Shown here piece by piece: positions 1 through 64,000 of a stretch of DNA of 64,000 nt. A program made the translations under genes and the position numbers. The DNA lies in the NCBI RefSeq assembly GCF_011764425.1, contig NZ_BLPF01000002.1:1860997-1924996 (forward strand). The letters are read 5' to 3'. Source of the DNA: Phytohabitans houttuyneae. GTDB taxonomy: Bacteria; Actinomycetota; Actinomycetes; Mycobacteriales; Micromonosporaceae. The first letter of the stretch is position 1. Every line of letters starts with the position of its first letter. The notes below the pieces were generated by a model. That model was not told the DNA's origin, ran no database searches, and saw nothing but the letters and a program-made list of their open reading frames with translations.

Positions 1-1179
1 CTGCGCGTGCAGGCGTACGTGATCGGCGCGCTGCCCGCCGGGATCGCCGGCGTGCTGTTCACGTACATGACCGGGTTCATCAGCCCCACCGCGTTCACGC
101 TCACCCTGCTCATCGCGCTGCTCGCGGCGACCGTGCTGGGCGGCGCGGACAGCGTGTGGGGTGCGCCGGTGGGCGCGGCGATCCTGGTGCTGGGCCCGCT
201 GCAGGCCGCCTCGTTCCAGAAGTACTCGACCGCGGTGTACGGCGCGTTCCTGATCTTCGTCGGCGTCGCGTTCTCGATGGGCCTGGCGGGCCTGGCCCGA
301 ATCCTGCGGCGCCGCCTGCTCGAACGGCGCCTCGCCGCCCCCGCCGCGGCGGCGGAGGGCGGGGCCGAGCCGGCCGCGCTGTCGATACCGGGGCAGCGGC
401 TGGAGGTCACCGGCGTCGCCAAGGCGTTCGCCGGGCTCAAGGCGCTCAACGGGGTCGACCTCGTGGTCGAGCCGGGCACGATCACCGCGATCATCGGGGC
501 CAACGGGGCGGGCAAGACCACCCTGCTGAACCTGATCTCCGGCGTCCTGCGCGCCGACGAGGGCACCGTCACCCTCGCCGGCCGCCAGATCACCGGGCTG
601 CGCGCCCACCGGGTCAGCCGGCTCGGCGTCGGGCGCACCTTCCAGACCCCGTTGATCCCGCCCCGCATGACGGTCCTGGAGGTGGTCGAGTCCGGCCGGC
701 TCCGGGACGGCGAGGTCGGGCTGCTCAAGGCCATCGTCCGGCTGCCCGCCCACTACCGGGTGCGCCGGCAGGACCGGGAGGCGGCGCTGGCCGCGCTCTC
801 CTTCGCCGGCCTCGGCCACCTGGCCGACCAGCCGGCCGGGTCGCTCCCGCTGGGCACCCGCCGGCTCCTGGAGGTGGTACGCGCCGTCGCCGGCAAGCCG
901 CACGTGCTGCTGCTGGACGAGCCCGCCGCGGGACTCGACGACGACGGCCTGCGCGAGCTGGAGATGCTCATGCGGCGTACCCGCGAGGCCGGCGGCACGG
1001 TGGTCCTCGTCGAGCACAACGTCCCGTTCGTGATGGACGTCGCGGACCAGGTCTTCGCGATGGAGCTCGGCCGGGTCATCGCCTCCGGGCCGCCGGAGGC
1101 CGTCCGCCGCGACCAGCGGGTCATCGACAGCTACCTCGGCCGGCGCGGCCAGGTGGCGGAGGAATCGGGGGTGGCGTGA
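1..1179 (+). CDS. Branched-chain-type ABC transporter, LivM permease-LivG ATPase fusion (5' partial)
   Basis: The frame is open at the left edge, so the N-terminus lies outside the window. The first ~100 visible residues are hydrophobic membrane segments typical of the C-terminal part of a LivM permease. A basic, Ala-rich linker (about residues 100-130) leads into a complete LivG-type ATPase with Walker A GANGAGKTT, Walker B VLLLDEPAAGL and the H-loop VEHN. The signature motif reads LPLGTRR, a divergent form often seen in LivG proteins. The fusion implies one permease half and one ATPase half made as a single chain. It is followed with TGATG overlap by LivF. HAAT-family importers carry branched-chain amino acids but also many organic acids; next to acyl-CoA genes it may import the catabolic substrate (inference). 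Confidence 0.9.
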   Translation: MRVQAYVIGALPAGIAGVLFTYMTGFISPTAFTLTLLIALLAATVLGGADSVWGAPVGAAILVLGPLQAASFQKYSTAVYGAFLIFVGVAFSMGLAGLARILRRRLLERRLAAPAAAAEGGAEPAALSIPGQRLEVTGVAKAFAGLKALNGVDLVVEPGTITAIIGANGAGKTTLLNLISGVLRADEGTVTLAGRQITGLRAHRVSRLGVGRTFQTPLIPPRMTVLEVVESGRLRDGEVGLLKAIVRLPAHYRVRRQDREAALAALSFAGLGHLADQPAGSLPLGTRRLLEVVRAVAGKPHVLLLDEPAAGLDDDGLRELEMLMRRTREAGGTVVLVEHNVPFVMDVADQVFAMELGRVIASGPPEAVRRDQRVIDSYLGRRGQVAEESGVA

Positions 1180-1922
1180 TGCCCGACTCGTACCCGGACC
1201 GGGGCGCACCGCTGCTGGACGTGACCGACGTCCGCGTCGCCTACGGCGACCTGGTCGCCGTCTGGGAGGTCTCGCTCCAGCTGCGGCCCGGTGGCATCAC
1301 CGCCCTGGTCGGCCGCAACGGCGCCGGCAAGACCACCTTGATCAACGGGCTGTGCGGGCTGCTCCCGGTGCGCTCCGGCACGGTGCTGCTCGACGGCCGG
1401 GACATCACCGCCCTGCCGCCGTGGGCCCGGGTGTCCCGCGGCCTCACCGTGGTACAGGAGGGCAAGCGCGTCTTCCGCGAGCTGACCGTGCGGGACAACC
1501 TCGTCCTCGGCCTGCGCGGCGGCGGAGTGAAGCGCGGCGAGCGGGAGAGCGAGCTGGAGCGGCTCTACGCGCGCTTCCCGATCCTCGGCGACCGCCAGCG
1601 CCAGCGCGCGGCCGACCTGTCCGGCGGCCAGCAGCAGATGCTGGCCATCGCCACCGCGCTCGCCACCCGGCCGCGCGTGCTGCTCGTCGACGAGCCGTCG
1701 TCCGGCCTGGCACCGGTCTTCGTCGACCTGGTGTTCGAAGCGCTGGCCGCCCTGCGCGACGAAGGGCTCGCCATCCTGCTGGTGGAACAGCTGGTCGACG
1801 AGGTGCTCGGGGGCATCGCCGAGGACGTGATCGTGCTCGACCGGGGACGCGTCGTGGTCCGTGACCGGGCGTCCAACCTGTCGGTCGAGGACGTGGCGAC
1901 TAGCATCTACTCGTCCTTGTGA
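1179..1922 (+). CDS. livF: Branched-chain-type ABC transporter ATPase LivF
   Basis: This 247-residue protein is a full LivF ATPase: Walker A GRNGAGKTT at about 45-53, signature LSGGQQQ near 147, Walker B VLLVDEPSSGL near 168 and H-loop VEQ. Length fits the family. The ATG at 1179 overlaps the stop of the LivM-LivG fusion (TGATG), so the two are translationally coupled and form the last genes of an importer operon whose start is outside the window. LivF pairs with the LivG domain to power uptake across the cytoplasmic membrane. The GntR regulator follows at once, which suggests that importer and regulator are co-transcribed. Confidence 0.93.
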   Translation: MPDSYPDRGAPLLDVTDVRVAYGDLVAVWEVSLQLRPGGITALVGRNGAGKTTLINGLCGLLPVRSGTVLLDGRDITALPPWARVSRGLTVVQEGKRVFRELTVRDNLVLGLRGGGVKRGERESELERLYARFPILGDRQRQRAADLSGGQQQMLAIATALATRPRVLLVDEPSSGLAPVFVDLVFEALAALRDEGLAILLVEQLVDEVLGGIAEDVIVLDRGRVVVRDRASNLSVEDVATSIYSSL

Positions 1923-1945
1923 CCAGACGAGACGGGGGACTGTCG

Positions 1946-2764
1946 ATGGTGAGTGCGGGCCGGGAGCGGCGTGCGGTGCCCAATGTCCCGCCGCGGCTCA
2001 ACACCAGGAGCGTGGCGGAGGCGGTCGCGTCCCAGCTGCGCACCCGCATCCTGGACGGCGACCTCGTCGACGGCTCCGAGCTGCCGCCGGAGGCGGTGCT
2101 GCTGGAGCAGTTCCCGGTCAGCCGGCCGAGCCTGCGGGAGGCGTTCCGGATCCTGGAGACCGAGGGCCTGCTGACCGTGCGGCGCGGCAAGCGGGGCGGG
2201 ACGATCATCAAGCATCCGACGCCGGACACGGCCGCGTACCACGTGGGGCTGCTGCTGCACGCCCGGCGCACCTCGCTGGAAGACCTCGCCACCGCCCGCA
2301 ACCTCGTCGAGCCGCTGTCGGCCGAGCAGGCGGCCCGGCGACGCGACCACCGCCGGATCGGCCGCAAGCTCGCCGCCCTGTCGGCCGAGGCCGAGTCCTA
2401 CCTGGAGGACGGCGTCGCCTTCACCGAGCTGGCCGCCGACTTCCACCAGGAGCTGGTCAACGCCGCCGGCAACCAGACCCTCCAGCTGCTCGTCGGCGTC
2501 ATCGAGAGCATCTGGGACACGCAGGAGCTGACCTGGGCCAAGTCGGCCGTCGACGAGGGGCAGTACCCGGAGGTCAACCTGCGCCGCGAGGTGCTGCGCG
2601 CGCACGTGCGGATCAGCGAGGCGATCGAAAACGGCGACGCCGCCGAGGCGGTCCGGCTGACCCGCGGGCATCTGAAGGCCACGTCCCAGTTCGTGTCCGC
2701 CGCCGGGGGACAGGTGCGGGTGCTCGACGACTACGGCAGCCGCCGCCAGTCGCGGCTGTCCTGA
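1946..2764 (+). CDS. FadR/GntR-family transcriptional regulator (FCD domain)
   Basis: This 272-residue protein has an N-terminal winged helix (about residues 18-90, with SRPSLREAFRILETEGL and the wing VRRGKRGG) and an all-helical FCD ligand domain, including DFHQELVNAAGN with the metal-binding-type His. The start chosen is ATG 1946, preceded by GGGGGA at 1934-1939 with a 6-base gap. A GTG at 1919 overlapping the livF stop is an alternative. FCD-GntR proteins usually bind acids or acyl-CoAs and repress adjacent genes. A perfect palindrome at 2821-2834, just before the next operon, is the natural operator candidate (inference). Confidence 0.88.
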   Translation: MVSAGRERRAVPNVPPRLNTRSVAEAVASQLRTRILDGDLVDGSELPPEAVLLEQFPVSRPSLREAFRILETEGLLTVRRGKRGGTIIKHPTPDTAAYHVGLLLHARRTSLEDLATARNLVEPLSAEQAARRRDHRRIGRKLAALSAEAESYLEDGVAFTELAADFHQELVNAAGNQTLQLLVGVIESIWDTQELTWAKSAVDEGQYPEVNLRREVLRAHVRISEAIENGDAAEAVRLTRGHLKATSQFVSAAGGQVRVLDDYGSRRQSRLS

Positions 2765-2820
2765 CCGCGTACGGCTGAAAAAGCACCGTCCACAGCGCCG
2801 CTCGCGGGTCTTCGCGTTAA

Positions 2821-2834
2821 ATCATCTAGATGAT
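2821..2834. promoter_or_regulatory. Perfect 14-bp palindrome, candidate FadR/GntR operator
   Basis: ATCATCTAGATGAT reads the same on both strands and is strikingly AT-rich against its surroundings. It lies 57 bp after the GntR gene and 13 bp before the GTG start of the acyl-CoA dehydrogenase operon, so a bound protein would block transcription or initiation. Size and symmetry suit a GntR dimer. No second copy was noticed in the window. That the upstream FCD regulator binds it is inference. Confidence 0.55.
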
Positions 2835-2846
2835 AGGCTCCGAGGC

Positions 2847-3992
2847 GTGGACATGGATCTCGGTGAGTGGGCGGACGCCTTGCGGTTGCGTCTCAGGGAA
2901 ATGCTCGCGGAGCTTCTCCCCACCGACTGGTCGGGATCCTTCTCCGACGATCCGCGCGTCACCAGCGTCACCCGCCAGGTGCTCGATCGCCTCGCCCAGG
3001 AAGGGCTGCTGACGATCGACTGGCCGCCGGAGTACGGCGGAGCCGGCGCGACCCTGTGGGAGCAGGCGGTCGTCCGCGAGGAGATGTGGGCACACCTGGA
3101 GCCGCGCGGCCCGCAGTACATGGGGTTGAGCTGGGTCGGCCCGACCGTTATGGCCTTCGGCACGCAGGCGCAGCGCGCGGCGCACCTGCCGCGGATCGCC
3201 AGGGGCGAAGCCGTCTGGTGCCAGGGCTTCAGCGAGCCCGAGGCGGGCAGCGACCTCGGCGCGCTGTCGCTGGCGGCGACCGCCGACGCCGACGGCTGGA
3301 CGCTGCGCGGGCAGAAGATCTGGACGTCGTACGCGACGATCGCCGACTGGTGCTTCCTGGCCGCGCGAACCAGCCGCCACCCGGACGCCCGAAACCACGG
3401 CATCACGATCTTCCTGCTGCCGATGGACCGCGCGGGCGTGAGCGTGCGCCCGATCGCCTCGATGATGGGACCGCACCACCTCAACGAGGTCTTCTTCGAC
3501 GACGCGCGGGTGACCGCCGCCGACGTGCTCGGCACCGTCGACGAGGGCTGGCAGGTGATCAAGTTCGTGCTCGGCCACGAGCGGATCGGCATCCCGAGGT
3601 ACGCCCGGGACGAGCGGGTCCTGGCCGAGCTGGGCACCGCACCGCAGACCGCGGCGGGTGCGGCCGGCATCGGCTTCGTCCGGGCGCTCGTGCACGCCCG
3701 CACCGCGCGGCTGCTCAACCACCGCGCCATCGCGCACCGGGAGGCCGGCCGGCTGACCGACCGGGTCGCCTCCGGCGCGCGGATCGCCTCGATCCAGCTC
3801 GACCAGGAGGTCGCCGACCTCGCGCTCGACGCCCTCGGGCCGGCCGGGATCGCGCCCGGTGACGGCGACGGCATCCTCGCGCACGCGGAAGACGTGTACC
3901 GGTACGCCAAGTCCGCCACGATCGCGTCCGGGACCATCGAGATACAACGGCTCCTCGTCGCCCGCTCGCTGATGAGCGAGGCGGCGCAGTGA
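2847..3992 (+). CDS. Acyl-CoA dehydrogenase, full-length partner of pair 1
   Basis: This 381-residue flavoprotein has the usual N-terminal helical, beta-barrel and C-terminal helical domains. It carries the FAD/substrate motif SEPEAGSDL (about residue 127) followed by GQKIWTSYA, and a C-terminal GTIEIQR. It would oxidise an acyl-CoA to the 2-enoyl-CoA and pass electrons to ETF (EtfBA at 33715-35467). The start is GTG 2847 with GAGG just upstream; ATG 2853 is a possible alternative. It overlaps the next gene by 4 bases. The neighbour is a shorter homologue without the EPxAGSD motif, an arrangement known from heteromeric steroid acyl-CoA dehydrogenases. Confidence 0.9.
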   Translation: MDMDLGEWADALRLRLREMLAELLPTDWSGSFSDDPRVTSVTRQVLDRLAQEGLLTIDWPPEYGGAGATLWEQAVVREEMWAHLEPRGPQYMGLSWVGPTVMAFGTQAQRAAHLPRIARGEAVWCQGFSEPEAGSDLGALSLAATADADGWTLRGQKIWTSYATIADWCFLAARTSRHPDARNHGITIFLLPMDRAGVSVRPIASMMGPHHLNEVFFDDARVTAADVLGTVDEGWQVIKFVLGHERIGIPRYARDERVLAELGTAPQTAAGAAGIGFVRALVHARTARLLNHRAIAHREAGRLTDRVASGARIASIQLDQEVADLALDALGPAGIAPGDGDGILAHAEDVYRYAKSATIASGTIEIQRLLVARSLMSEAAQ

Positions 3993-5020
3993 GCCGGCGG
4001 GCGTGGCCGCAGGAGGCGGTCGACCTCCAGCGGACCGTGCGCGGCGTCCTCGCCGACCTCGGCGGCGTCGAGCTCGCCCGGTCCGCCGAGGAGAAGCTGC
4101 AAGTGCGTGGCGAGGCGGTGGCGCCGGCGCTGGCCGCCGTCGGCGTGCTCGACCTCGACCCCTACGGCGCCGAGGAGGAGTCGGCCGCCGCCGCCCTCGC
4201 GGTGCGGGCGTGCGGCGAGTTCGTCGCGCCGTGGCCGCTGGCCCGAAGCCTGTCCGTCCCGGCCGCGCTGCGCGCCGAGGTGGACGCCTGCTACGTCGTC
4301 GACGGCGCGGTCACCCACCTCGAGCACGCCGACATCTTCCAGCGGGCCGTCGCGGTGCGGCTCGGCGCCGGCGCCGGTGCCTTCCCGGTCACGGCCGGCG
4401 GGGCGCGGCGCGCGCCGCTCGACCCGTTCGGCATGAGCGTGACGCTCGGCCCGGAGGAGGGCCCGCGGCTGCCGGAGCGCGCGGTCCTCATGTCGTTCGT
4501 CCTGGATGGATTCTGGGTCGCCGGCGCGCTCGCCGCGGCGACCGGGCACGCGGCGCGGTACGCCACCACGCGACGCCAGTTCGGCAAGCCGATCGGCCGG
4601 TTCGGTGAGATCCGGTGGCGGCTGGCCGACATGGCCGTGGCGGCCGACGGCGCGGACGAGCTCGCGGCCTACACGTGGTTTCTGGTCCGCCGCGGCCGGG
4701 CGACGATGGCCGACGCGCTCGCGCTGCGCGTCGGCGTGCTGGAGGCGGCCGGCACCGTCCTGCGCAACGCGCATCAGGTGCTCGGCGCGGTGGGGCTCTG
4801 CGAGGAGCACGACCTGACCGTGCTCGACCGTCACCTGACCCCGGCGCTGCTGCGCCCGACCGCACCGGCCAGGTCGGCAAACCTGTTGCTGGAGGCGGTC
4901 AACCGGCTCGGGTTCGCCGGCACCTTCGACGTCCCTCCCCGCCGCGACCTGTCGCAACGACCGAGTAAGTCACCGGTGGATCTGTCCACGGTGGACGGGC
5001 ACGAAAGGCACAACCCATGA
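3989..5020 (+). CDS. Acyl-CoA dehydrogenase family protein, short partner of pair 1
   Basis: This 343-residue protein has a recognisable acyl-CoA dehydrogenase C-terminal domain (TTRRQFGKPIGRFGEIRWRL, then the HQVLGAVGL region) but lacks the SEPxAGSD motif in its middle domain and is shorter than catalytic members. GTG 3989 overlaps the previous stop, and the end overlaps the ATG of the ligase gene, so three genes are coupled. By analogy with alpha2beta2 FadE complexes of steroid degraders it probably forms a heteromer with the preceding protein, each supplying part of the FAD site (inference). Confidence 0.85.
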   Translation: MSRRAWPQEAVDLQRTVRGVLADLGGVELARSAEEKLQVRGEAVAPALAAVGVLDLDPYGAEEESAAAALAVRACGEFVAPWPLARSLSVPAALRAEVDACYVVDGAVTHLEHADIFQRAVAVRLGAGAGAFPVTAGGARRAPLDPFGMSVTLGPEEGPRLPERAVLMSFVLDGFWVAGALAAATGHAARYATTRRQFGKPIGRFGEIRWRLADMAVAADGADELAAYTWFLVRRGRATMADALALRVGVLEAAGTVLRNAHQVLGAVGLCEEHDLTVLDRHLTPALLRPTAPARSANLLLEAVNRLGFAGTFDVPPRRDLSQRPSKSPVDLSTVDGHERHNP

Positions 5021-6630
5021 GCGCACCAGAGGAGTTCGACTGGAACCTGGCCACGGTCTGGGAGACGGTCGCGGAGGAGCTGCCGGACGCTCCCGCGCAG
5101 ATCCAGGGTGAGCGCACCTTCACGTGGGCCGAGTTCGACCGGCGTGCCGACGGCATCGCGCGGACCCTGCTCGACGGCGCCGCGACCCGCGACGACCGCG
5201 TGGCGCAGTACCTGCGGAACAGCCCCGAGTACCTGGAGGTCTCGCACGCCGCGTTCAAAATCGGGATACCCGCGGTCAACTCCAACTACCGGTACCGGGA
5301 CGAGGAGCTGCGCTACCTGTGGGACGACGCGGACGTCACCAGCGTGGTGTTCCACGGCTCGTTCACCCCGACCGTCGGCGCGCTGCGCGGCCGGGTGCCG
5401 CGCGTGCGGCAGTGGATCCACGTCGACGACGGCACCGAGCCCTGCCCCGACTGGGCGATCCCGTACGAGCAGGCCGCCGCTGCCTCGCCCGGGCGCGTCA
5501 GGTCCGCGTGGGGCCGGGGGCCGGACGACCTGTTCCTGCTCTACACCGGCGGCACCACCGGCATGCCCAAGGGCGTGATGTGGCGCGCCGTCGACATGCT
5601 CCAGCAGATCAACGACGTCTCCACCACCCACTACGACCTGGAGCGGGGCGTCGCCGGCATCCGCCGCGACCTGACGGCGCCCGGACAGGCGCACATCTCG
5701 GGAAGCCCGTACATGCACGGCACCGGCTACTTCGGCGCCACCATGGCCATGCACGGCGGCGGCTGCGCCATCTCGCTGGCCGCGCCCGGCTTCGACGCGG
5801 TCGAGCTGCTGGACGCCATCGACCGGTACAAGGTCGCCAGCCTCGCGATCAGCGGGGAGGTCTTCGCCAAGCGGATCGTGGACGCCCTCGCCGCCGAGCC
5901 CGAGCGGTGGGACAGCTCCACCATCCGCAACGTGCTCACCTCCGGCGGCATGCTGGGCGAGCAGAGCAAGCGCGCGCTGCTGGAGCACTGGCCGGAGGCG
6001 GCGATCCTCGACGGGTTCTCCTCCTCGGAGGGCTTCGGCATGGGCTGGTCACTCGCCACGAAGGGCAACATCCCGGAGACCGGCCGCTTCTCTCCCGGGC
6101 CTAACGTGTGGGTGCTGGACGAGAACGACGAGCCGGTCGCGGCCGGCTCCGAGGTGATCGGCAAGCTCGTGGTCCGCAACCGGCTGCCGATGGGCTACTA
6201 CAAGGACCCGGCAAAGACCGCGAGCACGTTCCGCGAGATCAACGGCGTGCGCACGTCGGTGCCGGGCGACCACGGCGTGGTGCACGCCGACGGCACGATC
6301 CAGCTGATGGGGCGCGACTCGCTGTGCATCACCTCGGGCGGGGAGAAGATCTTCACCGAGGAGGTCGAGGGTGTCATCCTCGACCACGAGGCGGTGACCG
6401 ACGTGCTCGTCGTCGGCGTACCCGACCCGGAGTGGGGCCAGTCGGTGGTCGCGGTGGTCAGCGTCGAGCCCGGACTCCAGCCGGCGCCGGAGGAGCTGAT
6501 CGGCCACGTCAAGCGGCGGCTGGCCGGGTACAAGGCGCCCAAGCGCGTGGTCTTCGTCGACACGGTGCCGCGCTCGCCCAACGGCAAGGCCGACTACCCC
6601 GGTGCCCGGGCCCTGGCCGTCACGGTGTGA
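5017..6630 (+). CDS. FadD19-like acyl-CoA synthetase (AMP-forming ligase)
   Basis: This 537-residue ANL-superfamily ligase has the P-loop LLYTGGTTGMPKGVMWR (near residue 173), a central FSSSEGFGMG segment, GYYKDPAKT, MGRDSLCITSGGEKIFTEEVE at the hinge and the C-terminal catalytic Lys in RSPNGKADY. The GGTTG-PKGVMWR and INSGGEKI-type motifs are those of the FadD19 branch, whose known members activate C24-branched steroid side chains; branch assignment is from memory of the family. It makes an acyl-CoA from acid, ATP and CoA. It is the last gene of the operon starting at 2847 and converges on the quinone oxidoreductase gene with 11 bases of 3' overlap. Confidence 0.88.
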   Translation: MSAPEEFDWNLATVWETVAEELPDAPAQIQGERTFTWAEFDRRADGIARTLLDGAATRDDRVAQYLRNSPEYLEVSHAAFKIGIPAVNSNYRYRDEELRYLWDDADVTSVVFHGSFTPTVGALRGRVPRVRQWIHVDDGTEPCPDWAIPYEQAAAASPGRVRSAWGRGPDDLFLLYTGGTTGMPKGVMWRAVDMLQQINDVSTTHYDLERGVAGIRRDLTAPGQAHISGSPYMHGTGYFGATMAMHGGGCAISLAAPGFDAVELLDAIDRYKVASLAISGEVFAKRIVDALAAEPERWDSSTIRNVLTSGGMLGEQSKRALLEHWPEAAILDGFSSSEGFGMGWSLATKGNIPETGRFSPGPNVWVLDENDEPVAAGSEVIGKLVVRNRLPMGYYKDPAKTASTFREINGVRTSVPGDHGVVHADGTIQLMGRDSLCITSGGEKIFTEEVEGVILDHEAVTDVLVVGVPDPEWGQSVVAVVSVEPGLQPAPEELIGHVKRRLAGYKAPKRVVFVDTVPRSPNGKADYPGARALAVTV

Positions 6631-7587
6631 GCACGAGCCGGCCGCGCGCGGAGCGCTCCTCCAGCAGGGTGAGTGCCTCCGCCGCGGCCTCCAGCGGCAG
6701 CACCCGGTCGATCGGCGGCTTGGCCACGCCGCACTCGACGAGCGGCAGCAGCCGTTTCCACTCGGCCGCCATCTGCTCGGGCGCGACCGCGAGGAACGCG
6801 CCCCACCCGACGCCGACGACGTCGACGTTGCGCGCGAACAGCTGGTCGGTGCGGAGCGTCGGGATGGTACCGCCGGCGAAGCCCAGCACGAGCGCGCGCC
6901 CGAGCGGCGCCAGGCAGCGCAACGAGCGCTCCAGCCGGTCGTTGCCCACCGGGTCCACGACCAGGTCGGCGCCGCGCCCGCCGGTCAGCTCCGCGACCGC
7001 CTCGGGAAAGCCGTCCTCGGGCACGACGTGGTCGGGCGCGTAGCCGACCGGCGCGAGAATCCGGTCCAGCGGCGCCGAGGTCACCGCGATGACCCGCCCG
7101 CCGAACGCCGAGGCGAGCTGCATCGCGGCGATGCCGAGCCCGCCGGACGCGCCGTGCACCAGCACCGTGTCGCCGCGCCGCATCCGGCCGCGCCGCAGCA
7201 GGCCGAACGTCATCGTGAGGTAGTTGGAGGGCAGGCACGCCGCGTGCGGGAAGTCCACGTCCGGGGGAGCGGCAGCACGTGCCGGACGGGTACCGCCGCG
7301 AACTCGGCGAAGCCGCGGAACGGGCTGGAGCAGACCACCGGGTCGCCCACCGCGAACGGTGAACCGGGCGGCGCCTCGACGACCGAGCCCGCGAACTCCC
7401 CGCCCAGCCCGAAGGGCAGCGCGGGCGTCTCCTGGTACCGGCCGTGCGACAGCAGCAGGTCGGGAAACGTCACGCCGGCGGCGCGCACCGCCACGAGCAC
7501 CTCGCCGCCGCCGCGGCGCGGCACCGGGACCTCGTGTACCCGCACGCCGGAGGGCCCGGTGCGATGGATGACCCGCGCCGCTCGCAT
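6620..7587 (-). pseudogene. Quinone oxidoreductase / MDR-family dehydrogenase, apparent one-base frameshift
   Basis: Two minus-strand frames together make one medium-chain dehydrogenase of the zinc-free quinone oxidoreductase type. The N-terminal part (7587 down to ~7264) holds the GroES-like domain. The C-terminal part (from ~7258 to the stop at 6620-6622) holds the Rossmann motif VLVHGASGGLGIAAMQLA. The reading shifts at the five-G run 7263-7267: adding one base gives a smooth join (LPLP-PDVDFPHAACLP). The span of 968 bases becomes 969, or 323 codons, when the base is restored, so this is one lesion or one base-calling error. The gene lies downstream of the thiolase gene on the same strand, in the TetR-site region. 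Confidence 0.8.
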
Positions 7588-7609
7588 CGTCCGCCGCCCT
7601 CCAGACGTG

Positions 7610-8833
7610 CTAGACCCGCTCGATGACGGTGGCGGTGGCCATGCCGCCGCCGGTGCACATCGTGACGAGGCCGGTGTTCAGGTCGCGGCGCTCCAGCTCG
7701 TCCAGGAGCGTGGCGAGCAGGATGGGGCCGCTGGCGCCGATCGGGTGGCCCAGCGCGATGGCACCGCCGTTGACGTTGACCCGGTCCAGGTCCACCCCGG
7801 TCTCCTCGGCGAACCGCAGCACCACGGAGGCGAACGCCTCGTTCACCTCGAACAGGTCGATGTCCTTCATGGACATTCCGGCGCGCGCGACGCAGAGCTT
7901 GGCGGCCGGCCCCGGCGCGGTGAGCATGATGACCGGCTCGGCGCCGGCGGTGGCGGTGGCGACGACCCGGGCCCGGGCGCGCCAGCCGCGCTCGCGGGCC
8001 ACGTCCGAGCGCGCGACGAGGACGGCGGCGGCCCCGTCGGCGAGGCCGGAGGAGTTGCCCGCGTGGTGCACGTGCGCGATCCGGTCGACCCGCGGGTACG
8101 CCTCGCGCGCCATCGCGTCGAAGCTGCGGTCGTAGCCCTCCCACACCTGCGTCCCGAGCTTCTCGAACGACGGCTTCAACGCGGCGAGCGCGTCGAGCGT
8201 CGTCGGCCGGGGCAGCTCGTCGCGGTCGAGCAGCACGGTGCCGCCGGCGTCGGTGACCGGCACCAGCGAGCCGTCGAAGCGGCCCTCCCCGATCGCGTCG
8301 GCCGCGCGCCGCTGCGAGAGCGCGGCGAACGCGTCCACGTCGGCGCGGCTGAACCCGCCGACGGTGGCGATCAGGTCCGCCGAGATGCCCTGCGGGATCA
8401 GCGGGTACAGCCCTCGCAGCCGCTCGTTGCCGCCGTCCAGGGTCGGTCGGGTGGCGGCCGGGTAGCGGGACATCATCTCCACCCCGGACGCGACGACCAG
8501 CTCCGCCTGCCGCGAGACGACCATCGTCGCGGCGGTGTTCAGCGCCTGCTGCCCGGAGCCGCAGGCCCGGTTCATCGTCAGGCCGGGCACGGAGGCGGGC
8601 CAGCCGGCCGCCAGCGCGGACAGGCGGGCGATGTTGTCCGCGTGGTCGCCGATCGCGTTCGCGCAGCCGGTCAGCACGTCGTCGACGTCGGCGGGGCTGA
8701 ACCCGACCCGCTTCTGCAGCTCGGCGAGCACGGTGGCGAGCAGCTCCTGGGGATGCACGCCGGACAGGGCGCCACCGGGCTTGCCCTTGCCACGCGGGGT
8801 CCGGACGGCGTCGACGATCGTTGCTTCACGCAC
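7610..8833 (-). CDS. Acetyl-CoA acetyltransferase (thiolase)
   Basis: This 407-residue protein is a complete degradative-type thiolase: nucleophilic Cys in NRACGSGQQA (about residue 91), the NEAFA segment, the catalytic His in GGAIALGHPIGASG and the second Cys in TMCTGGGMA near the end. It would cleave a 3-ketoacyl-CoA to a shortened acyl-CoA and acetyl- or propionyl-CoA. The start is GTG 8833. It is divergent from the ligase gene at 8916, and the gap holds two 16-bp operators, the nearer 18 bp from the start codon. The frameshifted oxidoreductase follows 22 bp after its stop. Confidence 0.92.
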   Translation of the reverse strand: MREATIVDAVRTPRGKGKPGGALSGVHPQELLATVLAELQKRVGFSPADVDDVLTGCANAIGDHADNIARLSALAAGWPASVPGLTMNRACGSGQQALNTAATMVVSRQAELVVASGVEMMSRYPAATRPTLDGGNERLRGLYPLIPQGISADLIATVGGFSRADVDAFAALSQRRAADAIGEGRFDGSLVPVTDAGGTVLLDRDELPRPTTLDALAALKPSFEKLGTQVWEGYDRSFDAMAREAYPRVDRIAHVHHAGNSSGLADGAAAVLVARSDVARERGWRARARVVATATAGAEPVIMLTAPGPAAKLCVARAGMSMKDIDLFEVNEAFASVVLRFAEETGVDLDRVNVNGGAIALGHPIGASGPILLATLLDELERRDLNTGLVTMCTGGGMATATVIERV

Positions 8834-8850
8834 GGGCCGACACTAGCAGC

Positions 8851-8866
8851 CCAACCATTTGGTTGG
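8851..8866. promoter_or_regulatory. TetR-type operator site 1
   Basis: CCAACCATTTGGTTGG has 7-bp perfect arms and lies in the divergent promoter region of the thiolase (8833) and ligase (8916) genes. It matches the repeated pattern YCRACY-N4-RGTYGR found throughout the cluster. Assignment to the TetR protein encoded at 23784-24467 is inference. Confidence 0.7.
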
Positions 8867-8881
8867 CTACATTGTCTGCAC

Positions 8882-8897
8882 CCAACCGACTGGTTGG
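8882..8897. promoter_or_regulatory. TetR-type operator site 2
   Basis: CCAACCGACTGGTTGG is a second copy 31 bp from site 1, about three helical turns, and ends just before the AGGAGG ribosome-binding site of the ligase gene at 8916. The two copies are placed to control both divergent genes. Confidence 0.7.
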
Positions 8898-8915
8898 CGA
8901 AGGAGGCGGGAGCGG

Positions 8916-10508
8916 ATGGCGGGTTCATCGGGGCGGAGCCGGGTCGGTCCGCTCTCGCAGTGGAAGGCCACCCCGGCGGGCGAGACCGTCGAGGAGCCGG
9001 TGGGGCAGGTGCTGGCCCGCCAGGTCGCGGCCGGCCCGGACCGGCCGGCGCTGTACTGGCCGGAGGCCGGCGCTCTGGCCAGCATGACGTACGCGGAGCT
9101 CGGCGAGGCGGCGCACCGGCTCGGCCGCGCGATGGCCGGGCAGGCCAGGCCCGGCGAGCGGGTCGCGGTCTGGTCCCGCAACTCGGTGCCGTACGTGCTG
9201 CTGGAGTACGCCTCCGCGCTCGCCGGCCTGGTGTTCGTACCCTTCAACACCGCCTGGACCGACGCCGAGGCCGCGCACGCCGTGCGCCTCACCCGCCCGG
9301 CCCTGCTGTTCGCCGGACCGTCGTACGCCGGCGACAGCCTCGCACCGCGCGCCGGCGCGCTGGACGGCGGCACCCCGGTCGTGGACATCGAGGCGCTGGA
9401 GCAATGGGCCGCCACCGCCGCGCCGGGCGAGCTTCCCGAGGTGGCGCCCGACCAACCGTTCCTGATCCAGTTCACCTCGGGCACGACGGGCCGTTCCAAG
9501 GGCGCGGTCATCTCCCACCGCGCCGCCCTCAACGGCGCCCTGCAGCGAAACCGGCACGACGTGATCGGCGACGACGACGTCTGGCTGAACCCGGTGCCCT
9601 ACCACCACATCGGCGGCTCCTGCTTCGTGATCCTCGGCGGCGTGCTCGACGGCGGCGCCTTCGTGGTCATGCAGCGGTGGGACCCGGCCGAGGTGCTGCG
9701 CCTGCTCGGCCTCGGCGTCATCAACCGCATCGGCGGGGTACCCACGATGCTCGTCGACATCCTCGCCAAGCTCGGCGACGCCGCGCGGGACGCCGGCCTG
9801 CGGTCGGTCGCGCTCGGCGGCGCCACGGTCACCCAGCCGCTGGTCGACCTCGTCGGCAAGGCGCTCGGCGTGCCGGTGCTCATCGGGTACGGGCAGTCGG
9901 AGTGCCCGCTGATCACCTCGACGCACATCGCCGACGACCCCGCGACGATCGGCGGCACCCTCGGCCGCCCGCTGCCGGCCGCCGACATCCGCATCGCCGA
10001 CCCCGAGTCCGGCGCGGTGCTGCCGGTCGGCACGCCCGGCGAGATCCTCGTGCGCGCGCCCTACATGATGAGCGGCTACTGGGACATGCCGGAGCAGACG
10101 GCGGCCACGATCACGCCGGACGGGTACCTGCGCACTGGCGACCTCGGCGAGATGGACGGGTCCGGGTTCCTGACCTTCCGCGGCCGCTCGCGCGACGTCA
10201 TCATCCGCGGCGGCGAGAACGTGTACCCGGCCGAGGTCGAGGAGATCCTGCTCGAACACCCCGGCGTGGCCGGCGCGGTGCTCGTCGGTGTCGAGGACGC
10301 CCGGCTCGGCGAGCGGGTGGCCGGCGTGGTGGTGCGCCAGCCGGGCAGCGAGGTGAGCGGCGCGGAGCTGGCCGCCTTCCTCGCCGGCCGGGTCGCCAAG
10401 TACAAGATCCCGGTGGCCTGGCGGTTTGTGGAGTCCTTCCCGATGACCGCGTCCGGCAAGGTGCGCCGCTTCGTGGTGCGCGACGAGACGAACGAGGAGC
10501 TGCGGTGA
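8916..10508 (+). CDS. Acyl-CoA synthetase (AMP-forming), paralogue of the 27711 ligase
   Basis: This 530-residue ANL ligase has the P-loop FTSGTTGRSKGAV, the YGQSE adenylate motif, RTGDLGEMD, the hinge RDVIIRGGENVYPAEVEE and the C-terminal catalytic Lys in PMTASGKVRR. ATG 8916 is chosen because AGGAGG (8901-8906) lies 9 bases before it; longer in-frame starts would run through the operators. It closely resembles the ligase at 27711 (shared PFNTAWTDAE and NPVPYHHIGGSCFVILGG segments), so the two arose by duplication. It is followed with 4-base overlap by an enoyl-CoA hydratase. Substrate unknown; a medium or ring-bearing acid is plausible. Confidence 0.92.
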   Translation: MAGSSGRSRVGPLSQWKATPAGETVEEPVGQVLARQVAAGPDRPALYWPEAGALASMTYAELGEAAHRLGRAMAGQARPGERVAVWSRNSVPYVLLEYASALAGLVFVPFNTAWTDAEAAHAVRLTRPALLFAGPSYAGDSLAPRAGALDGGTPVVDIEALEQWAATAAPGELPEVAPDQPFLIQFTSGTTGRSKGAVISHRAALNGALQRNRHDVIGDDDVWLNPVPYHHIGGSCFVILGGVLDGGAFVVMQRWDPAEVLRLLGLGVINRIGGVPTMLVDILAKLGDAARDAGLRSVALGGATVTQPLVDLVGKALGVPVLIGYGQSECPLITSTHIADDPATIGGTLGRPLPAADIRIADPESGAVLPVGTPGEILVRAPYMMSGYWDMPEQTAATITPDGYLRTGDLGEMDGSGFLTFRGRSRDVIIRGGENVYPAEVEEILLEHPGVAGAVLVGVEDARLGERVAGVVVRQPGSEVSGAELAAFLAGRVAKYKIPVAWRFVESFPMTASGKVRRFVVRDETNEELR

Positions 10509-11461
10509 GCGACCTTCTGGCGGAGCGGCACGGCGGCGTGCTGCTGCTGCGGTTCAACCGCCCCGAGCGGCACAACGCGATCGGCGGCACGCTGCTGCGC
10601 GAGCTGGCCGAGGCGTTCGACGAGGCGGGGCGGGACGACAGCGTCCGGGTCGTGGTGACCACCGGGGTCGGTGACAGCTACTCGGTCGGCGCCGACGCGG
10701 CCGTCCTCGCCCCCAGGGCTGGCGGGATCCGGTCCGAGGAGCGAAGCGACGAGGCCGGATGGCGCCAGCCTCTCGGAGCGCCCAGCGAGCGAAGCGAGCG
10801 CGACCAGCGGAGCCCGGGGGACCGGCCGCCGGCCCGGGAGTTCCTCGCCAGCGAGGAGATCGGCGGCGAGAAGGGCCTGCCACCGTTGTCCCCGGGGCAG
10901 GTCAGCCTCGACGACCTCGGCAACGCCGGCCGCTGGACGCTGCGGATGTGGGAGCTGGACAAGCCGACCATCGCCGCGGTGAACGGCGTCGCCGTCGGCG
11001 GCGGCTTCGGGATAGCGCTGCTGCACGACCTGCTCGTCGCGGGCACGTCCGCGCGGCTCGGCCCCGGCTTCGCGCCGATCGGCATCGCGCCGGAGATGGG
11101 CATCAGCCTCCTGCTGCCGCACGTGGTGGGCGCGCAGCGGGCCGCCGAGCTGCTCTACAGCGGCCGCCTGGTCGGCGCCGCGGAAGCCCGGGACCTCGGC
11201 CTCGTCGTCGAGACGGTCGACGACCACCTGCTGCTGGAACACGCGCTGGAGCGCGCGGCGCGGATCGCCGCCATGCCGCCGCTGGGGACACGCGCGACCA
11301 AACGCCTGCTGCGCAAGGCGACCTACGCCGCGATGGCCGAGCAGCTGCGCGCCGAGTACACCGCCCAGGTCCTGCTCTTCGACCACCCGGACACCCTCGC
11401 GGCGATGGACCGGCTGGTGCGGCGGCTGCGCGCCAAGGCCGAGGCGTCCGGAGCCGGCTGA
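10505..11461 (+). CDS. Enoyl-CoA hydratase/isomerase with an in-frame palindromic-repeat insertion
   Basis: This 318-residue crotonase-family protein has the N-terminal RFNRPERHNAIG segment, the oxyanion-hole stretch AVNGVAVGGGFGIALLHD and the family C-terminal helices. Crotonases usually have about 260 residues; the extra length is an Arg/Ser/Glu-rich loop (about residues 71-105) encoded by a palindromic DNA element (10717-10770) and its flank. The insert follows the conserved YSVGADAAVL region, on the surface side of the acyl-CoA site, and keeps the frame. The protein would hydrate 2-enoyl-CoAs. GTG 10505 overlaps the ligase stop, and its own stop overlaps the next ATG. Whether the loop harms activity is unknown. 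Confidence 0.85.
   Translation: MSDLLAERHGGVLLLRFNRPERHNAIGGTLLRELAEAFDEAGRDDSVRVVVTTGVGDSYSVGADAAVLAPRAGGIRSEERSDEAGWRQPLGAPSERSERDQRSPGDRPPAREFLASEEIGGEKGLPPLSPGQVSLDDLGNAGRWTLRMWELDKPTIAAVNGVAVGGGFGIALLHDLLVAGTSARLGPGFAPIGIAPEMGISLLLPHVVGAQRAAELLYSGRLVGAAEARDLGLVVETVDDHLLLEHALERAARIAAMPPLGTRATKRLLRKATYAAMAEQLRAEYTAQVLLFDHPDTLAAMDRLVRRLRAKAEASGAG
10717..10770. repeat. Imperfect palindromic repeat element inserted inside a coding gene
   Basis: A left arm (10717-10732, starting GGCTGGCG) and a right arm (10755-10770, ending CGCCAGCC) are reverse complements at 14 of 16 positions, with a GAGCGAAGCGACGAG-type centre. Just downstream (10784-10801) comes GCGAGCGAAGCGAGCGCG, itself strongly repetitive. 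The element is translated in frame inside the enoyl-CoA hydratase as a low-complexity RSEERSDE/SERSER segment. It looks like a mobile small palindromic repeat of the kind scattered through some actinomycete genomes (inference). Confidence 0.6.
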
Positions 11462-12273
11462 TGGGCGGCGAGGTCACCATCCGGGTACGGGCGGCCGGGC
11501 TGTCGCACCTGACGCTCAGCCGCGGCCGCGCCGAGCCGCCGCTGGTGCCCGGCGCGGAGGTGGCCGGCACCGTGCTCGCCGCGCCGAGGGAAAGCGGCTT
11601 CGCCGCCGGCGACCGGGTGCTCGCGCTCTGCCGCCGCGGCGGGCTCGCCGAGGTGGCGGTCGCGGACACCGAGGACACGTTCGCGCTGCCGGCGGCGCTC
11701 AGCTTCGAGCGCGGCGCCGCGGTCCTCGTGGACTACCTGACCGCGCACTTCGCCGTCGTCGAGCGCGGCGGGCTGGCGGTCGGCGAGTCGGTGCTCGTGC
11801 GTGGCGCCGAGCGCGGCGCCGGCATCGCCACGGTGCAGGTGGCCCGCGCGTTCGGTGCCGGGCGGGTGGCCGCCGTGGAGGGCGGCGAGGACTTCCGCGC
11901 GGCGGTGCGCGCGGGCGGGCTGATCGACCTGGCCGTGGACCTGGTGGGCGGCGACAGTTTCGTGGACGTGCTGCGCTGCCTGGGCCCCGAGGGGCGGGCG
12001 GTGGCGGTACCGGCCGCCGGCGCCGATCCGGCCGGCTTCCGGGTCAACCGGCTGCTGCTGAACAACATCGACGTCGTCGCCGCGGACTGGGCCGGCTGGG
12101 CGCTGGGCGGGTCCGGGCGCCTGGCGAACGCGTGGGCGGAGCTCGCGCCGCACCTGAACCGCGGCGCGCTGGACCCGGTCGTGGAACGCGTGCACGGCCT
12201 CGAGCGCCTCCCGCACGCCCTCGCCGCCTTCGCGGAGGGGACCGCGCGCGGCAAGCTCGTCGTCCGCCTCTGA
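11461..12273 (+). CDS. Quinone oxidoreductase-like MDR protein, short form
   Basis: This 270-residue protein is a medium-chain dehydrogenase/reductase related to NADPH:quinone oxidoreductase: GroES-like N-terminal half (VPGAEVAGTV, FAAGDRVLAL), then a Rossmann region with VLVRGAERGAGIATVQVARAFGA and VDLVGGDSF. It is about 50 residues shorter than usual, with a trimmed N-terminus (no upstream start fits, as ATG 11461 overlaps the hydratase stop) and a modified nucleotide loop (AERGAG for the usual GASGGVG). Cofactor binding may therefore be altered. It is the last gene of the operon from 8916 and resembles the frameshifted gene at 6620-7587. Confidence 0.78.
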   Translation: MGGEVTIRVRAAGLSHLTLSRGRAEPPLVPGAEVAGTVLAAPRESGFAAGDRVLALCRRGGLAEVAVADTEDTFALPAALSFERGAAVLVDYLTAHFAVVERGGLAVGESVLVRGAERGAGIATVQVARAFGAGRVAAVEGGEDFRAAVRAGGLIDLAVDLVGGDSFVDVLRCLGPEGRAVAVPAAGADPAGFRVNRLLLNNIDVVAADWAGWALGGSGRLANAWAELAPHLNRGALDPVVERVHGLERLPHALAAFAEGTARGKLVVRL

Positions 12274-12279
12274 GAATAA

Positions 12280-12295
12280 CCGACCGCTTGGTTGG
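12280..12295. promoter_or_regulatory. TetR-type operator site 3
   Basis: CCGACCGCTTGGTTGG matches the cluster-wide pattern and starts 7 bp after the stop of the oxidoreductase gene, in the promoter region of the ligase gene at 12357. Confidence 0.6.
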
Positions 12296-12327
12296 TTGTT
12301 GGGCGCTCGGAGGGTGGTCTATCGTTA

Positions 12328-12343
12328 CCCACCATCTGGTTGG
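12328..12343. promoter_or_regulatory. TetR-type operator site 4
   Basis: CCCACCATCTGGTTGG is a weaker copy (left arm CCCACC) that ends 3 bases before the GGAGG ribosome-binding site of the gene at 12357. It lies 48 bp from site 3, so the two sites bracket the likely promoter. Confidence 0.5.
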
Positions 12344-12356
12344 GATGGAGGCTGGC

Positions 12357-13955
12357 GTGTCGATAGACAACCTGACGACGGTCGCGGGACACCTGCGGGC
12401 CCGGCTGGAAAAGGACCCCGAGCGCGACATCGCCGCGTGCGGTGGGCCGTGGCGTTCGGTCGGTACCGTGCACGACCGCGCGGCACGCCTCGCCGCCGGC
12501 CTGTACGAGAGCGGCGTGCGCCCCGGCGACCGGGTCGCGTCGATGATGCCCAACCGGGACGAGGCGGTGGACCTGTTCTTCGCCTGCGCGCTGCTCGGCG
12601 CGATCCAGGTGCCGCTGAACGTCTTCCTCAAAGGCGAGTTCCTGCGCTACCAGCTCGCCGACGCGGAGCCGGCGGTCGTCGTCGCCGACGCTGCCGCCCT
12701 GCCGCTGATGGCCGAGGCGGTCAAGGCGCCCGAGCTGTCCGGTGCCCGGCTCGTCGCGCTCGACCCGCTGGAGGAGTCGGACACCGGCGCGGTGCCGTTC
12801 GCGGACCTCCTCGTCGACCCGGTGCGGACCTGGCCGGACCCCGGACCCGACGACCTCGTCGCCGTGCTCTACACCTCCGGCACCACGGGCATGCCCAAGG
12901 GCTGCATGATCAACAACGGGTACTTCACGCACATGCCCAAAGCGCACATGATGCACGGCTGGTTCACCGCCGGCGACACGTCGATGTGCCCGCTGCCGCT
13001 GTACCACGGCTTCGCGCTCAGCGCCCTCATGGACGGGCTCGTGGCCGGCTGCCGGGTGGCGTTCGACCCGGTGTACAGCGCGTCGATGTTCCTGCGGCGG
13101 GCCCGCGAGATCGGCGCGACCCAGTTCTTCGGCGTCGGGGCGATGGCCGCGGCCCTGCTCGCCACGCCGCCGGCGCCCGACGACACCGAGCACGCCATCG
13201 AGCGGGCGATCTTCATCCCGCTCGCGCCGGCGGTCAAGCGGCAGTTCGAGGAGCGCTTCGGCACGCGGGCGATCTGCGAGGGGTACGGCCAGACCGAGGT
13301 GCTGCCCGCCACCATGGGCGACGGCACGTCGACCGGCCGCCCCGACCGGGCCAGTGCCGGGCGCGCCCTGCCGTGGCTGGACGTGCGCGTGGTGGACGAC
13401 GCCGACCGGGTGCTCCCGCAGGGGGAGACCGGCGAGGTCGTGGTCCGGCCGCTGGAGCCGTACTCGATGTTCGCGGGGTACTGGCGCAAGGACGCGGCCA
13501 CCCTCGACGCCTGGAAGAACCTGTGGCACCACACCGGAGACCTCGGCTTCTTCGACGGCGACGGCTCGCTCTACTTCGTCGACCGCAAGAAGGACGCGCT
13601 GCGCCGCCGCGGCGAGAACGTCTCCTCGGTCGAGCTGGAACTGGCCATCCTCAAGCACCCCGCGATCGCCGAGGTCGCCATCCACGCCGTGCCGGCCGGC
13701 GTGCGGGAGGACGAGATCAAGGCGTGCCTCGTCCTCGAACGCGGCGCGCGGCTCGAACCCGCCGAGCTGTTCGCCTACCTCCGGGAGAACCTGCCCTACT
13801 TCGCCGTCCCCCGGTACGTCGAGTTCCTCGACGAGCTGCCGAAGAACGCCGTCGCCCGGGTGCTCAAGCACAAGCTCCGCGACGGGTGGGACACCCCGGG
13901 CACCGTCGACTTCCAGGCACTCGGCCTCGTCATCGACCGCAGCGAGCGGCGGTGA
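12357..13955 (+). CDS. CaiC-like acyl-CoA synthetase
   Basis: This 532-residue AMP-forming ligase has P-loop LYTSGTTGMPKGCM, YGQTE, HHTGDLGFFD, the hinge FVDRKKDALRRRGENVSS and a C-terminal Lys in NAVARVLKHKLR. The RRRGENVSS and PLNVFLKGEFLRYQL segments resemble the carnitine/crotonobetaine-CoA ligase (CaiC) branch. GTG 12357 is chosen since GGAGG (12347-12351) precedes it by 5 bases. The closest relative in the window is the ligase at 15112; an alpha-methylacyl-CoA racemase-like gene lies between them, overlapping this stop by 4 bases. It activates an unknown acid, probably one with a methyl branch at C2 given the racemase. Confidence 0.9.
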   Translation: MSIDNLTTVAGHLRARLEKDPERDIAACGGPWRSVGTVHDRAARLAAGLYESGVRPGDRVASMMPNRDEAVDLFFACALLGAIQVPLNVFLKGEFLRYQLADAEPAVVVADAAALPLMAEAVKAPELSGARLVALDPLEESDTGAVPFADLLVDPVRTWPDPGPDDLVAVLYTSGTTGMPKGCMINNGYFTHMPKAHMMHGWFTAGDTSMCPLPLYHGFALSALMDGLVAGCRVAFDPVYSASMFLRRAREIGATQFFGVGAMAAALLATPPAPDDTEHAIERAIFIPLAPAVKRQFEERFGTRAICEGYGQTEVLPATMGDGTSTGRPDRASAGRALPWLDVRVVDDADRVLPQGETGEVVVRPLEPYSMFAGYWRKDAATLDAWKNLWHHTGDLGFFDGDGSLYFVDRKKDALRRRGENVSSVELELAILKHPAIAEVAIHAVPAGVREDEIKACLVLERGARLEPAELFAYLRENLPYFAVPRYVEFLDELPKNAVARVLKHKLRDGWDTPGTVDFQALGLVIDRSERR

Positions 13956-15100
13956 GCGCGCGCGGCGGCCCGCTGGCCGGGCTGAAAGTCGTCGAGCTGC
14001 AGGGCCTGGGACCGGGCCCGTTCTGCGCGATGCTGCTCAGCGACTTCGGCGCCGACGTCGTGCGGGTCGAGCGCACGCAGGCCGTCGCCGCCGCGGACGG
14101 GCCGCCACCACCGGACGTGCTCGCCCGGGGCCGCCGCTCGATCGGCGTCAACCTGAAGTCCCCCGACGGGGTCGAGGCGCTGCTGCGGCTCGTCGACCGG
14201 GCGGACGTGCTCATCGAGGGCTTCCGGCCGGGCGTCACCGAGCGGCTCGGCGCCGGGCCGGACACCTGCCTGGCCCGCAACCCCCGGCTGGTCTACGGCC
14301 GGGTCACCGGGTGGGGTCGCACCGGCCCGTACGCGCCGTACGCCGGGCACGACATCAACTACCTCGCCCTCTCCGGCGCGCTGTGGTCGATCGGCCGCGG
14401 CGGGGAGGCGCCGGTGGCGCCGCTGACGTACGTGGGTGACTTCGGCGGCGGCGGGATGCTGCTCACGATCGGGATCTGCGCCGCGCTCGCCGAGCGGGCC
14501 TCCTCCGGCCGCGGCCAGGTCGTGGACGCCGCGATGGTCGACGGCGCGGCGCTGCTCAACAGCTTCCTGTACGGCATGCGCGCGATGGGCATGTGGGGCC
14601 AGGAGCGCGGCCGCAACCTGCTGGACACCGGCGCCCCGTTCTACGACACGTACGAGACCGCCGACGGCGGGTGGATCGCGATCGGCGCGCTCGAGCCGCA
14701 GTTCTACCGCAACCTCGTCGGCGCGCTCGGCGTGCCGGACCTGCCGGCCACGCAGCCGGACCCCGCGGGCTGGCCCGCGCTGCGCGCGCGGTTCGCCGAG
14801 GTGTTCCGGACCAGGACGCGGGACGAGTGGTGTGCGGTGCTGGAGGCGGCCGAGGCGTGTTTCGCGCCGGTGCTCTCGCCGTGGGAGGCGCCCGAGCACC
14901 CGCACAACGCGGCCCGCGGGACGTTCGTGGCGCACGAAGGGCTCGTGCAGCCCGCGCCGGCGCCGCGCTTCAGCCGCACCCCCGCGCGGATCGCCGGGCC
15001 GGTGGCCCGGCCCGGCCAGCACACCGACGAGGTCCTCACCGAGTGGGGCTTCGCGCCCGACGAGATCGAGAAGCTGCGCGCCGGCGGTGGTGTCGCGTGA
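13952..15100 (+). CDS. Alpha-methylacyl-CoA racemase-like protein (CoA-transferase family III)
   Basis: This 382-residue CaiB/BaiF-fold protein starts with LAGLKVVELQGLGPGPFCAMLLSDFGADV-type sequence (quoted in part: GLGPGPFCAMLLSDFGADVV). It has the His of AGHDINYLALSG and the Asp of YVGDFGGGG, the pair used for proton transfer in alpha-methylacyl-CoA racemase. It lacks the class III transferase Asp context, so racemase is preferred over CoA-transferase. It would interconvert 2R- and 2S-methyl acyl-CoAs so that the branched side chain can enter beta-oxidation, as in sterol and isoprenoid breakdown. It is co-transcribed between two CaiC-like ligases. GTG start with 4-base overlap. Confidence 0.87.
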   Translation: MSARGGPLAGLKVVELQGLGPGPFCAMLLSDFGADVVRVERTQAVAAADGPPPPDVLARGRRSIGVNLKSPDGVEALLRLVDRADVLIEGFRPGVTERLGAGPDTCLARNPRLVYGRVTGWGRTGPYAPYAGHDINYLALSGALWSIGRGGEAPVAPLTYVGDFGGGGMLLTIGICAALAERASSGRGQVVDAAMVDGAALLNSFLYGMRAMGMWGQERGRNLLDTGAPFYDTYETADGGWIAIGALEPQFYRNLVGALGVPDLPATQPDPAGWPALRARFAEVFRTRTRDEWCAVLEAAEACFAPVLSPWEAPEHPHNAARGTFVAHEGLVQPAPAPRFSRTPARIAGPVARPGQHTDEVLTEWGFAPDEIEKLRAGGGVA

Positions 15101-15111
15101 AAGGAACCAGG

Positions 15112-16695
15112 ATGACCACTGTGGACGGTGTATTCCGGGAGCGGCTGGCGGCGGAGCCGGACACGCCGTTCGTCACCTGCGGCGGGCAGTGGCTCACCTT
15201 CGCGGAGCTGGACGAGCGCACCGACCGGCTGGCCACCGGCCTGTCCCGGCTCGGCGTGCGGCGCGGCGACCACATCGCCTCGATCATGCCCAACCGCATC
15301 GAGACCGTCGAGCTGCTGCTCGCCGTCGCGAAGCTGGGCGCCGTGCAGGTGCCGCTCAACTACTTCCTCAAGGGCGACTTCCTCGGGTACCAGCTCAGCG
15401 ACTGCGGCGCGAAGTATCTTATCGCCGACGGGCCCGGCTACGACGCGGCGGCCGGCCTGCTCGGCGGCACCTCGATCGCCGAGACGGTGCAGGTCGACGC
15501 CGGCGCGGGCGGCACGGTCGCCTACCCGGAGCTGTTCGCGGAGCGGTCCACGTTCGCGCCGGCCTCCCGGCCCAGCGACCTGCTGACCATCATGTACACC
15601 TCGGGCACCACGGCGGTCGCGAAGGGCTGCATGCTCAGCACCGGCTACTTCGTGGCCGTCGGCCGGGCGTACGGGATGCGCAACTGGGTGGTCCCCGGCG
15701 ACCGCGTGTACACCGGCTTCCCGATGTTCCACACCAGCGGGCAGATGGTCGCGTTCATGAGCGCGCTGGTCAACGGCGCGTCGATCGGCATCGCGCCGGA
15801 GTTCCACGCGTCGTCGTTCATGCGCGAGGCCGCCGACCTCGGCGCGACGATGCTGGTCGGCGTCGGCGTGATGGCCAACATGATCCTGGAGCAGCCGCCG
15901 CGCCCGGACGACGGCGCGCACCCCTTCCGGCTCGCCTCCTGGGTGCCGCTGCCCGAGGAGCGCCAGCGCGAGTTCGAGGAACGGTTCCACACCCCGGTCA
16001 TGTCCGAGGGGTACGGGCAGACCGAGTGCGTGCCGGTCACCAACAGCGACCCGTACGGCACCCGCGAGCGCTCGTCGTCGGGGCAGGTGTCGCCGCTGCT
16101 GGAGGCGCGGATCGTCGACGAGGACGACAACGAGGTGCCGGCCGGCGAGCCCGGCGAGATCGTCGTGCGGCCGAAGGTCGCCAACGCCATGTACAGCGGC
16201 TACTGGAACAAGCCCGACAGCTCTGTCGAGGCGTGGCGGAACCTGTGGCACCACACCGGTGACTTCGGGCGGATGGACGAGGACGGCATCATCACGTTCG
16301 TCGACCGCAAGAAGGACGTGCTGCGCCGGCGCGGCGAGAACGTCTCCTCGCTGGCCCTCGAAGCCGTCATCCGGCAGCACCCGGCCATCGCGGACGCGGC
16401 CGTGTGCGCGCTGCCCGCGACGATCGGTGACGACGACATCAAGGCGAGCGTGGTCCTCGAAGCGGGCGCGACCCTGACCGCCCACGAGTTCTTCGACTTC
16501 ATCCGCGACCGGGTGCCGTACTTCGCGGTCCCGCGCTACGTCGACGTGCGCGAGGCCTTGCCCGTCAACGCGCTGGGCCGGGTGATGAAGCACGTGCTGC
16601 GCGACGAGGGCGTCAAGGCCGGCACCTGGGACCTGGACGGCATGGGCCTCGTGGTACCGCGCGCGCAGCGGCGCGGCGTGTCCACGGCGAAGTGA
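15112..16695 (+). CDS. CaiC-like acyl-CoA synthetase, paralogue of the 12357 ligase
   Basis: This 527-residue ligase has P-loop MYTSGTTAVAKGCM (TAVAK instead of TGMPK, an unusual P-loop), YGQTECVP, HHTGDFGRMD, the hinge FVDRKKDVLRRRGENVSS and a C-terminal Lys in NALGRVMKHVLR. ATG 15112 follows AAAGGA by 6 bases; GTG 15097 overlapping the racemase stop is a possible longer start. Strong similarity to the 12357 ligase in the hinge and in VPLNYFLKGDFLGYQL indicates tandem duplication with an intervening racemase gene. The changed P-loop suggests different kinetics or substrate. It is the last gene before operator site 5. Confidence 0.9.
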   Translation: MTTVDGVFRERLAAEPDTPFVTCGGQWLTFAELDERTDRLATGLSRLGVRRGDHIASIMPNRIETVELLLAVAKLGAVQVPLNYFLKGDFLGYQLSDCGAKYLIADGPGYDAAAGLLGGTSIAETVQVDAGAGGTVAYPELFAERSTFAPASRPSDLLTIMYTSGTTAVAKGCMLSTGYFVAVGRAYGMRNWVVPGDRVYTGFPMFHTSGQMVAFMSALVNGASIGIAPEFHASSFMREAADLGATMLVGVGVMANMILEQPPRPDDGAHPFRLASWVPLPEERQREFEERFHTPVMSEGYGQTECVPVTNSDPYGTRERSSSGQVSPLLEARIVDEDDNEVPAGEPGEIVVRPKVANAMYSGYWNKPDSSVEAWRNLWHHTGDFGRMDEDGIITFVDRKKDVLRRRGENVSSLALEAVIRQHPAIADAAVCALPATIGDDDIKASVVLEAGATLTAHEFFDFIRDRVPYFAVPRYVDVREALPVNALGRVMKHVLRDEGVKAGTWDLDGMGLVVPRAQRRGVSTAK

Positions 16696-16704
16696 GACCC
16701 GTTA

Positions 16705-16720
16705 CCGACCAACCGGTTGA
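16705..16720. promoter_or_regulatory. TetR-type operator site 5
   Basis: CCGACCAACCGGTTGA lies 9 bp after the stop of the 15112 ligase and 52 bp before the acyl-CoA dehydrogenase start at 16773. It matches the pattern with one arm ending in A, and contains the perfect core CAACCGGTTG. Confidence 0.6.
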
Positions 16721-16772
16721 CTACGATCGGTGGCCGGCATAGCGTCGGAGTCGTGGATGGAGGTACCCGACC

Positions 16773-17942
16773 GTGAAGACCGTGCTCGGTGACGAGCAGC
16801 TGACGTTCCTGGCCGAGCTGCGCACCTACCTCGACGGCCTGGATCCCGCGCTGGTCGAGGCGACCCGCGCGGAGAACATCGAGGACCCCATGCAGCCGCG
16901 CGCGCACGGCCGCCGCTTCCTCAAGCGGCTCGGCGCCGACGGGTGGCTGGGTGTGGCGTGGCCGCGGGAGTACGGCGGGCAGGGCCGCACGGCCATCGAG
17001 AGCTGGCTGATGGCCGAGGAGCTGTACAACCGCCGCCTGCCCAACGGCCTGCTGACGCTCAACGCGATCGGGCCGACGCTGATGCTCGTCGGCACCGCGG
17101 AGCAGAAAGCCGAGTACCTGCCCCGTATCCGGGCCGGCGAGCTGGAGTTCGCGATCGGGTACAGCGAGCCGGACGCGGGCAGCGACCTGGCCTCGCTGCG
17201 CACCCGGGCGGTCCGCGACGGCGATGGGTACCTCGTCAACGGCCAGAAGATCTGGACCACCGGCGCCTCGGTGGCCACGCACCTCTGGCTGGCGGTCCGC
17301 ACCGGCCGGCCGGAGCAGCGGCACCGCGGCGTCAGCCTGTTCATCACGCCGATGGACGCGCCCGGCATCACGATCACGCCGATCATCACGCAGGGCGGCG
17401 AGCGGACCAACGCGGTCTTCTTCGACAACCTGCGGATACCGGCGAGCCAGCGGATCGGCGCGGAGAACGAGGGCTGGTCCGGCATCGTCACCGCGCTCAA
17501 CTTCGAGCGGATGTTCTACCACAACGAGCCGCGCTGGGAGCTGCGGCAGCTGACCGACTGGGCCGCCGGCGCGGGGCTGCTGGACGGCGACACGGCCGAG
17601 GCGCACGAGCTGCAGGCGGTGGTCGGCGAGCACGCGGTGGACGTGGAGATCTGCCGCCTGTTCGCGCTGCGCGGCGCGCGGATGCTCGCCGAGGGGCACG
17701 TGCCGCACGCGGAGGCGTCGGTCAACAAGATCTGGTGGGGCGAGCTGCGCCAGCGCATCTGCGACACCGGCCTCGACCTCGTCGGCGAGGAGGGCACGAT
17801 CGCCACCGGCTCGGCGTACGCGCCCGCGCACGGCCACCTGGAGCACGGGCTGCGCTCGTCGCCGGTGTGGCGGTTCGGCGGCGGTACGAACGAGATCCAG
17901 CTCGACATCATCGCCACGCGCGGTCTGGGGATGCCACGATGA
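16773..17942 (+). CDS. Acyl-CoA dehydrogenase, full-length partner of pair 2
   Basis: This 389-residue flavoprotein has WPREYGGQGRT, the motif YSEPDAGSDLASL (about residue 130), GQKIWTTGA, QGGERTNAVFFDN and a C-terminal FGGGTNEIQLDIIATRGLG. It would desaturate an acyl-CoA with FAD and hand electrons to ETF. GTG 16773 has GGAGG 10 bases upstream. The stop overlaps the ATG of the next, shorter dehydrogenase, so the two are coupled and probably make a heteromer. Sequence style resembles the FadE26/28-type subunits of sterol side-chain oxidation, but the assignment is only to type. Confidence 0.9.
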   Translation: MKTVLGDEQLTFLAELRTYLDGLDPALVEATRAENIEDPMQPRAHGRRFLKRLGADGWLGVAWPREYGGQGRTAIESWLMAEELYNRRLPNGLLTLNAIGPTLMLVGTAEQKAEYLPRIRAGELEFAIGYSEPDAGSDLASLRTRAVRDGDGYLVNGQKIWTTGASVATHLWLAVRTGRPEQRHRGVSLFITPMDAPGITITPIITQGGERTNAVFFDNLRIPASQRIGAENEGWSGIVTALNFERMFYHNEPRWELRQLTDWAAGAGLLDGDTAEAHELQAVVGEHAVDVEICRLFALRGARMLAEGHVPHAEASVNKIWWGELRQRICDTGLDLVGEEGTIATGSAYAPAHGHLEHGLRSSPVWRFGGGTNEIQLDIIATRGLGMPR

Positions 17943-19024
17943 CCGACACCGACCTGACCGACGAGGAGGCGCTGCTGGCCAAGACGGCCCGCGCCTACTT
18001 CGCCGACTTCGTCGACAACACCTACCTCAACGCGCAGCAGGCGTCCCCGCTCGGCTACGAGCCGCGGCGCTGGGCGCAGATGTGCGAGCTGGGCTGGACC
18101 GCCGTCAACCTGCCCGAACGGGTCGGCGGCGCCGGCGGCACCCTCGCCGAGGCCGGGGTGGTCGCGCGCGAGTACGGCCGGGCGGCCTTCGCCTCGCCGC
18201 TGCTGCAGACGCTGCGCGCCGGCACCGCCCTGGCCACGCTCGGCGGCGGCGCGTTCGACGGGACGCTCGCCCGGATCGCCGGCGGCGGCAGCGCGGCCCT
18301 CGTCGCGCCGCCGGACCGCACGGTGCGCGCGGAGCAGGCCGGCGGCGGCTACCGGCTGACCGGCTCCGCGGTGGTCGAGTGGGTCGAGCAGTGCGACGAC
18401 GTGGTCCTGCTGCTGCCGGCCGCGGGGCACTGGGTGTGCGCCACGCTGCCCGCCGCCGACCTGCGCGACCGGATCACCGCCGTGCCGAGCGTCGACAACG
18501 AGCGGATCGGTCGGCTGGGACTTGACGGCCTGCGCCTGGTGGCGAGCCCCATCGCCCCGGAGGCGGCGCGGTACGCGCTGGCCCGGGCCAACCTGCTGCG
18601 GGCAAGCGCGATGGTCGGCGGCTGCGAGGCGGTGGTCGAGCAGAGCGCGCGGTACGCCAAGGAGCGGGTCCAGTTCGGGCAGGCCATCGGCGCCTTCCAG
18701 GCGGTGCGGCACCACCTCGCGCGCATGGTCATCGCGGCGGACGCGGCGCGGCTGGCGTGCAACGAGGCGCTGACCCGGGCGGTGCCGGACGCGGACGAGA
18801 GCGCCATCGCCGCGGTCGCGGTGTTCGCCGCCGGCCGCTCGTACGTCCAGATCGTGCTCACCGCCGCGCAGGTGCACGGCGGCGTCGGCACGACGGTCGA
18901 GCACATCCTGCACCACCACTACCTGCGGGCCAAGGCGATGCAGCTGCGCGGCGGGCGGCGGGCCAGCCGGCTCCGCGAAATCCACCAGGCGCTCGTGGTA
19001 CGCCGGGAGGGACGCCTGTGGTGA
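17939..19024 (+). CDS. Acyl-CoA dehydrogenase family protein, short partner of pair 2
   Basis: This 361-residue homologue retains LPERVGGAGGTLAEAGVVAR near the N-terminus and the C-terminal helical domain (YAKERVQFGQAIGAFQAVRH, then AQVHGGVGTTVEHILHHHY), but the middle domain lacks the EPxAGSD motif. ATG 17939 overlaps the stop of the full-length partner. As in known alpha2beta2 acyl-CoA dehydrogenases of steroid pathways, the two chains likely complete each other's FAD and substrate sites (inference). The short-chain dehydrogenase gene follows 16 bp later. Confidence 0.86.
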   Translation: MTDTDLTDEEALLAKTARAYFADFVDNTYLNAQQASPLGYEPRRWAQMCELGWTAVNLPERVGGAGGTLAEAGVVAREYGRAAFASPLLQTLRAGTALATLGGGAFDGTLARIAGGGSAALVAPPDRTVRAEQAGGGYRLTGSAVVEWVEQCDDVVLLLPAAGHWVCATLPAADLRDRITAVPSVDNERIGRLGLDGLRLVASPIAPEAARYALARANLLRASAMVGGCEAVVEQSARYAKERVQFGQAIGAFQAVRHHLARMVIAADAARLACNEALTRAVPDADESAIAAVAVFAAGRSYVQIVLTAAQVHGGVGTTVEHILHHHYLRAKAMQLRGGRRASRLREIHQALVVRREGRLW

Positions 19025-19040
19025 GCGCCGGGGTGCGGAC

Positions 19041-19829
19041 GTGACCGTTCGCGGGCGGGTCGCCGTCGTCACCGGCGGCGGCCGCGGCCTGGGCCGCGCC
19101 GCCGCGCTGCGCTTCGCGGCCGGCGGCGCCGACGTCGCGGTCCTGGCCCGCTCCACCGCCGAGGTGGAGGCGGTCGCCGAGGAGCTGCGCGCGGCGGGGG
19201 TGCGGGCGCTGGGGCTGAGCGTGGACGTCACCTGCACCGCCGAGGTCGACCGGGCCCGCGAGGAGATCCTGGAGTCGTTCGGCCGGGTGGACATCGTCGT
19301 CAACAACGCCGGGACGTTGCTGTACAAGCCGTTCGTGCCGCTGCCCGGCAGGGAGCACGCCTATCCGGGCTTCGACACGCCGGTCTCCGACGAGGAGTGG
19401 GACGGCGTCATGGAGGTGCACCTCGGCGGCGCGGTGCGGATGCTGCGGGCGTTCGGGCCCGGCCTGCTCGACCAGCGGTACGGCCGGGTGGTCAACGTGG
19501 TCTCCAACGTGGTCCGGCGCACGGTGCCGTACACGAGCGGGTACGACACCGCGAAGGGGGCGCTGGTCCAGCTGACGCGGTCGCTGGCGCGCGAGTGGGC
19601 GCCGTACGGGGTGACCGTCAACGCGGTCGCCGCCGGCCACTTCGAGACCGCGATGAGCCGGGCCCAGTTCGAGGACGAGGAGACGCTTCGCAAGCTGCTG
19701 CGTCGGGTACCGGCGCGGCGCGCGGGCGAGCTGTCCGAGTTCGCCTCGCTGGTGGTGCACCTGTGCGGTGAGGAGAGCGGCTTCGTGACCGGCGAGACGA
19801 TCGGTGTCGACGGCGGTGAGACGCTGTGA
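19041..19829 (+). CDS. Short-chain dehydrogenase/reductase
   Basis: This 262-residue classical SDR has the NAD(P)-binding VVTGGGRGLGRAAAL, the structural VVNNAGTL and the catalytic Tyr-Lys in SGYDTAKGAL. The Ser of the triad falls in NVVSNVVRR. The C-terminal VTGETIGVDGGETL is typical. A proline-rich stretch after NNAG (about residues 96-115) is slightly longer than usual. It probably oxidises a 3-hydroxyacyl-CoA or a ring hydroxyl in the pathway. GTG 19041 start; its stop overlaps the start of the next gene by 4 bases. Confidence 0.88.
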   Translation: MTVRGRVAVVTGGGRGLGRAAALRFAAGGADVAVLARSTAEVEAVAEELRAAGVRALGLSVDVTCTAEVDRAREEILESFGRVDIVVNNAGTLLYKPFVPLPGREHAYPGFDTPVSDEEWDGVMEVHLGGAVRMLRAFGPGLLDQRYGRVVNVVSNVVRRTVPYTSGYDTAKGALVQLTRSLAREWAPYGVTVNAVAAGHFETAMSRAQFEDEETLRKLLRRVPARRAGELSEFASLVVHLCGEESGFVTGETIGVDGGETL

Positions 19830-20644
19830 CGGGGCAGCGCCGCGAGCTGGTGTTCATGTGCGCGGACACGGGTGCCGTCGTCCTCGTGGCGCAGGCGGGC
19901 GCGGCGGCGCGGGTCGCCGTGTTCCTGGCCAGCGGCGAGACGCTGCTGGGCGAGGCCGACACCACCCTGCCCGCCGCCGGTCGCGGGCGTTCCACGGTCC
20001 GGCTGTCGACGACGGCGGCGCTGTTCACCGCGCCGGCCCGCGCCGTGCGGGACGAGCCGTCCACCGCCCGCCGGGTGCCGGTGAGCATCGCGGTGACGGT
20101 CGAGCCGGCCGGCGTGGAGGTGACGCTTCCGGGCGAGGTGCCCGAGACGGTCGTGGTCGCGGGCGTCGAAGGCGAGCTCGGCGCCGGCAGCGTGCTGTTC
20201 CGGCTGCGCGCCGCGGGGTGGGCCAGCGCGGCCCCGCTCGGCGGCGCCGGCGAGCCGCACACCCGCGCCCGCGCGGTCTTCCAGGACCGTTCCGCGGCGT
20301 TCCTCACCGGCGCGGCCGCCGCGTTGATGCGGCACACCGACATCCGCCCGGCGCCGGTGGACGACCTCGTCCTGGGCGGCCCGGAGCGCGGCCCGGCGCA
20401 CACGTTGCGCTGCGCGGTCGGCGGCCGGTCACCCGCGCTGATCGCCGGCGAGCTGCGCGACACCGAGCAGTCACTGACCTTTGTGGAGCCCGACCCGGGC
20501 GGCGGCGGCTGGCTGTGGTGGAGCGCGACCCCGTTCGTCTTCGTCCGCTCGGGCGTGACCGGCCTCGGGCTGGTGGAGAAAACGTTCCGGGCACCCTCGG
20601 CGTCCGCCTCGCCGAAGGTGCCCGACCTTCCCGACCCTTACTAG
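19826..20644 (+). CDS. Unknown protein in the catabolic operon
   Basis: This 272-residue product is not recognised. It is Val/Ala-rich with predicted beta-strand character, no signal peptide, no membrane segment and no obvious metal or nucleotide motif. Some stretches recur in character (VAVFLASGETLLGEAD, VFQDRSAAFLTGAAAALM, WLWWSATPFVFVRSGVTGLGL). GTG 19826 overlaps the SDR stop, so it is translated with the 16773-19829 genes and is likely part of the same pathway. The 3' end faces the Rieske oxygenase gene across a stem-loop. Codon use matches neighbours, so it is a real gene despite lacking a family. Confidence 0.7.
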   Translation: MTGQRRELVFMCADTGAVVLVAQAGAAARVAVFLASGETLLGEADTTLPAAGRGRSTVRLSTTAALFTAPARAVRDEPSTARRVPVSIAVTVEPAGVEVTLPGEVPETVVVAGVEGELGAGSVLFRLRAAGWASAAPLGGAGEPHTRARAVFQDRSAAFLTGAAAALMRHTDIRPAPVDDLVLGGPERGPAHTLRCAVGGRSPALIAGELRDTEQSLTFVEPDPGGGGWLWWSATPFVFVRSGVTGLGLVEKTFRAPSASASPKVPDLPDPY

Positions 20645-20693
20645 GGACCGTCCAGACGCGGCCTCACCCTCCGCGGTCACCCAGCTCACCAGA

Positions 20694-20757
20694 GAGCCCG
20701 CTCCCGCAGATCTTGGTAAGTTGGCGCTGAAATAGCGCGCCAACTCACCACGGGCTC
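20694..20757. terminator. Large stem-loop between convergent genes, likely bidirectional terminator
   Basis: An inner stem AGTTGGCGC (20719-20727) pairs perfectly with GCGCCAACT (20737-20745) around a 9-base loop; TGGT/ACCA extends it. An outer pair, GAGCCCG (20694-20700) with CGGGCTC (20751-20757), encloses it. It lies in the 176-bp gap between the convergent genes ending at 20644 and 20821. No U-run is visible, as is common for actinomycete terminators. Confidence 0.55.
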
Positions 20758-20820
20758 GCAGGTCATGCCGCCCGCGTCCGCCTCGGGTTTGCAGGCGCAC
20801 CCTGACCGCGAAGGTCCGTA

Positions 20821-21830
20821 CTAGGCGGCCGCGATCTGGGCGTTCGCCGTGTACGGCTGGTCCGAGTAGAACTGCTTGGACCAGCGGCGGAAGCGCGCGT
20901 AGTGCTCCTCCTCGCCGCCGGCGAACGGCGGGTGCTCGACGTAGCGCTGGTTTTCCCAGATCGCGAAGTCGCGCCGGATCTGGCCCTTCTGGAACTCGAT
21001 CATGCGGGCGGCCCGCCCGGTCGGCTCCGGCTCGCCGGGCTGGCGGTTCACGGTGATCGTCTCGAAGAGCTGCGAGTGCTCGCGGTCGACGGGCGTGGCG
21101 GCGGTGAGCTGGTTGGTGATGAAGTTTTCCAGCACGAACCGCGCGTTGGACAGCCCCAGTCCCCACGCCTCGGTCTCGATCTCGCCGAACACCGGGCCGT
21201 TCGGTGTCATCCATGTCGCCTTCTTGCCGTGGCCGTAGACGAAGCCGACCCGCGTGTGCAGGTAGTGCTGGTCTTCCTTCCACAGCAACGGCTTGCCGGG
21301 CTGGCCGGCGCCGTGCACCCACATGAAGTGGTAGTAGTCCGGGGTGTTCTCGACCGGCGACTGTGGAATGATCTTCCGGACGCCGACGTGGTCGAGGGTG
21401 ATCGGGTAGTTGTTCTCCTCGTCCAGAAACTCGGGATGCCCGGCCACTCCCAGAACGGCTCGCGGCCGAACGAGTCGTACCACGCCAGGATCAGGCCGGC
21501 GACCTCGCGGGTCTGCAGGCGGTCGATGCTGACCCGGCGCTGCTCGCCCGGCGCGTAGGGGATCTCGGAGAGCCCGCCGCCGGCGGTCCAGAGCCAGCCG
21601 TGGAACGGGCACTCGATGCACTCGCCCTTGACCTTCCCGCCGTACCCGAGGTGCGCCCCGAGGTGCCGGCAGTAGGCGTCCAGCAGCGACACCTCACCCG
21701 ACTCGGTGCGAAACAGCACGAGGTCCTGGTCGAAGTACTTCACGGGCCTGACGTCCCCGGGCTGCAACTCGGAGGAGTACCCGACCTGGTACCAGCCCGT
21801 GGGGAACACCGAATAGGGCCAGTCCTTCAT
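20821..21830 (-). pseudogene. KshA-like Rieske non-heme iron oxygenase, apparent one-base frameshift
   Basis: The N-terminal frame (from ATG 21830) carries the Rieske centre ligands C54-x-H56 and C74-x2-H77 (AYCRHLGAHL, IECPFHGW). The C-terminal frame (to the stop at 20821-20823) carries the mononuclear iron motif D-x2-H-x4-H in NTPDYYHFMWVHG. The frame changes near 21432-21435 at a short G run: one added base joins EPFWEWPGIP to EFLDEENNY. The span of 1010 bases becomes 1011, or 337 codons, when restored. Domain order resembles 3-ketosteroid 9alpha-hydroxylase oxygenase (KshA). Operator site 6 lies 26 bp upstream. No reductase gene is adjacent. Confidence 0.8.
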
Positions 21831-21855
21831 GTCGTCTCCAATTCGACGTGGATAA

Positions 21856-21871
21856 CCAACTACTTGGTTGG
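21856..21871. promoter_or_regulatory. TetR-type operator site 6
   Basis: CCAACTACTTGGTTGG lies 26 bp upstream of the Rieske oxygenase start (21830, minus strand) and downstream of the thioesterase stop. The surrounding sequence (GATAACC...TATAAAACC) is AT-rich for this window and likely holds the promoter. Confidence 0.65.
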
Positions 21872-21912
21872 TATAAAACCATCCGTGCCCGGGTTCGTCA
21901 ACGTGCGGCGGG

Positions 21913-22545
21913 TTACTGCTGACCCTCGCGCAGGGCCACGAAAAGGCCGTCCGCCTCGGCGCACAGCCGGTCGCCGTCCTCGAGCCTCGCGTGCAGGCGC
22001 CGCTTGCGCCCGGCCTCCTCGACGAGCGCCACGCGCACGGTCAGCGGCCGCCCGACCGGGGTGACGCTGCGGAAGTCGACGTCCAGCGCGGCGGTGCGGG
22101 AGCGCGAGCGCCCGCCGAGGTCGGACAGGCGCCCGATCGCCTCGTCGAAGAACAGCGCGACGGCGCCGCCGTGCACCGCGCCGTTGCTGCCGGCGTGGAA
22201 CGCGCCGAAGACGACCTCGCCGAGCAGCTCGGTCGCCGTGCAGCGGACCAGCCGCAGCGGTGGGCAGAGCGCCTGCCCGCGTCCCGGTACCGCGAGGAAC
22301 CGCCCGTAGATCTGCTCGTCCTCGCCGGCGGCGTACGGCTCCAGCAACCGTTCGGCCTCGCCCAGCAGGGCCGTCGCCCGCGCCACGGCGTCGGCGGGCG
22401 GCGTGCTCGCGGCCACCGCGTCCTGCAGCCGCCGCAGCCGCTCGACCATCTCCAGCCAGCCCGGCGCGGCCCGCCGGGCCGCCTCCTCGCTCCACCGCCG
22501 CCAGAACGGTGCCAGGGGTACGCCGCCCCGATCGGTGTCGGCCAC
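21913..22545 (-). CDS. PaaI-type hotdog thioesterase
   Basis: This 210-residue protein has an N-terminal helical extension of ~90 residues and a hotdog domain with the PaaI-family stretch GSNGAVHGGAVALFFDEAIG, where HGG and the following Asp/Glu mark the active site. It would hydrolyse an acyl-CoA, perhaps to relieve CoA trapping in the pathway. The start chosen is GTG 22545, just after the thiolase stop (22557), so thiolase and thioesterase form a minus-strand operon behind operator site 7. Confidence 0.82.
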   Translation of the reverse strand: MADTDRGGVPLAPFWRRWSEEAARRAAPGWLEMVERLRRLQDAVAASTPPADAVARATALLGEAERLLEPYAAGEDEQIYGRFLAVPGRGQALCPPLRLVRCTATELLGEVVFGAFHAGSNGAVHGGAVALFFDEAIGRLSDLGGRSRSRTAALDVDFRSVTPVGRPLTVRVALVEEAGRKRRLHARLEDGDRLCAEADGLFVALREGQQ

Positions 22546-22556
22546 GCGTGGCCCGC

Positions 22557-23699
22557 TCAGAGCAGTTCGAGGATCGTCGCGTTGGCCTGGCCGCCGCCCT
22601 CGCACATCGTCTGCAGCCCGTACCGGATCCCGTTGTCGCGCATGTGATGCACCAGGGTGGTCATCAGGCGCGCGCCGGAGCCGCCGAGGGGGTGGCCGAG
22701 CGCGATCGCGCCGCCGTTGGGGTTCAGCGCCTTGGCGTCCGCGCCGATGTCGGCCAGCCACGCGAGCGGTACGGGGGCGAACGCCTCGTTCACCTCGAAC
22801 GCGCCGATCTCGTCGAGGCGCAGCCCGGAGCGGTCCAGCGCCTTGCGGGTGGCCGGGATCGGCGCGGTCAGCATGATGACGGGGTCGCTGGCGGCCACCA
22901 CCGCGGTGTGCACCCGGGCCAGTGGCGCCAGGCCGAGCCGGCGGGCCGTCTCGCCGGTCGTCATCAGCAGCGCGGCGGAGCCGTCGGAGATCTGCGAGGA
23001 GTTGGCCGCGGTGATGACGCCGTCGGGCGTGAACGCGGTCCTGAGCTTGGCGAGGCCCTCCACGGTGCCGCCGCGCCGCACCCCCTCGTCCCGCTCGACC
23101 ACGGTGCCGTCGGCCAGCGTGACGGGCGCGATCTGCGCGTCGAACCGCCCGCCGTCCTGCGCCGCGGCCGCCTTCTCGTGGCTGCCCAGGGAGAACTCGT
23201 CGCACCGGGTGCGCGACAGCCCCCACCGCTGCGCGATCATCTCGGCGCCCACGCCCTGGTTCGGCGCCACACCGTAGCGGGCGGTGAACCGCGGCCCGTA
23301 CGGGTCCGCGCCGATCGACGCGCTGCCGATCGGCACCCGGGACATCGACTCGACGCCGCCGGCGACCACGACGTCGTACTGCCCGGCGACGAGGCCGGCC
23401 GCGGCGAAGTGGACGGACTGCTGGCTCGAACCGCACTGGCGGTCCAGGGTCACGCCGGGCACGGTCTCCGGCCAGCCGGCCGCGAGCACGGCCGTGCGCG
23501 CGATGTCGAACGTCTGCTCGCCCACCTGGTCGACGCAGCCCCACACGACGTCGTCCACCAGCGCGGGGTCGATCCCGCTCCGCGCGGCCAGCGCCTCCAG
23601 CACGTGCGCCGACAGGTCCGCCGGGTGCACCCCGGCCAGCGCGCCGTCGCGCTTGCCCACCGGCGTCCGCACCGCCTCCACGATCACCGCATCCCGCAC
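22557..23699 (-). CDS. Thiolase (acetyl-CoA acetyltransferase), steroid/FadA5-like type
   Basis: This 380-residue protein has the nucleophilic Cys in LDRQCGSSQQS (about residue 89), NEAFAPV, His in GGAIALGHPLGGSG and the second Cys in TMCEGGGQAN. It cleaves 3-ketoacyl-CoAs. CGSSQQS and CEGGGQAN are also found in thiolases acting on bulky steroid CoA esters, but specificity cannot be read from motifs. The start chosen is GTG 23699, preceded on the minus strand by GGAAGGGG; GTP-proximal alternatives further upstream (to 23726) would overlap operator site 7. It differs clearly from the thiolase at 7610. Confidence 0.9.
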   Translation of the reverse strand: MRDAVIVEAVRTPVGKRDGALAGVHPADLSAHVLEALAARSGIDPALVDDVVWGCVDQVGEQTFDIARTAVLAAGWPETVPGVTLDRQCGSSQQSVHFAAAGLVAGQYDVVVAGGVESMSRVPIGSASIGADPYGPRFTARYGVAPNQGVGAEMIAQRWGLSRTRCDEFSLGSHEKAAAAQDGGRFDAQIAPVTLADGTVVERDEGVRRGGTVEGLAKLRTAFTPDGVITAANSSQISDGSAALLMTTGETARRLGLAPLARVHTAVVAASDPVIMLTAPIPATRKALDRSGLRLDEIGAFEVNEAFAPVPLAWLADIGADAKALNPNGGAIALGHPLGGSGARLMTTLVHHMRDNGIRYGLQTMCEGGGQANATILELL

Positions 23700-23722
23700 G
23701 TCCCGACCCCTTCCCCGGTTAA

Positions 23723-23738
23723 TCAACCAAAAGGTTGG
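23723..23738. promoter_or_regulatory. TetR-type operator site 7
   Basis: TCAACCAAAAGGTTGG lies 24 bp upstream of the thiolase start (23699, minus strand), in the 84-bp gap after the TetR gene. Flanks TTAA and TTAAC extend the symmetry. Confidence 0.65.
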
Positions 23739-23783
23739 TTAACGCTAGGCGCGGGCGGCGAGACGCGTCAAGGCGGTGTGGCG

Positions 23784-24467
23784 TCAGCGACTCGCGGCGC
23801 CGGCCGTGCTCGCGCGGCGCACGCCGCGCCGGCGGTGCACACCCTCGCCGCCGGTCTCCTCTCCGCGGGCGGGACCGGTGGTGGGGGCGCTGATGCCGTG
23901 CATCACGAAGTCGGTCACCTCGTCGATCAGCCAGCCGTCGGTGCCGGCCGACGCGGGGCGGCGGTACCAGTTCGGCAGGTAGGCGAGCAGCCCGATGATC
24001 GAGTACAGGACGGTGGCGGGTGTGAAGTCCCGGAACTCGCCGGTGCGCGTCCCCTCGGCCAGCAGCGCCTTGACGAACTCCTCGTACCGGTAGATCCGCT
24101 GGTGGATCGAGCGCGCCTGCGCTTGCGGCAGCCGCTGGTCGATCCACGGCACCTCCTGGAAGAACACGACGAGCTCGTCCTGCTTGGTGGCGACGAGGGC
24201 GACCTGCTCGCGGACGAAGAAGCGCATCCGGTCGTACCCGCTGCCGGTCAGCGGGACGCGGGCCAGCAGCTCCAGCGTCCCGTCGACCTGCTCGGAGAGC
24301 AGCTCGTAGAGGATGGCGCTCTTGGCGGGGTAGTAGTGGTACAGGGTTCCCTTGTTGAGCCCGACCTCCTCGGCGATGAGGTCCATGGTGGCCGCGAGAT
24401 AGCCCTGCTGGCGGAAGATGCGAGCGGCCGTCGTGCGGACGTCCTCCCGCCGTGACGGCCTAGGCAT
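23784..24467 (-). CDS. TetR-family regulator, likely master repressor of the acyl-CoA regulon
   Basis: This 227-residue protein has a classical TetR helix-turn-helix (about residues 7-55: ARIFRQQGYLAATMDLIAEE, then LNKGTLYHYYPAKSAILYEL) and a helical ligand domain with aromatic residues (VVFFQEVPWIDQRL, LAYLPNWYRRP). A 25-residue basic tail follows, rich in Arg and Gly. ATG 24467 start. It is divergent from the acyl-CoA dehydrogenase gene at 24589; the gap holds operator sites 8 and 9, and site 7 lies just past its 3' end. This placement, and the lack of another single TetR gene in the cluster, make it the best candidate to bind the 16-bp repeat and repress the cluster until an acyl-CoA appears (inference). 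Confidence 0.88.
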   Translation of the reverse strand: MPRPSRREDVRTTAARIFRQQGYLAATMDLIAEEVGLNKGTLYHYYPAKSAILYELLSEQVDGTLELLARVPLTGSGYDRMRFFVREQVALVATKQDELVVFFQEVPWIDQRLPQAQARSIHQRIYRYEEFVKALLAEGTRTGEFRDFTPATVLYSIIGLLAYLPNWYRRPASAGTDGWLIDEVTDFVMHGISAPTTGPARGEETGGEGVHRRRGVRRASTAGAASR

Positions 24468-24480
24468 GCGGCGAGTGTAA

Positions 24481-24496
24481 CCGACCAACAAGTCGG
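24481..24496. promoter_or_regulatory. TetR-type operator site 8 (autoregulatory)
   Basis: CCGACCAACAAGTCGG lies 13 bp upstream of the TetR start codon (24467, minus strand) within AACCGAC...GTCGGTT. It is placed for autorepression. Confidence 0.65.
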
Positions 24497-24540
24497 TTTC
24501 GTTCCAGACCTGTGAACGCGCCGCGCACGTCGCTTGCATA

Positions 24541-24556
24541 CCAACCGACCGGTTGG
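24541..24556. promoter_or_regulatory. TetR-type operator site 9
   Basis: CCAACCGACCGGTTGG is among the most symmetrical copies and lies 32 bp before the acyl-CoA dehydrogenase start at 24589. It is 60 bp from site 8 in the divergent promoter region. Confidence 0.72.
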
Positions 24557-24588
24557 TTATAAAGGAGTCCTCGAAAGGGGACGACGTG

Positions 24589-25608
24589 ATGGACCTGGAG
24601 CTGACCGCGGACCAGCGGGACGTCGCCGAGGCGTTCGCGCGCGTCTTCGCCCGCGACTCCTCCGCCGAACGGGTGCGCGCCGCCGAGGCGTCGGGGTTCG
24701 ACCCCGCGCTCTGGAAGGCGCTCGCCGGGATGGGCGCGGTCGGGCTCACCGTCCCGGCCGGCGCGGGCGGCAGCGGCGGCGGCTTCGTCGAGCTGGCGCT
24801 CGTCGCCGAGGCGGCCGGTCGGCGGCTCGCGTGCGTACCCCTCGTCGAAGCGGCGGTGGCGGCCCGGCTGCTGGCCGACGCCGGCGTGGCGGACGTGGCC
24901 GCGGAGGCAGCCGGTGGGGAGCGCGTCGTCGTCTTCGCGGCCCGTCCGGCCGTGGCGGGGGTGGCGCGGCTGGTGCCGGCCGGCGCCGTGGCCGACGCGG
25001 TGCTCGCGCTCGACGGCGACGACCTCGTGCTCGCCGCCGGCGCGCCCGGGCAGCCCGTGCGCGACCTCGGCTTCCAGGCCGCCGCGGACCGCCCCCTGCG
25101 CGGCGACGGCGTCGAGAGCCGGGTCGTCGCCAGCGGCGCCGAGGCAGGCGAGCTGTGGACCCGGTCCCGGGACCGCTGGCGGCTCGCCACGGCCGCGGCG
25201 TGCGCCGGGATGGCCGCCGAGGCGCTGGACGTCGCCGTGCGGTACGCGGCGCAGCGCGAGCAGTTCGGCGTGCCGATCGGCTCGTTCCAGGCGCTCCAGC
25301 AGCCCCTTGCCGACGCCGCCATGGCCGCGGACGGCGCGGTGCTGGTCGCCCGGGAGGCCGCGTGGCGGCACGACAACGGGCTCGACTCGTGGCCGGCGGC
25401 GGCCGCGGTGGCCTTCGCGCACGCCGCCGAGTCGGCCGTGCGCTGCGCCGAGCTGTGCCTGCACGTGCACGGCGGCTACGGCTACACCCTCGAGTACGAC
25501 GCCCAGCTGTACCTGCGCCGCGCCAAGGCGACCCGGCTGGGCGCCGGCGACCCGGACCTGCTCTGGGAGCAGATCGGGGCCACCGCGATCGGGAAGGGCG
25601 CGCCCTGA
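24589..25608 (+). CDS. Acyl-CoA dehydrogenase family protein, short partner of pair 3
   Basis: This 339-residue protein has the acyl-CoA dehydrogenase C-terminal domain (YAAQREQFGVPIGSFQALQQ, LHVHGGYGYTLEYDAQLYLRR) but no EPxAGSD motif. ATG 24589 is chosen, with AAAGGGG 8 bases upstream; GTG 24586 is equally possible. Its stop overlaps the ATG of the full-length dehydrogenase, the reverse order of the other two pairs. Probably the second subunit of a heteromeric dehydrogenase (inference from paired arrangement). Confidence 0.87.
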   Translation: MDLELTADQRDVAEAFARVFARDSSAERVRAAEASGFDPALWKALAGMGAVGLTVPAGAGGSGGGFVELALVAEAAGRRLACVPLVEAAVAARLLADAGVADVAAEAAGGERVVVFAARPAVAGVARLVPAGAVADAVLALDGDDLVLAAGAPGQPVRDLGFQAAADRPLRGDGVESRVVASGAEAGELWTRSRDRWRLATAAACAGMAAEALDVAVRYAAQREQFGVPIGSFQALQQPLADAAMAADGAVLVAREAAWRHDNGLDSWPAAAAVAFAHAAESAVRCAELCLHVHGGYGYTLEYDAQLYLRRAKATRLGAGDPDLLWEQIGATAIGKGAP

Positions 25609-26762
25609 TGGACTTCTCGCTGGACGAACGGGCCGAGGCCTTCCGCGCCGAGGTGCGCGAGTTCCTGCGCGCGCACCTGACGGACGAGGTGCGCGCCCGC
25701 GTCGCCGCGTCCGGCACGTACCACGACGCGGAGTTCCACCGCGCGGTCGCGGACCGGGGCTGGATCGGCGCGGCCTGGCCGGTCGAGGACGGCGGGCAAG
25801 GGCGCGACCGGGCCGACATGGACATCCTCTACGAGGAGATGGCGGCCGCCGGCGCGCCCGTCGAAGGGCTGTCGGTCACGCTCATCATCGCCGAGACGAT
25901 CCGGCGGGCCGGCACGCCCGCGCAGAAGGAGCGGATCCTGCGCCCGGTGCGGGAGGGGCGGCTGCTGCTCAGCCTCGGGTACACCGAGCCGGACGCCGGA
26001 TCGGACCTCGCCGCCGCCCGCACCCGCGCGGTGCGCGACGGCGACGGCTGGCGCATCGACGGGCAGAAGAACTTCACCACCCACGCGCACGAGGCCGACT
26101 ACGTCTTCCTGCTGGCCCGCACCGACCCCCAGGCCGCGAAGCACGCCGGGCTCACCATGTTTCTGGTACCGACGTCGGCACCCGGCTTCTCGTACGCCCC
26201 CGTGCACACGCTCAGCGGCGAACGCACGAACATCACCTACTACTCCGGCGTGCGGGTCGGCGACGATGCCCGGGTCGGCGCGGAGGGCCAGGGCTGGGAG
26301 ATCGTCAGCCTGGCGCTCGCGTTCGAACGGGGCGGCGAGTTCGCCGCGCAGCTGCGCCGCCTGGTGCACGCCACCGTGGGGTGGGCGCACGCGGCCGGGC
26401 GTACCGAAGACACGCGCCTGCTGCGCCGCCTCGGCCGGGTCGTCGCCGCTACCGAGGTCTCCCGCCTGCTCGGCGCGCGGGCCACCTGGCTGCGTTCCAC
26501 GGCCATGGCCGGTGCGGTGGAGGGCGCCATGGCGAAGGTGTACGCCACCGAGGCGCTCCTGCGCGGGTCGGGTGAGCTGCTCGACGCCACCGGCGCCGAC
26601 GGCCTGCTCGGGCCGGACTCGCCCGGCGCGGCGGCCGACGGCGAGCTGCAGCACCTGTACCGGGAGGCGCAGATCTCCACCCTCTACGGCGGCACCAGCG
26701 AGGTCCTCCGCGGCGTCGTCGCGGAGCGGCGGCTGGGCCTGCCCCGCAGCCGGCGGCGCTGA
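25608..26762 (+). CDS. Acyl-CoA dehydrogenase, full-length partner of pair 3
   Basis: This 384-residue flavoprotein has WPVEDGGQGRDRADMDILYE, the motif YTEPDAGSDLAAA (about residue 126), GQKNFTTHA, SGERTNITYYSGVRV and a C-terminal YGGTSEVLRGVVAERRLGLPR. It would desaturate an acyl-CoA using FAD. ATG 25608 overlaps the partner's stop (TGATG). It is followed by an SDR of the MFE-2 type and, after operator site 10, by a ligase and hydratases: a complete beta-oxidation set in order. Confidence 0.9.
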   Translation: MDFSLDERAEAFRAEVREFLRAHLTDEVRARVAASGTYHDAEFHRAVADRGWIGAAWPVEDGGQGRDRADMDILYEEMAAAGAPVEGLSVTLIIAETIRRAGTPAQKERILRPVREGRLLLSLGYTEPDAGSDLAAARTRAVRDGDGWRIDGQKNFTTHAHEADYVFLLARTDPQAAKHAGLTMFLVPTSAPGFSYAPVHTLSGERTNITYYSGVRVGDDARVGAEGQGWEIVSLALAFERGGEFAAQLRRLVHATVGWAHAAGRTEDTRLLRRLGRVVAATEVSRLLGARATWLRSTAMAGAVEGAMAKVYATEALLRGSGELLDATGADGLLGPDSPGAAADGELQHLYREAQISTLYGGTSEVLRGVVAERRLGLPRSRRR

Positions 26763-26776
26763 GAACGCCAACCACG

Positions 26777-27664
26777 ATGGGAGAACGCACCTTGACGGAA
26801 CAACTGCGCTTCGACGGCCGGGTGGCCATCGTCACCGGCGGGGGAGGCGGGCTGGGCCGCTCCTACGCGCGCCTGCTGGCCGCCCGCGGCGCGCACGTGG
26901 TCGTCAACGACATCGACCGCAAGGACGGCGGCGGGCTGACCCCGGCCGGGGCGGTCGCGGCCGAGATCGCCGCGCGGGGCGGCTCGGCGGTCGCGCACGA
27001 CGGCTCCATCGCCGAGCCCTCGGCCGGGCCCGCCGTGGTGGGCACCGCGCTGGAGGCCTTCGGCCGGGTGGACATCGTGGTGAACAACGCCGGCATCGTG
27101 CGCGACCGCACGTTCGGGAAGATGTCCGACGAGGAGGTCGCCGAGGTCCTCGACGTACACCTGCACGGCACCATCGGGCTGACCCGCGCCGCCTGGGGCG
27201 TGATGCGCGAGCGGCGGTACGGGCGGGTCGTCATGACCACCTCCGTCGCCGGCCTGTGGGGCAACCTCGGCCAGGCCAACTACTCCGCCGCCAAGGCCGG
27301 GCTCGTTGGGCTCGGCCGGACCCTCGCCATCGAGGGCGCCCGCTTCGGCATCCAGGTCAACCTCATCTCGCCCGGCGCCGCCACGAGCATGACCGCCGCG
27401 ATGCTCCCCGAAGACCTGCACGCGCGCATGTCGCCGGAGCGGGTGGCGCCGATGGTCGCGTACCTGTGCCACGAGTCGTGCCCGCTCACCGGCGAGATCC
27501 TCTTCGCGGCCGCGGGGCGCTACGCCCGAAACCTCATCATCGAGACGGCCGGCTACGAAAACGACGAAGCCACCGTCGAGGACATCGCCGCGCACCTTCC
27601 CGACATCCTCGACACGACGTCGTGGACGGTCCCCGCGCAGGCGGTGCAGCTTCCGCCCCGGTGA
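26777..27664 (+). CDS. SDR of the MFE-2 (3R)-hydroxyacyl-CoA dehydrogenase type
   Basis: This SDR (295 residues from ATG 26777) has VAIVTGGGGGLGRSYARLLA, VVNNAGIVRDRTF, and Ser-Tyr-Lys in TSVAGLWGNLGQANYSAAKAG. The inserted ND-D segment after the first Rossmann strand and the long C-terminus are those of the dehydrogenase domain of peroxisomal multifunctional enzyme 2. It would oxidise 3-hydroxyacyl-CoA to 3-ketoacyl-CoA, following the MaoC hydratase at 29346. TTG 26792 has a better ribosome-binding site (GGGAGA, 6 bases away), so the true start may be there. Confidence 0.88.
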   Translation: MGERTLTEQLRFDGRVAIVTGGGGGLGRSYARLLAARGAHVVVNDIDRKDGGGLTPAGAVAAEIAARGGSAVAHDGSIAEPSAGPAVVGTALEAFGRVDIVVNNAGIVRDRTFGKMSDEEVAEVLDVHLHGTIGLTRAAWGVMRERRYGRVVMTTSVAGLWGNLGQANYSAAKAGLVGLGRTLAIEGARFGIQVNLISPGAATSMTAAMLPEDLHARMSPERVAPMVAYLCHESCPLTGEILFAAAGRYARNLIIETAGYENDEATVEDIAAHLPDILDTTSWTVPAQAVQLPPR

Positions 27665-27672
27665 CGGTAATC

Positions 27673-27688
27673 TCAACCAACTGGTCGG
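27673..27688. promoter_or_regulatory. TetR-type operator site 10
   Basis: TCAACCAACTGGTCGG starts 8 bp after the SDR stop and lies 22 bp before the ligase start at 27711. It separates the 24589-27664 genes from the long operon 27711-35467. Confidence 0.6.
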
Positions 27689-27710
27689 TATCGAGTCTTT
27701 GGAGCGCGCC

Positions 27711-29327
27711 ATGCCAACGACAACGCAGTCACGGCGGCGGATCGGTCCGCTCGCGGAGTGGACCGCCGAGGGCGGTGACGAGCTGCTGACCGACTCGGTG
27801 CCGCGGCTTCTGGCCCGCCAGGCGGAGGCGTTCGGCGCCCGCCCGGCGCTGTACTGGCCCGACGGCGACGCGCTGTCCCGGATGACGTACGCCGAGCTTG
27901 CCTCCGCCGCCGAGAGCGTGGCGCGGGCGCTCGCCGGCCGCGTCGCACCGGGCGAGCGGGTCGCGGTCTGGTCGCGCAACAGCGTGGAGTGGGTGGTGCT
28001 GGAGTACGGCTGCGCGCTCGCCGGCCTCGTGCTCACCCCGTTCAACACCGCGTGGACCGACGCGGAGGTCGCGCACGCCACCGCGCTGACCACACCGGCG
28101 CTGGTCTTCGCCGGTACCGGCCCGACCGGTGACAGCCTCGTCCCGCGGGCGGCGGGCGTGTGCGGCGCCGGCGCGGTGCTGGACCTCGCCGGCCTGCGCG
28201 AGTGGGCGGCGACGGCACCGGCCGGCCAGCTGCCGGTGGTCAGCGCGGAGGACGCGTTCCTCATCCAGTTCACCTCCGGCACCACCGGCCGCTCCAAGGG
28301 CGCGGTGCTCACCCACAAGGCCGTGCTGAACGCCGCGCGCGAGCGCAACCGCCGCGACGTGATCGGGCCCAACGACACCTGGCTCAACCCCGTCCCGTAC
28401 CACCACATCGGCGGGTCCTGCTTCGTCATCCTCGGCGGCCTCGTGGACGCCGGCGCGTTCGTGGTCGTCGAGAAGTACGTGCCGGCCGAGACGATGGGCC
28501 TGCTCGACCACGGCGTGGTCACCCGCATCGGCGGCGTACCCACGATGATCATCGACGCGCTCAACCACCTCGGCGACCACGCCGGCGCGGCCGGCCTGCG
28601 GTCGGTGGCGGTGGGCGGCGCCACGATGACGCAGCACCTGGTGGAGCGGATCCGGACCACGCTCGGCGCACCGGTCATCAACACCTACGCCCAGTCCGAG
28701 TGCCCGGCCATCACCTCGACCGACATCCACGACGACTCGGCGACGATCGCCGGCACCGTGGGGCGCCCGGTGGCCGGCGTGCACATGAAGGTGATCGACC
28801 CGGCGACCGGTGAGACGGTACCGGTCGGCGCCGTCGGCGAGATCGTGACCAGTTCGCCGTACGTCATGCGCGGGTACTGGGGCATGGCGGAGCAGTCCGC
28901 CGAGGTGCTCACCGCCGACGGCTTCCTGCGCACCGGCGACCTGGCCTCGATGGACGAGTACGGCAACGTGACGTTCCAGGGCCGCGTCCGGGACGTGATC
29001 ATCCGGGGCGGCGAGAACGTGTACCCGGCGGAGGTCGAGGAGCTGCTCGCCGCCCACCCCGGCATCGCCGCGGCGGTCCTCGTCGGCCTCGACGACGAGC
29101 GGCTCGGCGAGCGGGTGGCCGGCGTGGTGGTCCGCGCGCCGGGCAGCGAGGTGACCGGGCCGGAGCTCACCGAGTACCTGCGGGACTCGGTCGCCCGGTT
29201 CAAGATTCCCGAGCTGTGGCGTTTCGTCGACGCGCTGCCCATGACGGCGTCCGGCAAGATCCGCCGCTTCGTGGTCCGCGACGACACCAACGAGTTCGCG
29301 ACGGCGACCCGCCAGCCCGGCGAGTAG
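27711..29327 (+). CDS. Acyl-CoA synthetase (AMP-forming), paralogue of the 8916 ligase
   Basis: This 538-residue ligase has P-loop FTSGTTGRSKGAV, YAQSECP, RTGDLASMD, the hinge RDVIIRGGENVYPAEVEE and a C-terminal Lys in PMTASGKIRR. ATG 27711 follows GGAG by 6 bases. It is a close paralogue of the ligase at 8916 (shared NPVPYHHIGGSCFVILGG and SGSEVTGPEL-like ends). It opens an operon that runs, mostly with 4-base overlaps, through MaoC hydratase, enoyl-CoA hydratase, MBL hydrolase, the IpdAB-like pair and EtfBA. Confidence 0.92.
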   Translation: MPTTTQSRRRIGPLAEWTAEGGDELLTDSVPRLLARQAEAFGARPALYWPDGDALSRMTYAELASAAESVARALAGRVAPGERVAVWSRNSVEWVVLEYGCALAGLVLTPFNTAWTDAEVAHATALTTPALVFAGTGPTGDSLVPRAAGVCGAGAVLDLAGLREWAATAPAGQLPVVSAEDAFLIQFTSGTTGRSKGAVLTHKAVLNAARERNRRDVIGPNDTWLNPVPYHHIGGSCFVILGGLVDAGAFVVVEKYVPAETMGLLDHGVVTRIGGVPTMIIDALNHLGDHAGAAGLRSVAVGGATMTQHLVERIRTTLGAPVINTYAQSECPAITSTDIHDDSATIAGTVGRPVAGVHMKVIDPATGETVPVGAVGEIVTSSPYVMRGYWGMAEQSAEVLTADGFLRTGDLASMDEYGNVTFQGRVRDVIIRGGENVYPAEVEELLAAHPGIAAAVLVGLDDERLGERVAGVVVRAPGSEVTGPELTEYLRDSVARFKIPELWRFVDALPMTASGKIRRFVVRDDTNEFATATRQPGE

Positions 29328-29345
29328 CCGCGAGAGGAGAACCGG

Positions 29346-30221
29346 ATGCCGATCGACCCCACCATCGCCCTGGCGGCACCACCCACGGTCGAGCAGATCG
29401 CCTGGGACACCGCCGACGTGCTGCTCTACCACCTCGCGCTGGGTGCCGGAGGCGACCCGGTCGACCCGGGAGAGCTGCGCTACGCGACGGAGTCGGGCTC
29501 GGTCGTCCTGCCCACGTTCGCGGTCGTCGCGCCGACACTGCGCGCGACCCGGCCGCCCCGCGTGTCGTACCCCGGCGTCGAGGTCGACCTGCGCACGATC
29601 CTGCACGGCAGCCAGCGGATCGATGTGCACGCCCCGATCCCGCGGGACGGCAAGGCCACGGCGAGCACCCGCGTGGCCGACCTGTACGACAAGGGGTCCG
29701 CCGCGGTCATCGTGGTGGACACCGAGGCGAAGAGCGCCGACGGCACTCCACTGTGGACATCGAGCATGCGCATGTTCTCCCGCGGCGAGGGCGGGTTCGG
29801 CGGCGACCGCGGACCGTCCGGCCCACCCGACCCGCCGGCCCGCGAGCCGGACCACACGGTCTTCACGCCCACGCTGCCGCAGCAGGCGCTGTGGTACCGC
29901 CTCCTCGGCGACCGCAACCCGCTGCACTGCGACCCCGAGGTGGCGAAGGCGGCCGGCTTCCCGCGCCCGATCCTGCACGGGCTCTGCTCGTACGGCCTGG
30001 TGTGCCGCGCCCTCGTCGACGAGGTGCTCGGCGGCCGGGCGCAGGACGTCCGCAGCTTCGAGGCGCGGTTCACCGGAGTGGTCTTCCCCGGCGAGACGCT
30101 GCGCACGTCGGTGTGGCGCGCCGGCGACCGCCTGCTGTTCGCGACCACCGTCGAGGAGCGGGACGGCGCCCCGGCGCTGGCCGGCGGAGAGCTCGTCACG
30201 GCGGGAGGGGGTCCGGCATGA
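29346..30221 (+). CDS. MaoC-like enoyl-CoA hydratase 2
   Basis: This 291-residue protein is a double-hotdog MaoC hydratase. The C-terminal half carries the hydratase-2 motif around YRLLGDRNPLHCDPEVAKAA followed by FPRPILHGLCSYG, with the catalytic Asp and His. The N-terminal half (FAVVAPTLRATRPP, ILHGSQRIDVH) is the non-catalytic hotdog. It hydrates trans-2-enoyl-CoA to (3R)-hydroxyacyl-CoA, fitting the MFE-2-type SDR at 26777. ATG 29346 follows GAGGAGAACC. Stop overlaps the next ATG. Confidence 0.88.
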   Translation: MPIDPTIALAAPPTVEQIAWDTADVLLYHLALGAGGDPVDPGELRYATESGSVVLPTFAVVAPTLRATRPPRVSYPGVEVDLRTILHGSQRIDVHAPIPRDGKATASTRVADLYDKGSAAVIVVDTEAKSADGTPLWTSSMRMFSRGEGGFGGDRGPSGPPDPPAREPDHTVFTPTLPQQALWYRLLGDRNPLHCDPEVAKAAGFPRPILHGLCSYGLVCRALVDEVLGGRAQDVRSFEARFTGVVFPGETLRTSVWRAGDRLLFATTVEERDGAPALAGGELVTAGGGPA

Positions 30222-30982
30222 GCATCGTCGTGGAGCGCGACGCCGGCCTCGTCCGGGTGACGCTCGACCGGCCCGAGCGGCGCAACGCCCTGACCGTCGA
30301 CGGCTTCGTCGAGCTGGGACGGGTCCTCACGCAGATCGCCGCCACGCCGACCGACCGGGCCGTCCTGATCACCGGGGCGGGCGGCTCGTTCTGCTCCGGC
30401 GCCGACCTGTCCGGCGGCGTGCCGCAGGAGTCGCCGCTGCGCCTGATGGGCTGGATCCACGACGCCGCCCGCGCGCTGCACCGGCTGCCCCAGCCGTGCG
30501 TGGCCGCGGTCGACGGACCGGCGTTCGGCGCGGGGATGAGCCTTGCCCTCGGCTGCGACCTGGTCGTCGCGTCGACCTCGGCCACGTTCTGCCAGGTCTT
30601 CGTCAAGCGCGGCCTCTCACCGGACTTCGGCAGCACCTGGCTGCTTCCCCGGCTGGTCGGGCTGCACACCGCCAAGCGCCTGGCGATGCTCGGCGACACG
30701 GTGACCGCCGAGCAGGCCCGGAACCTCGGGCTCGTCGCCGAGGTGACCGCGCCCGAGGACCTGCTGCGGACCGCCACCGGGACCGCGCGGCGCCTCGCCG
30801 ACGGGCCGCCGCTCGCGCTGGCCCTGACCAAGCGCCTGCTGAACGCCTCGTTCTCCACCGGCTTCGACGACGCCCTCGACGCCGAGGCCGCGGCGTCCGC
30901 GGCCAACACCGCCAGCGAGGACGTGGCGGAGGCCTTCGCGGCCTTCGCCGCCAAGCGACCGGCCGTCTTCCGTGGCCGCTGA
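30218..30982 (+). CDS. Enoyl-CoA hydratase/isomerase
   Basis: This 254-residue crotonase has normal length. It shows VTLDRPERRNALT, the first oxyanion segment GSFCSGADLSGG, and the second AVDGPAFGAGMSLALGCDLV; SPDFGSTWLLPRLVG lies in the active-site region, where the usual catalytic Glu position reads as D/F, as in many isomerase-type members. It hydrates or isomerises enoyl-CoAs. ATG 30218 overlaps the MaoC stop and its end overlaps the MBL gene start (30972). Confidence 0.87.
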   Translation: MSIVVERDAGLVRVTLDRPERRNALTVDGFVELGRVLTQIAATPTDRAVLITGAGGSFCSGADLSGGVPQESPLRLMGWIHDAARALHRLPQPCVAAVDGPAFGAGMSLALGCDLVVASTSATFCQVFVKRGLSPDFGSTWLLPRLVGLHTAKRLAMLGDTVTAEQARNLGLVAEVTAPEDLLRTATGTARRLADGPPLALALTKRLLNASFSTGFDDALDAEAAASAANTASEDVAEAFAAFAAKRPAVFRGR

Positions 30983-32042
30983 CCGGCCGGCGCCGACCCC
31001 GCCACCGCGCGCCGTCCCCGACGACCCCGAGCGGGACTGGACCGCACCCGGCGTCTACGAGGTACGGCCCGGGCTGTACCGCATCCCGCTGCCCCTGCCG
31101 CAGGACGGCCTGCGGGCGGTCAACGTCTACGCGGTACGGGACGGCGACGCGATCGTGCTCGTCGACTCCGGATGGGCGGTGCCGGCCGCGCACGACCAGC
31201 TCCGCCGCGCGCTGCGGGCACTGGACGCAGGCGAAGACCGGATCAGCCGGATCCTCGTCACCCACGTCCACCGCGACCACTACAACCTGGCGGTCCGGTT
31301 GCGCCGCGGCAACCCGCACATCCGGGTCGGTCTCGGCCGCGGCGAGCAGCCGGCGCTGCGCGTCGCGCAGGGCCCGGTGACCGAGCCCTGGGGCGTGCTC
31401 GCCGACCAGCTGCGCCGCGAAGGCGCCCCCGGGCTGGCCAAGGAGCTGGTGACGAGCGTGCCGGTCGACCACGACCCGGCCGACTGGGCCGACCCCGACG
31501 TGTGGATCGACGCGCCGCGGGACATCGCGCTGCGGACCGCCACCTGGCGGGCGTACCCGACACCCGGGCACACGCGCGGACACGTCGTGTTCGACGACGC
31601 CGCCCGCGGCGTGATGTTCTGCGGCGACCACGTCCTGCCGCACATCACGCCGTCCATCGGCTTCGAGCCGTGCCCGGCCGTATCCCCGCTGCGGGACTAC
31701 CTCCACTCGCTGCGGCTGGTCCGCGACCTGCCCGACCGGATGATGCTGCCCGCGCACGGCCCGACCGGTCCCAGCGTGCACGCCCGCGTCGACGAGCTCG
31801 TGCGGCACCACGACGTGCGGCTGCGCCAGTCCGCCGAGGCGGTCGCCGCCGGTGCCGTCACCGCGTACGAGGTGGCGCGGCTCCTGCGGTGGACCCGCCG
31901 GGAACGCCACTTCGACGACCTCGACGTGATGAGCCGCTGCCTCGCGGTGACCGAGACGGCCGCGCACCTCGACGTCCTCGCCGGCACCGGCCAGCTGCGG
32001 GCAACCGCGCACGACGGCGTCCGGGCCTTCGAGGCGGTGTAG
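30972..32042 (+). CDS. Metallo-beta-lactamase-fold hydrolase
   Basis: This 356-residue MBL-fold protein has the metal motif THVHRDHYN (the T-H-x-H-x-D-H pattern, about residue 98), the His in TPGHTRGHVVF, the Asp in CGDHVLP and a late His in LPAHGP. The C-terminal helical region (residues 270-350) is like that of glyoxalase II-type thioester hydrolases. In this setting it may cleave a thioester or lactone; the substrate is not evident. GTG 30972 lies inside the preceding gene's end by 11 bases, so translation is coupled. The CoA-transferase subunit gene follows after 6 bp. Confidence 0.84.
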   Translation: MAADRPAPTPPPRAVPDDPERDWTAPGVYEVRPGLYRIPLPLPQDGLRAVNVYAVRDGDAIVLVDSGWAVPAAHDQLRRALRALDAGEDRISRILVTHVHRDHYNLAVRLRRGNPHIRVGLGRGEQPALRVAQGPVTEPWGVLADQLRREGAPGLAKELVTSVPVDHDPADWADPDVWIDAPRDIALRTATWRAYPTPGHTRGHVVFDDAARGVMFCGDHVLPHITPSIGFEPCPAVSPLRDYLHSLRLVRDLPDRMMLPAHGPTGPSVHARVDELVRHHDVRLRQSAEAVAAGAVTAYEVARLLRWTRRERHFDDLDVMSRCLAVTETAAHLDVLAGTGQLRATAHDGVRAFEAV

Positions 32043-32048
32043 CGGCCG

Positions 32049-32906
32049 ATGAGGGACAAGGTCGTGTCGGCCGCACAGGCCGCCGCGCTCGTCGCCGACG
32101 GCGACGTGGTGGGCCTGCAGGCCGGACCCACCCAGTGCGCGCCGATGGTGCTGGTGCGCGAGCTCATCCGCGCCGGCCGCCGCGACCTCGAGCTGGTCTG
32201 CGTCAGCGGCGGGCTGCCGGTGGACTGGCTCGCCGCGGCCGGCTGCCTGGCGCGGTGCACGTTCGCCGCCGTCACCATGGAGCACTTCGGGCTGTGCCAG
32301 CGGTTCCGGCGCGCGGTCGAGGCCGGCGCCATCGCGGTCGAGGAGCTGTCCGAGACCGCCCTGTACGCGCGGCTCGGCGCGGCCGCCCGTAACCTGCCCT
32401 TCCTGCCCACCCGCGGCCTGATCGGCACCGACCTGCTGAACGTGGGCAACGACGCGCTCGCGGTGATCCCGGACCCGTTCGGCGGGCCGCCCGTCGTGGC
32501 CTGCCGCGCGCTGCCGCTGGACGTGGCGCTGCTGCACGCGCACCGCGCCGACCGCTCCGGCAACGTCGCGATGGAGCCGGGTGTACGACTGCCGACGACC
32601 GGCACCATGCCCCGCGCCGCGCGGCGGGTGGTCGTCTCGGTGGAGCGGGTGGTCGGCACCGACGAGCTGCGGAAGGCGCCGGACCGCACGATCCTGCCCG
32701 GGTTCGCTGTCGACGCCGTCGTCGAGGCGCCCCACGGCGCGCATCCCACCTCGCTGTTCCCGTCGTACGACTACGACGCCGCCTTCTTCGCCTCGTGGGT
32801 CGACGCGGCCGCCGGCGAGCAGAGCAGCGGCGACTTCCTGGACCGGTACGTGCGCGGGCCGGGCAGCCACGAGGAGTACCTGCGCCTGGTCGGGGCGGCG
32901 CGATGA
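32049..32906 (+). CDS. CoA-transferase alpha-type subunit, IpdA-like
   Basis: This 285-residue protein is a class I CoA-transferase alpha-type subunit with the GLQAGPTQCAPMVLVRELIR start, LPFLPTRGLIGTDLL and ALLHAHRADRSGNVA segments. In actinomycete steroid catabolism IpdA and IpdB form a pair that hydrolyses a ring of the C/D-ring intermediate COCHEA-CoA; the LPFLPTR stretch is shared with IpdA. Membership of the IpdAB branch rather than a simple CoA-transferase is an inference. The stop overlaps the ATG of the beta partner by 4 bases. Confidence 0.83.
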   Translation: MRDKVVSAAQAAALVADGDVVGLQAGPTQCAPMVLVRELIRAGRRDLELVCVSGGLPVDWLAAAGCLARCTFAAVTMEHFGLCQRFRRAVEAGAIAVEELSETALYARLGAAARNLPFLPTRGLIGTDLLNVGNDALAVIPDPFGGPPVVACRALPLDVALLHAHRADRSGNVAMEPGVRLPTTGTMPRAARRVVVSVERVVGTDELRKAPDRTILPGFAVDAVVEAPHGAHPTSLFPSYDYDAAFFASWVDAAAGEQSSGDFLDRYVRGPGSHEEYLRLVGAAR

Positions 32907-33718
32907 CCGCGTCCACCGACTACACGGTCGACGAGCTGATGGTCGCGGTCCTCGCCGCCCGCTTCGACAACGACGACCAGGTGTGCAACGGGATCTCCTC
33001 GTTCCTGCCGGTCTGCGCCATCCAGCTGGCCCGCATGACACACGCGCCCGACCTGGTGTGGATCGCGGGAGCGTCCGGTGTGGACCCGGTCGACGTGGAG
33101 CTGACCGCGTCCACGTTCGAAGCGCCGCTGTGGCGCGACTCGGTCATGTACCTCGAGCACTACGCCGAGTTCTGGGACTACGCGGCCAGCGACCGCTTCC
33201 TGCTCAAGTTCTGCGCCGGCGCGGCACAGATCGACGCGTACGGCAACACCAACAACTCGGTCATCGGCCGCTACGACCGCCCGAAGGTACGGCTGCCCGG
33301 CACCGCGGGGATCGGCGACATGGGCTCGCTCGGCAAGAGCCTCATCTTCTGGGTCACCGACCACAGCCCGCGCACACTGGTGGAACGCGTCGACTTCCGC
33401 TCGGGGATCGGCTATCTGGACGGCGGCGGCGAACGCGCCCGGCTGGGCCTGCGCGGCGGCCCCGCGCTCGTCGTGACCAACCTGGCCGTCTTCGACTTCG
33501 AGCCGGGCTCGCAGCGCATGCGCCTGGTGTCCGTACACGACGGGGTGAGCGTGGCCGACGTGCTGGCCGCGACCGGTTTCCGGCCCGTCGTACCGCCGCG
33601 CGTGCCGCGCACCCCACCGCCCACAGTGGAGCAGGTGCGGCTGGTCCGCGAGCGGATCGACCCGCGAGACTTCCGCAAGCGCGGCTTCCCGACACGGAGG
33701 GTTGGCTCAGAGAGATGA
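32903..33718 (+). CDS. CoA-transferase beta-type subunit, IpdB-like
   Basis: This 271-residue protein pairs with the preceding subunit. It carries [39 protein letters not shown] and [16 protein letters not shown], the beta-subunit core. The usual catalytic Glu motif of class I CoA-transferases (SENG) is absent; in its place is [10 protein letters not shown], as in IpdB-type proteins that act as hydrolases with IpdA. ATG 32903 overlaps the alpha stop, and its own stop overlaps etfB. Last typical high-GC3 gene before the etf pair. Confidence 0.83.
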
Positions 33719-34494
33719 ACATCGTGGTGCTCGTCAAGCAGGTGCCGGATTCGAGCGCGGAGCGTTCGTTGCGGGCTGGTGATAATACGGTCGACCGTGG
33801 GTCGGCGAGCAATGTCATCAATGAGATGGATGAGTATGCCATTGAGGAGGCGTTGCGGGTTCAGGCGGCGCATGGTGGTGAGGTCACGATCTTGACGATG
33901 GGACCGCAGGGTGCTTCGGAGTCGATTCGTAAGGCGTTGTCGATGGGTCCGGACCGGGCGGTGCATGTGCTGGACGAGGCGTTGCACGGCTCGTGCGCGG
34001 TAGCCACCTCCAAGGTGCTGGCGGCGGCGTTGGGCACTCTCAATCCCGACTTGGTGCTGTGCGGTGCGGAGGCGACCGATGGGCGGGTGCAGGTGATGGC
34101 GCACATGTTGGCTGAGCGGCTGGGGATCGCCGCGTTGACCGGTGCGCGGAAGCTGACCGTGGACGGTGCGTCGTTGACGATCGAGCGGCAGACCGAGGAA
34201 GGCTTCGAGGTGGTGGCCGCTTCGACGCCGGCGGTGGTGTCGGTGTGGGACACGATCAACGAGCCGCGGTATCCGTCGTTCAAGGGGATCATGGCGGCGA
34301 AGAAGAAGCCGGTGCAGACGCTGTCGGTGGCCGATCTGGGGATCGCCGCGTCTGAGGTGGGGTTTGCGGGTGCGTCGTCGGTGGTGGTGCAGCACAGTAA
34401 GCGGCCGCCGCGTTCGGGTGGGCGGAAGGTCGCTGATGAGGGCGATGGTGGCGTGAAGCTGGTCGAGTTCCTGGCCTCCGAGAAGTTTGTGTAA
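33715..34494 (+). CDS. etfB: Electron transfer flavoprotein beta subunit
   Basis: This 259-residue protein is Etf[18 protein letters not shown] start, the AMP-binding [13 protein letters not shown] region and a normal length. With EtfA it takes electrons from the acyl-CoA dehydrogenases of the cluster and passes them to ETF-quinone oxidoreductase. ATG 33715 overlaps the IpdB-like stop. Codon use is unlike the neighbours: 22 of its first 80 codons end in A or T (many GGT, GAT, CGT and TTG Leu), against 4 of the first 80 in the preceding gene, so this gene has a different history or expression constraint. Confidence 0.95.
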
Positions 34495-34510
34495 AAGGGG
34501 AGGGGTTTCG

Positions 34511-35467
34511 ATGGCTGAGGTTTTGGTTGTCGTGGAGCATTCCGGTGGTGAGGTTAAGAAGGTCACCCTGGAGATGCTCACGTTGGCCCGTGAGCTGGGC
34601 ACCCCGGCGGCGGTGGTGCTCGGCGGCCCGGGCGTGGCCGCTCCTCTGACCGAAAAGCTGGGCGAGTTCGGCGCGGCGACGGTGTATGCCGCCGAGAGTG
34701 AGGATCTGGACGGGTTCCTGGTCGCGCCGAAGGCCGCCGTGCTGGCCGGGCTGGTCCGGTCGGTGCAGCCGGCCGCGGTGCTGCTCGGCTCGACCCAGGA
34801 GGGTAAGGAGATCGCCGGCCGGCTCGCGGTCAAGCTCGACAACGGTCTGCTGACCGACGTTAGTGGGCTGGACGCGGACGGGGTGGCGACGCAGGTGGTG
34901 TTCGCCGGCTCCACGATCGTCAAGTCGCGGGTGACTCGCGGGTTGCCGCTGGTCACTGTCCGCCCCAACTCGCTGACCCCGACCCCGGCGCCGGCCAGCG
35001 TGCGGGTGTCGGCGGTGGATGTGGTGGTGGAGCAGTCGGCGAAGCTGGCCCGGGTGCTCGAGCGCAAGGTCGAGCCGAAGGGTGCCCGGCCGGAGCTGAC
35101 CGAGGCGTCCGTGGTCGTCTCCGGCGGCCGTGGCGTGGGCAGCGGCGACAACTTCAAACTCGTCGAGGAGCTCGCCGACCTGCTCGGCGGTGCGGTCGGC
35201 GCGTCCCGGGCCGCGGTCGACTCCGGTTTCTACCCGCACCAGTTCCAGGTCGGGCAGACCGGTAAGACCGTCTCCCCCCAGCTGTACGTGGCGTTGGGTA
35301 TCTCCGGCGCGATCCAGCACCGGGCCGGGATGCAAACCTCCAAGACCATCGTCGCGGTCAACAAAGACGCCGAAGCACCCATCTTCGAACTCGCCGACTA
35401 CGGCGTCGTCGGCGACCTGTTCAAAGTCGTCCCACAAGCCACCGAAGAAATCCGCAAACGTAAATAG
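34511..35467 (+). CDS. etfA: Electron transfer flavoprotein alpha subunit
   Basis: This 318-residue protein is EtfA: N-terminal [32 protein letters not shown], and the C-terminal FAD site [20 protein letters not shown] with the conserved [22 protein letters not shown] 34511 follows a GGGGAGGGG ribosome-binding site. It forms the heterodimer with EtfB and binds FAD. The first part has the same relaxed codon use as etfB, while the second half (from about 34960) returns to C-ending codons. The operon ends here; the MFS gene converges with 1 bp between stops. Confidence 0.95.
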
Positions 35468-35468
35468 G

Positions 35469-36857
35469 CTACGTCGACGGCAGGGCGCGGCGGCCCGGGA
35501 TCAGCAGCGCGCCCAGCCCGGCGACCAGCGCGGTACACGCCATGAAGGCGAAACCCAGCATGTAGCCGCGCTCGGTGGGATACCCCGACGGCAGCAGGTC
35601 GGCCGTCACGATCGTCACGGAGACGGCCGCTCCGATCGCGCCGCCGACGATCCGGATGTTGGCGTTCATGCCGATCGCGGTGCCGGTCTGCTCGGCCGGC
35701 ACCGCGTCGACGATCGCGTTGGCCAGGTTGGCGAACACGAGGCCGGTGCCCACCCCGGACAGGCAGCTGGCCAGGATGACCTCCCACATCCGCTCGTGCG
35801 CGAACGTCGTCATCGCCAGCGCGACCGCCGTGGCCACCGAGCCGAGCACGATGGTCAGCCGCACGCCCATCCACGCGGCGAGGCGGGCGGCGGCCAGGCC
35901 GCACAGAAACGAGGCCACCGACGACGGCAGCATCATGTGCCCGGCCGTCGTCACCGACGCGCCGAAGCCGTAGCCGTTGTCGCTCGGCGTCTGGTTGAAC
36001 TGCGGCAGGAAGGCGAACGAGCCGTACATGGCCACGCCGATCATCAGCGCCACGAGGTTGGCGGACCAGACGCCGCGCAGCGCCATCAGGCGCAGGTTGA
36101 TCAGCGGGCTCCTGACCTTCGACTCGGCGTAGAGCCAGGCGGCGGCCAGCAGCGCCGACGAGGCCAGCAGGCCGGCGACCGTGGGGGAGGACCACCCGTC
36201 GTGCGGGCCGCGGCCGATGCCGAGCAGCAGCGTGACCAACCATCCGGCCAGCAACAGCGCCGGGCTGAACGAGATGGACTCCCGCGACCGCACGGGCGAC
36301 TCGGGAATGAGCACCAGCGCCGACACCGCGCCGGCCGCCGCGCCGATCGCCGGCAGCAGGAAGAGCCAGTGGTACCCGAGCAGGTCGAGGATCGGGCCGG
36401 CCACCACGATGCCGGCGGCGAAACCCACCGACAGCAGCGAAGAGGTGACCGCGATCGCGCCCCGGACCCGCTCCGGCGGCACGTGGTCGCGCAGCACCGC
36501 GAACGAGAGGGGTACCGCCCCGCCGCCCAGCCCCTGCACCGCGCGGGCCGCGATCAGGACCCAGATGTCCGTGGCCAGCGCCGCGATCAGCGAGCCCAGC
36601 GCGAGCAGCCCGAGGGAGATGGCGAACACGCGGGTCTTGCCGAACGCGTCCCCGATGCGGCCGCCCACCGGCGTGGCGACGGAAGCGGCCAGCAGGAACG
36701 CGGTGAGCACCCACGACGCGGTCGTCTGGTCCGTGCCGAACCGCTGCTGGATGTCCGGCAGCGCCGGCACCGTCATCGCCTGGAGCAAGGGTTGCGAGAC
36801 GACGCCGAACGCCAGGACCACATAGATCAGCCGGTAGTGTCGGCCGGTCGGCGCCAA
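35469..36857 (-). CDS. MFS drug/solute exporter, DHA2 type
   Basis: This 462-residue membrane protein has about 13-14 hydrophobic segments. Motif A-like GGRIGDAFGKTRVF follows TM2, RAVQGLGGGAVPL lies in TM4, and motif C-like GFAAGIVVAGP in TM5, as in EmrB/QacA transporters. It uses proton flux to export a small compound. The likely start is TTG 36857, one base after the mmsA stop, so it is coupled to mmsA; an internal GTG is an alternative. It may export a toxic intermediate; the substrate is not evident. Confidence 0.85.
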   Translation of the reverse strand: MAPTGRHYRLIYVVLAFGVVSQPLLQAMTVPALPDIQQRFGTDQTTASWVLTAFLLAASVATPVGGRIGDAFGKTRVFAISLGLLALGSLIAALATDIWVLIAARAVQGLGGGAVPLSFAVLRDHVPPERVRGAIAVTSSLLSVGFAAGIVVAGPILDLLGYHWLFLLPAIGAAAGAVSALVLIPESPVRSRESISFSPALLLAGWLVTLLLGIGRGPHDGWSSPTVAGLLASSALLAAAWLYAESKVRSPLINLRLMALRGVWSANLVALMIGVAMYGSFAFLPQFNQTPSDNGYGFGASVTTAGHMMLPSSVASFLCGLAAARLAAWMGVRLTIVLGSVATAVALAMTTFAHERMWEVILASCLSGVGTGLVFANLANAIVDAVPAEQTGTAIGMNANIRIVGGAIGAAVSVTIVTADLLPSGYPTERGYMLGFAFMACTALVAGLGALLIPGRRALPST

Positions 36858-36858
36858 G

Positions 36859-38364
36859 TCAGTCGTGCGTCGGGAAGGCCAGCGCCAGCCTGCTCGACGG
36901 CGACCGCGCCGGGTCGACCCACCGGCTGGTCACGACCTTGCCACGGGTGAAGAAGTGGACCCCTTCCACGCCGTGCGCGTGGGTGTCGCCGAACAGCGAC
37001 GCCTTCCAGCCGCCGAACGAGTAGTAGGCCATCGGCACCGGGATCGGCACGTTGACGCCGATCATCCCGACCTGGACGTCCTGCTCGAAGTCGCGGGCCA
37101 CGCCGCCGTCGCGGGTGAACACGGCGACGCCGTTGCCGTACGGGTTGGCGTTCACCAGGTCCAGGGCCTCCTGGTACGTGTCCACGCGCACCACGTTCAG
37201 CACCGGACCGAAGATCTCCTCGGTGTAGATGCTCATCTCCGGCGTGACGTTGTCGAACAGCGTCGGCCCGAGCCAGAACCCGTCCGGCCGGTCCTCGACC
37301 CGCAGGTCCCGCCCGTCCACGACGAGCTTCGCGCCGGCCGCGACACCGGCGTCCACAAAGGACGCGACCCGGTCGCGGTGTGCCCTGGTGACCAGCGGCC
37401 CCATGTCGCAGCCCTGCGTGCCGTCGCCGACGCGCAGCTTCGCCATCCGCGAGGTGATGCGCGCGACCGCGTCGTCGGCGACCGGCCCCACCGTGACCAG
37501 CACGCTGACCGCCATGCACCGCTCTCCGGCCGAGCCGAACCCCGCGTTGACGGCGGCGTCGGCCACCACGTCGAGGTCGGCGTCCGGCAGCACCACCATG
37601 TGGTTCTTCGCGCCGCCGAGGGCCTGCACGCGCTTGCCGTTCGCGGTCGCCCGCTCGTACACGTACCGGGCGATCGGCGTCGAGCCGACGAAGCTGATCG
37701 CCGCGACGTCGGGGGAGTCCAGCAGCGCGTCCACGGCCACCTTGTCGCCCTGCAGGACGTTGAACACCCCGTCGGGCAGCCCCGCCTCCTTCCAGAGCTC
37801 GGCGACCCAGATGAGCGCCGTGGGGTCCTTCTCGCTGGGCTTGACCACGACGGTGTTTCCCGCCGCGATCGCGACCGGGTAGAACCACATCGGCACCATC
37901 GCCGGGAAGTTGAACGGGCTGATGATGCCCACCACCCCGAGCGGCTGCCGCTTGGAGTGGACGTTCACGCCGGTCGACACGCCTTCGGAGAAGGAACCCT
38001 TGAGCAGGTGCGGCATCCCGCAGGCGAACTCGACGACCTCCAGCCCGCGGGTCACCTCGCCGACCGCGTCCTCCAGCACCTTGCCGTGCTCGGCGGTGAT
38101 GATGGCGGCCAGCTCCCGCTTGCGCGCGTTGAGCAGCTCCCGGAAGCGGAAGACGATGCGGGTGCGCGAGGACAGCGAGCTGCGGCCCCACGACGTGGCG
38201 GCGCGCGCCGCGGCGGCGATGACGTGCTGCGCGTCCGCCTCGTCCGCGAAGCAGACCGACGACGTGACCGCTCCGGTCGCGGGGTTGGTCACCTCTCCCC
38301 GCCGGGTCGACGTGCCGGTGTATTTCGCGTTGTCCACCCAGTGTTCGACGAGCGCCTCAGTCAT
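36859..38364 (-). CDS. mmsA: Methylmalonate-semialdehyde dehydrogenase (CoA-acylating)
   Basis: This 501-residue aldehyde dehydrogenase has SPFNFPAMVPMWFYPVAIA, the NAD-binding GSTPIARYVYERA, the catalytic Cys in GSAGERCMAVSV (about residue 285) and FTRGKVVTSRW at the end, all typical of MmsA. It converts methylmalonate semialdehyde with CoA and NAD to propionyl-CoA, a step in valine and inositol breakdown, and can act on malonate semialdehyde. ATG 38364. No operator of the TetR set lies upstream, so it may be regulated separately; MFS follows in the same operon. Confidence 0.92.
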   Translation of the reverse strand: MTEALVEHWVDNAKYTGTSTRRGEVTNPATGAVTSSVCFADEADAQHVIAAAARAATSWGRSSLSSRTRIVFRFRELLNARKRELAAIITAEHGKVLEDAVGEVTRGLEVVEFACGMPHLLKGSFSEGVSTGVNVHSKRQPLGVVGIISPFNFPAMVPMWFYPVAIAAGNTVVVKPSEKDPTALIWVAELWKEAGLPDGVFNVLQGDKVAVDALLDSPDVAAISFVGSTPIARYVYERATANGKRVQALGGAKNHMVVLPDADLDVVADAAVNAGFGSAGERCMAVSVLVTVGPVADDAVARITSRMAKLRVGDGTQGCDMGPLVTRAHRDRVASFVDAGVAAGAKLVVDGRDLRVEDRPDGFWLGPTLFDNVTPEMSIYTEEIFGPVLNVVRVDTYQEALDLVNANPYGNGVAVFTRDGGVARDFEQDVQVGMIGVNVPIPVPMAYYSFGGWKASLFGDTHAHGVEGVHFFTRGKVVTSRWVDPARSPSSRLALAFPTHD

Positions 38365-38457
38365 GGCGCCAATCGTTCGGCACGTGCCACCGGCGGGACA
38401 ATGGACACACTGTCAGAGCGGGCGCGGGGATCGCGGACAGCATGTCAACGGCCGTGT

Positions 38458-39672
38458 TCAGCCCGTGAACGTCAGGTACAGCAGCACGAGGTTGAGCGAG
38501 ATGACACACGCCGCGACCGCCGAAGCGGCGGCGGTGGTCAGCGGATGGTTGGTGTGCGCACCCATCACCGCCCGCCGGCTGGTGAGAACCACCAGTGGGA
38601 CGAGCGCGAACGGGATGCCCATCGAGAGCACCACCTGGGAGACCACGAGCGCGGCGCTGGGCTCGGCGCCCAGCGCCAGCACCACGATCGCCGGTATCAC
38701 CGTGAGCGTCCGCCGCAGCGGCAACGGGATCCGCCGGCGCAGCAGGCCGTCCATCACCTCCGCGCCGGCCGCGCTGCCCACCGCCGTGGAGGCCAGCCCC
38801 GAGCCGAGCAGCGCCACCGCGAAGAGCAGCGCGACGCCGGCGCCGACCTCGGAGGAGAGCAGGGCGTGCACGCCGTGCAGCGTGTCGGTGCCGGGCAGCC
38901 GGTGCAGGCTCGACGCGGCGACGAGCAGCAGGGAGAGGTTGAGCAGGCCGGCGACCAGGAGCGCGGCGACGACGTCCGCGCGGGTCGCGGCGAGCGTGCG
39001 CCGGACGTCCAACCCGGCGCCGGGCGTGCGGAACCGCCCCGCGGTCAGGCCGGAGTGAAGGTAGATGACGTGCGGCATCACGGTGGCGCCGACGATGCCC
39101 GAGGCGAGCAGCACGCTGTCGGTGCCGGCGAAGGAGGGGACGAGGCCGCCGGCCATCGCGGCGCCCGGCGGGTCCACCACGAGCCCCGCCACGAAACCCG
39201 CGGCGATCAGCGCGAGAAAGCCCATGATGACGCGCTCCAGGGCGGGCTGGCCGTGCGCGTCGCCGACCCGGAGGATGAGCAGCGAGACCGCCGCCGTGCA
39301 CAGCGCGCCCGCGACGAGCGGGAGGTCGAAAAGCAGCGCGAGCGCGATGGCGCCGCCGATGACCTCGGCCATGTCGGTGGCGACCGCGATCGCCTCGGCC
39401 TGCAGCCAGTACGCCACGCGGGTCTTCGTGCCGAGCCGGGTGCCGAGCTGGCCGGCGAGCGAGCGGTCGGTGACGACGCCGAGCTTGGCGGACAGGTACT
39501 GGACCAGGACCGCCATGACGTTGGCGAGCACGACGACCCAGACCAGCGTGTACCCGTAGCGGGCGCCCGCCGTGACGTTGGTGGCGACGTTGCCCGGGTC
39601 GACGTACGCGACCGCGGCGATGAACGCCGGACCGAGCAGCGTCAGTCCGCGCGCGGGTTTGGCTCTCAGCAC
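38458..39672 (-). CDS. mntH: NRAMP-family Mn2+ transporter
   Basis: This 404-residue protein has 11 predicted membrane segments and both NRAMP metal-site motifs, DPGN (residues 25-28) and MPH (199-201). It imports Mn2+ (or Fe2+) with protons. ATG 39672. Upstream on the minus strand, the inverted repeat GGAGCA-N6-TGCTCC (39694-39711) lies 21 bp from the start. It is a likely operator, though a typical MntR box was not recognised. Its neighbours are not metabolically related. Confidence 0.92.
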   Translation of the reverse strand: MLRAKPARGLTLLGPAFIAAVAYVDPGNVATNVTAGARYGYTLVWVVVLANVMAVLVQYLSAKLGVVTDRSLAGQLGTRLGTKTRVAYWLQAEAIAVATDMAEVIGGAIALALLFDLPLVAGALCTAAVSLLILRVGDAHGQPALERVIMGFLALIAAGFVAGLVVDPPGAAMAGGLVPSFAGTDSVLLASGIVGATVMPHVIYLHSGLTAGRFRTPGAGLDVRRTLAATRADVVAALLVAGLLNLSLLLVAASSLHRLPGTDTLHGVHALLSSEVGAGVALLFAVALLGSGLASTAVGSAAGAEVMDGLLRRRIPLPLRRTLTVIPAIVVLALGAEPSAALVVSQVVLSMGIPFALVPLVVLTSRRAVMGAHTNHPLTTAAASAVAACVISLNLVLLYLTFTG

Positions 39673-39693
39673 GAGGACTCCGGGCGTGGATGT

Positions 39694-39711
39694 GGAGCAG
39701 GAATTTGCTCC
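39694..39711. promoter_or_regulatory. Inverted repeat GGAGCA-N6-TGCTCC, candidate operator (motif B, site 1)
   Basis: The 18-bp repeat GGAGCAGGAATTTGCTCC has perfect 6-bp arms and an AT-rich centre, and lies in the divergent gap between mntH (39672) and the unknown gene at 39764. Similar repeats occur at 41549-41566 and 50232-50249. The regulator is unknown. Confidence 0.45.
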
Positions 39712-39763
39712 GATTGGCTCGGGAGTCTAGGGCCGGGCGGGCGCCGATGCTAGCGTGATCGGC

Positions 39764-40231
39764 ATGCGCACAGCCGTCGTCCGGGTGGTCATCGATCGGG
39801 ACGGGGTCCTGTCCCCGGCGGACTACGAGGCGGGGCTGCGGCGGCTGCGCGAGCGGGGCACGGAGGTCGTGGCCTCGCCGGCCGGCCGCCTGCCCGACCG
39901 AAACCGCGAGGTCGAGCTGATCGTGCCGGGCCTGGACCCGGCCGACGTCGACAAGCACGCGACCGCCTGCGCCGAGGCGTTCGGCGTTCCGGCGGCGGCC
40001 GGCGTCGTCACGTACATCAGCCGGGGGACCGACGACGACGCCCACGGGGTGCTCGCCGCCTTCAAGGTCGACGGCACGGTGGAGCGGACGTTCGACGGCG
40101 ACGGCGAGGTCGTCACGGTCACCCTCGATCCGGCCGGCATGCGGCGGGTGCCGGAGAGCCGGCTGCACACGGCCCTCGAGGCGGCGCTCAACTGCGAGGT
40201 GCGGATCCGGGCCACCCCGTCAGCGCGGTGA
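39764..40231 (+). CDS. Small conserved-type protein of unknown function
   Basis: This 155-residue product is not recognised. It begins MRTAVVRVVIDRDGVLSPAD, and is acidic and alpha/beta-like, with no signal peptide or membrane segment. Possible repeated-strand halves (residues 1-60 and 75-130) suggest a small two-domain fold. ATG 39764 is chosen over an upstream alternative at 39755. It is divergent from mntH and overlaps the 3' end of the double-TetR gene by 12 bases on the opposite strand. No role can be given. Confidence 0.6.
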   Translation: MRTAVVRVVIDRDGVLSPADYEAGLRRLRERGTEVVASPAGRLPDRNREVELIVPGLDPADVDKHATACAEAFGVPAAAGVVTYISRGTDDDAHGVLAAFKVDGTVERTFDGDGEVVTVTLDPAGMRRVPESRLHTALEAALNCEVRIRATPSAR

Positions 40232-41491
40232 CAGCACACCGCGCAGCAGGCTCTCCCGCAGGAAGGCGTGCGCCCGCGCCTCGCTGGTGCGCGCGTGCTC
40301 CTGGTACGGCACCCACAGCAGCGACCGGAAGTGCAGGGCGGTCTCCACCGGGTCGGCGACCTTGCGCAGCTGGCCCGCGCCGGTGCCGCGCCGCATGATC
40401 CTGCGCAGCTCGGCGAAGCGCTGCTCGGTCGCGATGAAGTAGTCGTGCAGCGGGCCGGTCGTCGTCTCCCGCCGGCTCCACCCGTACGAGACGATCCGCC
40501 CTTCCTCCGGGTAGCGGCGGTTCATGTACACGAACACCCGCGAGATGGCGTCCAGCGACTGCGGCACCGGCGAACCCGCGGTCACGATCGCCCGGAACGC
40601 CTTGTCGAACCGGTCGCCGTAGCTGCCGAGGATCTCCCCGAGCAGCGCCTCCTTGGACTCGATCCGGCGGTACAGCGTGCCCATCCGCACGCCGGCCGCG
40701 TTTGCCACGTCGCGGATCGTCGTGGCCTCGTAGCCGTGCCGGGCGAACTCCGCCCGGGCCGCCGCGACGATCGCCTCCCGGTCGCCGGGCGCGGCGGCGC
40801 GGCCGCTCCTGCGCCAGCCGGCCATGGTGTCGGTGGCCGCCTTCAGCGCCGCCGAGCCGTCCAGCTCGCGGTCGTCCGGGCAGTCGACGACGAGGCCGTG
40901 CAGCAGCAGGTCGCACAGGTGCGCCGCGAGCGTCCGCGGGCTCGTCACGCTCGGGTAGAACGAGGCGGCGTAGAAGGACAGGTGCTGCAGCGCGAAGCGC
41001 AGGACGCCGAGGTCGACGGCGGGAGCGGCGCCGGACGTGGCCAGCGCGCCCACCGCCTGGCGCCAGGCCCGCTCCAGCGCCGGTGACTGCAGCCGCATGG
41101 CGTCCCGGAACCGGTCCGTCGACACCGTCGGCGGGGCCTCGTGCGCGCGGAGCCGGACGGCGGCGGCGTGCTGGAAGCTGAGCGCGACGACATCGGCCGT
41201 CAGCCGCTGGATCGTGGCCTCCGGGTCGGCCTCGGGCCGGCGGACCGCCCCCGCGCTGAGGTCGTCGAGCGCGTGGCCGAGCGACGTCAACAGGTCCACC
41301 GCGATGTCTTCCTTGGACCGGAAGTGGTGGTACAGGCTTCCCGGGAGCACGCCCACCGCGTCGGCGATGTCGTTCATCGTCGTGGCCGCGTAGCCCGACG
41401 CCTCGAACAGCCGCGCCGCCGTCTGCCGCACCGCGTCGGCCCGGCTGCCGGTGACCGCGACGTCCGGCACCCGCGAGAGGGAAGCTGTCAT
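40220..41491 (-). CDS. Double TetR-family regulator (two TetR units in one chain)
   Basis: This 423-residue protein contains two complete TetR units. The first helix-turn-helix is at about residues 18-66 (AARLFEASGYAATTMNDIAD, PGSLYHHFRSKEDIAV); the second is at about 230-280 (AARAEFARHGYEATTIRDVA, MGTLYRRIESKEALLG). Each is followed by its own helical ligand domain. A TetR monomer is ~200 residues, so this is a fusion that could act as a pseudo-dimer. ATG 41491 is used; GTG 41497 is possible. The gap to the PucR gene holds the inverted repeat at 41549-41566, a candidate site for this protein (inference). Confidence 0.88.
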   Translation of the reverse strand: MTASLSRVPDVAVTGSRADAVRQTAARLFEASGYAATTMNDIADAVGVLPGSLYHHFRSKEDIAVDLLTSLGHALDDLSAGAVRRPEADPEATIQRLTADVVALSFQHAAAVRLRAHEAPPTVSTDRFRDAMRLQSPALERAWRQAVGALATSGAAPAVDLGVLRFALQHLSFYAASFYPSVTSPRTLAAHLCDLLLHGLVVDCPDDRELDGSAALKAATDTMAGWRRSGRAAAPGDREAIVAAARAEFARHGYEATTIRDVANAAGVRMGTLYRRIESKEALLGEILGSYGDRFDKAFRAIVTAGSPVPQSLDAISRVFVYMNRRYPEEGRIVSYGWSRRETTTGPLHDYFIATEQRFAELRRIMRRGTGAGQLRKVADPVETALHFRSLLWVPYQEHARTSEARAHAFLRESLLRGVLSPR

Positions 41492-41548
41492 GCGCACCAG
41501 TATGCCGGTTGGCGGCGGGCGGCCGGGGTACCACCCGGACTGAAGATC

Positions 41549-41566
41549 GAATCAAATATTCGCTCC
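41549..41566. promoter_or_regulatory. Inverted repeat, candidate operator (motif B, site 2)
   Basis: GAATCAAATATTCGCTCC, read on the other strand as GGAGCG-N6-TGATTC, resembles the repeats at 39694 and 50232. It lies in the divergent gap between the double-TetR gene (41491) and the PucR gene (41675). The AT-rich centre AAATATT stands out locally. Confidence 0.4.
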
Positions 41567-41674
41567 GCAAGACTCCCTGCTGGACGCGGTGCGTGTAATA
41601 CTCCCGTCGTACGTGGGTCACTTGATCGAAACACCCGCGACCGGCACGGACTCGCCGCGACGGAGGAAACCAGA

Positions 41675-43390
41675 GTGGGCGAACGAGCGAACCTCACCGC
41701 TGAGCCGTCCCGGCCGCGCCTTCGAGCAGTCCGGGACGTTCCGGCGGACACCGCCGAGCTCGGCGGCCTCAGCACGTTCACGATCGAAGACTTTCTCGCC
41801 ATGCCCGTCACCCAGCAGGGCGCGCCCGTCGTGGTCGCCGGCAAGCAGCACCTGGACAGGCGGGTCCGCTGGCTGCACGTCATCGAGCTGGTGGACACCC
41901 AGGGACTGCTTCAGGGCGGGGAGCTGATACTTGCTACGGGCATCGCGTTTCCGCAGGCGCCCGAGGAGATCGCGCAGTACGTCGACGCGCTGGCCGACCA
42001 GGGCATCGCCGGCCTCGCGATCGAGCTGGGCCGCCGCTTCGCCACCGTGCCGCCGGCCATGGTCCGGGCCTGCAACCGCCGGCACGTCCCGCTCATCGCC
42101 TTCCACCGCGAGGTCCCGTTCGTCAAGATGACCGAGGCGGCCCACTCGATCATCCTGATGGGCCAGCGCCGCCTGCTGCAGGTCACGGCGGCCGCGCACG
42201 AGCGGTTCACCGAGCTCACCTCGGCCGAGGCCCCGATGGAGGACCTGGTCACCGCCGCGGCCGAGCTCGCCGGCGGCCAGGTCGTCTTCGCCAACCTCAT
42301 GCACCAGGTCCTCGCCCTGCACGAGCCCGATGGCGAGACCGAGCAGCTGCTCAACCGCTGGAACCGCAAGGCGTTCACGCTGACGAAGGCGTTCGGCACC
42401 CAGGTCGACAAGGCCGACCACACCGTCGTCACGCCGGTCGAGGTCCGCGGCCGCCAGCGCGGGCGGCTCGTGCTGTTTTCCACCGGCCCGCCCGACCGGG
42501 CACAGGTCACCGTCATCGAGCGGGCGGCCGTGGCGCTCGGGATGCTCCTGCTGCTGCAGGACGACGACGTCGTCGTCGCGAACGCGCACCGGACCGTGCT
42601 GGAAAGCATCATCTCCGGCCGGTCCGGCGGCGTGGAGGCGATGCACGCGCGCGCCGCCGCCCTGGGCCGCCCCACCCGCGGTCGCTACTACCTGCCGGTC
42701 GTCGTGGTCTCGGCCGGCCGCGACCTGCGCTGGGTGGTCAACCGGGCACTGGACGAGACGCGCCTGGACGGCCTGGCCGCGCAGGTCGGTCCGGACCGCT
42801 GGGGAGCGCTGCTGCTGTTGAAGACCGAGCAGTTCGAGCAGGCGGTGTCGGCGTTCGCCGCCTGCGTCCTCGAACTGTGCCGGGGTGTGGGCATCGACCG
42901 CCCCGTCGTCGCGCGCGGCGGCCTGGTCTCGGCGCTGGCCGACGTGCGCCACTCGGTCGCCGAGGCGGTCGACGTGGCGCTGGCCTCGCGCGTGGCCGGC
43001 AGCCCGCGCAACCGCAAGGACGTGTACGCCATCGAGGACGTGAAGCTGCGCGGACTGCTGTACACGCTGCGCAACGACTCCCGGCTGCAGGCCTTCGTCG
43101 AGCGGATGCTCGGGCCGCTGCTGCATCGGGACACATTGGACGGTGGCGGTGACTGGGTGCGCACCCTCGGTGTCTACCTGCGCTTCCAGGGCAACAAGTC
43201 GCTGACCGCGCAGGAGCTGGGCGTCTCGCGGCCGACGCTGTACGAGCGCCTCGGCCGCATCCAGCGCCTGCTGCGGGTCGACCTGGACGATCCAGAGTGG
43301 AGCACCTCGCTGTACGCCGCCATCATGGTCGTGGAGGCGACCGCGGCGGACTCACCGGCGTTGCCGCAGAAGCGGCGCGAGAGTCTTTGA
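41675..43390 (+). CDS. PucR-family transcriptional regulator
   Basis: This 571-residue protein has an N-terminal PucR domain (FTIEDFLAMPVTQQGAPVVV, RRVRWLHVIELVDTQGLLQG), a central GGDEF-like/CdaR region, and a C-terminal PucR-type helix-turn-helix (LGVYLRFQGNKSLTAQELGV, SRPTLYERLGRIQRLL). GTG 41675 follows CGGAGG by 8 bases. Such proteins activate purine and other catabolic genes in response to effectors. It precedes the ABC importer operon in the same direction, so it is a candidate activator of uptake and of the downstream hydrolases (inference). Confidence 0.9.
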   Translation: MGERANLTAEPSRPRLRAVRDVPADTAELGGLSTFTIEDFLAMPVTQQGAPVVVAGKQHLDRRVRWLHVIELVDTQGLLQGGELILATGIAFPQAPEEIAQYVDALADQGIAGLAIELGRRFATVPPAMVRACNRRHVPLIAFHREVPFVKMTEAAHSIILMGQRRLLQVTAAAHERFTELTSAEAPMEDLVTAAAELAGGQVVFANLMHQVLALHEPDGETEQLLNRWNRKAFTLTKAFGTQVDKADHTVVTPVEVRGRQRGRLVLFSTGPPDRAQVTVIERAAVALGMLLLLQDDDVVVANAHRTVLESIISGRSGGVEAMHARAAALGRPTRGRYYLPVVVVSAGRDLRWVVNRALDETRLDGLAAQVGPDRWGALLLLKTEQFEQAVSAFAACVLELCRGVGIDRPVVARGGLVSALADVRHSVAEAVDVALASRVAGSPRNRKDVYAIEDVKLRGLLYTLRNDSRLQAFVERMLGPLLHRDTLDGGGDWVRTLGVYLRFQGNKSLTAQELGVSRPTLYERLGRIQRLLRVDLDDPEWSTSLYAAIMVVEATAADSPALPQKRRESL

Positions 43391-43506
43391 CAAGTCGTCA
43401 GGAAGCCGTCGAGCCGCTTTGACAGAGTGCGACTGGCTACCACGACCGGTCTTACCGATGCTGTTGGACAGGCGCCTGTGTGGCGGCCGTCACGAAGCAT
43501 CTACGC

Positions 43507-43525
43507 GGGGTCGGTGCGAGACCCC
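43507..43525 (+). terminator. Short GC hairpin before the importer operon
   Basis: GGGGTC (43507-43512) pairs with GACCCC (43520-43525) around a 7-base loop, 9 bp before operator site 11. It is placed to end pucR transcription, but it has no U-run and could equally be incidental. Confidence 0.3.
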
Positions 43526-43533
43526 GGAGAATA

Positions 43534-43549
43534 CCGACCAAATGGTCGG
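43534..43549. promoter_or_regulatory. TetR-type operator site 11
   Basis: CCGACCAAATGGTCGG, flanked A...T to give an 18-bp palindrome around a central AAAT, lies 110 bp upstream of the solute-binding protein start. It is the same motif as sites 1-10, 16 kb from the nearest copy, linking the importer operon to the acyl-CoA regulon. Confidence 0.72.
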
Positions 43550-43658
43550 TTTCAAATGAGATCAACCCCCAGGCCGGCGACGAGCGGTTCGCGCAGTCGC
43601 CGCGTGGCGACCACGTGTCGCAACGAGATGGTCGCACCAAAGACGGGAGCAACAAAGC

Positions 43659-45221
43659 ATGAAGGGTTGGCGTAAGGCAGCGCGGTCGGCGGCCGCGGTG
43701 CTCGCTGTGGCGGTCGCCGCGACAGGCTGCGGCTCCGGTGACGACGGCGGTGGCGGCGCATCGGGCGAACCGAAGCGCGGCGGCCGTCTCACGTACGCGA
43801 TCAACGTCGAGACGCCCTCGTTGGACCCGGCGTTCTGCGGTGTGCAGTCGTTCGACAGGTGCGCGCCGATCTTCGGCACGCTGCTGCGGTACGACCTGGA
43901 CAAGAAGGAGTTCACCGGCCAGATGGCCGAGTCGTTCGAGAGCACGGACGGCAAGACGTGGACGCTGAAGCTGCGCTCCGGCGTGAAGTTCAGCGACGGC
44001 ACCCCGTTCGACGCCGAGGCCGTGGTCTTCAACTGGGACCGCATCAAGGACCCGAAGACGCTCTCGCCGTCGGCGCGGGTCACCCAGGGCATGACCTGGC
44101 AGGCGACCGACGCCCAGACCGTCACGGTGACGCTGGCCAAGCCCAACTACCAGCTGCCGTGGGCGCTGGTACGCGGCCTGAGCGCGATCGGCTCGCCGGC
44201 AGCCATCCAGAAGGCCGGCGCCGACGTGAGCAACTCGCCGGTGGGCGCCGGGCCGTTCACGCTCAAGAAGTGGACCCGCAACTCCCAGCTGGAGCTGGCC
44301 CGCAACCCCACCTACTTCGAGTCCGGCCTGCCGTACCTGGACGAGCTCGTCATCAAGGTGATCGGCGCCGACGACCAGCGCCTCAACGCGCTGCGCAGCG
44401 GCGAGATCGATGTGGACTGGTCGCTGCTGACAAAGGACGCCAAGGCGATCGAGTCCGAGGGCGGGTACGAGGTGTTCCGCGTGCCGCTGGTCGGCGGCAC
44501 CGGACTGCAGTTCAACCTCAAGGACCCCGTCGTGCGGGACGAGGGGCTGCGCAAGGCGATGCTGTCCGCGTTCGACAGCGCACAGATCAACAACGCGGTG
44601 TACGGCGGTGACCCCGCTGTCGACGCCTTCCTGCGGCCGGACGCGCCGGAACGGGACGACTCGTTCGGCACGTTCCCGAAGAAGGACCTCGCCGAGGCGC
44701 AGCGCCTCTTCGACGACTACCTCGCCCGCACCGGCAAGTCGAGCGAGACCGTCACGTTCACCTGCTACGCCGGCGTGCCGGCGCTGGAGCAGGTGGCCCA
44801 GCTCATCCAGTCGCAGATGCAGCAGATCAAGGGCCTGACGTTCAAAATCAACGCGGTCGACGGCGCGTCGCTGTCGGTGGCCTCCAACAAGCGGGAGTTC
44901 CAGACCATCATGGGCGCCACGCTGTCGCAGGAGATGGACCGGCTCTACGACGTCTTCCACACCGAGGGCGCGCTCAACGTGATGAGCTACTCCAACTCCA
45001 CAGTGGACGAGGCGCTGGAGGTCACCCGCTCCTCGGACGACAAGGCCGCGGTGGAGGCCGCGTACAAGAAGGTCGTCGGCGAGCTGTCCAAGGACGGGCC
45101 GCTGCGCAACTGGCGGTACCAGACCGGCCACCTCTATGTGAACGAGGACGTCAAGGGAATCGTGGTCGCCGGCACGAACTCGGGTGCCAGCGCCTACTTC
45201 CAGTACGCCTGGAAGGACTGA
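43659..45221 (+). CDS. Oligopeptide/nickel-type ABC transporter solute-binding lipoprotein
   Basis: This 520-residue protein has a lipoprotein signal peptide (basic start, hydrophobic segment, lipobox ATGC with Cys24) followed by a Gly/Asp-rich linker and a family 5 binding domain (GRLTYAINVETPSLDPAF, WTLKLRSGVKFSDGTPFD, SNSPVGAGPFTLKKW). It captures a peptide or other small solute outside the membrane and hands it to the permeases encoded next. ATG 43659 follows GGGAG. Operator site 11 and PucR lie upstream. Substrate unknown; family 5 proteins also bind opines, glycosides and antibiotics. Confidence 0.92.
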   Translation: MKGWRKAARSAAAVLAVAVAATGCGSGDDGGGGASGEPKRGGRLTYAINVETPSLDPAFCGVQSFDRCAPIFGTLLRYDLDKKEFTGQMAESFESTDGKTWTLKLRSGVKFSDGTPFDAEAVVFNWDRIKDPKTLSPSARVTQGMTWQATDAQTVTVTLAKPNYQLPWALVRGLSAIGSPAAIQKAGADVSNSPVGAGPFTLKKWTRNSQLELARNPTYFESGLPYLDELVIKVIGADDQRLNALRSGEIDVDWSLLTKDAKAIESEGGYEVFRVPLVGGTGLQFNLKDPVVRDEGLRKAMLSAFDSAQINNAVYGGDPAVDAFLRPDAPERDDSFGTFPKKDLAEAQRLFDDYLARTGKSSETVTFTCYAGVPALEQVAQLIQSQMQQIKGLTFKINAVDGASLSVASNKREFQTIMGATLSQEMDRLYDVFHTEGALNVMSYSNSTVDEALEVTRSSDDKAAVEAAYKKVVGELSKDGPLRNWRYQTGHLYVNEDVKGIVVAGTNSGASAYFQYAWKD

Positions 45222-45227
45222 GCGGTC

Positions 45228-46190
45228 ATGGTGGGCGCCCTGAGTCGCTACGCGAGCTCGGTGGCCAGGTTCTTCCTGTTGCTGTTCCTGGTCACCGTGG
45301 CGGTCTTCCTCCTGCTCGAACTCATCCCGGGCAGTCCGGTCGACGCGATCCTGCCGCAGGACGCGACGGCGGAGCAGATCGCCGCCGCCCGGGAGCAGTA
45401 CGGCCTGGACCAGCCGATCTGGGAGCGGTACCTCTCCTGGATCGGCGGGGTCGTCCAGGGCGACTTCGGGCGCTCCTACCAGACCGGGCTCAGCGTCGCC
45501 GAGACGATCGCGGAACGCGCGCCCGTCTCCCTGGAGCTGGCCTTCCTGTCCATCCTGGTGGCGCTGGCCATCTCGATCCCGGTCGGCGTGTGGTCGGCGT
45601 ACCGGCCGGGCGGCCTGCTGGACCGGGTCTCCACCTTCCTCATCTCGGCGACCCTGGCCACGCCGGCGTTCGTCCTCGGCATCCTGCTGGTGTACCTGTT
45701 CGGCGTCCAGCTCGGCGTGCTGCCGATCCTCGGCTGGACGCCGTTCTCCGAGGATCCGGTCGAGCACGTCCAGCGGCTGATCCTGCCCGTGCTCACGCTG
45801 GCCGCCGGCGAGTGCGTGCTGTTCACCCGCCTGCTCAAGGGCGACATGATGGCGACCCTCCAGCAGGACCACGTCCTGTCGGCCCGCGCCCGCGGCCTGC
45901 CCACCTGGCGGATCCTGCTGCGGCACGCGCTGCGCCAGTCCTCGTTCTCGCTGGTGACCGTCTCCGGCGTGGTGATCGGCCGGCTGATCGGCGGCACGGT
46001 CCTGGTGGAGGCGATCTTCTCGCTGCCCGGCATGGGCACGATGGTGATCACCGCCATCCACTCCCGGGACTACATCGTCGTGCAGGCCATGGTGCTGCTC
46101 ACCGCGGTGATCTACCTGCTCATCAACACCGCGGTCGACCTGACGTATCCGCTGCTCGACCCCCGGGTGAGGAAGGTGCGGACCTCATGA
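45228..46190 (+). CDS. ABC transporter permease, DppB type
   Basis: This 320-residue permease has six membrane segments, the EAA-like loop in LSARARGLPTWRILLRHALRQ and the N-terminal VTVAVFLLLELIPGSPVDAI, typical of DppB/OppB. ATG 45228, 6 bp after the binding-protein stop; 4-base overlap with the partner permease. Confidence 0.93.
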   Translation: MVGALSRYASSVARFFLLLFLVTVAVFLLLELIPGSPVDAILPQDATAEQIAAAREQYGLDQPIWERYLSWIGGVVQGDFGRSYQTGLSVAETIAERAPVSLELAFLSILVALAISIPVGVWSAYRPGGLLDRVSTFLISATLATPAFVLGILLVYLFGVQLGVLPILGWTPFSEDPVEHVQRLILPVLTLAAGECVLFTRLLKGDMMATLQQDHVLSARARGLPTWRILLRHALRQSSFSLVTVSGVVIGRLIGGTVLVEAIFSLPGMGTMVITAIHSRDYIVVQAMVLLTAVIYLLINTAVDLTYPLLDPRVRKVRTS

Positions 46191-47089
46191 CCGAGATCAT
46201 CCAGCAACGCGTCAGCCCGGACACCCCACCGGAACCGGCGGCGCCCGCCGCCGCGGAAACGCCACCGGTACGCCGGCGCCGCCGCCGGCGGGACATCGGC
46301 GCCGCGTTCGGCGTCGTCTGGATCGGCCTGGTCGTGCTCGCCGCGATCACGGCGGACTGGCTGCCGCTGCGCGACCCCAACGAGGTCACCAACGTGTTCA
46401 GCGGGCCGCCGGGCGGGGACTACCTGCTCGGCACCGACGCGATCGGCCGCGACGTGCTGTCCCGCATCGTCCACGGCGCCCGGATCTCGATGGCCGTGGC
46501 GATCGGCGCGACGAGCATCGCGCTGGTCATCGGCGTCTCGCTCGGCATGGTCGCCGGCTACTTCCGCGGCGTCGTCGACTCGATCATCAGCATGTTCGTG
46601 AACTTCATGCTCGCGTTCCCGCCGCTGATCTTCCTGATCGCCCTGGTCACCGCGCTCCAGCCGGGCCTGGTGACGCTCGTGGTGGCGCTCGCGCTGCTCG
46701 GCGTGCCCAACTTCGCCCGGGTGGCGCGGGCCAACACGATCGCGTTCGCCGACCGCGAGTTCGTCACCGCGGCCAAGGCGCTGGGCGCCGGACCGCTGCG
46801 CATCCTGACCCGGGAGCTGCTGGTGAACGTGATGCTCCCGGTGATGTCGCTCGCCCTCGTCGTGATGGCGACGCTGGTCGTGGCCGAGGGCAGTCTCAGC
46901 TTCCTCGGCGTCGGCATCCCACCACCCGCACCGAGCTGGGGCGGCATGCTGGCCGCCGGCCGCGAGTCGCTCAGCGAGCACCCGCTGCTGGTGCTGGTCC
47001 CCGCGCTGTTCTTCTTCCTCACGGTGTTCGCGTTCAACCGGCTCGGCGACTGGGCGCGGGGCCGCGTCGGCAGGGAGTCCTCGATATGA
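46187..47089 (+). CDS. ABC transporter permease, DppC type
   Basis: This 300-residue permease has an N-terminal basic tail (RRRRRRRD), six membrane segments, the family sequence YLLGTDAIGRDVLSRIVHGAR and the EAA loop in FVTAAKALGAGPLRILTREL. It pairs with the preceding DppB-type permease. ATG 46187 overlaps the previous stop; the end overlaps the next ATG. Confidence 0.93.
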   Translation: MTEIIQQRVSPDTPPEPAAPAAAETPPVRRRRRRRDIGAAFGVVWIGLVVLAAITADWLPLRDPNEVTNVFSGPPGGDYLLGTDAIGRDVLSRIVHGARISMAVAIGATSIALVIGVSLGMVAGYFRGVVDSIISMFVNFMLAFPPLIFLIALVTALQPGLVTLVVALALLGVPNFARVARANTIAFADREFVTAAKALGAGPLRILTRELLVNVMLPVMSLALVVMATLVVAEGSLSFLGVGIPPPAPSWGGMLAAGRESLSEHPLLVLVPALFFFLTVFAFNRLGDWARGRVGRESSI

Positions 47090-48198
47090 GCACCGACGCG
47101 CGACCGAAGGTCGGCGTAGCGCCCACCGCGCCGGCCGGCAACCTCCTCGAGGTGGAGAGCCTGCGGGTCTGGTTCGACACCCCGCGCGGGCTCGTACGCG
47201 CCGTCGACGGCGTCGACCTGACCCTGCGCCGGGGCGAGACGCTCGGCATCGTCGGCGAGTCCGGCTCCGGCAAGTCCGTGCTGTCCCGGGCGATCATGAA
47301 GATCCTGGCGCCCAACGCGCAGGTGCTGCCCGGCAGCCACATCCGGCTCAACGACGTCGACCTCGCCACGGTCAACCCCAAGCGGAACAGGCACCTGTGG
47401 GGCGTGGACCTCGCCATGGTCTTCCAGGACCCGATGACCTCGCTCACGCCGGTGCTCCCGGTGGGCAAGCAGCTGACCGAGACGCTGCGGTACCACCTGA
47501 AGCTCGACAAGGGCGCGGCGTACGCCGAAGCCGTCCGCCTGCTCACGCTCGTCGGCATCCCCGAGCCGGAGAAGCGGTTCCACCAGTACCCGCACAACCT
47601 CTCCGGCGGGATGCGGCAGCGCGTCACGATCGCCCTGGCCATCTCCTGCTCGCCCAAGCTGCTGATCGCCGACGAGCCGACGACCGCGCTCGACGTGACC
47701 GTCCAGCACCAGATCCTCAACCTGCTGGCGGACCTGCAGGAGAAGTCGCACATGTCGATGATCCTGATCACCCACGACCTCGGCGTGGTGGCCGGCCGCA
47801 CCGACGCGATCGCGGTGATGTACGCCGGCCGTGTCGTGGAGACCGCGCCGACCCCGCGGCTGTTCGCCAACATGCGGCACCCGTACACGCGGGCGCTGAT
47901 CGACGCGATCCCCAAGGTGACGCTGCCCAGCCACACCCGCCTCGCGTCCATCCCCGGGCGGCCGCCGGTGGTCGTCGACCCGCCGCCCGGCTGCAGCTTC
48001 GCCCCGCGCTGCCCCTCGGCGCAGCAACGGTGCCTGGAGCAGACGCCCGCGCTCGAACCGGACCCCGACGCGCCGGTCCACTCGGCCGCCTGCTTCTTCC
48101 CGCTCGGCACACCGGCCGGGGTGGCGGCCCGCGAACGCAACATCGCCGCGGGCGTCACCGCGGCGGGTACACCTGTCGCTTCTGAGGTGGTGGTCTGA
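47086..48198 (+). CDS. ABC transporter ATPase, DppD type
   Basis: This 370-residue ATPase has Walker [10 protein letters not shown], signature LSGGMRQR, Walker [14 protein letters not shown]-loop ITHDLG and the C-terminal oligopeptide-transporter domain with the Cys cluster [14 protein letters not shown] that binds an iron-sulfur cluster in relatives. It energises uptake with the next ATPase. The stop overlaps the next ATG by 1 base. Confidence 0.94.
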
Positions 48199-49322
48199 TG
48201 GCCGGCAGCGGAACCGCGCACCTGCGCGACGCGGACGACGTGGTCCTGTCCGTCCGCAACCTGATCGTCGAGTACGCCGGCCGCCGCGGCGAGCGGGTCT
48301 TCGCCGTCTCGGACGTCAGCTTCGACGCGCGGCGGGGCGAGACGATCGGCCTGGTGGGGGAGTCCGGCTGCGGCAAGTCCAGCGTCGCCCGCGCCATCAT
48401 GCAGCTTCCGGCGCCCACCTCGGGCTCGGTGCGGCTGGACGGCGTCGAGGTCGCCGGCCTCACCGGCGCGACGCTGCGGCGGCAGCGGCGCAAGCTTCAG
48501 ATGATCTTCCAGGACCCGATCTCGTCGCTCAACCCGCTGCGCAAGGTGAAGGACATCGTCGCCGAGGGCCTGCGCATCCACGGCGGGCTGACCCGCGCGG
48601 ACATCGAGTCGCGCACCCACACCATGATCGAGCGGGTCGGGCTCGACCCCTCGACCGCCGCCGAACGCCGGCCGCACGAGTTCTCCGGCGGCCAGTGCCA
48701 GCGCATCTCGATCGCGCGGGCCATGGTGCTCGACCCCGAGGTGCTCATCTGCGACGAGCCGGTCTCCGCGCTCGACGTCTCCGTGCAGGCGCAGATCATG
48801 AACCTGCTGGAGGAGATGAAGGAGCGCTACCGGCTCACGATGCTGTTCATCGCACACGACCTCGCCGTCGTGAAGAACCTCAGCGACCGCATCGTCGTGA
48901 TGTACCTCGGCAAGGTGTGCGAGGTCGGCACCTCGGACGACCTGTTCGCCTCGCCCGCGCACCCGTACACGCGGGCGCTGGCCCAGTCGATCCCGGAGCC
49001 GGACCCCGAGGCGCCGATCCAGGAGGCGGCGCTCTCCGGAGACCTGCCCTCGCCGCTGAACCCGCCGACCGGCTGCCGCTTCCGCACCCGGTGCCCGCTG
49101 GCCCAGGAGGTCTGCGAGGCGGAGGAGCCGCAGGTGCGGGAGGTGCGGCCGGGCCGGTTCGCCGCGTGCCACTTCCCGCTCGACGCGTCCTCGGGGTACC
49201 GCACCTGGCCGAGCACGCGGCCGTCTGACAACAGTCCAAAGTGTACTCCGAGAAGAACGGAGAAGGTTTCGTGGCGGATCAAGAAGTCGAGGTCAACGGC
49301 GGGATCGTCGTGTACGAGCTGA
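48198..49322 (+). CDS. ABC transporter ATPase, DppF type
   Basis: This 374-residue ATPase has Walker [10 protein letters not shown], signature FSGGQCQR, Walker [13 protein letters not shown] and the C-terminal [15 protein letters not shown] cluster. After the normal family end (about residue 335) it runs on for ~35 polar, basic residues with no recognisable motif, overlapping the start of the next gene (49271) by 52 bases. Such a long overlap is odd and suggests the stop was lost and the tail is a recent extension. Confidence 0.92.
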
Positions 49323-50152
49323 TCGGTCCCGAGGACGGCGAGGTGGTCGTCGTGACGCCGGGCGGCCGCTTCAGCAAGGACTACGGCGGCGTGCACGAGC
49401 TGGCGAACGCGCTCGCCGAGGGCGGCAAGCGGGTCCTGCTCTGGGACCGGCCCAACTGCGGCCGCTCCGACGTGCAGGTGTTCGGCCGGTCGGAGTCGCA
49501 CATGCGGGCCCAGACGCTCGGGCAGCTGCTGGAGAAGATCGGGATCGACCGGGTGGTCGCGGCCGGCGGGTCCGGCGGCGCCCGCGACATGATCGTCTTC
49601 ACCCAGCTGTACCCGGAGAAGGTGCGCAAGCTGCTCACCTGGTGCATCGTCGGCGGCACCTACAGCACGATGAGCCTCGCCGGCGTCTACATCATGAACG
49701 AGCTGCGCACCGTCCGGTCGCAGGGCATCGAGGGCGTCATCAACCTCGGCGGCGTCGCGGGCGGCGGCTGGGCGGCGCTGTGCGAGGCCAACCCGCGCAA
49801 CGCCGACCGGCTGCGGGCCATCGGCGCGGAGGAGTTCGAGCGGGTGATGACGCGCTGGCTCGACGCGTTCATCCCGAAGCCGAACGAGTCGATCCCCGGC
49901 GTACCCGACTGGGAGTTCGACCTCATCGACGTGCCCACGCTGGTGGTCCGCGGCGGCGAGCGGGACTACGACCACCCCAAGCGCACCTCGTTCGAGGTAC
50001 ACGCGCTGATCAAGGGTTCGCGGCTGGTCGAGCCGCCGTGGCCGGAGGACGCGTGGGAGCAGGCGGCCGCCGCGACCGGGCAGGGGAGGGGTGCGCTCTT
50101 CGACTTCTGGCAGCTCGGTGCACCCGAGTTCCTGAAGTTCATCGACGAGTGA
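49271..50152 (+). CDS. Alpha/beta hydrolase
   Basis: This 293-residue hydrolase has the oxyanion-side VVTPGGRFSKDYGGVHELA, the strand VLLWDRPNCGRSDVQ, the nucleophile elbow AAGGSGGARDM (Ser in GGSGG), and PTLVVRGGERDYDHPKR, which has an acid residue position near the C-terminus. A catalytic His is probably in a late loop but is not clear. GTG 49271 is chosen with GGAGAAGG 5 bases before it; GTG 49241 is an alternative. It lies between the importer genes and the amidohydrolases and could cleave the imported compound (inference). Confidence 0.83.
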   Translation: MADQEVEVNGGIVVYELIGPEDGEVVVVTPGGRFSKDYGGVHELANALAEGGKRVLLWDRPNCGRSDVQVFGRSESHMRAQTLGQLLEKIGIDRVVAAGGSGGARDMIVFTQLYPEKVRKLLTWCIVGGTYSTMSLAGVYIMNELRTVRSQGIEGVINLGGVAGGGWAALCEANPRNADRLRAIGAEEFERVMTRWLDAFIPKPNESIPGVPDWEFDLIDVPTLVVRGGERDYDHPKRTSFEVHALIKGSRLVEPPWPEDAWEQAAAATGQGRGALFDFWQLGAPEFLKFIDE

Positions 50153-50231
50153 GAGCGTCCCGGCAGCGCCAGGACCAGCGCAAACGGCCCTCACGCTAGC
50201 GGCGGAACGGGCCTCAGGTTTACCATCATGC

Positions 50232-50249
50232 GGAGCAATAATTTGCTTC
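50232..50249. promoter_or_regulatory. Inverted repeat GGAGCA-N6-TGCTTC, candidate operator (motif B, site 3)
   Basis: GGAGCAATAATTTGCTTC lies 31 bp before the amidohydrolase start at 50281, in a 128-bp gap. It closely matches the repeat upstream of mntH (39694-39711): arms differ at one base and the last three central bases (ATT) are the same. It suggests a separate promoter for the 50281-54966 operon. Confidence 0.5.
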
Positions 50250-50280
50250 GAGAGCGACCAGCGAGGGAAGAGAGGGAACG

Positions 50281-51360
50281 ATGACCGTTCCGGCTGGACC
50301 TCTTATCGACGCCAGCGTGCACGTCTTCTTCACGTCCGACGCGGACCTGCGGACCTACCTGCGGGAGCCGTTCAAGAGCCGCGGCTACCCGCACGTGGAC
50401 GTGCCCTGGTTCGCCCCGCCCGGCCCGCGCTACGTCGAGGGCTCCCAGGGCGCCGGGGGCGCGCACCCCGGCTCCGACCCCGACGCCACCGGCCGGGTGA
50501 TCCTGGACGAGCGCGGGTTCGACTTCGCGGTGCTGCACCCGATGACCGCCGCCTCGATCCTGCCCGACTGGCACCTCGGCTCGGCGATCCTGGCGGCCAC
50601 CAACCAGATGCTCGTCGAGCGCTGGCTCGACTCCGGCGACTACCGCGACCGCTTCCGCGGCACCATCCGGGTCAACCCGCGGGACATCGACAGCGCGGTC
50701 AAGGAGATCGGGCGCTGGAAGGACCACCCGCGCGTGGTGCAGATCGGCCTGCCGATGCAGACCGAGGTGCCGTACGGGCGCCCCCAGTTCAAGCCGCTGT
50801 GGCGGGCCGCCTGCGACGCCGGCCTGCCGGTGGCCGTGCACCTGGAGATGGGCGTGGGCATCACCCACCCGCCGACGCCCTCGGGCATCACCCGGACCTT
50901 CTCGCACCTGGCCGCGTACCAGCCGATGACGTTCGTCTGGCACCTGCTGAACATGATCGCCGAGGGCGTGTTCCACGAGTTCCCCGACCTCAAGGTGGTG
51001 TGGTCGGACGGCGCCGCGGACATGCTCACCCCGTTCATCTGGCGGATGGACACGTTCGGCCGCCCGCACCTGGAACAGACGCCGTGGTCGCCGAACATCC
51101 CCAGCTCGTACCTGCCCGGCCACACGTACTTCGTGCACGGCCTGCTCGACGGCCCTGGTGACGCGGAGTTCGCCGGGCAGTGGCTCGGGTTCACCGGCAA
51201 GGAGGACATGCTCCTGTTCGGTTCGAGCTATCCACAGTGGCTGGCGGCGGGGCCGGACGACCTGCCGGCGGCCTGGTCGCCCGCGCAGCGCGCCAAGGTG
51301 CTCGGCGCGAACGCGGCGCGGCTGTACGGCATCCGGGCCGCCGAGCCGGCCACCACCTGA
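50281..51360 (+). CDS. Amidohydrolase family 2 (ACMSD-like) protein A
   Basis: This 359-residue protein is an amidohydrolase-2 TIM barrel. It starts with LIDASVHVFF, has internal His in AVHLEMGVGITHPP, DGAADMLTPFIWRMDTFG and a C-terminal LLFGSSYPQWLAAGPDD. The usual D-x-H-x-H at the start of the barrel is reduced to A-S-V-H-V-F, and the late DYPH motif reads SSYPQ, so metal ligands are altered and catalysis is uncertain. It sits next to a second, more complete homologue. ATG 50281. It may be a non-catalytic partner or act with a different metal arrangement (inference). Confidence 0.86.
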   Translation: MTVPAGPLIDASVHVFFTSDADLRTYLREPFKSRGYPHVDVPWFAPPGPRYVEGSQGAGGAHPGSDPDATGRVILDERGFDFAVLHPMTAASILPDWHLGSAILAATNQMLVERWLDSGDYRDRFRGTIRVNPRDIDSAVKEIGRWKDHPRVVQIGLPMQTEVPYGRPQFKPLWRAACDAGLPVAVHLEMGVGITHPPTPSGITRTFSHLAAYQPMTFVWHLLNMIAEGVFHEFPDLKVVWSDGAADMLTPFIWRMDTFGRPHLEQTPWSPNIPSSYLPGHTYFVHGLLDGPGDAEFAGQWLGFTGKEDMLLFGSSYPQWLAAGPDDLPAAWSPAQRAKVLGANAARLYGIRAAEPATT

Positions 51361-51379
51361 CCGTCGAAAGGAGACGCTC

Positions 51380-52528
51380 GTGACTACCGAGATCCAGGAA
51401 AAGCACCAGGCCGGTGCCGAACAGGTACAGGTCCGGGTGGTCGACAGCGACGTGCACCCCACGCCGCGCTACGGCGAGCTCGACCCGTTCATCCCCGAGC
51501 CGTACCGCACGCTCTTCAACCAGCGCAAGGCGATGGCCGGCAACCCGGTGTACTACGACGCGCCGGACTACAACCACGCGTTCGCGATGCGCACCGACTC
51601 CTTCCCGGACGACGGCAACTTCGCCGGCTCCGACCCGGCCCTGACGTTCCGCCAGCTCATCCTGGAGGCGGGCTCGGACATCGCGATCCTCGGCCCGCTC
51701 AACGGGGGCGGCCAGACCGACGAGGAGGAGCACGCCCTCGCCGTGGCGACCAACCTGTGGCAGGACGCGTGCTGGCTGGACAGCGAGAACAACTGGCACA
51801 AGCGGTACTACGGCTCGATCGCCGCCGCGATCCAGCTGCCCGGCGAGGCCGCCCGCGAGATCGAGAAGTGGGCCGGCCACCCCTACATGGCGCAGGTCCT
51901 CATCAACGCCGAGCCCCGCCCGTCGTGGGGGCACCCGATGTACGACCCGGTGTGGGCAGCCGCGACCCGCCACGACATCCCGGTCGCCTGCCACCTCGGG
52001 CGCGGGCAGCACAACGAGCTGCCGATGTCACCGGTCGGGTTCATGACGTACAACCACGACCTGATGGTGTCGTACTCGATGCTGGCCGCCAACCAGGTGG
52101 CGAGCCTCGTCTTCGACGGCGTGTTCGACCGCTTCCCGACGCTGCGGATCGTGCTCATCGAGCACGCGTTCAACTGGATCCTGCCGCTGATGTGGCGGAT
52201 GGACGCGGTGTACAAGGCCCGCGGCCCGGAAAACGGCCTGAAGCGCAAGCCTTCCGACTACGTCAAGGACCACATCTGGTTCACCACGCAGCCGCTGGAC
52301 TACCCGGAGGACAAGACCGAGCTCACCAGCGCTCTCGAGTGGATGGAGGCGGACAAGCTGCTGCTGTTCTCCTCGGACTATCCGCATTGGACGTTCGACG
52401 ACCCGCAGTGGGTGGCCAAGCACATGCCCGACAAGTGGCGCGAGAAGATCATGTTCCAGAACGCGCTGGACGTCTTCCACCTGCCCAGCACCGTCCCGGC
52501 CCTCGCCGGGCAGAAGAGGCCGTTCTAG
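51380..52528 (+). CDS. Amidohydrolase family 2 (ACMSD-like) protein B
   Basis: This 382-residue protein belongs to the same family. It has VVDSDVHPTPRY, ACHLGRGQHNELPMSP, LIEHAFNWILPLMWRMDAVY and the conserved FSSDYPHWTFDDP. Compared with protein A it keeps the Asp of DYPHW and more His positions, so it is the better catalytic candidate. Family members cleave C-C or C-N bonds in ring-derived acids (for example decarboxylases). GTG 51380 follows AAAGGAGA. It lies upstream of the Rieske ferredoxin gene with adjacent stop/start (52528/52529). Confidence 0.88.
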   Translation: MTTEIQEKHQAGAEQVQVRVVDSDVHPTPRYGELDPFIPEPYRTLFNQRKAMAGNPVYYDAPDYNHAFAMRTDSFPDDGNFAGSDPALTFRQLILEAGSDIAILGPLNGGGQTDEEEHALAVATNLWQDACWLDSENNWHKRYYGSIAAAIQLPGEAAREIEKWAGHPYMAQVLINAEPRPSWGHPMYDPVWAAATRHDIPVACHLGRGQHNELPMSPVGFMTYNHDLMVSYSMLAANQVASLVFDGVFDRFPTLRIVLIEHAFNWILPLMWRMDAVYKARGPENGLKRKPSDYVKDHIWFTTQPLDYPEDKTELTSALEWMEADKLLLFSSDYPHWTFDDPQWVAKHMPDKWREKIMFQNALDVFHLPSTVPALAGQKRPF

Positions 52529-52924
52529 ATGCGCGAGCGGGAGACGGTGCGGGCGCCGCTGGCCCGCGGGCGCGAGCACGTCGTGGCGACCGTGGACGAG
52601 ATCGCACCCGGCCAGTCCAAAGTGGTGCCGATCGGCCGGTACGGCGTCGGCGTGTACAACGTGGACGGCCGGTTCTACGCGATCGCCAACTACTGCCCGC
52701 ACGAGGGCGGGCCGCTGTGCCAGGGGCGTACCCACGGGCAGACGGTCGTCGACGAGGAGCGCCCGGGCGGCGCCGCCGAGATCAGGGATGGCGAGTTCAT
52801 CTACTGCCCCTGGCACCAGTGGGGGTTCGAGCTCGCCACCGGCACCACCGCCGTGAAGCCGGAGTGGAGCATCCGCACCTACCCCGTACGGGTCGAGGGC
52901 GAAAACATCATCGTCACCGCGTGA
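52529..52924 (+). CDS. Rieske [2Fe-2S] ferredoxin
   Basis: This 131-residue protein has the Rieske ligands C-P-H in ANYCPHEGGPLC and C-P-W-H in IYCPWHQWGFEL, separated by ~35 residues, and little else: it is a stand-alone electron carrier, slightly larger than classical Rieske ferredoxins, with a variable insertion (about residues 68-88). ATG 52529 follows the amidohydrolase stop at once. It probably transfers electrons from the NuoF-like protein or the next ferredoxin to an oxygenase not encoded in this operon (inference). Confidence 0.92.
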   Translation: MRERETVRAPLARGREHVVATVDEIAPGQSKVVPIGRYGVGVYNVDGRFYAIANYCPHEGGPLCQGRTHGQTVVDEERPGGAAEIRDGEFIYCPWHQWGFELATGTTAVKPEWSIRTYPVRVEGENIIVTA

Positions 52925-52942
52925 GGTCTGCGAAGGAGTCCC

Positions 52943-54214
52943 ATGAGTCTCACGACCGCGGTCACCGCCCACCCCGCCGCCGGCGACCGGCTGATCGGCG
53001 GCGTCGGGGAGCGGGAAGGGCTGCAGCGGTACCTGTCGACCGGCGGGTACGCGCCGGCCGGCGACGTCGAGGCGCTGCTGGAGTCGGTCGACCAGGCCGG
53101 GCTGCGCGGGCGCGGCGGCGCGGCGTTTCCGACCAGCCGCAAGCTGCAGACCGTCCGGGCCGGGCGGGAGACGCCCGTCGTGGTCGCCAACGGCGAGGAG
53201 GGCGAGCCGGCCTCGGTCAAGGACCGCTGGCTGCTGCGCCACCGGCCGCATCTCGTGCTCGACGGGCTGCGGCTGGCCGCGCTGACCGTCGGCTCCGAGG
53301 ACGTGCACGTCTACGTCTCCGACCCGGCGGGCGAGCGCAGCGTCCGCGAGGCCCTGCGCGAGCTGGCCGGCGCGGGGACCTGGGACGCGGCGGTCACGGT
53401 CACCCTCGTCGAACCGACCTATGTGGCCGGTGAGGAGACCGCGGTGGTACGGGCCCTCAACGGCGGGCCGGCGCTGCCCACGGACAAGCCGCCGCGCCCC
53501 TTCGAGTCCGGTGTCGCCGGCCGGCCGACCCTCGTCAGCAACGTGGAGACGCTGGCCAACCTGCCCCTCGTCCAGCGCCTCGGCGCGGCGGGGTACCGCG
53601 CGGCCGGCACCGCCGCCTCACCCGGCACGTTCCTGCTGACGCTGACCGGCTGCGCCGCCACCGGCCTGTACGAGATCCCCTTTGGACAGACGCCGCGCGA
53701 GGTGCTCGGCTGGCTCGGCGAGGACCCCGACGATGTCCGTGCACTGCTGATGGGCGGTTACTTCTCCGGGGTGCTCGGCCCGCACGCGCTCGACCTCCCG
53801 CTGGACTACGACTCGCTGAAGGCGGTCGGCAGCGGCCTCGGCTGCGGCGCCATCGGGGTCGTCTCGCGGCGCTCCTGCCCGGTCGCCGTGTGCGCGGCGG
53901 TGATGTCGTACTTCGCCCGGGAGAACGCCGCGCAGTGCGGCTCCTGCTTCAACGGCACCGCGGCGATGAGCGCGGTGCTGGAAGCCCTCGTCGAGTACAA
54001 GGCGGGCGCGGACGACCTGGAACGGCTGGCCCACTGGTCCACGTTTCTGCGCGGGCGGGGAGCGTGCGGAACCCTCGACGGCGCGACGAACGTGGCGACG
54101 AGCCTGCTGCGCGAGTTTCCCACCCTCGTGTCCACGCACCTCGACGGCGGCTGCGAGACCTGCGACGCGGGCGTGCGTTCCCTGGACCCGCCGTTCGCCG
54201 TCGGACTTCCTTGA
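52943..54214 (+). CDS. NuoF-like NADH dehydrogenase flavoprotein with altered iron-sulfur ligands
   Basis: This 423-residue protein has the FMN/NADH core of complex I subunit NuoF: GLRGRGGAAFPTSRKLQ, VVANGEEGEPASVKDRW, an SLBB-like region and TLVSNVETLANLPL. In NuoF a CxxCxxC plus a late Cys hold a [4Fe-4S] cluster. Here the cluster region reads QCGSCFNGTAAM with only two Cys; one follows in RGACGTL and two in GGCETCDAG, so cluster N3 must be changed or absent. It likely accepts electrons from NADH and passes them to the [3Fe-4S] or Rieske ferredoxin (inference). No NuoE or NuoG partner is present. Confidence 0.85.
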   Translation: MSLTTAVTAHPAAGDRLIGGVGEREGLQRYLSTGGYAPAGDVEALLESVDQAGLRGRGGAAFPTSRKLQTVRAGRETPVVVANGEEGEPASVKDRWLLRHRPHLVLDGLRLAALTVGSEDVHVYVSDPAGERSVREALRELAGAGTWDAAVTVTLVEPTYVAGEETAVVRALNGGPALPTDKPPRPFESGVAGRPTLVSNVETLANLPLVQRLGAAGYRAAGTAASPGTFLLTLTGCAATGLYEIPFGQTPREVLGWLGEDPDDVRALLMGGYFSGVLGPHALDLPLDYDSLKAVGSGLGCGAIGVVSRRSCPVAVCAAVMSYFARENAAQCGSCFNGTAAMSAVLEALVEYKAGADDLERLAHWSTFLRGRGACGTLDGATNVATSLLREFPTLVSTHLDGGCETCDAGVRSLDPPFAVGLP

Positions 54215-54234
54215 GGCGAGGAGAGAGACAACCC

Positions 54235-54462
54235 GTGAAGATCAAGCTTGACCGCACCGTCTGCGACGGCTTCGGGCTGTGCGCCGTGCACGCCCCGGAG
54301 ACGTTCTCGCTCGACGAGTGGGGCTACGTGTCGCTCGTCGGCGGCGGCAGCGTCGCACCCGAACACGAACGCGGCGTGCGGCGCGCCCTGCTCGACTGCC
54401 CCGTGCACGCCATCGTCGAACTGCGACCAGCCGAAGACGCCCCGCGCGAGCTGGCGCGGTAG
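54235..54462 (+). CDS. [3Fe-4S]-type ferredoxin
   Basis: This 75-residue protein has the ligand pattern C-x5-C (CDGFGLC, residues 10-16), AP-x2-F after it and the C-P pair near residue 58 (LDCPVHAI), the three-Cys set of [3Fe-4S] ferredoxins that serve cytochromes P450 and other oxygenases in actinomycetes. GTG 54235 follows GAGGAGAGAGA. Together with the NuoF-like protein and the Rieske ferredoxin it makes an electron-transfer chain. Confidence 0.9.
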   Translation: MKIKLDRTVCDGFGLCAVHAPETFSLDEWGYVSLVGGGSVAPEHERGVRRALLDCPVHAIVELRPAEDAPRELAR

Positions 54463-54657
54463 ACACCCCCCGTCCATCCGATGCCCGCGCGCTTGCGGCG
54501 GCTGGTCCCGCTCGGCTGGCGAGCCGCCGTCCTGCTCGCCCTCGCCGCCGCCGGCTACGCCACCGGGCAGGTACTCGCGCCGTCCGCGCTCGTCGCCGGC
54601 GTCGTGGCACACACCGTCGTGGCGAGGCTGCTCGCCCGCGATGAACAGGAGACCCAC

Positions 54658-54966
54658 GTGGAGAACGCCATCCTGGTGGTCCGGAGCAACCCCGCGCCCG
54701 GACGCGAGGACGAGTACAACGAGTGGTACGACGGCGAGCACGTGCCGCAGATGCTCGCGGTCCCCGGCTTCGTGCGCGCCCGGCGCTACGTCGTGCACGG
54801 CACGCCGGACGCGCCGCCCGAGTTCCGCTACCTCGCCATCTACGAGATCGAAGGCCCGGTGGACGAGGCGCTCGCCGCGCTCGGCGCCGCGAAGGTGTCG
54901 CCCAGCGCGAGCCTGGACCCCCGCGTCTCCGTCACGCCCTACGTCCCGCACACCCCGGAGAGCTAA
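54658..54966 (+). CDS. Small dimeric-barrel (EthD/DUF-type) protein
   Basis: This 102-residue protein begins MENAILVVRSNPAPGREDEY and has WYDGEHVPQMLAVPGFVRARRY, a pattern typical of ferredoxin-like dimeric alpha/beta-barrel proteins such as EthD relatives, which assist oxidation or degrade aromatic acids. GTG 54658 is chosen because CAGGAG lies 6 bases before it. The in-frame ATG 54481 would add an N-terminal hydrophobic segment but has no ribosome-binding site. Last gene of the block-4 operon. Function unknown. Confidence 0.68.
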   Translation: MENAILVVRSNPAPGREDEYNEWYDGEHVPQMLAVPGFVRARRYVVHGTPDAPPEFRYLAIYEIEGPVDEALAALGAAKVSPSASLDPRVSVTPYVPHTPES

Positions 54967-55033
54967 AAGCCAAAACACGCCTCTGGCCCAACCTGGCATG
55001 AACCGGCACCGACCGACCCCGTGCGTGATCTCC

Positions 55034-55084
55034 ATGGGCCGCCACCAGCGCAACTGTGGTGGCGGCGGCAGTTGCACGCGTTGA
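55034..55084 (+). CDS. Very small ORF, possible Cys-containing leader peptide
   Basis: ATG 55034 opens a 16-codon frame, MGRHQRNCGGGGSCTR, ending in TGA, in a 194-bp gap 76 bp before the sulfotransferase start. Two Cys codons, four consecutive Gly codons and five basic residues are notable for a gene that precedes a PAPS-dependent enzyme. No strong ribosome-binding site is visible. It may be a regulatory leader peptide or chance. Confidence 0.2.
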   Translation: MGRHQRNCGGGGSCTR

Positions 55085-55160
55085 CAGTGCCACCCGGCCG
55101 TGTGAGCCTCCGGAACTATTCCCATTTACGCCGACGGATGAGGCGAGGGAGTGGAGAACC

Positions 55161-55985
55161 ATGGCTCTGGCCTGGATAGCGTCGTACCCACGGTCCGGCA
55201 ACACCTGGACCCGCATCCTGCTTGCCAACTACCTGCAGGACGAGCAGGTGGAGCTGGAGATGAACCGGCTCCGCGCAATGCACCCCGGCGTCCCCGACCT
55301 GTTCCACGTCTTCTCGCAGGGAAGGCTGCTGCCGCTTGACGATCCGCGCCCGCGGGCCGTCAAGACGCACTTCCTGCCCGGCGTGGACGTGCTGCGGCCG
55401 TACCGCGACGCCACCCGCAAGGTCCTCTACCTCGTGCGCAACCCGCGGGACGTGATCCTCAGCGTGGAGCGCTTCCTGCATGTCAGCCCGGCCCGCAAGG
55501 CGGACTTCGCGAGGAACTTCATCGCCCATCGCGGGCTCTCGATCTGGCGGCGCACCGGATTCGGCTCCTGGCCGCAGTCCCTGCGCGAGTGGACCTCGCC
55601 GGAGCGGCTGCGCCAGCATTTCCCGAACGCCGACGTCTGCGTCGTGCGCTACGAGGACATGAAGCAGGACACGGTCGCGGCGCTGCGGAAGATGGTCGAC
55701 TTCCTGGGCTTCGACACACCCGCCGACCCGGAGCGGGTCCGGCGGGCGGTGGCGCATTCGGCGCTGGACAAGCTGCGCGCGGCCGAGCGGCGCGTCGAGC
55801 CGCCGGCGGCCGAGCGGTTCCCGTTCTTCGGGCCGGGGCTGAGCGGGCAGTCCCTCGCCGGCTACGGCGCGGACGTCGAGGAGGCGTACCGGCGCCTGCT
55901 GAAACAGGACGAGGAGTTCAGCGCCCTCGTCGAGAAGTACGGGTACGCGGGAGGTGAGGACCGATGCGTCCCCTCACCTGGATAG
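55161..55985 (+). CDS. PAPS-dependent sulfotransferase
   Basis: This 274-residue cytosolic-type sulfotransferase has the 5'-phosphosulfate loop YPRSGNTWTR (residues 9-18), the 3'-phosphate segment YLVRNPRDVILSVER (about residues 92-106) and the central VVRYEDMKQD. It moves sulfate from PAPS to an alcohol or phenol. ATG 55161 follows GGAG. It overlaps the second homologue by 22 bases. The acceptor is not evident. Confidence 0.9.
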   Translation: MALAWIASYPRSGNTWTRILLANYLQDEQVELEMNRLRAMHPGVPDLFHVFSQGRLLPLDDPRPRAVKTHFLPGVDVLRPYRDATRKVLYLVRNPRDVILSVERFLHVSPARKADFARNFIAHRGLSIWRRTGFGSWPQSLREWTSPERLRQHFPNADVCVVRYEDMKQDTVAALRKMVDFLGFDTPADPERVRRAVAHSALDKLRAAERRVEPPAAERFPFFGPGLSGQSLAGYGADVEEAYRRLLKQDEEFSALVEKYGYAGGEDRCVPSPG

Positions 55986-56692
55986 CCTCCCGCCCGCAGT
56001 CCGGCAGCACGCCGGTACTCGGCCTCGTGGCCGGCTACCTCCTGGACGCGCCACCGGCCGAGGTCTCCCCGGAGGACCTGCTCGCCGCGGCGCCCGACCT
56101 GGTCACCCTGTTCAGCTGGGGGCGCACCGTTCCGCTCGACGAAGCCCGGCCGTCCGTCGTGAAGACCACCTTCCCGCCGGCCGCGGAGGTGCTGGACCCG
56201 TACCGGGAGGCGACCGGCAGGATCGTCTACGTGGTGCGCGACCCGCGCGACCTGATCGCCCGCCTCGGCGCGCGCAGCGGGTCGGCCGGCGAGACCTGGA
56301 CCTCCCACGTGCGCGAGTGGACCGTGCCGGAGCGGGTCGCGCGCCACTTCCCGAACGTCGACGCCATCTGCGCGGTCCGGTTCGAGGACGCCAACCGCGA
56401 CCCGGTCGCCACGCTCTCCGAGATCGTCCGGTTCCTCGGCGTGGCGGACGAGGTGGACGGCGACCGCGTGAGGCGGGCGGTCGAAAACTGGACCCGGGAG
56501 ACGCTGCGCCCGACGGTGCTGGGCGAGGCGCCGGCCCTGCCGGGAATCTGGGCCTTCCGCGACCTCGCCCCACCACGACCCGCCGCCCCGAAAGGCGACC
56601 CGCCCTCACGGCGCGACGTCGAGGCCGAGTACCAGCGCTGCGTGCGGGACGACGAGGAGTTCGGCACGCTCGCCCGGCGGTTCGGCTATTAG
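55964..56692 (+). CDS. Diverged sulfotransferase-like protein
   Basis: This 242-residue protein aligns with its neighbour (WIASRPQSGSTPVLGLVAGY, YVVRDPRDLIARLG, AVRFEDANRD) but its 5'-phosphosulfate loop reads SRPQSGSTP instead of SYPRSGNTW, losing the Arg and Trp. It is shorter and lacks the neighbour's middle region. It may be an inactive partner or bind a different nucleotide. ATG 55964 overlaps the first gene. Tandem duplication followed by decay or new use is likely. Confidence 0.75.
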   Translation: MRPLTWIASRPQSGSTPVLGLVAGYLLDAPPAEVSPEDLLAAAPDLVTLFSWGRTVPLDEARPSVVKTTFPPAAEVLDPYREATGRIVYVVRDPRDLIARLGARSGSAGETWTSHVREWTVPERVARHFPNVDAICAVRFEDANRDPVATLSEIVRFLGVADEVDGDRVRRAVENWTRETLRPTVLGEAPALPGIWAFRDLAPPRPAAPKGDPPSRRDVEAEYQRCVRDDEEFGTLARRFGY

Positions 56693-56874
56693 AGACCCGA
56701 CCCCAACCCCGATCCGAGCTACCGCGACGTCCGCGGTGGTCCGGACCGTCGCTCCCGCCTGTACCGGGTTCGATGTGGACGGTGCGATCACGTCCGTCGT
56801 GCCGACGCTCTCGGGCAGCGACCCTCTGCGGTGACCGGGTTTGCCGGAGCCTGCCGGCCGGGTATCCGGCCGGT

Positions 56875-57144
56875 ATGGCGGAACCGCACGTATCGATCGA
56901 CCAGCCCGACATCAGCCCGGCGCCGGAGAAGCTGCGCGGGGCGCTGGAGGAGCAGCTGAGCTCGGCCCTGCAGCACGCGACCGACGTGGTGTCCGGCGAC
57001 TACCGCGGCGAGGGGGTCGACGAGGTCGCCGCCCGCCTCGTCGACGAGACCCGCGCGGCCCTGCACCCGGACATCGCCGAGGCCTTCCAGCCGGACATGG
57101 TCCAGATCCGGGAGGTCGCCGCGGTGATCGTGGGCCGCGGCTGA
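56875..57144 (+). CDS. Small acidic protein of unknown function
   Basis: This 89-residue acidic protein (MAEPHVSIDQPDISPAPEKL start) is helical, with no signal or membrane segment. It is not recognised. ATG 56875. The preceding 182-bp gap holds only a small hairpin (ACCGCG-5-CGCGGT, 56721-56737) and no gene. Confidence 0.6.
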   Translation: MAEPHVSIDQPDISPAPEKLRGALEEQLSSALQHATDVVSGDYRGEGVDEVAARLVDETRAALHPDIAEAFQPDMVQIREVAAVIVGRG

Positions 57145-57214
57145 GTACCCGTACCCGGGTCGGCTGGGCGCCGCGGCACAGGCGCGAGGTGGCCGCGGGG
57201 CCTAGCGTCGGCAC

Positions 57215-57637
57215 ATGACCGTCCGGAGGGTGGCCCCGCCGTCGCCGCCGACCGCCGTCGTCCTGCTGACGGTGGCGTGGCTGCTCCTGCTGCTGGGGCT
57301 CGGCTACGCGTGGTTCGGCACCGGGATGGAGAGCTGGGCCGACCACCACAGCAACAGCGGCGCCAGGCAGGACGAGATCGCCAAGAAGGCCAACCAGCTG
57401 TTGCTGGGCCTGGCGCTGACCGGCGTAGGCGGACCGGTGCTGATCGCGGTGGTGGCCTTCGCGGGACGGCTGCGGTGGACCGGGGTGGTCTTCACCGTCC
57501 TGGCGATCGTCTTCTGCGGGCTCTCGGTGCCCCTTGCCGGCGCCACCTGGCGCGAGCTGAACCCGCCGCAGCCGGTGCCCACCACATACGTATGCCAGGA
57601 GCGCAGCGGCGGCGACACCCGCTGTCCCGGCGGCTGA
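57215..57637 (+). CDS. Small membrane protein of unknown function
   Basis: This 140-residue protein has three hydrophobic segments (about residues 14-36, 63-84 and 88-108) and a C-terminal Cys-containing tail (YVCQERSGGDTRC). ATG 57215. Not recognised. Confidence 0.6.
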   Translation: MTVRRVAPPSPPTAVVLLTVAWLLLLLGLGYAWFGTGMESWADHHSNSGARQDEIAKKANQLLLGLALTGVGGPVLIAVVAFAGRLRWTGVVFTVLAIVFCGLSVPLAGATWRELNPPQPVPTTYVCQERSGGDTRCPGG

Positions 57638-57655
57638 GTGCGGGCATGTGGCAAA

Positions 57656-58342
57656 ATGCGGCGGGTGCCGCGCCTCCATCACCTGCGCAGCGCTGTCGCG
57701 CCCTACCGGTTCCGGCTCTTCGCTGTGCTCGTGGTCGCCGCCGTCGCTGTCAACCTCGCCCAGTTCCGGGGCATCGACCGCGAGCGGTTCCGCGAGTTCG
57801 AGGCCGTCGGGCGGTACGAGACGTCCGACGTCGCCCGCATCGCCTACGAAAACGGCGGGTGGCACCGCCAGCGCTACGGGCTGTACCTGGGGCTCGGCAC
57901 GCTGGCACCGGGCGCGACCGTGTACATCCCGACGCCCAGCGGGTTTGCGGACGACCGCAAGATCGCTGACGAGACCGAGTCCCGGCTGCGCGTCTTCGGC
58001 CGCGCCGGGCGCGTCGAGTGGGTCCCCGCGCCGGCGGTCGCGGCGGGCACCGGCTTCGACCCCAGGCCGTTCGTGGTGGCCAGCGGCGTGGGCGGCGCGC
58101 GCGGGGCACCCTGGGCGCTCGCGGTCGACCCCGCGCTGCCCCGGCCGGCCGGCCCGGCCAACCCGGACGACTACCTCAAGCGGATCGTCACCGGCGAGGG
58201 CGCGCGCGGCACCGCCGGCGCCCGGACGTTCGCGCTGATCCGCTGGCCGGTGGCACGCGATGGTGAGGACCACGACTACCAGGAGCTGCTGGTCGAGACC
58301 GCGCTGCTCCCGGCGAGCCTGCGCGCGGAGCTGCCCCGATGA
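57656..58342 (+). CDS. Membrane-anchored protein of unknown function
   Basis: This 228-residue protein has a short cytoplasmic start, one membrane helix (about residues 20-38, LFAVLVVAAVAVNLAQF) and an extracytoplasmic domain with an alpha/beta-like core (YGLYLGLGTLAPGATVYIP). ATG 57656 is used; GTG 57638 is possible. The stop overlaps the ATG of the next membrane protein by 4 bases, so they work together. No family recognised. Confidence 0.6.
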   Translation: MRRVPRLHHLRSAVAPYRFRLFAVLVVAAVAVNLAQFRGIDRERFREFEAVGRYETSDVARIAYENGGWHRQRYGLYLGLGTLAPGATVYIPTPSGFADDRKIADETESRLRVFGRAGRVEWVPAPAVAAGTGFDPRPFVVASGVGGARGAPWALAVDPALPRPAGPANPDDYLKRIVTGEGARGTAGARTFALIRWPVARDGEDHDYQELLVETALLPASLRAELPR

Positions 58343-59814
58343 TCGCCGAGCTGGTCGTGGTGCTGGCGGCCCTCGGCGGCGGCTGCGCCCTGCTGCGCAC
58401 GGCCGGGATCCGCGACTGGGGCCTGCTCCCGCTCGGCTTCCTCGCCGGGGTCTGCCTGATGATCGGTGTCGGGTTCGTCCAGGTGGCGACGGGGCTGCCG
58501 ACCGCACCGGAGATCACCCTGGCGGTGGTGCTCGGCGCGCCGGTCGCCTGGTGGATCGCCGCCTGGCGCAGGGGGCGCGATGTCCGCGTCTGGCCCCCGG
58601 CGGCGGTGGCGAGCGTGCTCGCGGTCGCCGCGGCCGTCGCGGTGCTGCGCGAGGCCCGGATGCTCAAGTGGCACTCCGACTCCCTCACGTACCTGATGGC
58701 GGGCCGGCTGATCGCCGAGGGTGACTACCGGTCCACCGCGTCGACCGAGCTGCTGACCACGCGGGTGCTCGGCGTACCGCTGCTGCACGCCCCCGCCGAC
58801 CTGGGCGGGGCCCTCTACCTGCGCTCCGTCACGCCGCTGCTGGCCGCCGCCACGCTCGCCGCCGTCGTGTGGTTCGTCCGGCGCGCCGGCCTCGGGACCG
58901 GCCGGTTCGCGGCGGTCGCCGCCCTCGCCGGGCTGCTGCTGCTGACCAACAACCGGGTCGTCTTCAGCTTCTTCTACCTCAACGGGCATCTTCTGGTCGC
59001 CGCCTGCGTGCTGCTCGTGGCCGGCAGCGGGTGGCTGCTCGCGAACGGCGACACCCGCCGCCCGGCTCTGATGATCATGCAGATCATCGCCGTACCGGTC
59101 ATCGTCATCACCCGCCCCGAAGGCTTCCTGCTGGCCGCGCTCGTCCTGCTGCCGACGGCCGTGTCCGCGCACCTGCCGCGCCGCCACCGCGCGGCCGTGC
59201 TGGCGTCCTTCGGCGGCGCCTGCCTGCTGTTCGCCGCGCTGCAGCTCTGGGTCTTCCTCGACCGCGACACGAGCGTCCCGCCGGTCGTCGTGGGCGGCGC
59301 CGTGGTCGGCGCGGGCGCGCTCGCGGCCATCCCGCTGCTGCCCCGGCTGGGCCGCGGCCCGCGCCTGCTCGCGCTCGCGGAGGCGGGTCTCTGGCTCGGC
59401 CTGGTGGCCCTGGCGGTGCGCGAGCCGGACACGCTGCGGACCAGCCTGCGGGCCACCTACCGCAACCTGTTCGAGGGCTTCGGCGGGTACGGGCTGTCGA
59501 TCGTCGTGCTGGTCGGGCTGCTCCTGCTGGCGTGGCTGCTGTCGCCGCCCCTGCGGCACGCCGCGCACCTGCGGTTCCCGCTGACCACCTTCCTGCCGCT
59601 CTGCCTGGTGCTGGCGTACCTGCGCGAGGGCGCGTACCGGGCCGCCGACGCCGACTCGATGAACCGCATGCTCATGCACGTCGTACCGCTCGCGGTGCTG
59701 TTCCTGTTCGCGCTGCTCACCGGCGCGGGACGGGACGTGGAGGCGGCGCCGCGGGAGCCGGCCGCCGACGACCTCGCGCCGGCCGCCGAGCCGCAGCCGG
59801 CCGCGGTGCCCTGA
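58339..59814 (+). CDS. Polytopic membrane protein, possible glycosyltransferase-like
   Basis: This 491-residue protein has about 12 hydrophobic segments. The extracytoplasmic loop after the third segment contains WHSDSLTYLMAGRLIAEGDY, a D/E-containing loop with aromatic residues as in GT-C-type glycosyltransferases. The C-terminus is Pro/Ala/Glu-rich and cytoplasmic. It is coupled to the 57656 gene by a 4-base overlap. GT-C membership is inference from topology only. Confidence 0.65.
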   Translation: MIAELVVVLAALGGGCALLRTAGIRDWGLLPLGFLAGVCLMIGVGFVQVATGLPTAPEITLAVVLGAPVAWWIAAWRRGRDVRVWPPAAVASVLAVAAAVAVLREARMLKWHSDSLTYLMAGRLIAEGDYRSTASTELLTTRVLGVPLLHAPADLGGALYLRSVTPLLAAATLAAVVWFVRRAGLGTGRFAAVAALAGLLLLTNNRVVFSFFYLNGHLLVAACVLLVAGSGWLLANGDTRRPALMIMQIIAVPVIVITRPEGFLLAALVLLPTAVSAHLPRRHRAAVLASFGGACLLFAALQLWVFLDRDTSVPPVVVGGAVVGAGALAAIPLLPRLGRGPRLLALAEAGLWLGLVALAVREPDTLRTSLRATYRNLFEGFGGYGLSIVVLVGLLLLAWLLSPPLRHAAHLRFPLTTFLPLCLVLAYLREGAYRAADADSMNRMLMHVVPLAVLFLFALLTGAGRDVEAAPREPAADDLAPAAEPQPAAVP

Positions 59815-59950
59815 CGGCCGCTTCTACCCGCGAGGGAACTGGTTCGCGGCGGCACCGCGCGCAGAGTCGAGTGGCCGAGGCGCTGGGCTGACCTGGGCTG
59901 TGATCGTGGTCATGCGTGCGGCCCGGCCCCGCGCGGGGTTGGATGGAGCC

Positions 59951-60790
59951 ATGACGACGACTACCGCTCCCACCGTCACGCTGCTGCACGGTGCGCAGAT
60001 GCCGCGCCTGGGGCTGGGCACCTGGCCGATGGACGACGCCGCCGCGGAGGTGACCGTGGCCACCGCGATCGAGCTGGGCTACCGGCTCGTGGACACGGCG
60101 GAAAACTACGGCAACGAGCGCGGTGTCGGTCGCGGGCTCAAGGCCTCCGGCCTGCCCCGGGATGAGCTGTTCGTCACGACCAAGTTCAACAAGCGCTGGC
60201 ACGGGGTCGAGCTGGCCGCCGAGGCGTACGAGCGCAGCCTGGACCGGCTGGGGCTGGAGTACATCGACCTGCTGCTCATCCACTGGCCCAACCCGGGGCA
60301 GGACCGTTACGTGGAGGCGGTCCAGGGGCTGGCGCGGCTGCTGGAGCAGGGCCGGCTGCGGGCGATCGGCACCTCCAACTTCAAACCCGCCCATCTGGAA
60401 CGCGTCATCGCCGAGACCGGCGTCGTGCCGGACGTCAACCAGATCCAGCTCAGCCCGACCGTGACCCGCGAGTCCACCCGCGCCTACCACGCCGAGCACG
60501 GCATCGTGACCCAGTCGTGGTCGCCGATCGGCGGGCAGAGCAACGACGTGCTCCGCGAGCCGGTCGTGGTCGAGGTGGCGGCGCGGCACGGCCGGACGCC
60601 CGCGCAGGTGGTGCTGCGCTGGCACATGGAGCTGGGGCTGGCGACCGTGCCCAAGTCCAGCGACCCCGAGCGGCTGCGGCAGAACCTCGACATCTTCGAC
60701 TTCTCGCTCACCGCCGACGAGGTCGCCGCGATCTCCGCGCTGGACCAGGGCGACGCGGCGGGCGCCGACTCCGACGCGTTCGGCCACTGA
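59951..60790 (+). CDS. Aldo/keto reductase
   Basis: This 279-residue TIM-barrel reductase has the Asp and Tyr in LVDTAENYGNE, Lys in VTTKFNKRW and His in LIHWPNPGQ (the catalytic tetrad), and an NADPH-binding region near VPKSSDPERLRQN. It reduces aldehydes or ketones with NADPH. ATG 59951 follows GGATGGAGCC. It converges on the alpha/beta hydrolase gene with 3 bp between stops. Confidence 0.9.
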   Translation: MTTTTAPTVTLLHGAQMPRLGLGTWPMDDAAAEVTVATAIELGYRLVDTAENYGNERGVGRGLKASGLPRDELFVTTKFNKRWHGVELAAEAYERSLDRLGLEYIDLLLIHWPNPGQDRYVEAVQGLARLLEQGRLRAIGTSNFKPAHLERVIAETGVVPDVNQIQLSPTVTRESTRAYHAEHGIVTQSWSPIGGQSNDVLREPVVVEVAARHGRTPAQVVLRWHMELGLATVPKSSDPERLRQNLDIFDFSLTADEVAAISALDQGDAAGADSDAFGH

Positions 60791-60793
60791 CGC

Positions 60794-61591
60794 TCAGGCG
60801 ACGCGGGCGCGCGCCGCTGCCACGACGATGAACGCGGCGACGGCCTCCGGGTCGTCGGGCATCGGCACGTGCCCGCAGCCGGGGAGCGTGGCGATATGCG
60901 CGCCGGGCGGCAGCTGCTCGACGCGGCGGGACAGGGACGCCAGCAGGATGCGGTCCCGCGCGCCGAACGCCACGCTGACCGGTGTGTCCACAGGGGACTG
61001 AGCCCGGTAGTGGAGGGGGCGCGCCGCCTTCATGGTGGCCTCGAAACCGGGGCAGGTGCCCATGCCGCGGATCTCCATCCGGGCGTACTCCGGGTCGACG
61101 CGGGCGGGCCGGCCGTGGATCTGGCCGAGGACGAGCGCGCGGCCGAGCCGGAAGGACACCAGGCGGGAGCCGAGGCCGCCGGCGTGTCGGGCGGACCACC
61201 GGATCGCGCGCAGGCTGACCCGGTTGAACAGCGGCGTGCGCCCCGGCCACAGCCCGGCCGGCGACAGCAGGGCGAGCGAGGCCAGCCGCCGCAGGGTGGC
61301 CAGCTCCAGCGCGATCCAGCCGCCCAGCGAGGTGCCGGCCACGTGCGGTGCGGTGATGTCGTGGCGGTCGAGGAAGGCCGCCACGCTGTTGGCGAGGGCG
61401 GCCGGCGTCGGCGTGAGGTACGGCGGCAGGGGCGCAGACTCGCCGAAGCCGGGCAGGTCCACGGCGATGACCTCGAACCGCTCGGCGAGGGCCGGCACGA
61501 CCGGCGCCCAGGCCTGGCGCAGCGACCCGATGCCGTGCAGCAGTACCAGCGGCGCGCCGCTGCCGGTGCGGGTGAAGGCGAGTTCGGACAT
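60794..61591 (-). CDS. Alpha/beta hydrolase
   Basis: This 265-residue hydrolase has the oxyanion motif VLLHGIGSLRQAW, DLPGFGES, the nucleophile elbow GTSLGGWIA, an Asp in FGARDRILL and a late His in GCGHVPMPDD: a complete catalytic triad. ATG 61591 follows GGAGA. Substrate not evident. Confidence 0.88.
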   Translation of the reverse strand: MSELAFTRTGSGAPLVLLHGIGSLRQAWAPVVPALAERFEVIAVDLPGFGESAPLPPYLTPTPAALANSVAAFLDRHDITAPHVAGTSLGGWIALELATLRRLASLALLSPAGLWPGRTPLFNRVSLRAIRWSARHAGGLGSRLVSFRLGRALVLGQIHGRPARVDPEYARMEIRGMGTCPGFEATMKAARPLHYRAQSPVDTPVSVAFGARDRILLASLSRRVEQLPPGAHIATLPGCGHVPMPDDPEAVAAFIVVAAARARVA

Positions 61592-61693
61592 GGCTGTCTC
61601 CCGTAGGGCATAGGGGTTTGAAGGACCGCGACCAACCGCGGACGGTGAGGCCGCGGGAGCGACGGTCTGGACCACGACGGACGTCGCGGTAGC

Positions 61694-62569
61694 TCACATC
61701 TCTGTGGGTATCCGGGTGAGCTTGTCCGGGTTCACCACGAAGTCGATCCCGGTGATGAGGTCGCCGGCGACGCTGAAGGCCATGACGCCGACGACCCGGC
61801 CGCCGGCCTCGAAGACGAGCCCGGGGGCGCCGTTCACGGAGCGGATGTCGGGGCGGGCGTTGCCGCGCGCGGCGACGGCGACCAGCAGCCGGGCGACGCG
61901 GTCGGCACCGACCACCGGGCGGCGGGCGACGCCGGCGACCTGCCCGCCGCCGTCGGAGCGCAGGACGACGTCCGGGTCGAGCACCCGCACGAGCGCGTCC
62001 ATCCGGCCGCCCGCGCAGGCCGCGAGGAACGCGCGGACCGCGCCGGCGTGCTGGTCCTGGTCGACGGTGAAGCGCGGCGCGTTGCGGCGCACGTGGGCCC
62101 GCGCCCGCGCGACGAGCTGCCGGCAGGCCGCCTCCGCCCGGCCCACGGTGAGCGCCACCTCGGGGTACGGCAGGCCCATCACCTCACGCAGGATGAACGC
62201 GGTCCGCTCGGCGGGACTCAGCGACTCCAGGAGCACGAGCATCGCCATGCTCACCGAGTCGTCCAGCGTGACCCGGTCCTCCGGGCCGAGCGCGGCCGCG
62301 TCGACGACCGGCTCGGGCAGCCACGGGCCGACGTAGCTTTCCCGCCGCGCGCGGGCCGAGCCGAGCTCGTCGAGGCAGATCCGGGCGACGGTGGTGGTCA
62401 GCCAGGCCCGCACGTCCCGCAGGCGCGCGATGTCGGTGCGGGCGAAGCGCAGGTACGCCTCCTGCACGGCGTCCTCGGCGTCGGCCAGCGTGCCGAGCAT
62501 CCGGTACGCGACACCGGTGAGGTGGGCGCGGTGCTCCTCGAACGCGCCGGCCGCCTGCTCGTCGTCCAT
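61694..62569 (-). CDS. ECF41-type RNA polymerase sigma factor
   Basis: This 291-residue protein has sigma region 2 (GVAYRMLGTLADAEDAVQEA) and region 4 (LSPAERTAFILREVMGLPYPE), followed by a ~120-residue SnoaL-like C-terminal domain ending in DFVVNPDKLTRI. The NPDKL-type end and extra domain mark the ECF41 group, where the C-terminal domain tunes activity in place of an anti-sigma factor. ATG 62569. Its own upstream region holds the ECF41 promoter pattern at 62606-62632. ECF41 genes often have a redox or NAD-binding partner gene next to them; the partner here may be the alpha/beta hydrolase just downstream. Confidence 0.9.
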   Translation of the reverse strand: MDDEQAAGAFEEHRAHLTGVAYRMLGTLADAEDAVQEAYLRFARTDIARLRDVRAWLTTTVARICLDELGSARARRESYVGPWLPEPVVDAAALGPEDRVTLDDSVSMAMLVLLESLSPAERTAFILREVMGLPYPEVALTVGRAEAACRQLVARARAHVRRNAPRFTVDQDQHAGAVRAFLAACAGGRMDALVRVLDPDVVLRSDGGGQVAGVARRPVVGADRVARLLVAVAARGNARPDIRSVNGAPGLVFEAGGRVVGVMAFSVAGDLITGIDFVVNPDKLTRIPTEM

Positions 62570-62605
62570 CCCCGTGCCCCCATCCGAACGCCCCGACACT
62601 GTTAG

Positions 62606-62632
62606 GACGACGCGGTCCTGCCGCCTGTGACA
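62606..62632 (-). promoter_or_regulatory. ECF41-type promoter, probably autoregulatory
   Basis: On the minus strand TGTCACA (62632-62626) and CGTC (62609-62606) are separated by 16 bases, the published pattern for ECF41 promoters (as recalled). It lies 37 bp upstream of the sigma factor start, so the sigma factor probably drives its own expression. Confidence 0.7.
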
Positions 62633-62706
62633 AGGACCCGGCTGAACCCGGTGCCCGGCGCGGTCGTATGGGGGTGGCGCGGGCGCCGTGGGAGCCCGCG
62701 CCACGC

Positions 62707-64000
62707 TCAGCCCGCGAGGGGGAGCACGCGGGCCACGCGGATCGAGGTGCCGCCGCCGCCGGCCGCGGGGTAGGCGACGCTGCCGTCCGGGTACGCCTTG
62801 AACGCCTGGTAGTTGTGGTCCCGCACGGTGAGCGTGAACCGGCCGCCGACGGTCTTGCCGCTGCCGGCGTCGTACACCTGGGCGGCCGTCGCGGAGCCGG
62901 ATCCCCACGCCAGCAGCATCCGGCCGGTGCCGTAGCCGACCAGGTGCGGGTGGCTCGACCGGGCGGACGTGTCGACGGTGGAGCCGGCGGGGCCGTCCGT
63001 GAAGCGGGCCAGGCGCACCCGGCCGCCCTGGCTCCACGCGGTCCAGTAGCCGCGCCCCTCGGCCAGCACGACGTCGCCGCCGAAGAGCGTGCCGTCGCAG
63101 GTGCCGGCGGCCACGGTCCGGTACGGGGCGGGGCGCGCGATGCGGCACGCGTTGTCGGTCGCGCAGACGGTCACGTAGTGGCGGGTCCGCGGGTCCCACA
63201 CGACACGCGCCGTCCAGCTGTGGCTGCATCCGACGTCGAAGCTGTCGCGGTGCCGCGTGACGAGGGCGCCTTTGGCGTCGACGACCTGCATCCGGTCGCC
63301 TTCGTGGACGTCGACACAGTTTCCATTTTGGACGGTGATGGCCACGCCGAAGTACGCCGCCCAGGTCGTGCCGTCCGACGCGAGCCGGCCGTGGTGCTGG
63401 TACCACCAGACGAAGCGGGCGCCGTCGTCGTACCCGTCGCGCCCGCCGCCGAGGTTGGTGACCTGCCGCTCCCAGACCAGCTTGCCCGCGTTGTCGAAGC
63501 GGACCATGTGCATGGTGTTGCACGGGCTCGACGAGCCGCCGCACAGCGGCCCGCTGCCGCAGCTGCCCCGCCGGGTGAGCAGCAGCACGCCGCCGCCGCT
63601 GTCGGCCTGAACGTCCTGCAGGTCGATGCCGGCGAAGCTGGTCGCCGTGCCGACCAGGCGGTCGTCGCAGCCGAGCCGGCCCAGGTGCACCCGGCCGTCG
63701 GTGCCCAGCCACGCCAGCCAGGAGCCGCCGTCCGGCCGGGCCGCGATCGCCATGGGCAGCGCGTCCGTGTCGCCCTCCTGCCCGTAGCCGGTGACCCGCG
63801 TACCGACCTTGACCTCGGTGACCTTCACGACCGGCTCGGCACCGGCCGGGCGCCCGCACGGTCCGGTCGCCGGCGGCGCGGGGGAGGTGCGCGTGGCGGT
63901 GGCGGTGGGCGTCTGCGCCGGGGCGGGCGTGCCGGACCGCTGCGCTGCGGCGGGAAGGCTCGCACCGGTCTCGCCGGGCGCCTGTCCCGGCGCGGCGGCG
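62707..64000 (-). CDS. Secreted-type beta-propeller-like protein (5' partial)
   Basis: The frame is open to the right edge, so the N-terminus is missing; about 430 residues are visible. The first ~60 visible residues are Pro/Thr/Ala-rich (PTATATRTSPAPPATGPCG), a typical extracytoplasmic linker after a signal or anchor. The rest has repeated beta-rich units with Gly and Trp (RPDGGSWLAWLGTDGRVHLG, FDNAGKLVWERQVTNLGGG, RTRHYVTVCATDNACR) and ten or so Cys that could form disulfides. This suggests a secreted propeller-like protein. The family is not recognised. Confidence 0.65.
   Translation of the reverse strand, partial: AAAPGQAPGETGASLPAAAQRSGTPAPAQTPTATATRTSPAPPATGPCGRPAGAEPVVKVTEVKVGTRVTGYGQEGDTDALPMAIAARPDGGSWLAWLGTDGRVHLGRLGCDDRLVGTATSFAGIDLQDVQADSGGGVLLLTRRGSCGSGPLCGGSSSPCNTMHMVRFDNAGKLVWERQVTNLGGGRDGYDDGARFVWWYQHHGRLASDGTTWAAYFGVAITVQNGNCVDVHEGDRMQVVDAKGALVTRHRDSFDVGCSHSWTARVVWDPRTRHYVTVCATDNACRIARPAPYRTVAAGTCDGTLFGGDVVLAEGRGYWTAWSQGGRVRLARFTDGPAGSTVDTSARSSHPHLVGYGTGRMLLAWGSGSATAAQVYDAGSGKTVGGRFTLTVRDHNYQAFKAYPDGSVAYPAAGGGGTSIRVARVLPLAG

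Follow-up and report, generated by a model that had tools for sequence, protein, structure and literature searches.

The systems closest to the one described here are the regulons of KstR2, KstR, PaaR and PfmR. The box of KstR2 is AnCAAGnnCTTGnT. That of KstR in Mycobacterium is TnnAACnnGTTnnA (PMC1995591), while the operator of PaaR from Burkholderia cenocepacia is ACCGACCGGTCGGT (PMC2770484) and that of PfmR (TTHB023) from Thermus thermophilus is TACCGACCGNTNGGTN (PMC7022988). We analyzed a window of 64,000 nucleotides (the whole stretch of DNA under study, to which positions below refer) from the soil actinomycete Phytohabitans houttuyneae, in which eleven copies of one operator had been predicted to define a single catabolic regulon distinct from those of KstR and KstR2. 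The distinction is borne out: the window contains no match to the KstR box or to the KstR2 box in the form given above, and no protein in the genome exceeds the cut-off of the KstR model NF033703 (280 bits; TetR1, the proposed regulator, scores 25.7, and TetR1 and TetR2, its paralogue, range from 25 to 30).

The pattern YCRACY-N4-RGTYGR occurs exactly 13 times in the window (shuffled sequences: mean 0.39, maximum 3). Ten of these occurrences coincide with sites of the original prediction, whose remaining copy, at 12328, carries one mismatch (left arm CCCACC). The three exact occurrences absent from its list are 455, which falls outside the 30 best matrix places of the window, and 1873 and 32916, which score 8.1 and 8.5 bits and are located within predicted genes. 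A 24-position matrix gives the eleven sites 21.2–35.4 bits (18.1–32.8 in leave-one-out scoring), and the next-best places in the window reach 17.6 (2919, inside a gene) and 12.1 bits; 200 first-order Markov sequences as long as the window contained on average 0.005 places with at least 18 bits and gave a top score of 18.6. The consensus is the palindrome wwACCAACC-N4-GGTTGGTww. As predicted, all eleven sites are intergenic and close to starts: none (0/11) overlaps predicted coding sequence, which makes up 93.8% of the window (three gene spans were set by hand), and if five further operators to the left of the window are included, the midpoint lies no more than 60 bases from the nearest predicted start in 15 of 16 cases. 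These five lie up to 17.4 kb away (C2:1843576) and the last operator lies 43.5 kb inside, so the window shows the regulon only partly.

Specificity was assessed on the 11.34-Mb genome with a held-out model built from 58 sites of other genomes. At E≤10 it listed 16 distinct places, of which 14 fall within one 61-kb locus and outrank the two outside; single-site E-values are only 0.03–1.1, and the case therefore rests on the clustering of sites. Matches are not equally common in unrelated coding regions, as the best ones genome-wide sit in the locus and the strict pattern is intergenic at 8/8 places of the cluster, against 14 of 15 examined places elsewhere in the genome that are inside genes. 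Three of these intragenic places score 19.0, 19.0 and 20.9 bits, near the weakest window site (8882), so the matrix alone is imperfectly selective.

The gene classes originally assigned to the sites (ligase, thiolase, racemase, dehydrogenase, Rieske oxygenase and importer) are correct. Operators 8851–8866 (26.3 bits) and 8882–8897 (21.2 bits, the lowest of the eleven) share the region between a thiolase (7610–8833, minus strand) and an acyl-CoA ligase (8916–10508, plus strand), which heads an apparent operon with an enoyl-CoA hydratase family member and a zinc-type dehydrogenase (8916–12273, plus); the promoter orthologous to that of 8851 bears sites in Dactylosporangium sucinum and Dactylosporangium sp. 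AC04546. Operators 12280–12295 (29.7 bits) and 12328–12343 (26.4 bits) precede the acyl-CoA ligase 12345–13955, followed on the plus strand (12345–16695) by an alpha-methylacyl-CoA racemase (13952–15100; matches to MCR/AMACR structures at E about 1e-119) and another acyl-CoA ligase. A single base lies between the mismatched site at 12328 and the predicted start codon (12345), and the model trained on other genomes recovers this site (C2:1873321). Operator 16705–16720 (27.7 bits) lies in the promoter of paired acyl-CoA dehydrogenase subunits, encoded together with an SDR and a protein without a Pfam domain (19826–20644) at 16773–20644 (plus); the orthologue has an upstream site in 6/6 relatives examined. 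Operator 21856–21871 (35.1 bits) is upstream of a KshA-like Rieske oxygenase gene (20821–21830, minus) that is frameshifted in this assembly (Rieske domain in ORF 21207–21830, KshA_C in ORF 20821–21447) and is one continuous reading frame in both D. sucinum and D. sp. AC04546. It is the only such relative in the genome at E≤1e-10; KshA structures are the best match of its D. sucinum orthologue (E 1e-27), and in all six relatives a site stands 32–49 bases upstream of the orthologue. Operator 23723–23738 (35.4 bits) precedes the thiolase 22557–23687 (minus), which is encoded with a thioesterase-like protein at 21913–23687 (minus).

The TetR1 gene (P0001; 23784–24467, minus) is flanked, as claimed, by the three sites at 23723, 24481 and 24541. 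The second of these (24481–24496, 28.6 bits), which does not appear in the match list of the held-out model, is 13 bases from the TetR1 start, a position that suggests autoregulation. The third (24541–24556, 30.9 bits) is the top match of that model in the P. houttuyneae genome and lies upstream of the acyl-CoA dehydrogenase 24589–25608 (plus), in a group comprising paired acyl-CoA dehydrogenases and an SDR (24589–27664, plus). Operator 27673–27688 (30.5 bits) precedes the acyl-CoA ligase 27711–29327 (plus), and a site is found near the orthologue in 5/5 relatives possessing that gene. The ligase belongs to a group (27711–33718, plus) with a MaoC-type hydratase, an enoyl-CoA hydratase, an MBL-fold protein and a CoA-transferase pair related to IpdAB/glutaconate CoA-transferase. 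The last operator, 43534–43549 (33.9 bits), lies upstream of an importer operon, with its midpoint 117 bases from the start.

The locus recurs in Dactylosporangium, Actinomadura, Nocardia, Actinophytocola, Mumia and Nakamurella. We located sites in relatives with the window's own matrix, and at least one site of at least 18 bits is present in 14/15 loci with a TetR of the TetR1/TetR2 clade, compared with 0/46 loci with distant TetRs; in one clade locus (L071) the best score is at most 6.9 bits, even with about 6 kb available upstream of its TetR. Because GLNKGTLY, a part of the recognition helix, was one of the seed peptides used to search for relatives, finding the helix in the relatives retrieved is in part built into the search. 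Clade loci come from several actinomycete families and carry the same operators at rearranged orthologous promoters: site-bearing genes have 61 orthologues in six relatives, 48 of which likewise carry a site no more than 260 bases upstream, and in seven-genome promoter alignments the palindrome stands out as the island of conservation ahead of both the KshA-like gene and the acyl-CoA dehydrogenase pair. Genomes with the clade TetR (n=6) gave 20–36 model matches with best E-values of 0.008–0.093, the model being partly trained on their sites; genomes without it (n=8) gave 1–6 weak matches (best E 0.56–3.6).

The claim that a single TetR gene lies at the centre of the regulon does not find support in that form. 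TetR2, a paralogue encoded 18 kb left of the window (C2:1842970–1843545), is 61% identical to TetR1 and has the same recognition-helix sequence, and both proteins match Pfam TetR_N and TetR_C_24 above curated cut-offs. Both genes sit in the catabolic region tiled with these operators, and their products belong to a small, apparently unnamed clade of the TetR family that goes with this operator. PDB matches of the TetR profile include KstR2 structures (E about 1e-10) and, as second-best match, 3vpr, which we take to be the structure of PfmR. The operators before about a dozen gene groups very probably constitute one regulon for steroid- or terpene-like catabolism governed by this sister pair. 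TetR1 and TetR2 would probably both bind the operators as dimers and, without inducer, would cover the promoters and so keep some dozen operons for catabolism and uptake repressed, with TetR1 also repressing its own gene. An intermediate of the pathway, in acyl-CoA form, would probably release both proteins. The pathway would activate, shorten, hydroxylate and ring-open a polycyclic or branched isoprenoid carboxylic acid. The likeliest identity of the locus is a TetR repressor regulon, as yet undescribed, for such an acid, and we have good confidence in this explanation as a whole.

A tentative alternative is that only one TetR controls the operators, the other being a copy that has degenerated or been tuned differently and has targets of its own. 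Paralogues can diverge, and TetR1 and TetR2 agree at 48/60 positions in residues 1–60 and at 71/131 thereafter; moreover, no site precedes the TetR2 gene in this genome, where the nearest operator comes after its stop codon. Against this stand the shared recognition helix and the occurrence of both copies in 3/3 family-sample genomes that have the clade. In addition, genomes with a single fetched TetR nearer to either copy have the same operators (Actinomadura livida with a TetR1-like relative, Nocardia and Nakamurella with TetR2-like ones), this likeness resting on pairwise matches because the TetR tree is poorly resolved (4/16 inner branches well supported).

A further alternative concerns the substrate, which would be rubber-derived or other acyclic isoprenoid oligomers instead of a polycyclic compound. 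The very strong racemase match would fit such a substrate. Passages of PMC8538451 cite a loss of growth on polyisoprene for racemase mutants and report D. sp. AC04546, which has the cluster, as a rubber degrader; one of its lcp genes is on contig 1, where the cluster also lies, the two being placed by contig only. Yet the sole match to the latex-clearing family PF09995 in the P. houttuyneae genome is one protein on another contig, to which none of the listed operator-model matches belongs, and the KshA-like oxygenase and the IpdAB-like pair point to a ring that is hydroxylated and opened; we consider the acyclic substrate unlikely. Some TetR-family proteins are activators, and activation, or mixed roles of the sites, would agree with the distance of site 43534 from the importer start. 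This appears improbable given the proximity of 15/16 sites to starts and their placement where promoter-like sequences are readable: the right arm of the operator at 16705 contains the beginning of a TTGACT -35-like hexamer and that at 23723 lies three bases past a TTGACG-N18-TAGCGT promoter-like sequence. Such variable positions, overlapping the -35 or just after the -10 at no fixed distance, suit repression, although a simple sigma-70 scan of 8400–28300 found no promoter. It is very improbable that the operator belongs to the GntR/FCD (2012–2764), PucR (41801–43390) or double-TetR (40220–41470) protein with the TetR clade as a passenger, even though all three genes are in or near the locus and the GntR has counterparts 71–73% identical in the A. 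livida and Actinophytocola loci, because genome G057 has PucR and double TetR in the same order with no clade TetR at E≤1e-30 and sites of at most 9.0 bits there, PucR and double TetR are unmatched in six compared regions, and the GntR match is 42% identical in N. aurantia with none listed for the Nakamurella and Nocardia sp. alder85J regions.

The inclusion of uptake in the regulon is upheld, though on other grounds. Branched-chain-type ABC genes at the left edge of the window belong to the locus, but neither of the two relatives with checkable importer promoters conserves the site at 43534: G057 does not retain it, and in D. sp. AC04546 it is degenerate and shorter by one base. The operon behind it (43659–54462, plus) encodes an Opp/SBP_bac_5-type ABC importer, an alpha/beta hydrolase, two amidohydrolase-fold proteins, a Rieske ferredoxin, a NuoF-like protein and a 4Fe-4S ferredoxin. 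It is a possible member of the regulon and the weakest part of the case; in Nakamurella a site stands directly before the block orthologous to 49241–54462. The proteins 50317–51360 and 51380–52528 belong to PF04909 and adjoin a small Rieske ferredoxin (52529–52924, 131 aa), the arrangement expected of amidohydrolase-related dinuclear oxygenases, and 51380–52528 matches 8SM7 (E 8e-59), AibH2 and PtmU3. The three-component monooxygenase AibH1H2GF and the amidohydrolase-related dinuclear oxygenases likewise have two PF04909 proteins and then a small Rieske ferredoxin (passages of PMC7782822, PMC10811679), but here a NuoF-like protein and a 4Fe-4S ferredoxin take the place of AibF. A candidate for a dinuclear oxygenase with an amidohydrolase fold, in a degradative context, is encoded at 50317–54462. 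We offer with reserve the idea of an undescribed, KstR-free actinomycete pathway for a polycyclic terpenoid or unusual steroid acid, in which the duplicated TetRs share DNA specificity, read two intermediates with different ligand domains and control one common set of operators, the module of the amidohydrolase-fold dinuclear oxygenase, with electron-transfer proteins of its own, having been recruited here and independently in Nakamurella.

For a large catabolic locus, an operator and a clade of regulators are now defined. The operator makes it possible to draw up the gene set species by species and to seek the substrate through the inducing compound, and twin repressors on one operator set, if confirmed, will provide a natural test of how ligand sensing is divided between duplicated TetRs. 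The regulon adds a new, well-supported instance to a familiar type of bacterial control. PfmR, like the regulators proposed here, is a TetR repressor with a 16-bp palindrome of related half sites near acyl-CoA dehydrogenase, ligase and MaoC-type genes; it differs in the centre of the palindrome and, in the passages of PMC7022988, in having fewer targets and no steroid-like enzymes. PaaR is a TetR-type negative regulator with ACCGACC/GGTCGGT half sites before operons of CoA-thioester catabolism, alike in these respects, but its half sites abut where ours are separated by 4 bases, and its pathway is different (passages of PMC2770484). We compared 35 locus proteins with the NCBIfam steroid enzymes: among the best 25 families per protein, CasG (278 against 750), CasI (198/900), FadD3 (298/657), IpdE2 (118/450) and the steroid thiolase (360/515) remain below cut-offs, and the enzymes match only generic acyl-CoA families. 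Judged by these scores they resemble, but are not, the enzymes of the KstR and KstR2 regulons. KstR2 controls an IpdAB CoA-transferase pair (PMC5380842), and a related pair is present here, the FadD3 and IpdE2 models lying far below their cut-offs. The KstR regulon has a different operator but, in the passages of PMC1995591, follows the same plan of a TetR repressor, autoregulation and many operators before lipid and steroid catabolic genes of similar enzyme families.

The 16-bp palindrome YCRACY-N4-RGTYGR, originally predicted at eleven places in the window (8851, 8882, 12280, 12328, 16705, 21856, 23723, 24481, 24541, 27673 and 43534), marks what is very probably a real and well-conserved TetR regulon. 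In the window the exact pattern is present 13 times, where 0.39 would be expected, and ten of the eleven sites are among these exact places, the one at 12328 being a one-mismatch copy. Aligned to one another, the eleven give a palindrome roughly 22 bases long and AT-rich at both ends (wwACCAACC-N4-GGTTGGTww), and by the 24-position matrix built from them the sites score 21.2–35.4 bits (18.1–32.8 bits in leave-one-out matrices), the next places in the window reaching 17.6 and then 12.1 bits; 200 first-order Markov sequences of the window's length had on average 0.005 places of at least 18 bits, with a top score of 18.6. The claim that all sites are intergenic holds for predicted coding sequence, which none of the eleven overlaps, though it covers 93.8% of the window (gene starts were predicted in this analysis, except that the TetR start at 24467 was taken from the original prediction and that, together with the KshA-like span 20821-21830 and the substrate-binding-protein start at 43659, it was set by hand). 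The loose pattern alone is unspecific (300 places genome-wide versus 116 for its reversed control); specificity is carried by the AT-rich flanks and the A/T positions within the arms, and a stricter flank pattern (WAM...KTW) proved over-strict, recovering just two of the sites.

In the 11.34-Mb genome of P. houttuyneae, where the window corresponds to C2:1860997-1924996, the strict form CCRACC-N4-GGTTGG is found at 25 distinct places, eight of them within the locus. Among the 23 with a fetched locus, all eight of the former fall between genes, and predicted genes contain 14 of the 15 outside ones, including three that score 19.0, 19.0 and 20.9 bits by the matrix. A sequence-only model trained on 58 sites from other genomes, themselves chosen with the window's matrix, gave 30 matches at E<=10, corresponding to at least 16 distinct places (150 of 4653 first-look candidates were fully scored, which makes this a lower bound). 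Fourteen of the 16 places listed belong to the locus and, at modest single-site E-values of 0.03–1.1, outrank the other two (C2:879362, on contig NZ_BLPF01000002.1, and C3:1057364), both within genes; the sites at 24481 and C2:1858197 are absent from the matches listed. The genome-wide scan envisaged with the original prediction places the locus sites at the top. Chance or a coding artefact as the origin of the palindromes is ruled out by the pattern counts, the separation of matrix scores, the intergenic placement, this held-out scan and the Markov simulation.

The regulon extends beyond the window. Scanning both flanks (C2:1801001-1964900 in all) revealed five more strong sites (23.1–32.4 bits) on the left, at -17420, -13518, -7597, -2871 and -2799 (negative positions count bases left of the window start), and none above 14.7 bits by the matrix on the right, up to C2:1964900. 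Four of the five are intergenic, and the one at -7597 runs into the 3' end of a predicted MFS gene. The 16 sites span approximately 61 kb (C2:1843576-1904545), and 15 of them have their midpoint no more than 60 bases from the closest predicted start, the distance being 117 for the site at 43534. Among the products of the left-hand genes are enoyl-CoA hydratases, acyl-CoA dehydrogenases, SDRs, an F420-type luciferase-like oxidoreductase, an APH-fold protein, DUF7064/7065 proteins, an MFS transporter, a periplasmic binding protein and branched-chain-type ABC permeases and ATPases. Two weaker palindromes at -24491 and -24441 (18.7 and 17.6 bits) were excluded; they adjoin a different regulator (-25386 to -24523; L035:610-1473, minus strand), in which an N-terminal Cro/C1-type HTH is followed by TetR_N and TetR_C_24. 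These GTTGTCAACC/GGTCGTTGAC-like palindromes may be the operator of that protein.

Our analysis also revealed a second regulator gene. TetR1 (23784-24467, minus strand), which was proposed as the single regulator, is accompanied at the locus by a paralogue, TetR2 (C2:1842970-1843545), 61% identical over 193 residues; further matches to TetR1 in this genome show 25–47% identity over parts. The original prediction was right about the operator and about a distinct regulon, and incomplete as to its extent and the number of its regulators. The two TetRs agree at 48 of 60 N-terminal positions and at 71 of 131 thereafter. GLNKGTLYHYYP, presumably the recognition helix, is common to all six TetRs of this clade in P. 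houttuyneae, Dactylosporangium sucinum and D. sp. AC04546 (two each); in the latter two genomes the TetR pair co-occurs with the greater part of the locus, one example of what is absent from the matches above 45% listed for them being the acyl-CoA dehydrogenase pair 2901/3989. At E<=1e-30 clade TetRs occur in 3 of 200 genomes of the family sample (P. houttuyneae included) and in 1 of 396 of the phylum sample, P. houttuyneae itself. Scanning named genomes with these six proteins as queries yielded 61 loci, of which 15 (L058-L072) are clear relatives (49–85% identical): two per Dactylosporangium genome, three from Actinomadura, three from Nocardia, those of Actinophytocola, Mumia and Nakamurella, and two from metagenome-assembled genomes; the presence in them of GLNKGTLY, one of two seed peptides, is partly by construction. 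One or more sites reaching 18 bits were found in 14 of the 15, and in none of the other 46 loci (L073-L118), used as controls only, the best of which rounds to 18.0 yet falls below the cut. The exception is L071, a 6.3-kb contig that breaks off within the TetR gene but has about 6 kb upstream of it; with a best score of 6.9 it counts against the rule that clade TetR loci carry sites. A single unexplained case among 15 does not materially alter our confidence in the proposal. The model gave 1–6 matches (best E 0.56–3.6) in eight genomes without a clade TetR and 20–36 matches (best E 0.008–0.093) in six genomes with one, whose sites are partly in its training set; among the matches listed for these six, most fall at a single place or at two in each genome, with a few found elsewhere.

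Gene order varies widely among genomes and the sites nevertheless recur at orthologous promoters: they follow the genes, not the map. For six relatives (D. sucinum, D. sp. AC04546, A. livida, N. aurantia, Nocardia sp. alder85J and N. lactea) we counted, among those with a gene at least 50% identical, the ones in which a site lies no more than 260 bases upstream of it, a divergent promoter being counted for both genes, and found the site kept in 48 of 61 cases. It is retained without exception at the acyl-CoA dehydrogenase gene 16773 (6/6), the KshA-like gene (6/6, with starts 32–49 bases from the site; counted with the full-length D. sucinum protein as query, the C-terminal half giving 0), the ligase genes 27711 (5/5) and 8916 (2/2), the thiolase gene 7610 (4/4), gene -2767 (4/4) and TetR1 (3/3). 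Partial retention is seen at 24589 (3/4), -14316 and -3969 (2/3 each), the thiolase gene 22557 and -8666 (3/5 each), the ligase gene 12345 and -13471 (2/4 each) and -17367 (1/2), and the importer gene 43707 has 0/1. When the KshA-like and 16773 promoters of seven genomes are aligned, the palindrome stands out as the conserved island. In N. aurantia (L142-L145) and Nocardia sp. alder85J (L151-L154) the operator-bearing genes are divided between two contigs.

The site at 43534 (33.9 bits), also recovered by the held-out model, precedes genes for an Opp-type importer, a hydrolase, two PF04909 proteins, a Rieske ferredoxin, a NuoF-like protein and a ferredoxin, which share one direction and hence would form one transcript. 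For membership of this module in the regulon speaks Nakamurella, where a site lies directly ahead of the orthologous hydrolase-to-ferredoxin block; against it speak D. sp. AC04546, in which the aligned place holds a degenerate version one base shorter, and a genome of the same genus (G057) that has the module, no clade TetR and no site at the module's promoter. The simplest reading is that of a separate unit which some strains have linked to the regulon. The consecutive genes at 50317-54462 (plus strand) encode two PF04909 amidohydrolase-fold proteins, a small Rieske ferredoxin, a NuoF-like protein and a 4Fe-4S ferredoxin. Of the two former, the second matches 8SM7, AibH2 and PtmU3, which are described as amidohydrolase-related dinuclear oxygenases (PMC10811679, PMC7782822). 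The block resembles a dinuclear oxygenase of the AibH1H2 type whose electron-transfer chain is unusual. The G057 orthologue of 51380-52528 (G057:C1, L161, 8795-9933) gave two partial matches in different reading frames, which suggests a frameshift.

Within the window the locus encodes five acyl-CoA ligases (5017, 8916, 12345, 15112 and 27711), and it holds several paired acyl-CoA dehydrogenases; the pair 16773/17939 best matches the structures of Tcur3483/Tcur3481 and 4x28 (FadE26/FadE27). The racemase matches mycobacterial MCR structures (E ~1e-119), the thiolase 22557 is closest to generic thiolases with FadA5 further down, and of the CoA-transferase pair the alpha subunit best matches 6co6 (IpdAB) and the beta subunit glutaconate CoA-transferase. 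The locus also has a KshA-like Rieske oxygenase (20821-21830, minus strand; structure match made with the D. sucinum orthologue), which a frameshift near 21.43 kb splits in this assembly and which D. sucinum and D. sp. AC04546 each have as one uninterrupted frame. None of 35 scanned proteins passes a steroid-specific NCBIfam model among the families listed, and the genome has no KstR above the model cut-off and no second KshA relative at E<=1e-10. Based on these matches and absences, the substrate would be steroid- or terpenoid-like, yet not that of the standard cholesterol pathway, and beside this reading rubber degradation is a weak candidate for the pathway. A 272-residue protein at 19826-20644 (plus strand), with no Pfam or NCBIfam match, is retained next to the acyl-CoA dehydrogenase pair by two genomes of Dactylosporangium (55–56% identity).

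At the 16773 promoter, TTGACT starts in the operator's right arm and is invariant by eye in seven genomes, followed after 17–18 bases by TANNNT in six of them and by TGGCCT in Nocardia sp. alder85J, and at the thiolase 22557 TTGACG-N18-TAGCGT ends three bases ahead of the operator. On their own these readings are weak, since a search before 16 genes found the pattern at these two only and a generic sigma-70 scan of 8400-28300 found no promoter. A repressor bound to the operator would cover the promoter, which suits the variable position of one relative to the other, and the inducer would be an acyl-CoA, judging from the pathway and from how KstR and KstR2 behave.

That the sites belong to a KstR or KstR2 regulon is ruled out by the lack of a KstR above the model cut-off in the genome and by the absence of boxes of either regulator from the window, in agreement with the distinct regulon proposed originally. 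Literature searches with operator strings led to PaaR and PfmR, and among the papers listed for the exact strings there was no other relevant TetR paper; of the papers listed on steroids, TetR regulators and actinobacteria, none describes the regulon, judged by title or the start of the abstract, most subscription journals lying outside these searches. Within the literature searched the regulon is undescribed. A 416-residue protein at 40220-41470 (minus strand) has two TetR_N stretches, the double-TetR arrangement of Mce3R. KstR3 of M. neoaurum controls a small operon (PMC10398937), and a survey of mycobacterial TetR motifs (PMC4482099) presents them as logos. The BkaR motif, GTTA-N-T-N4-A-N-TAAC (PMC3920632), differs from the operator described here.
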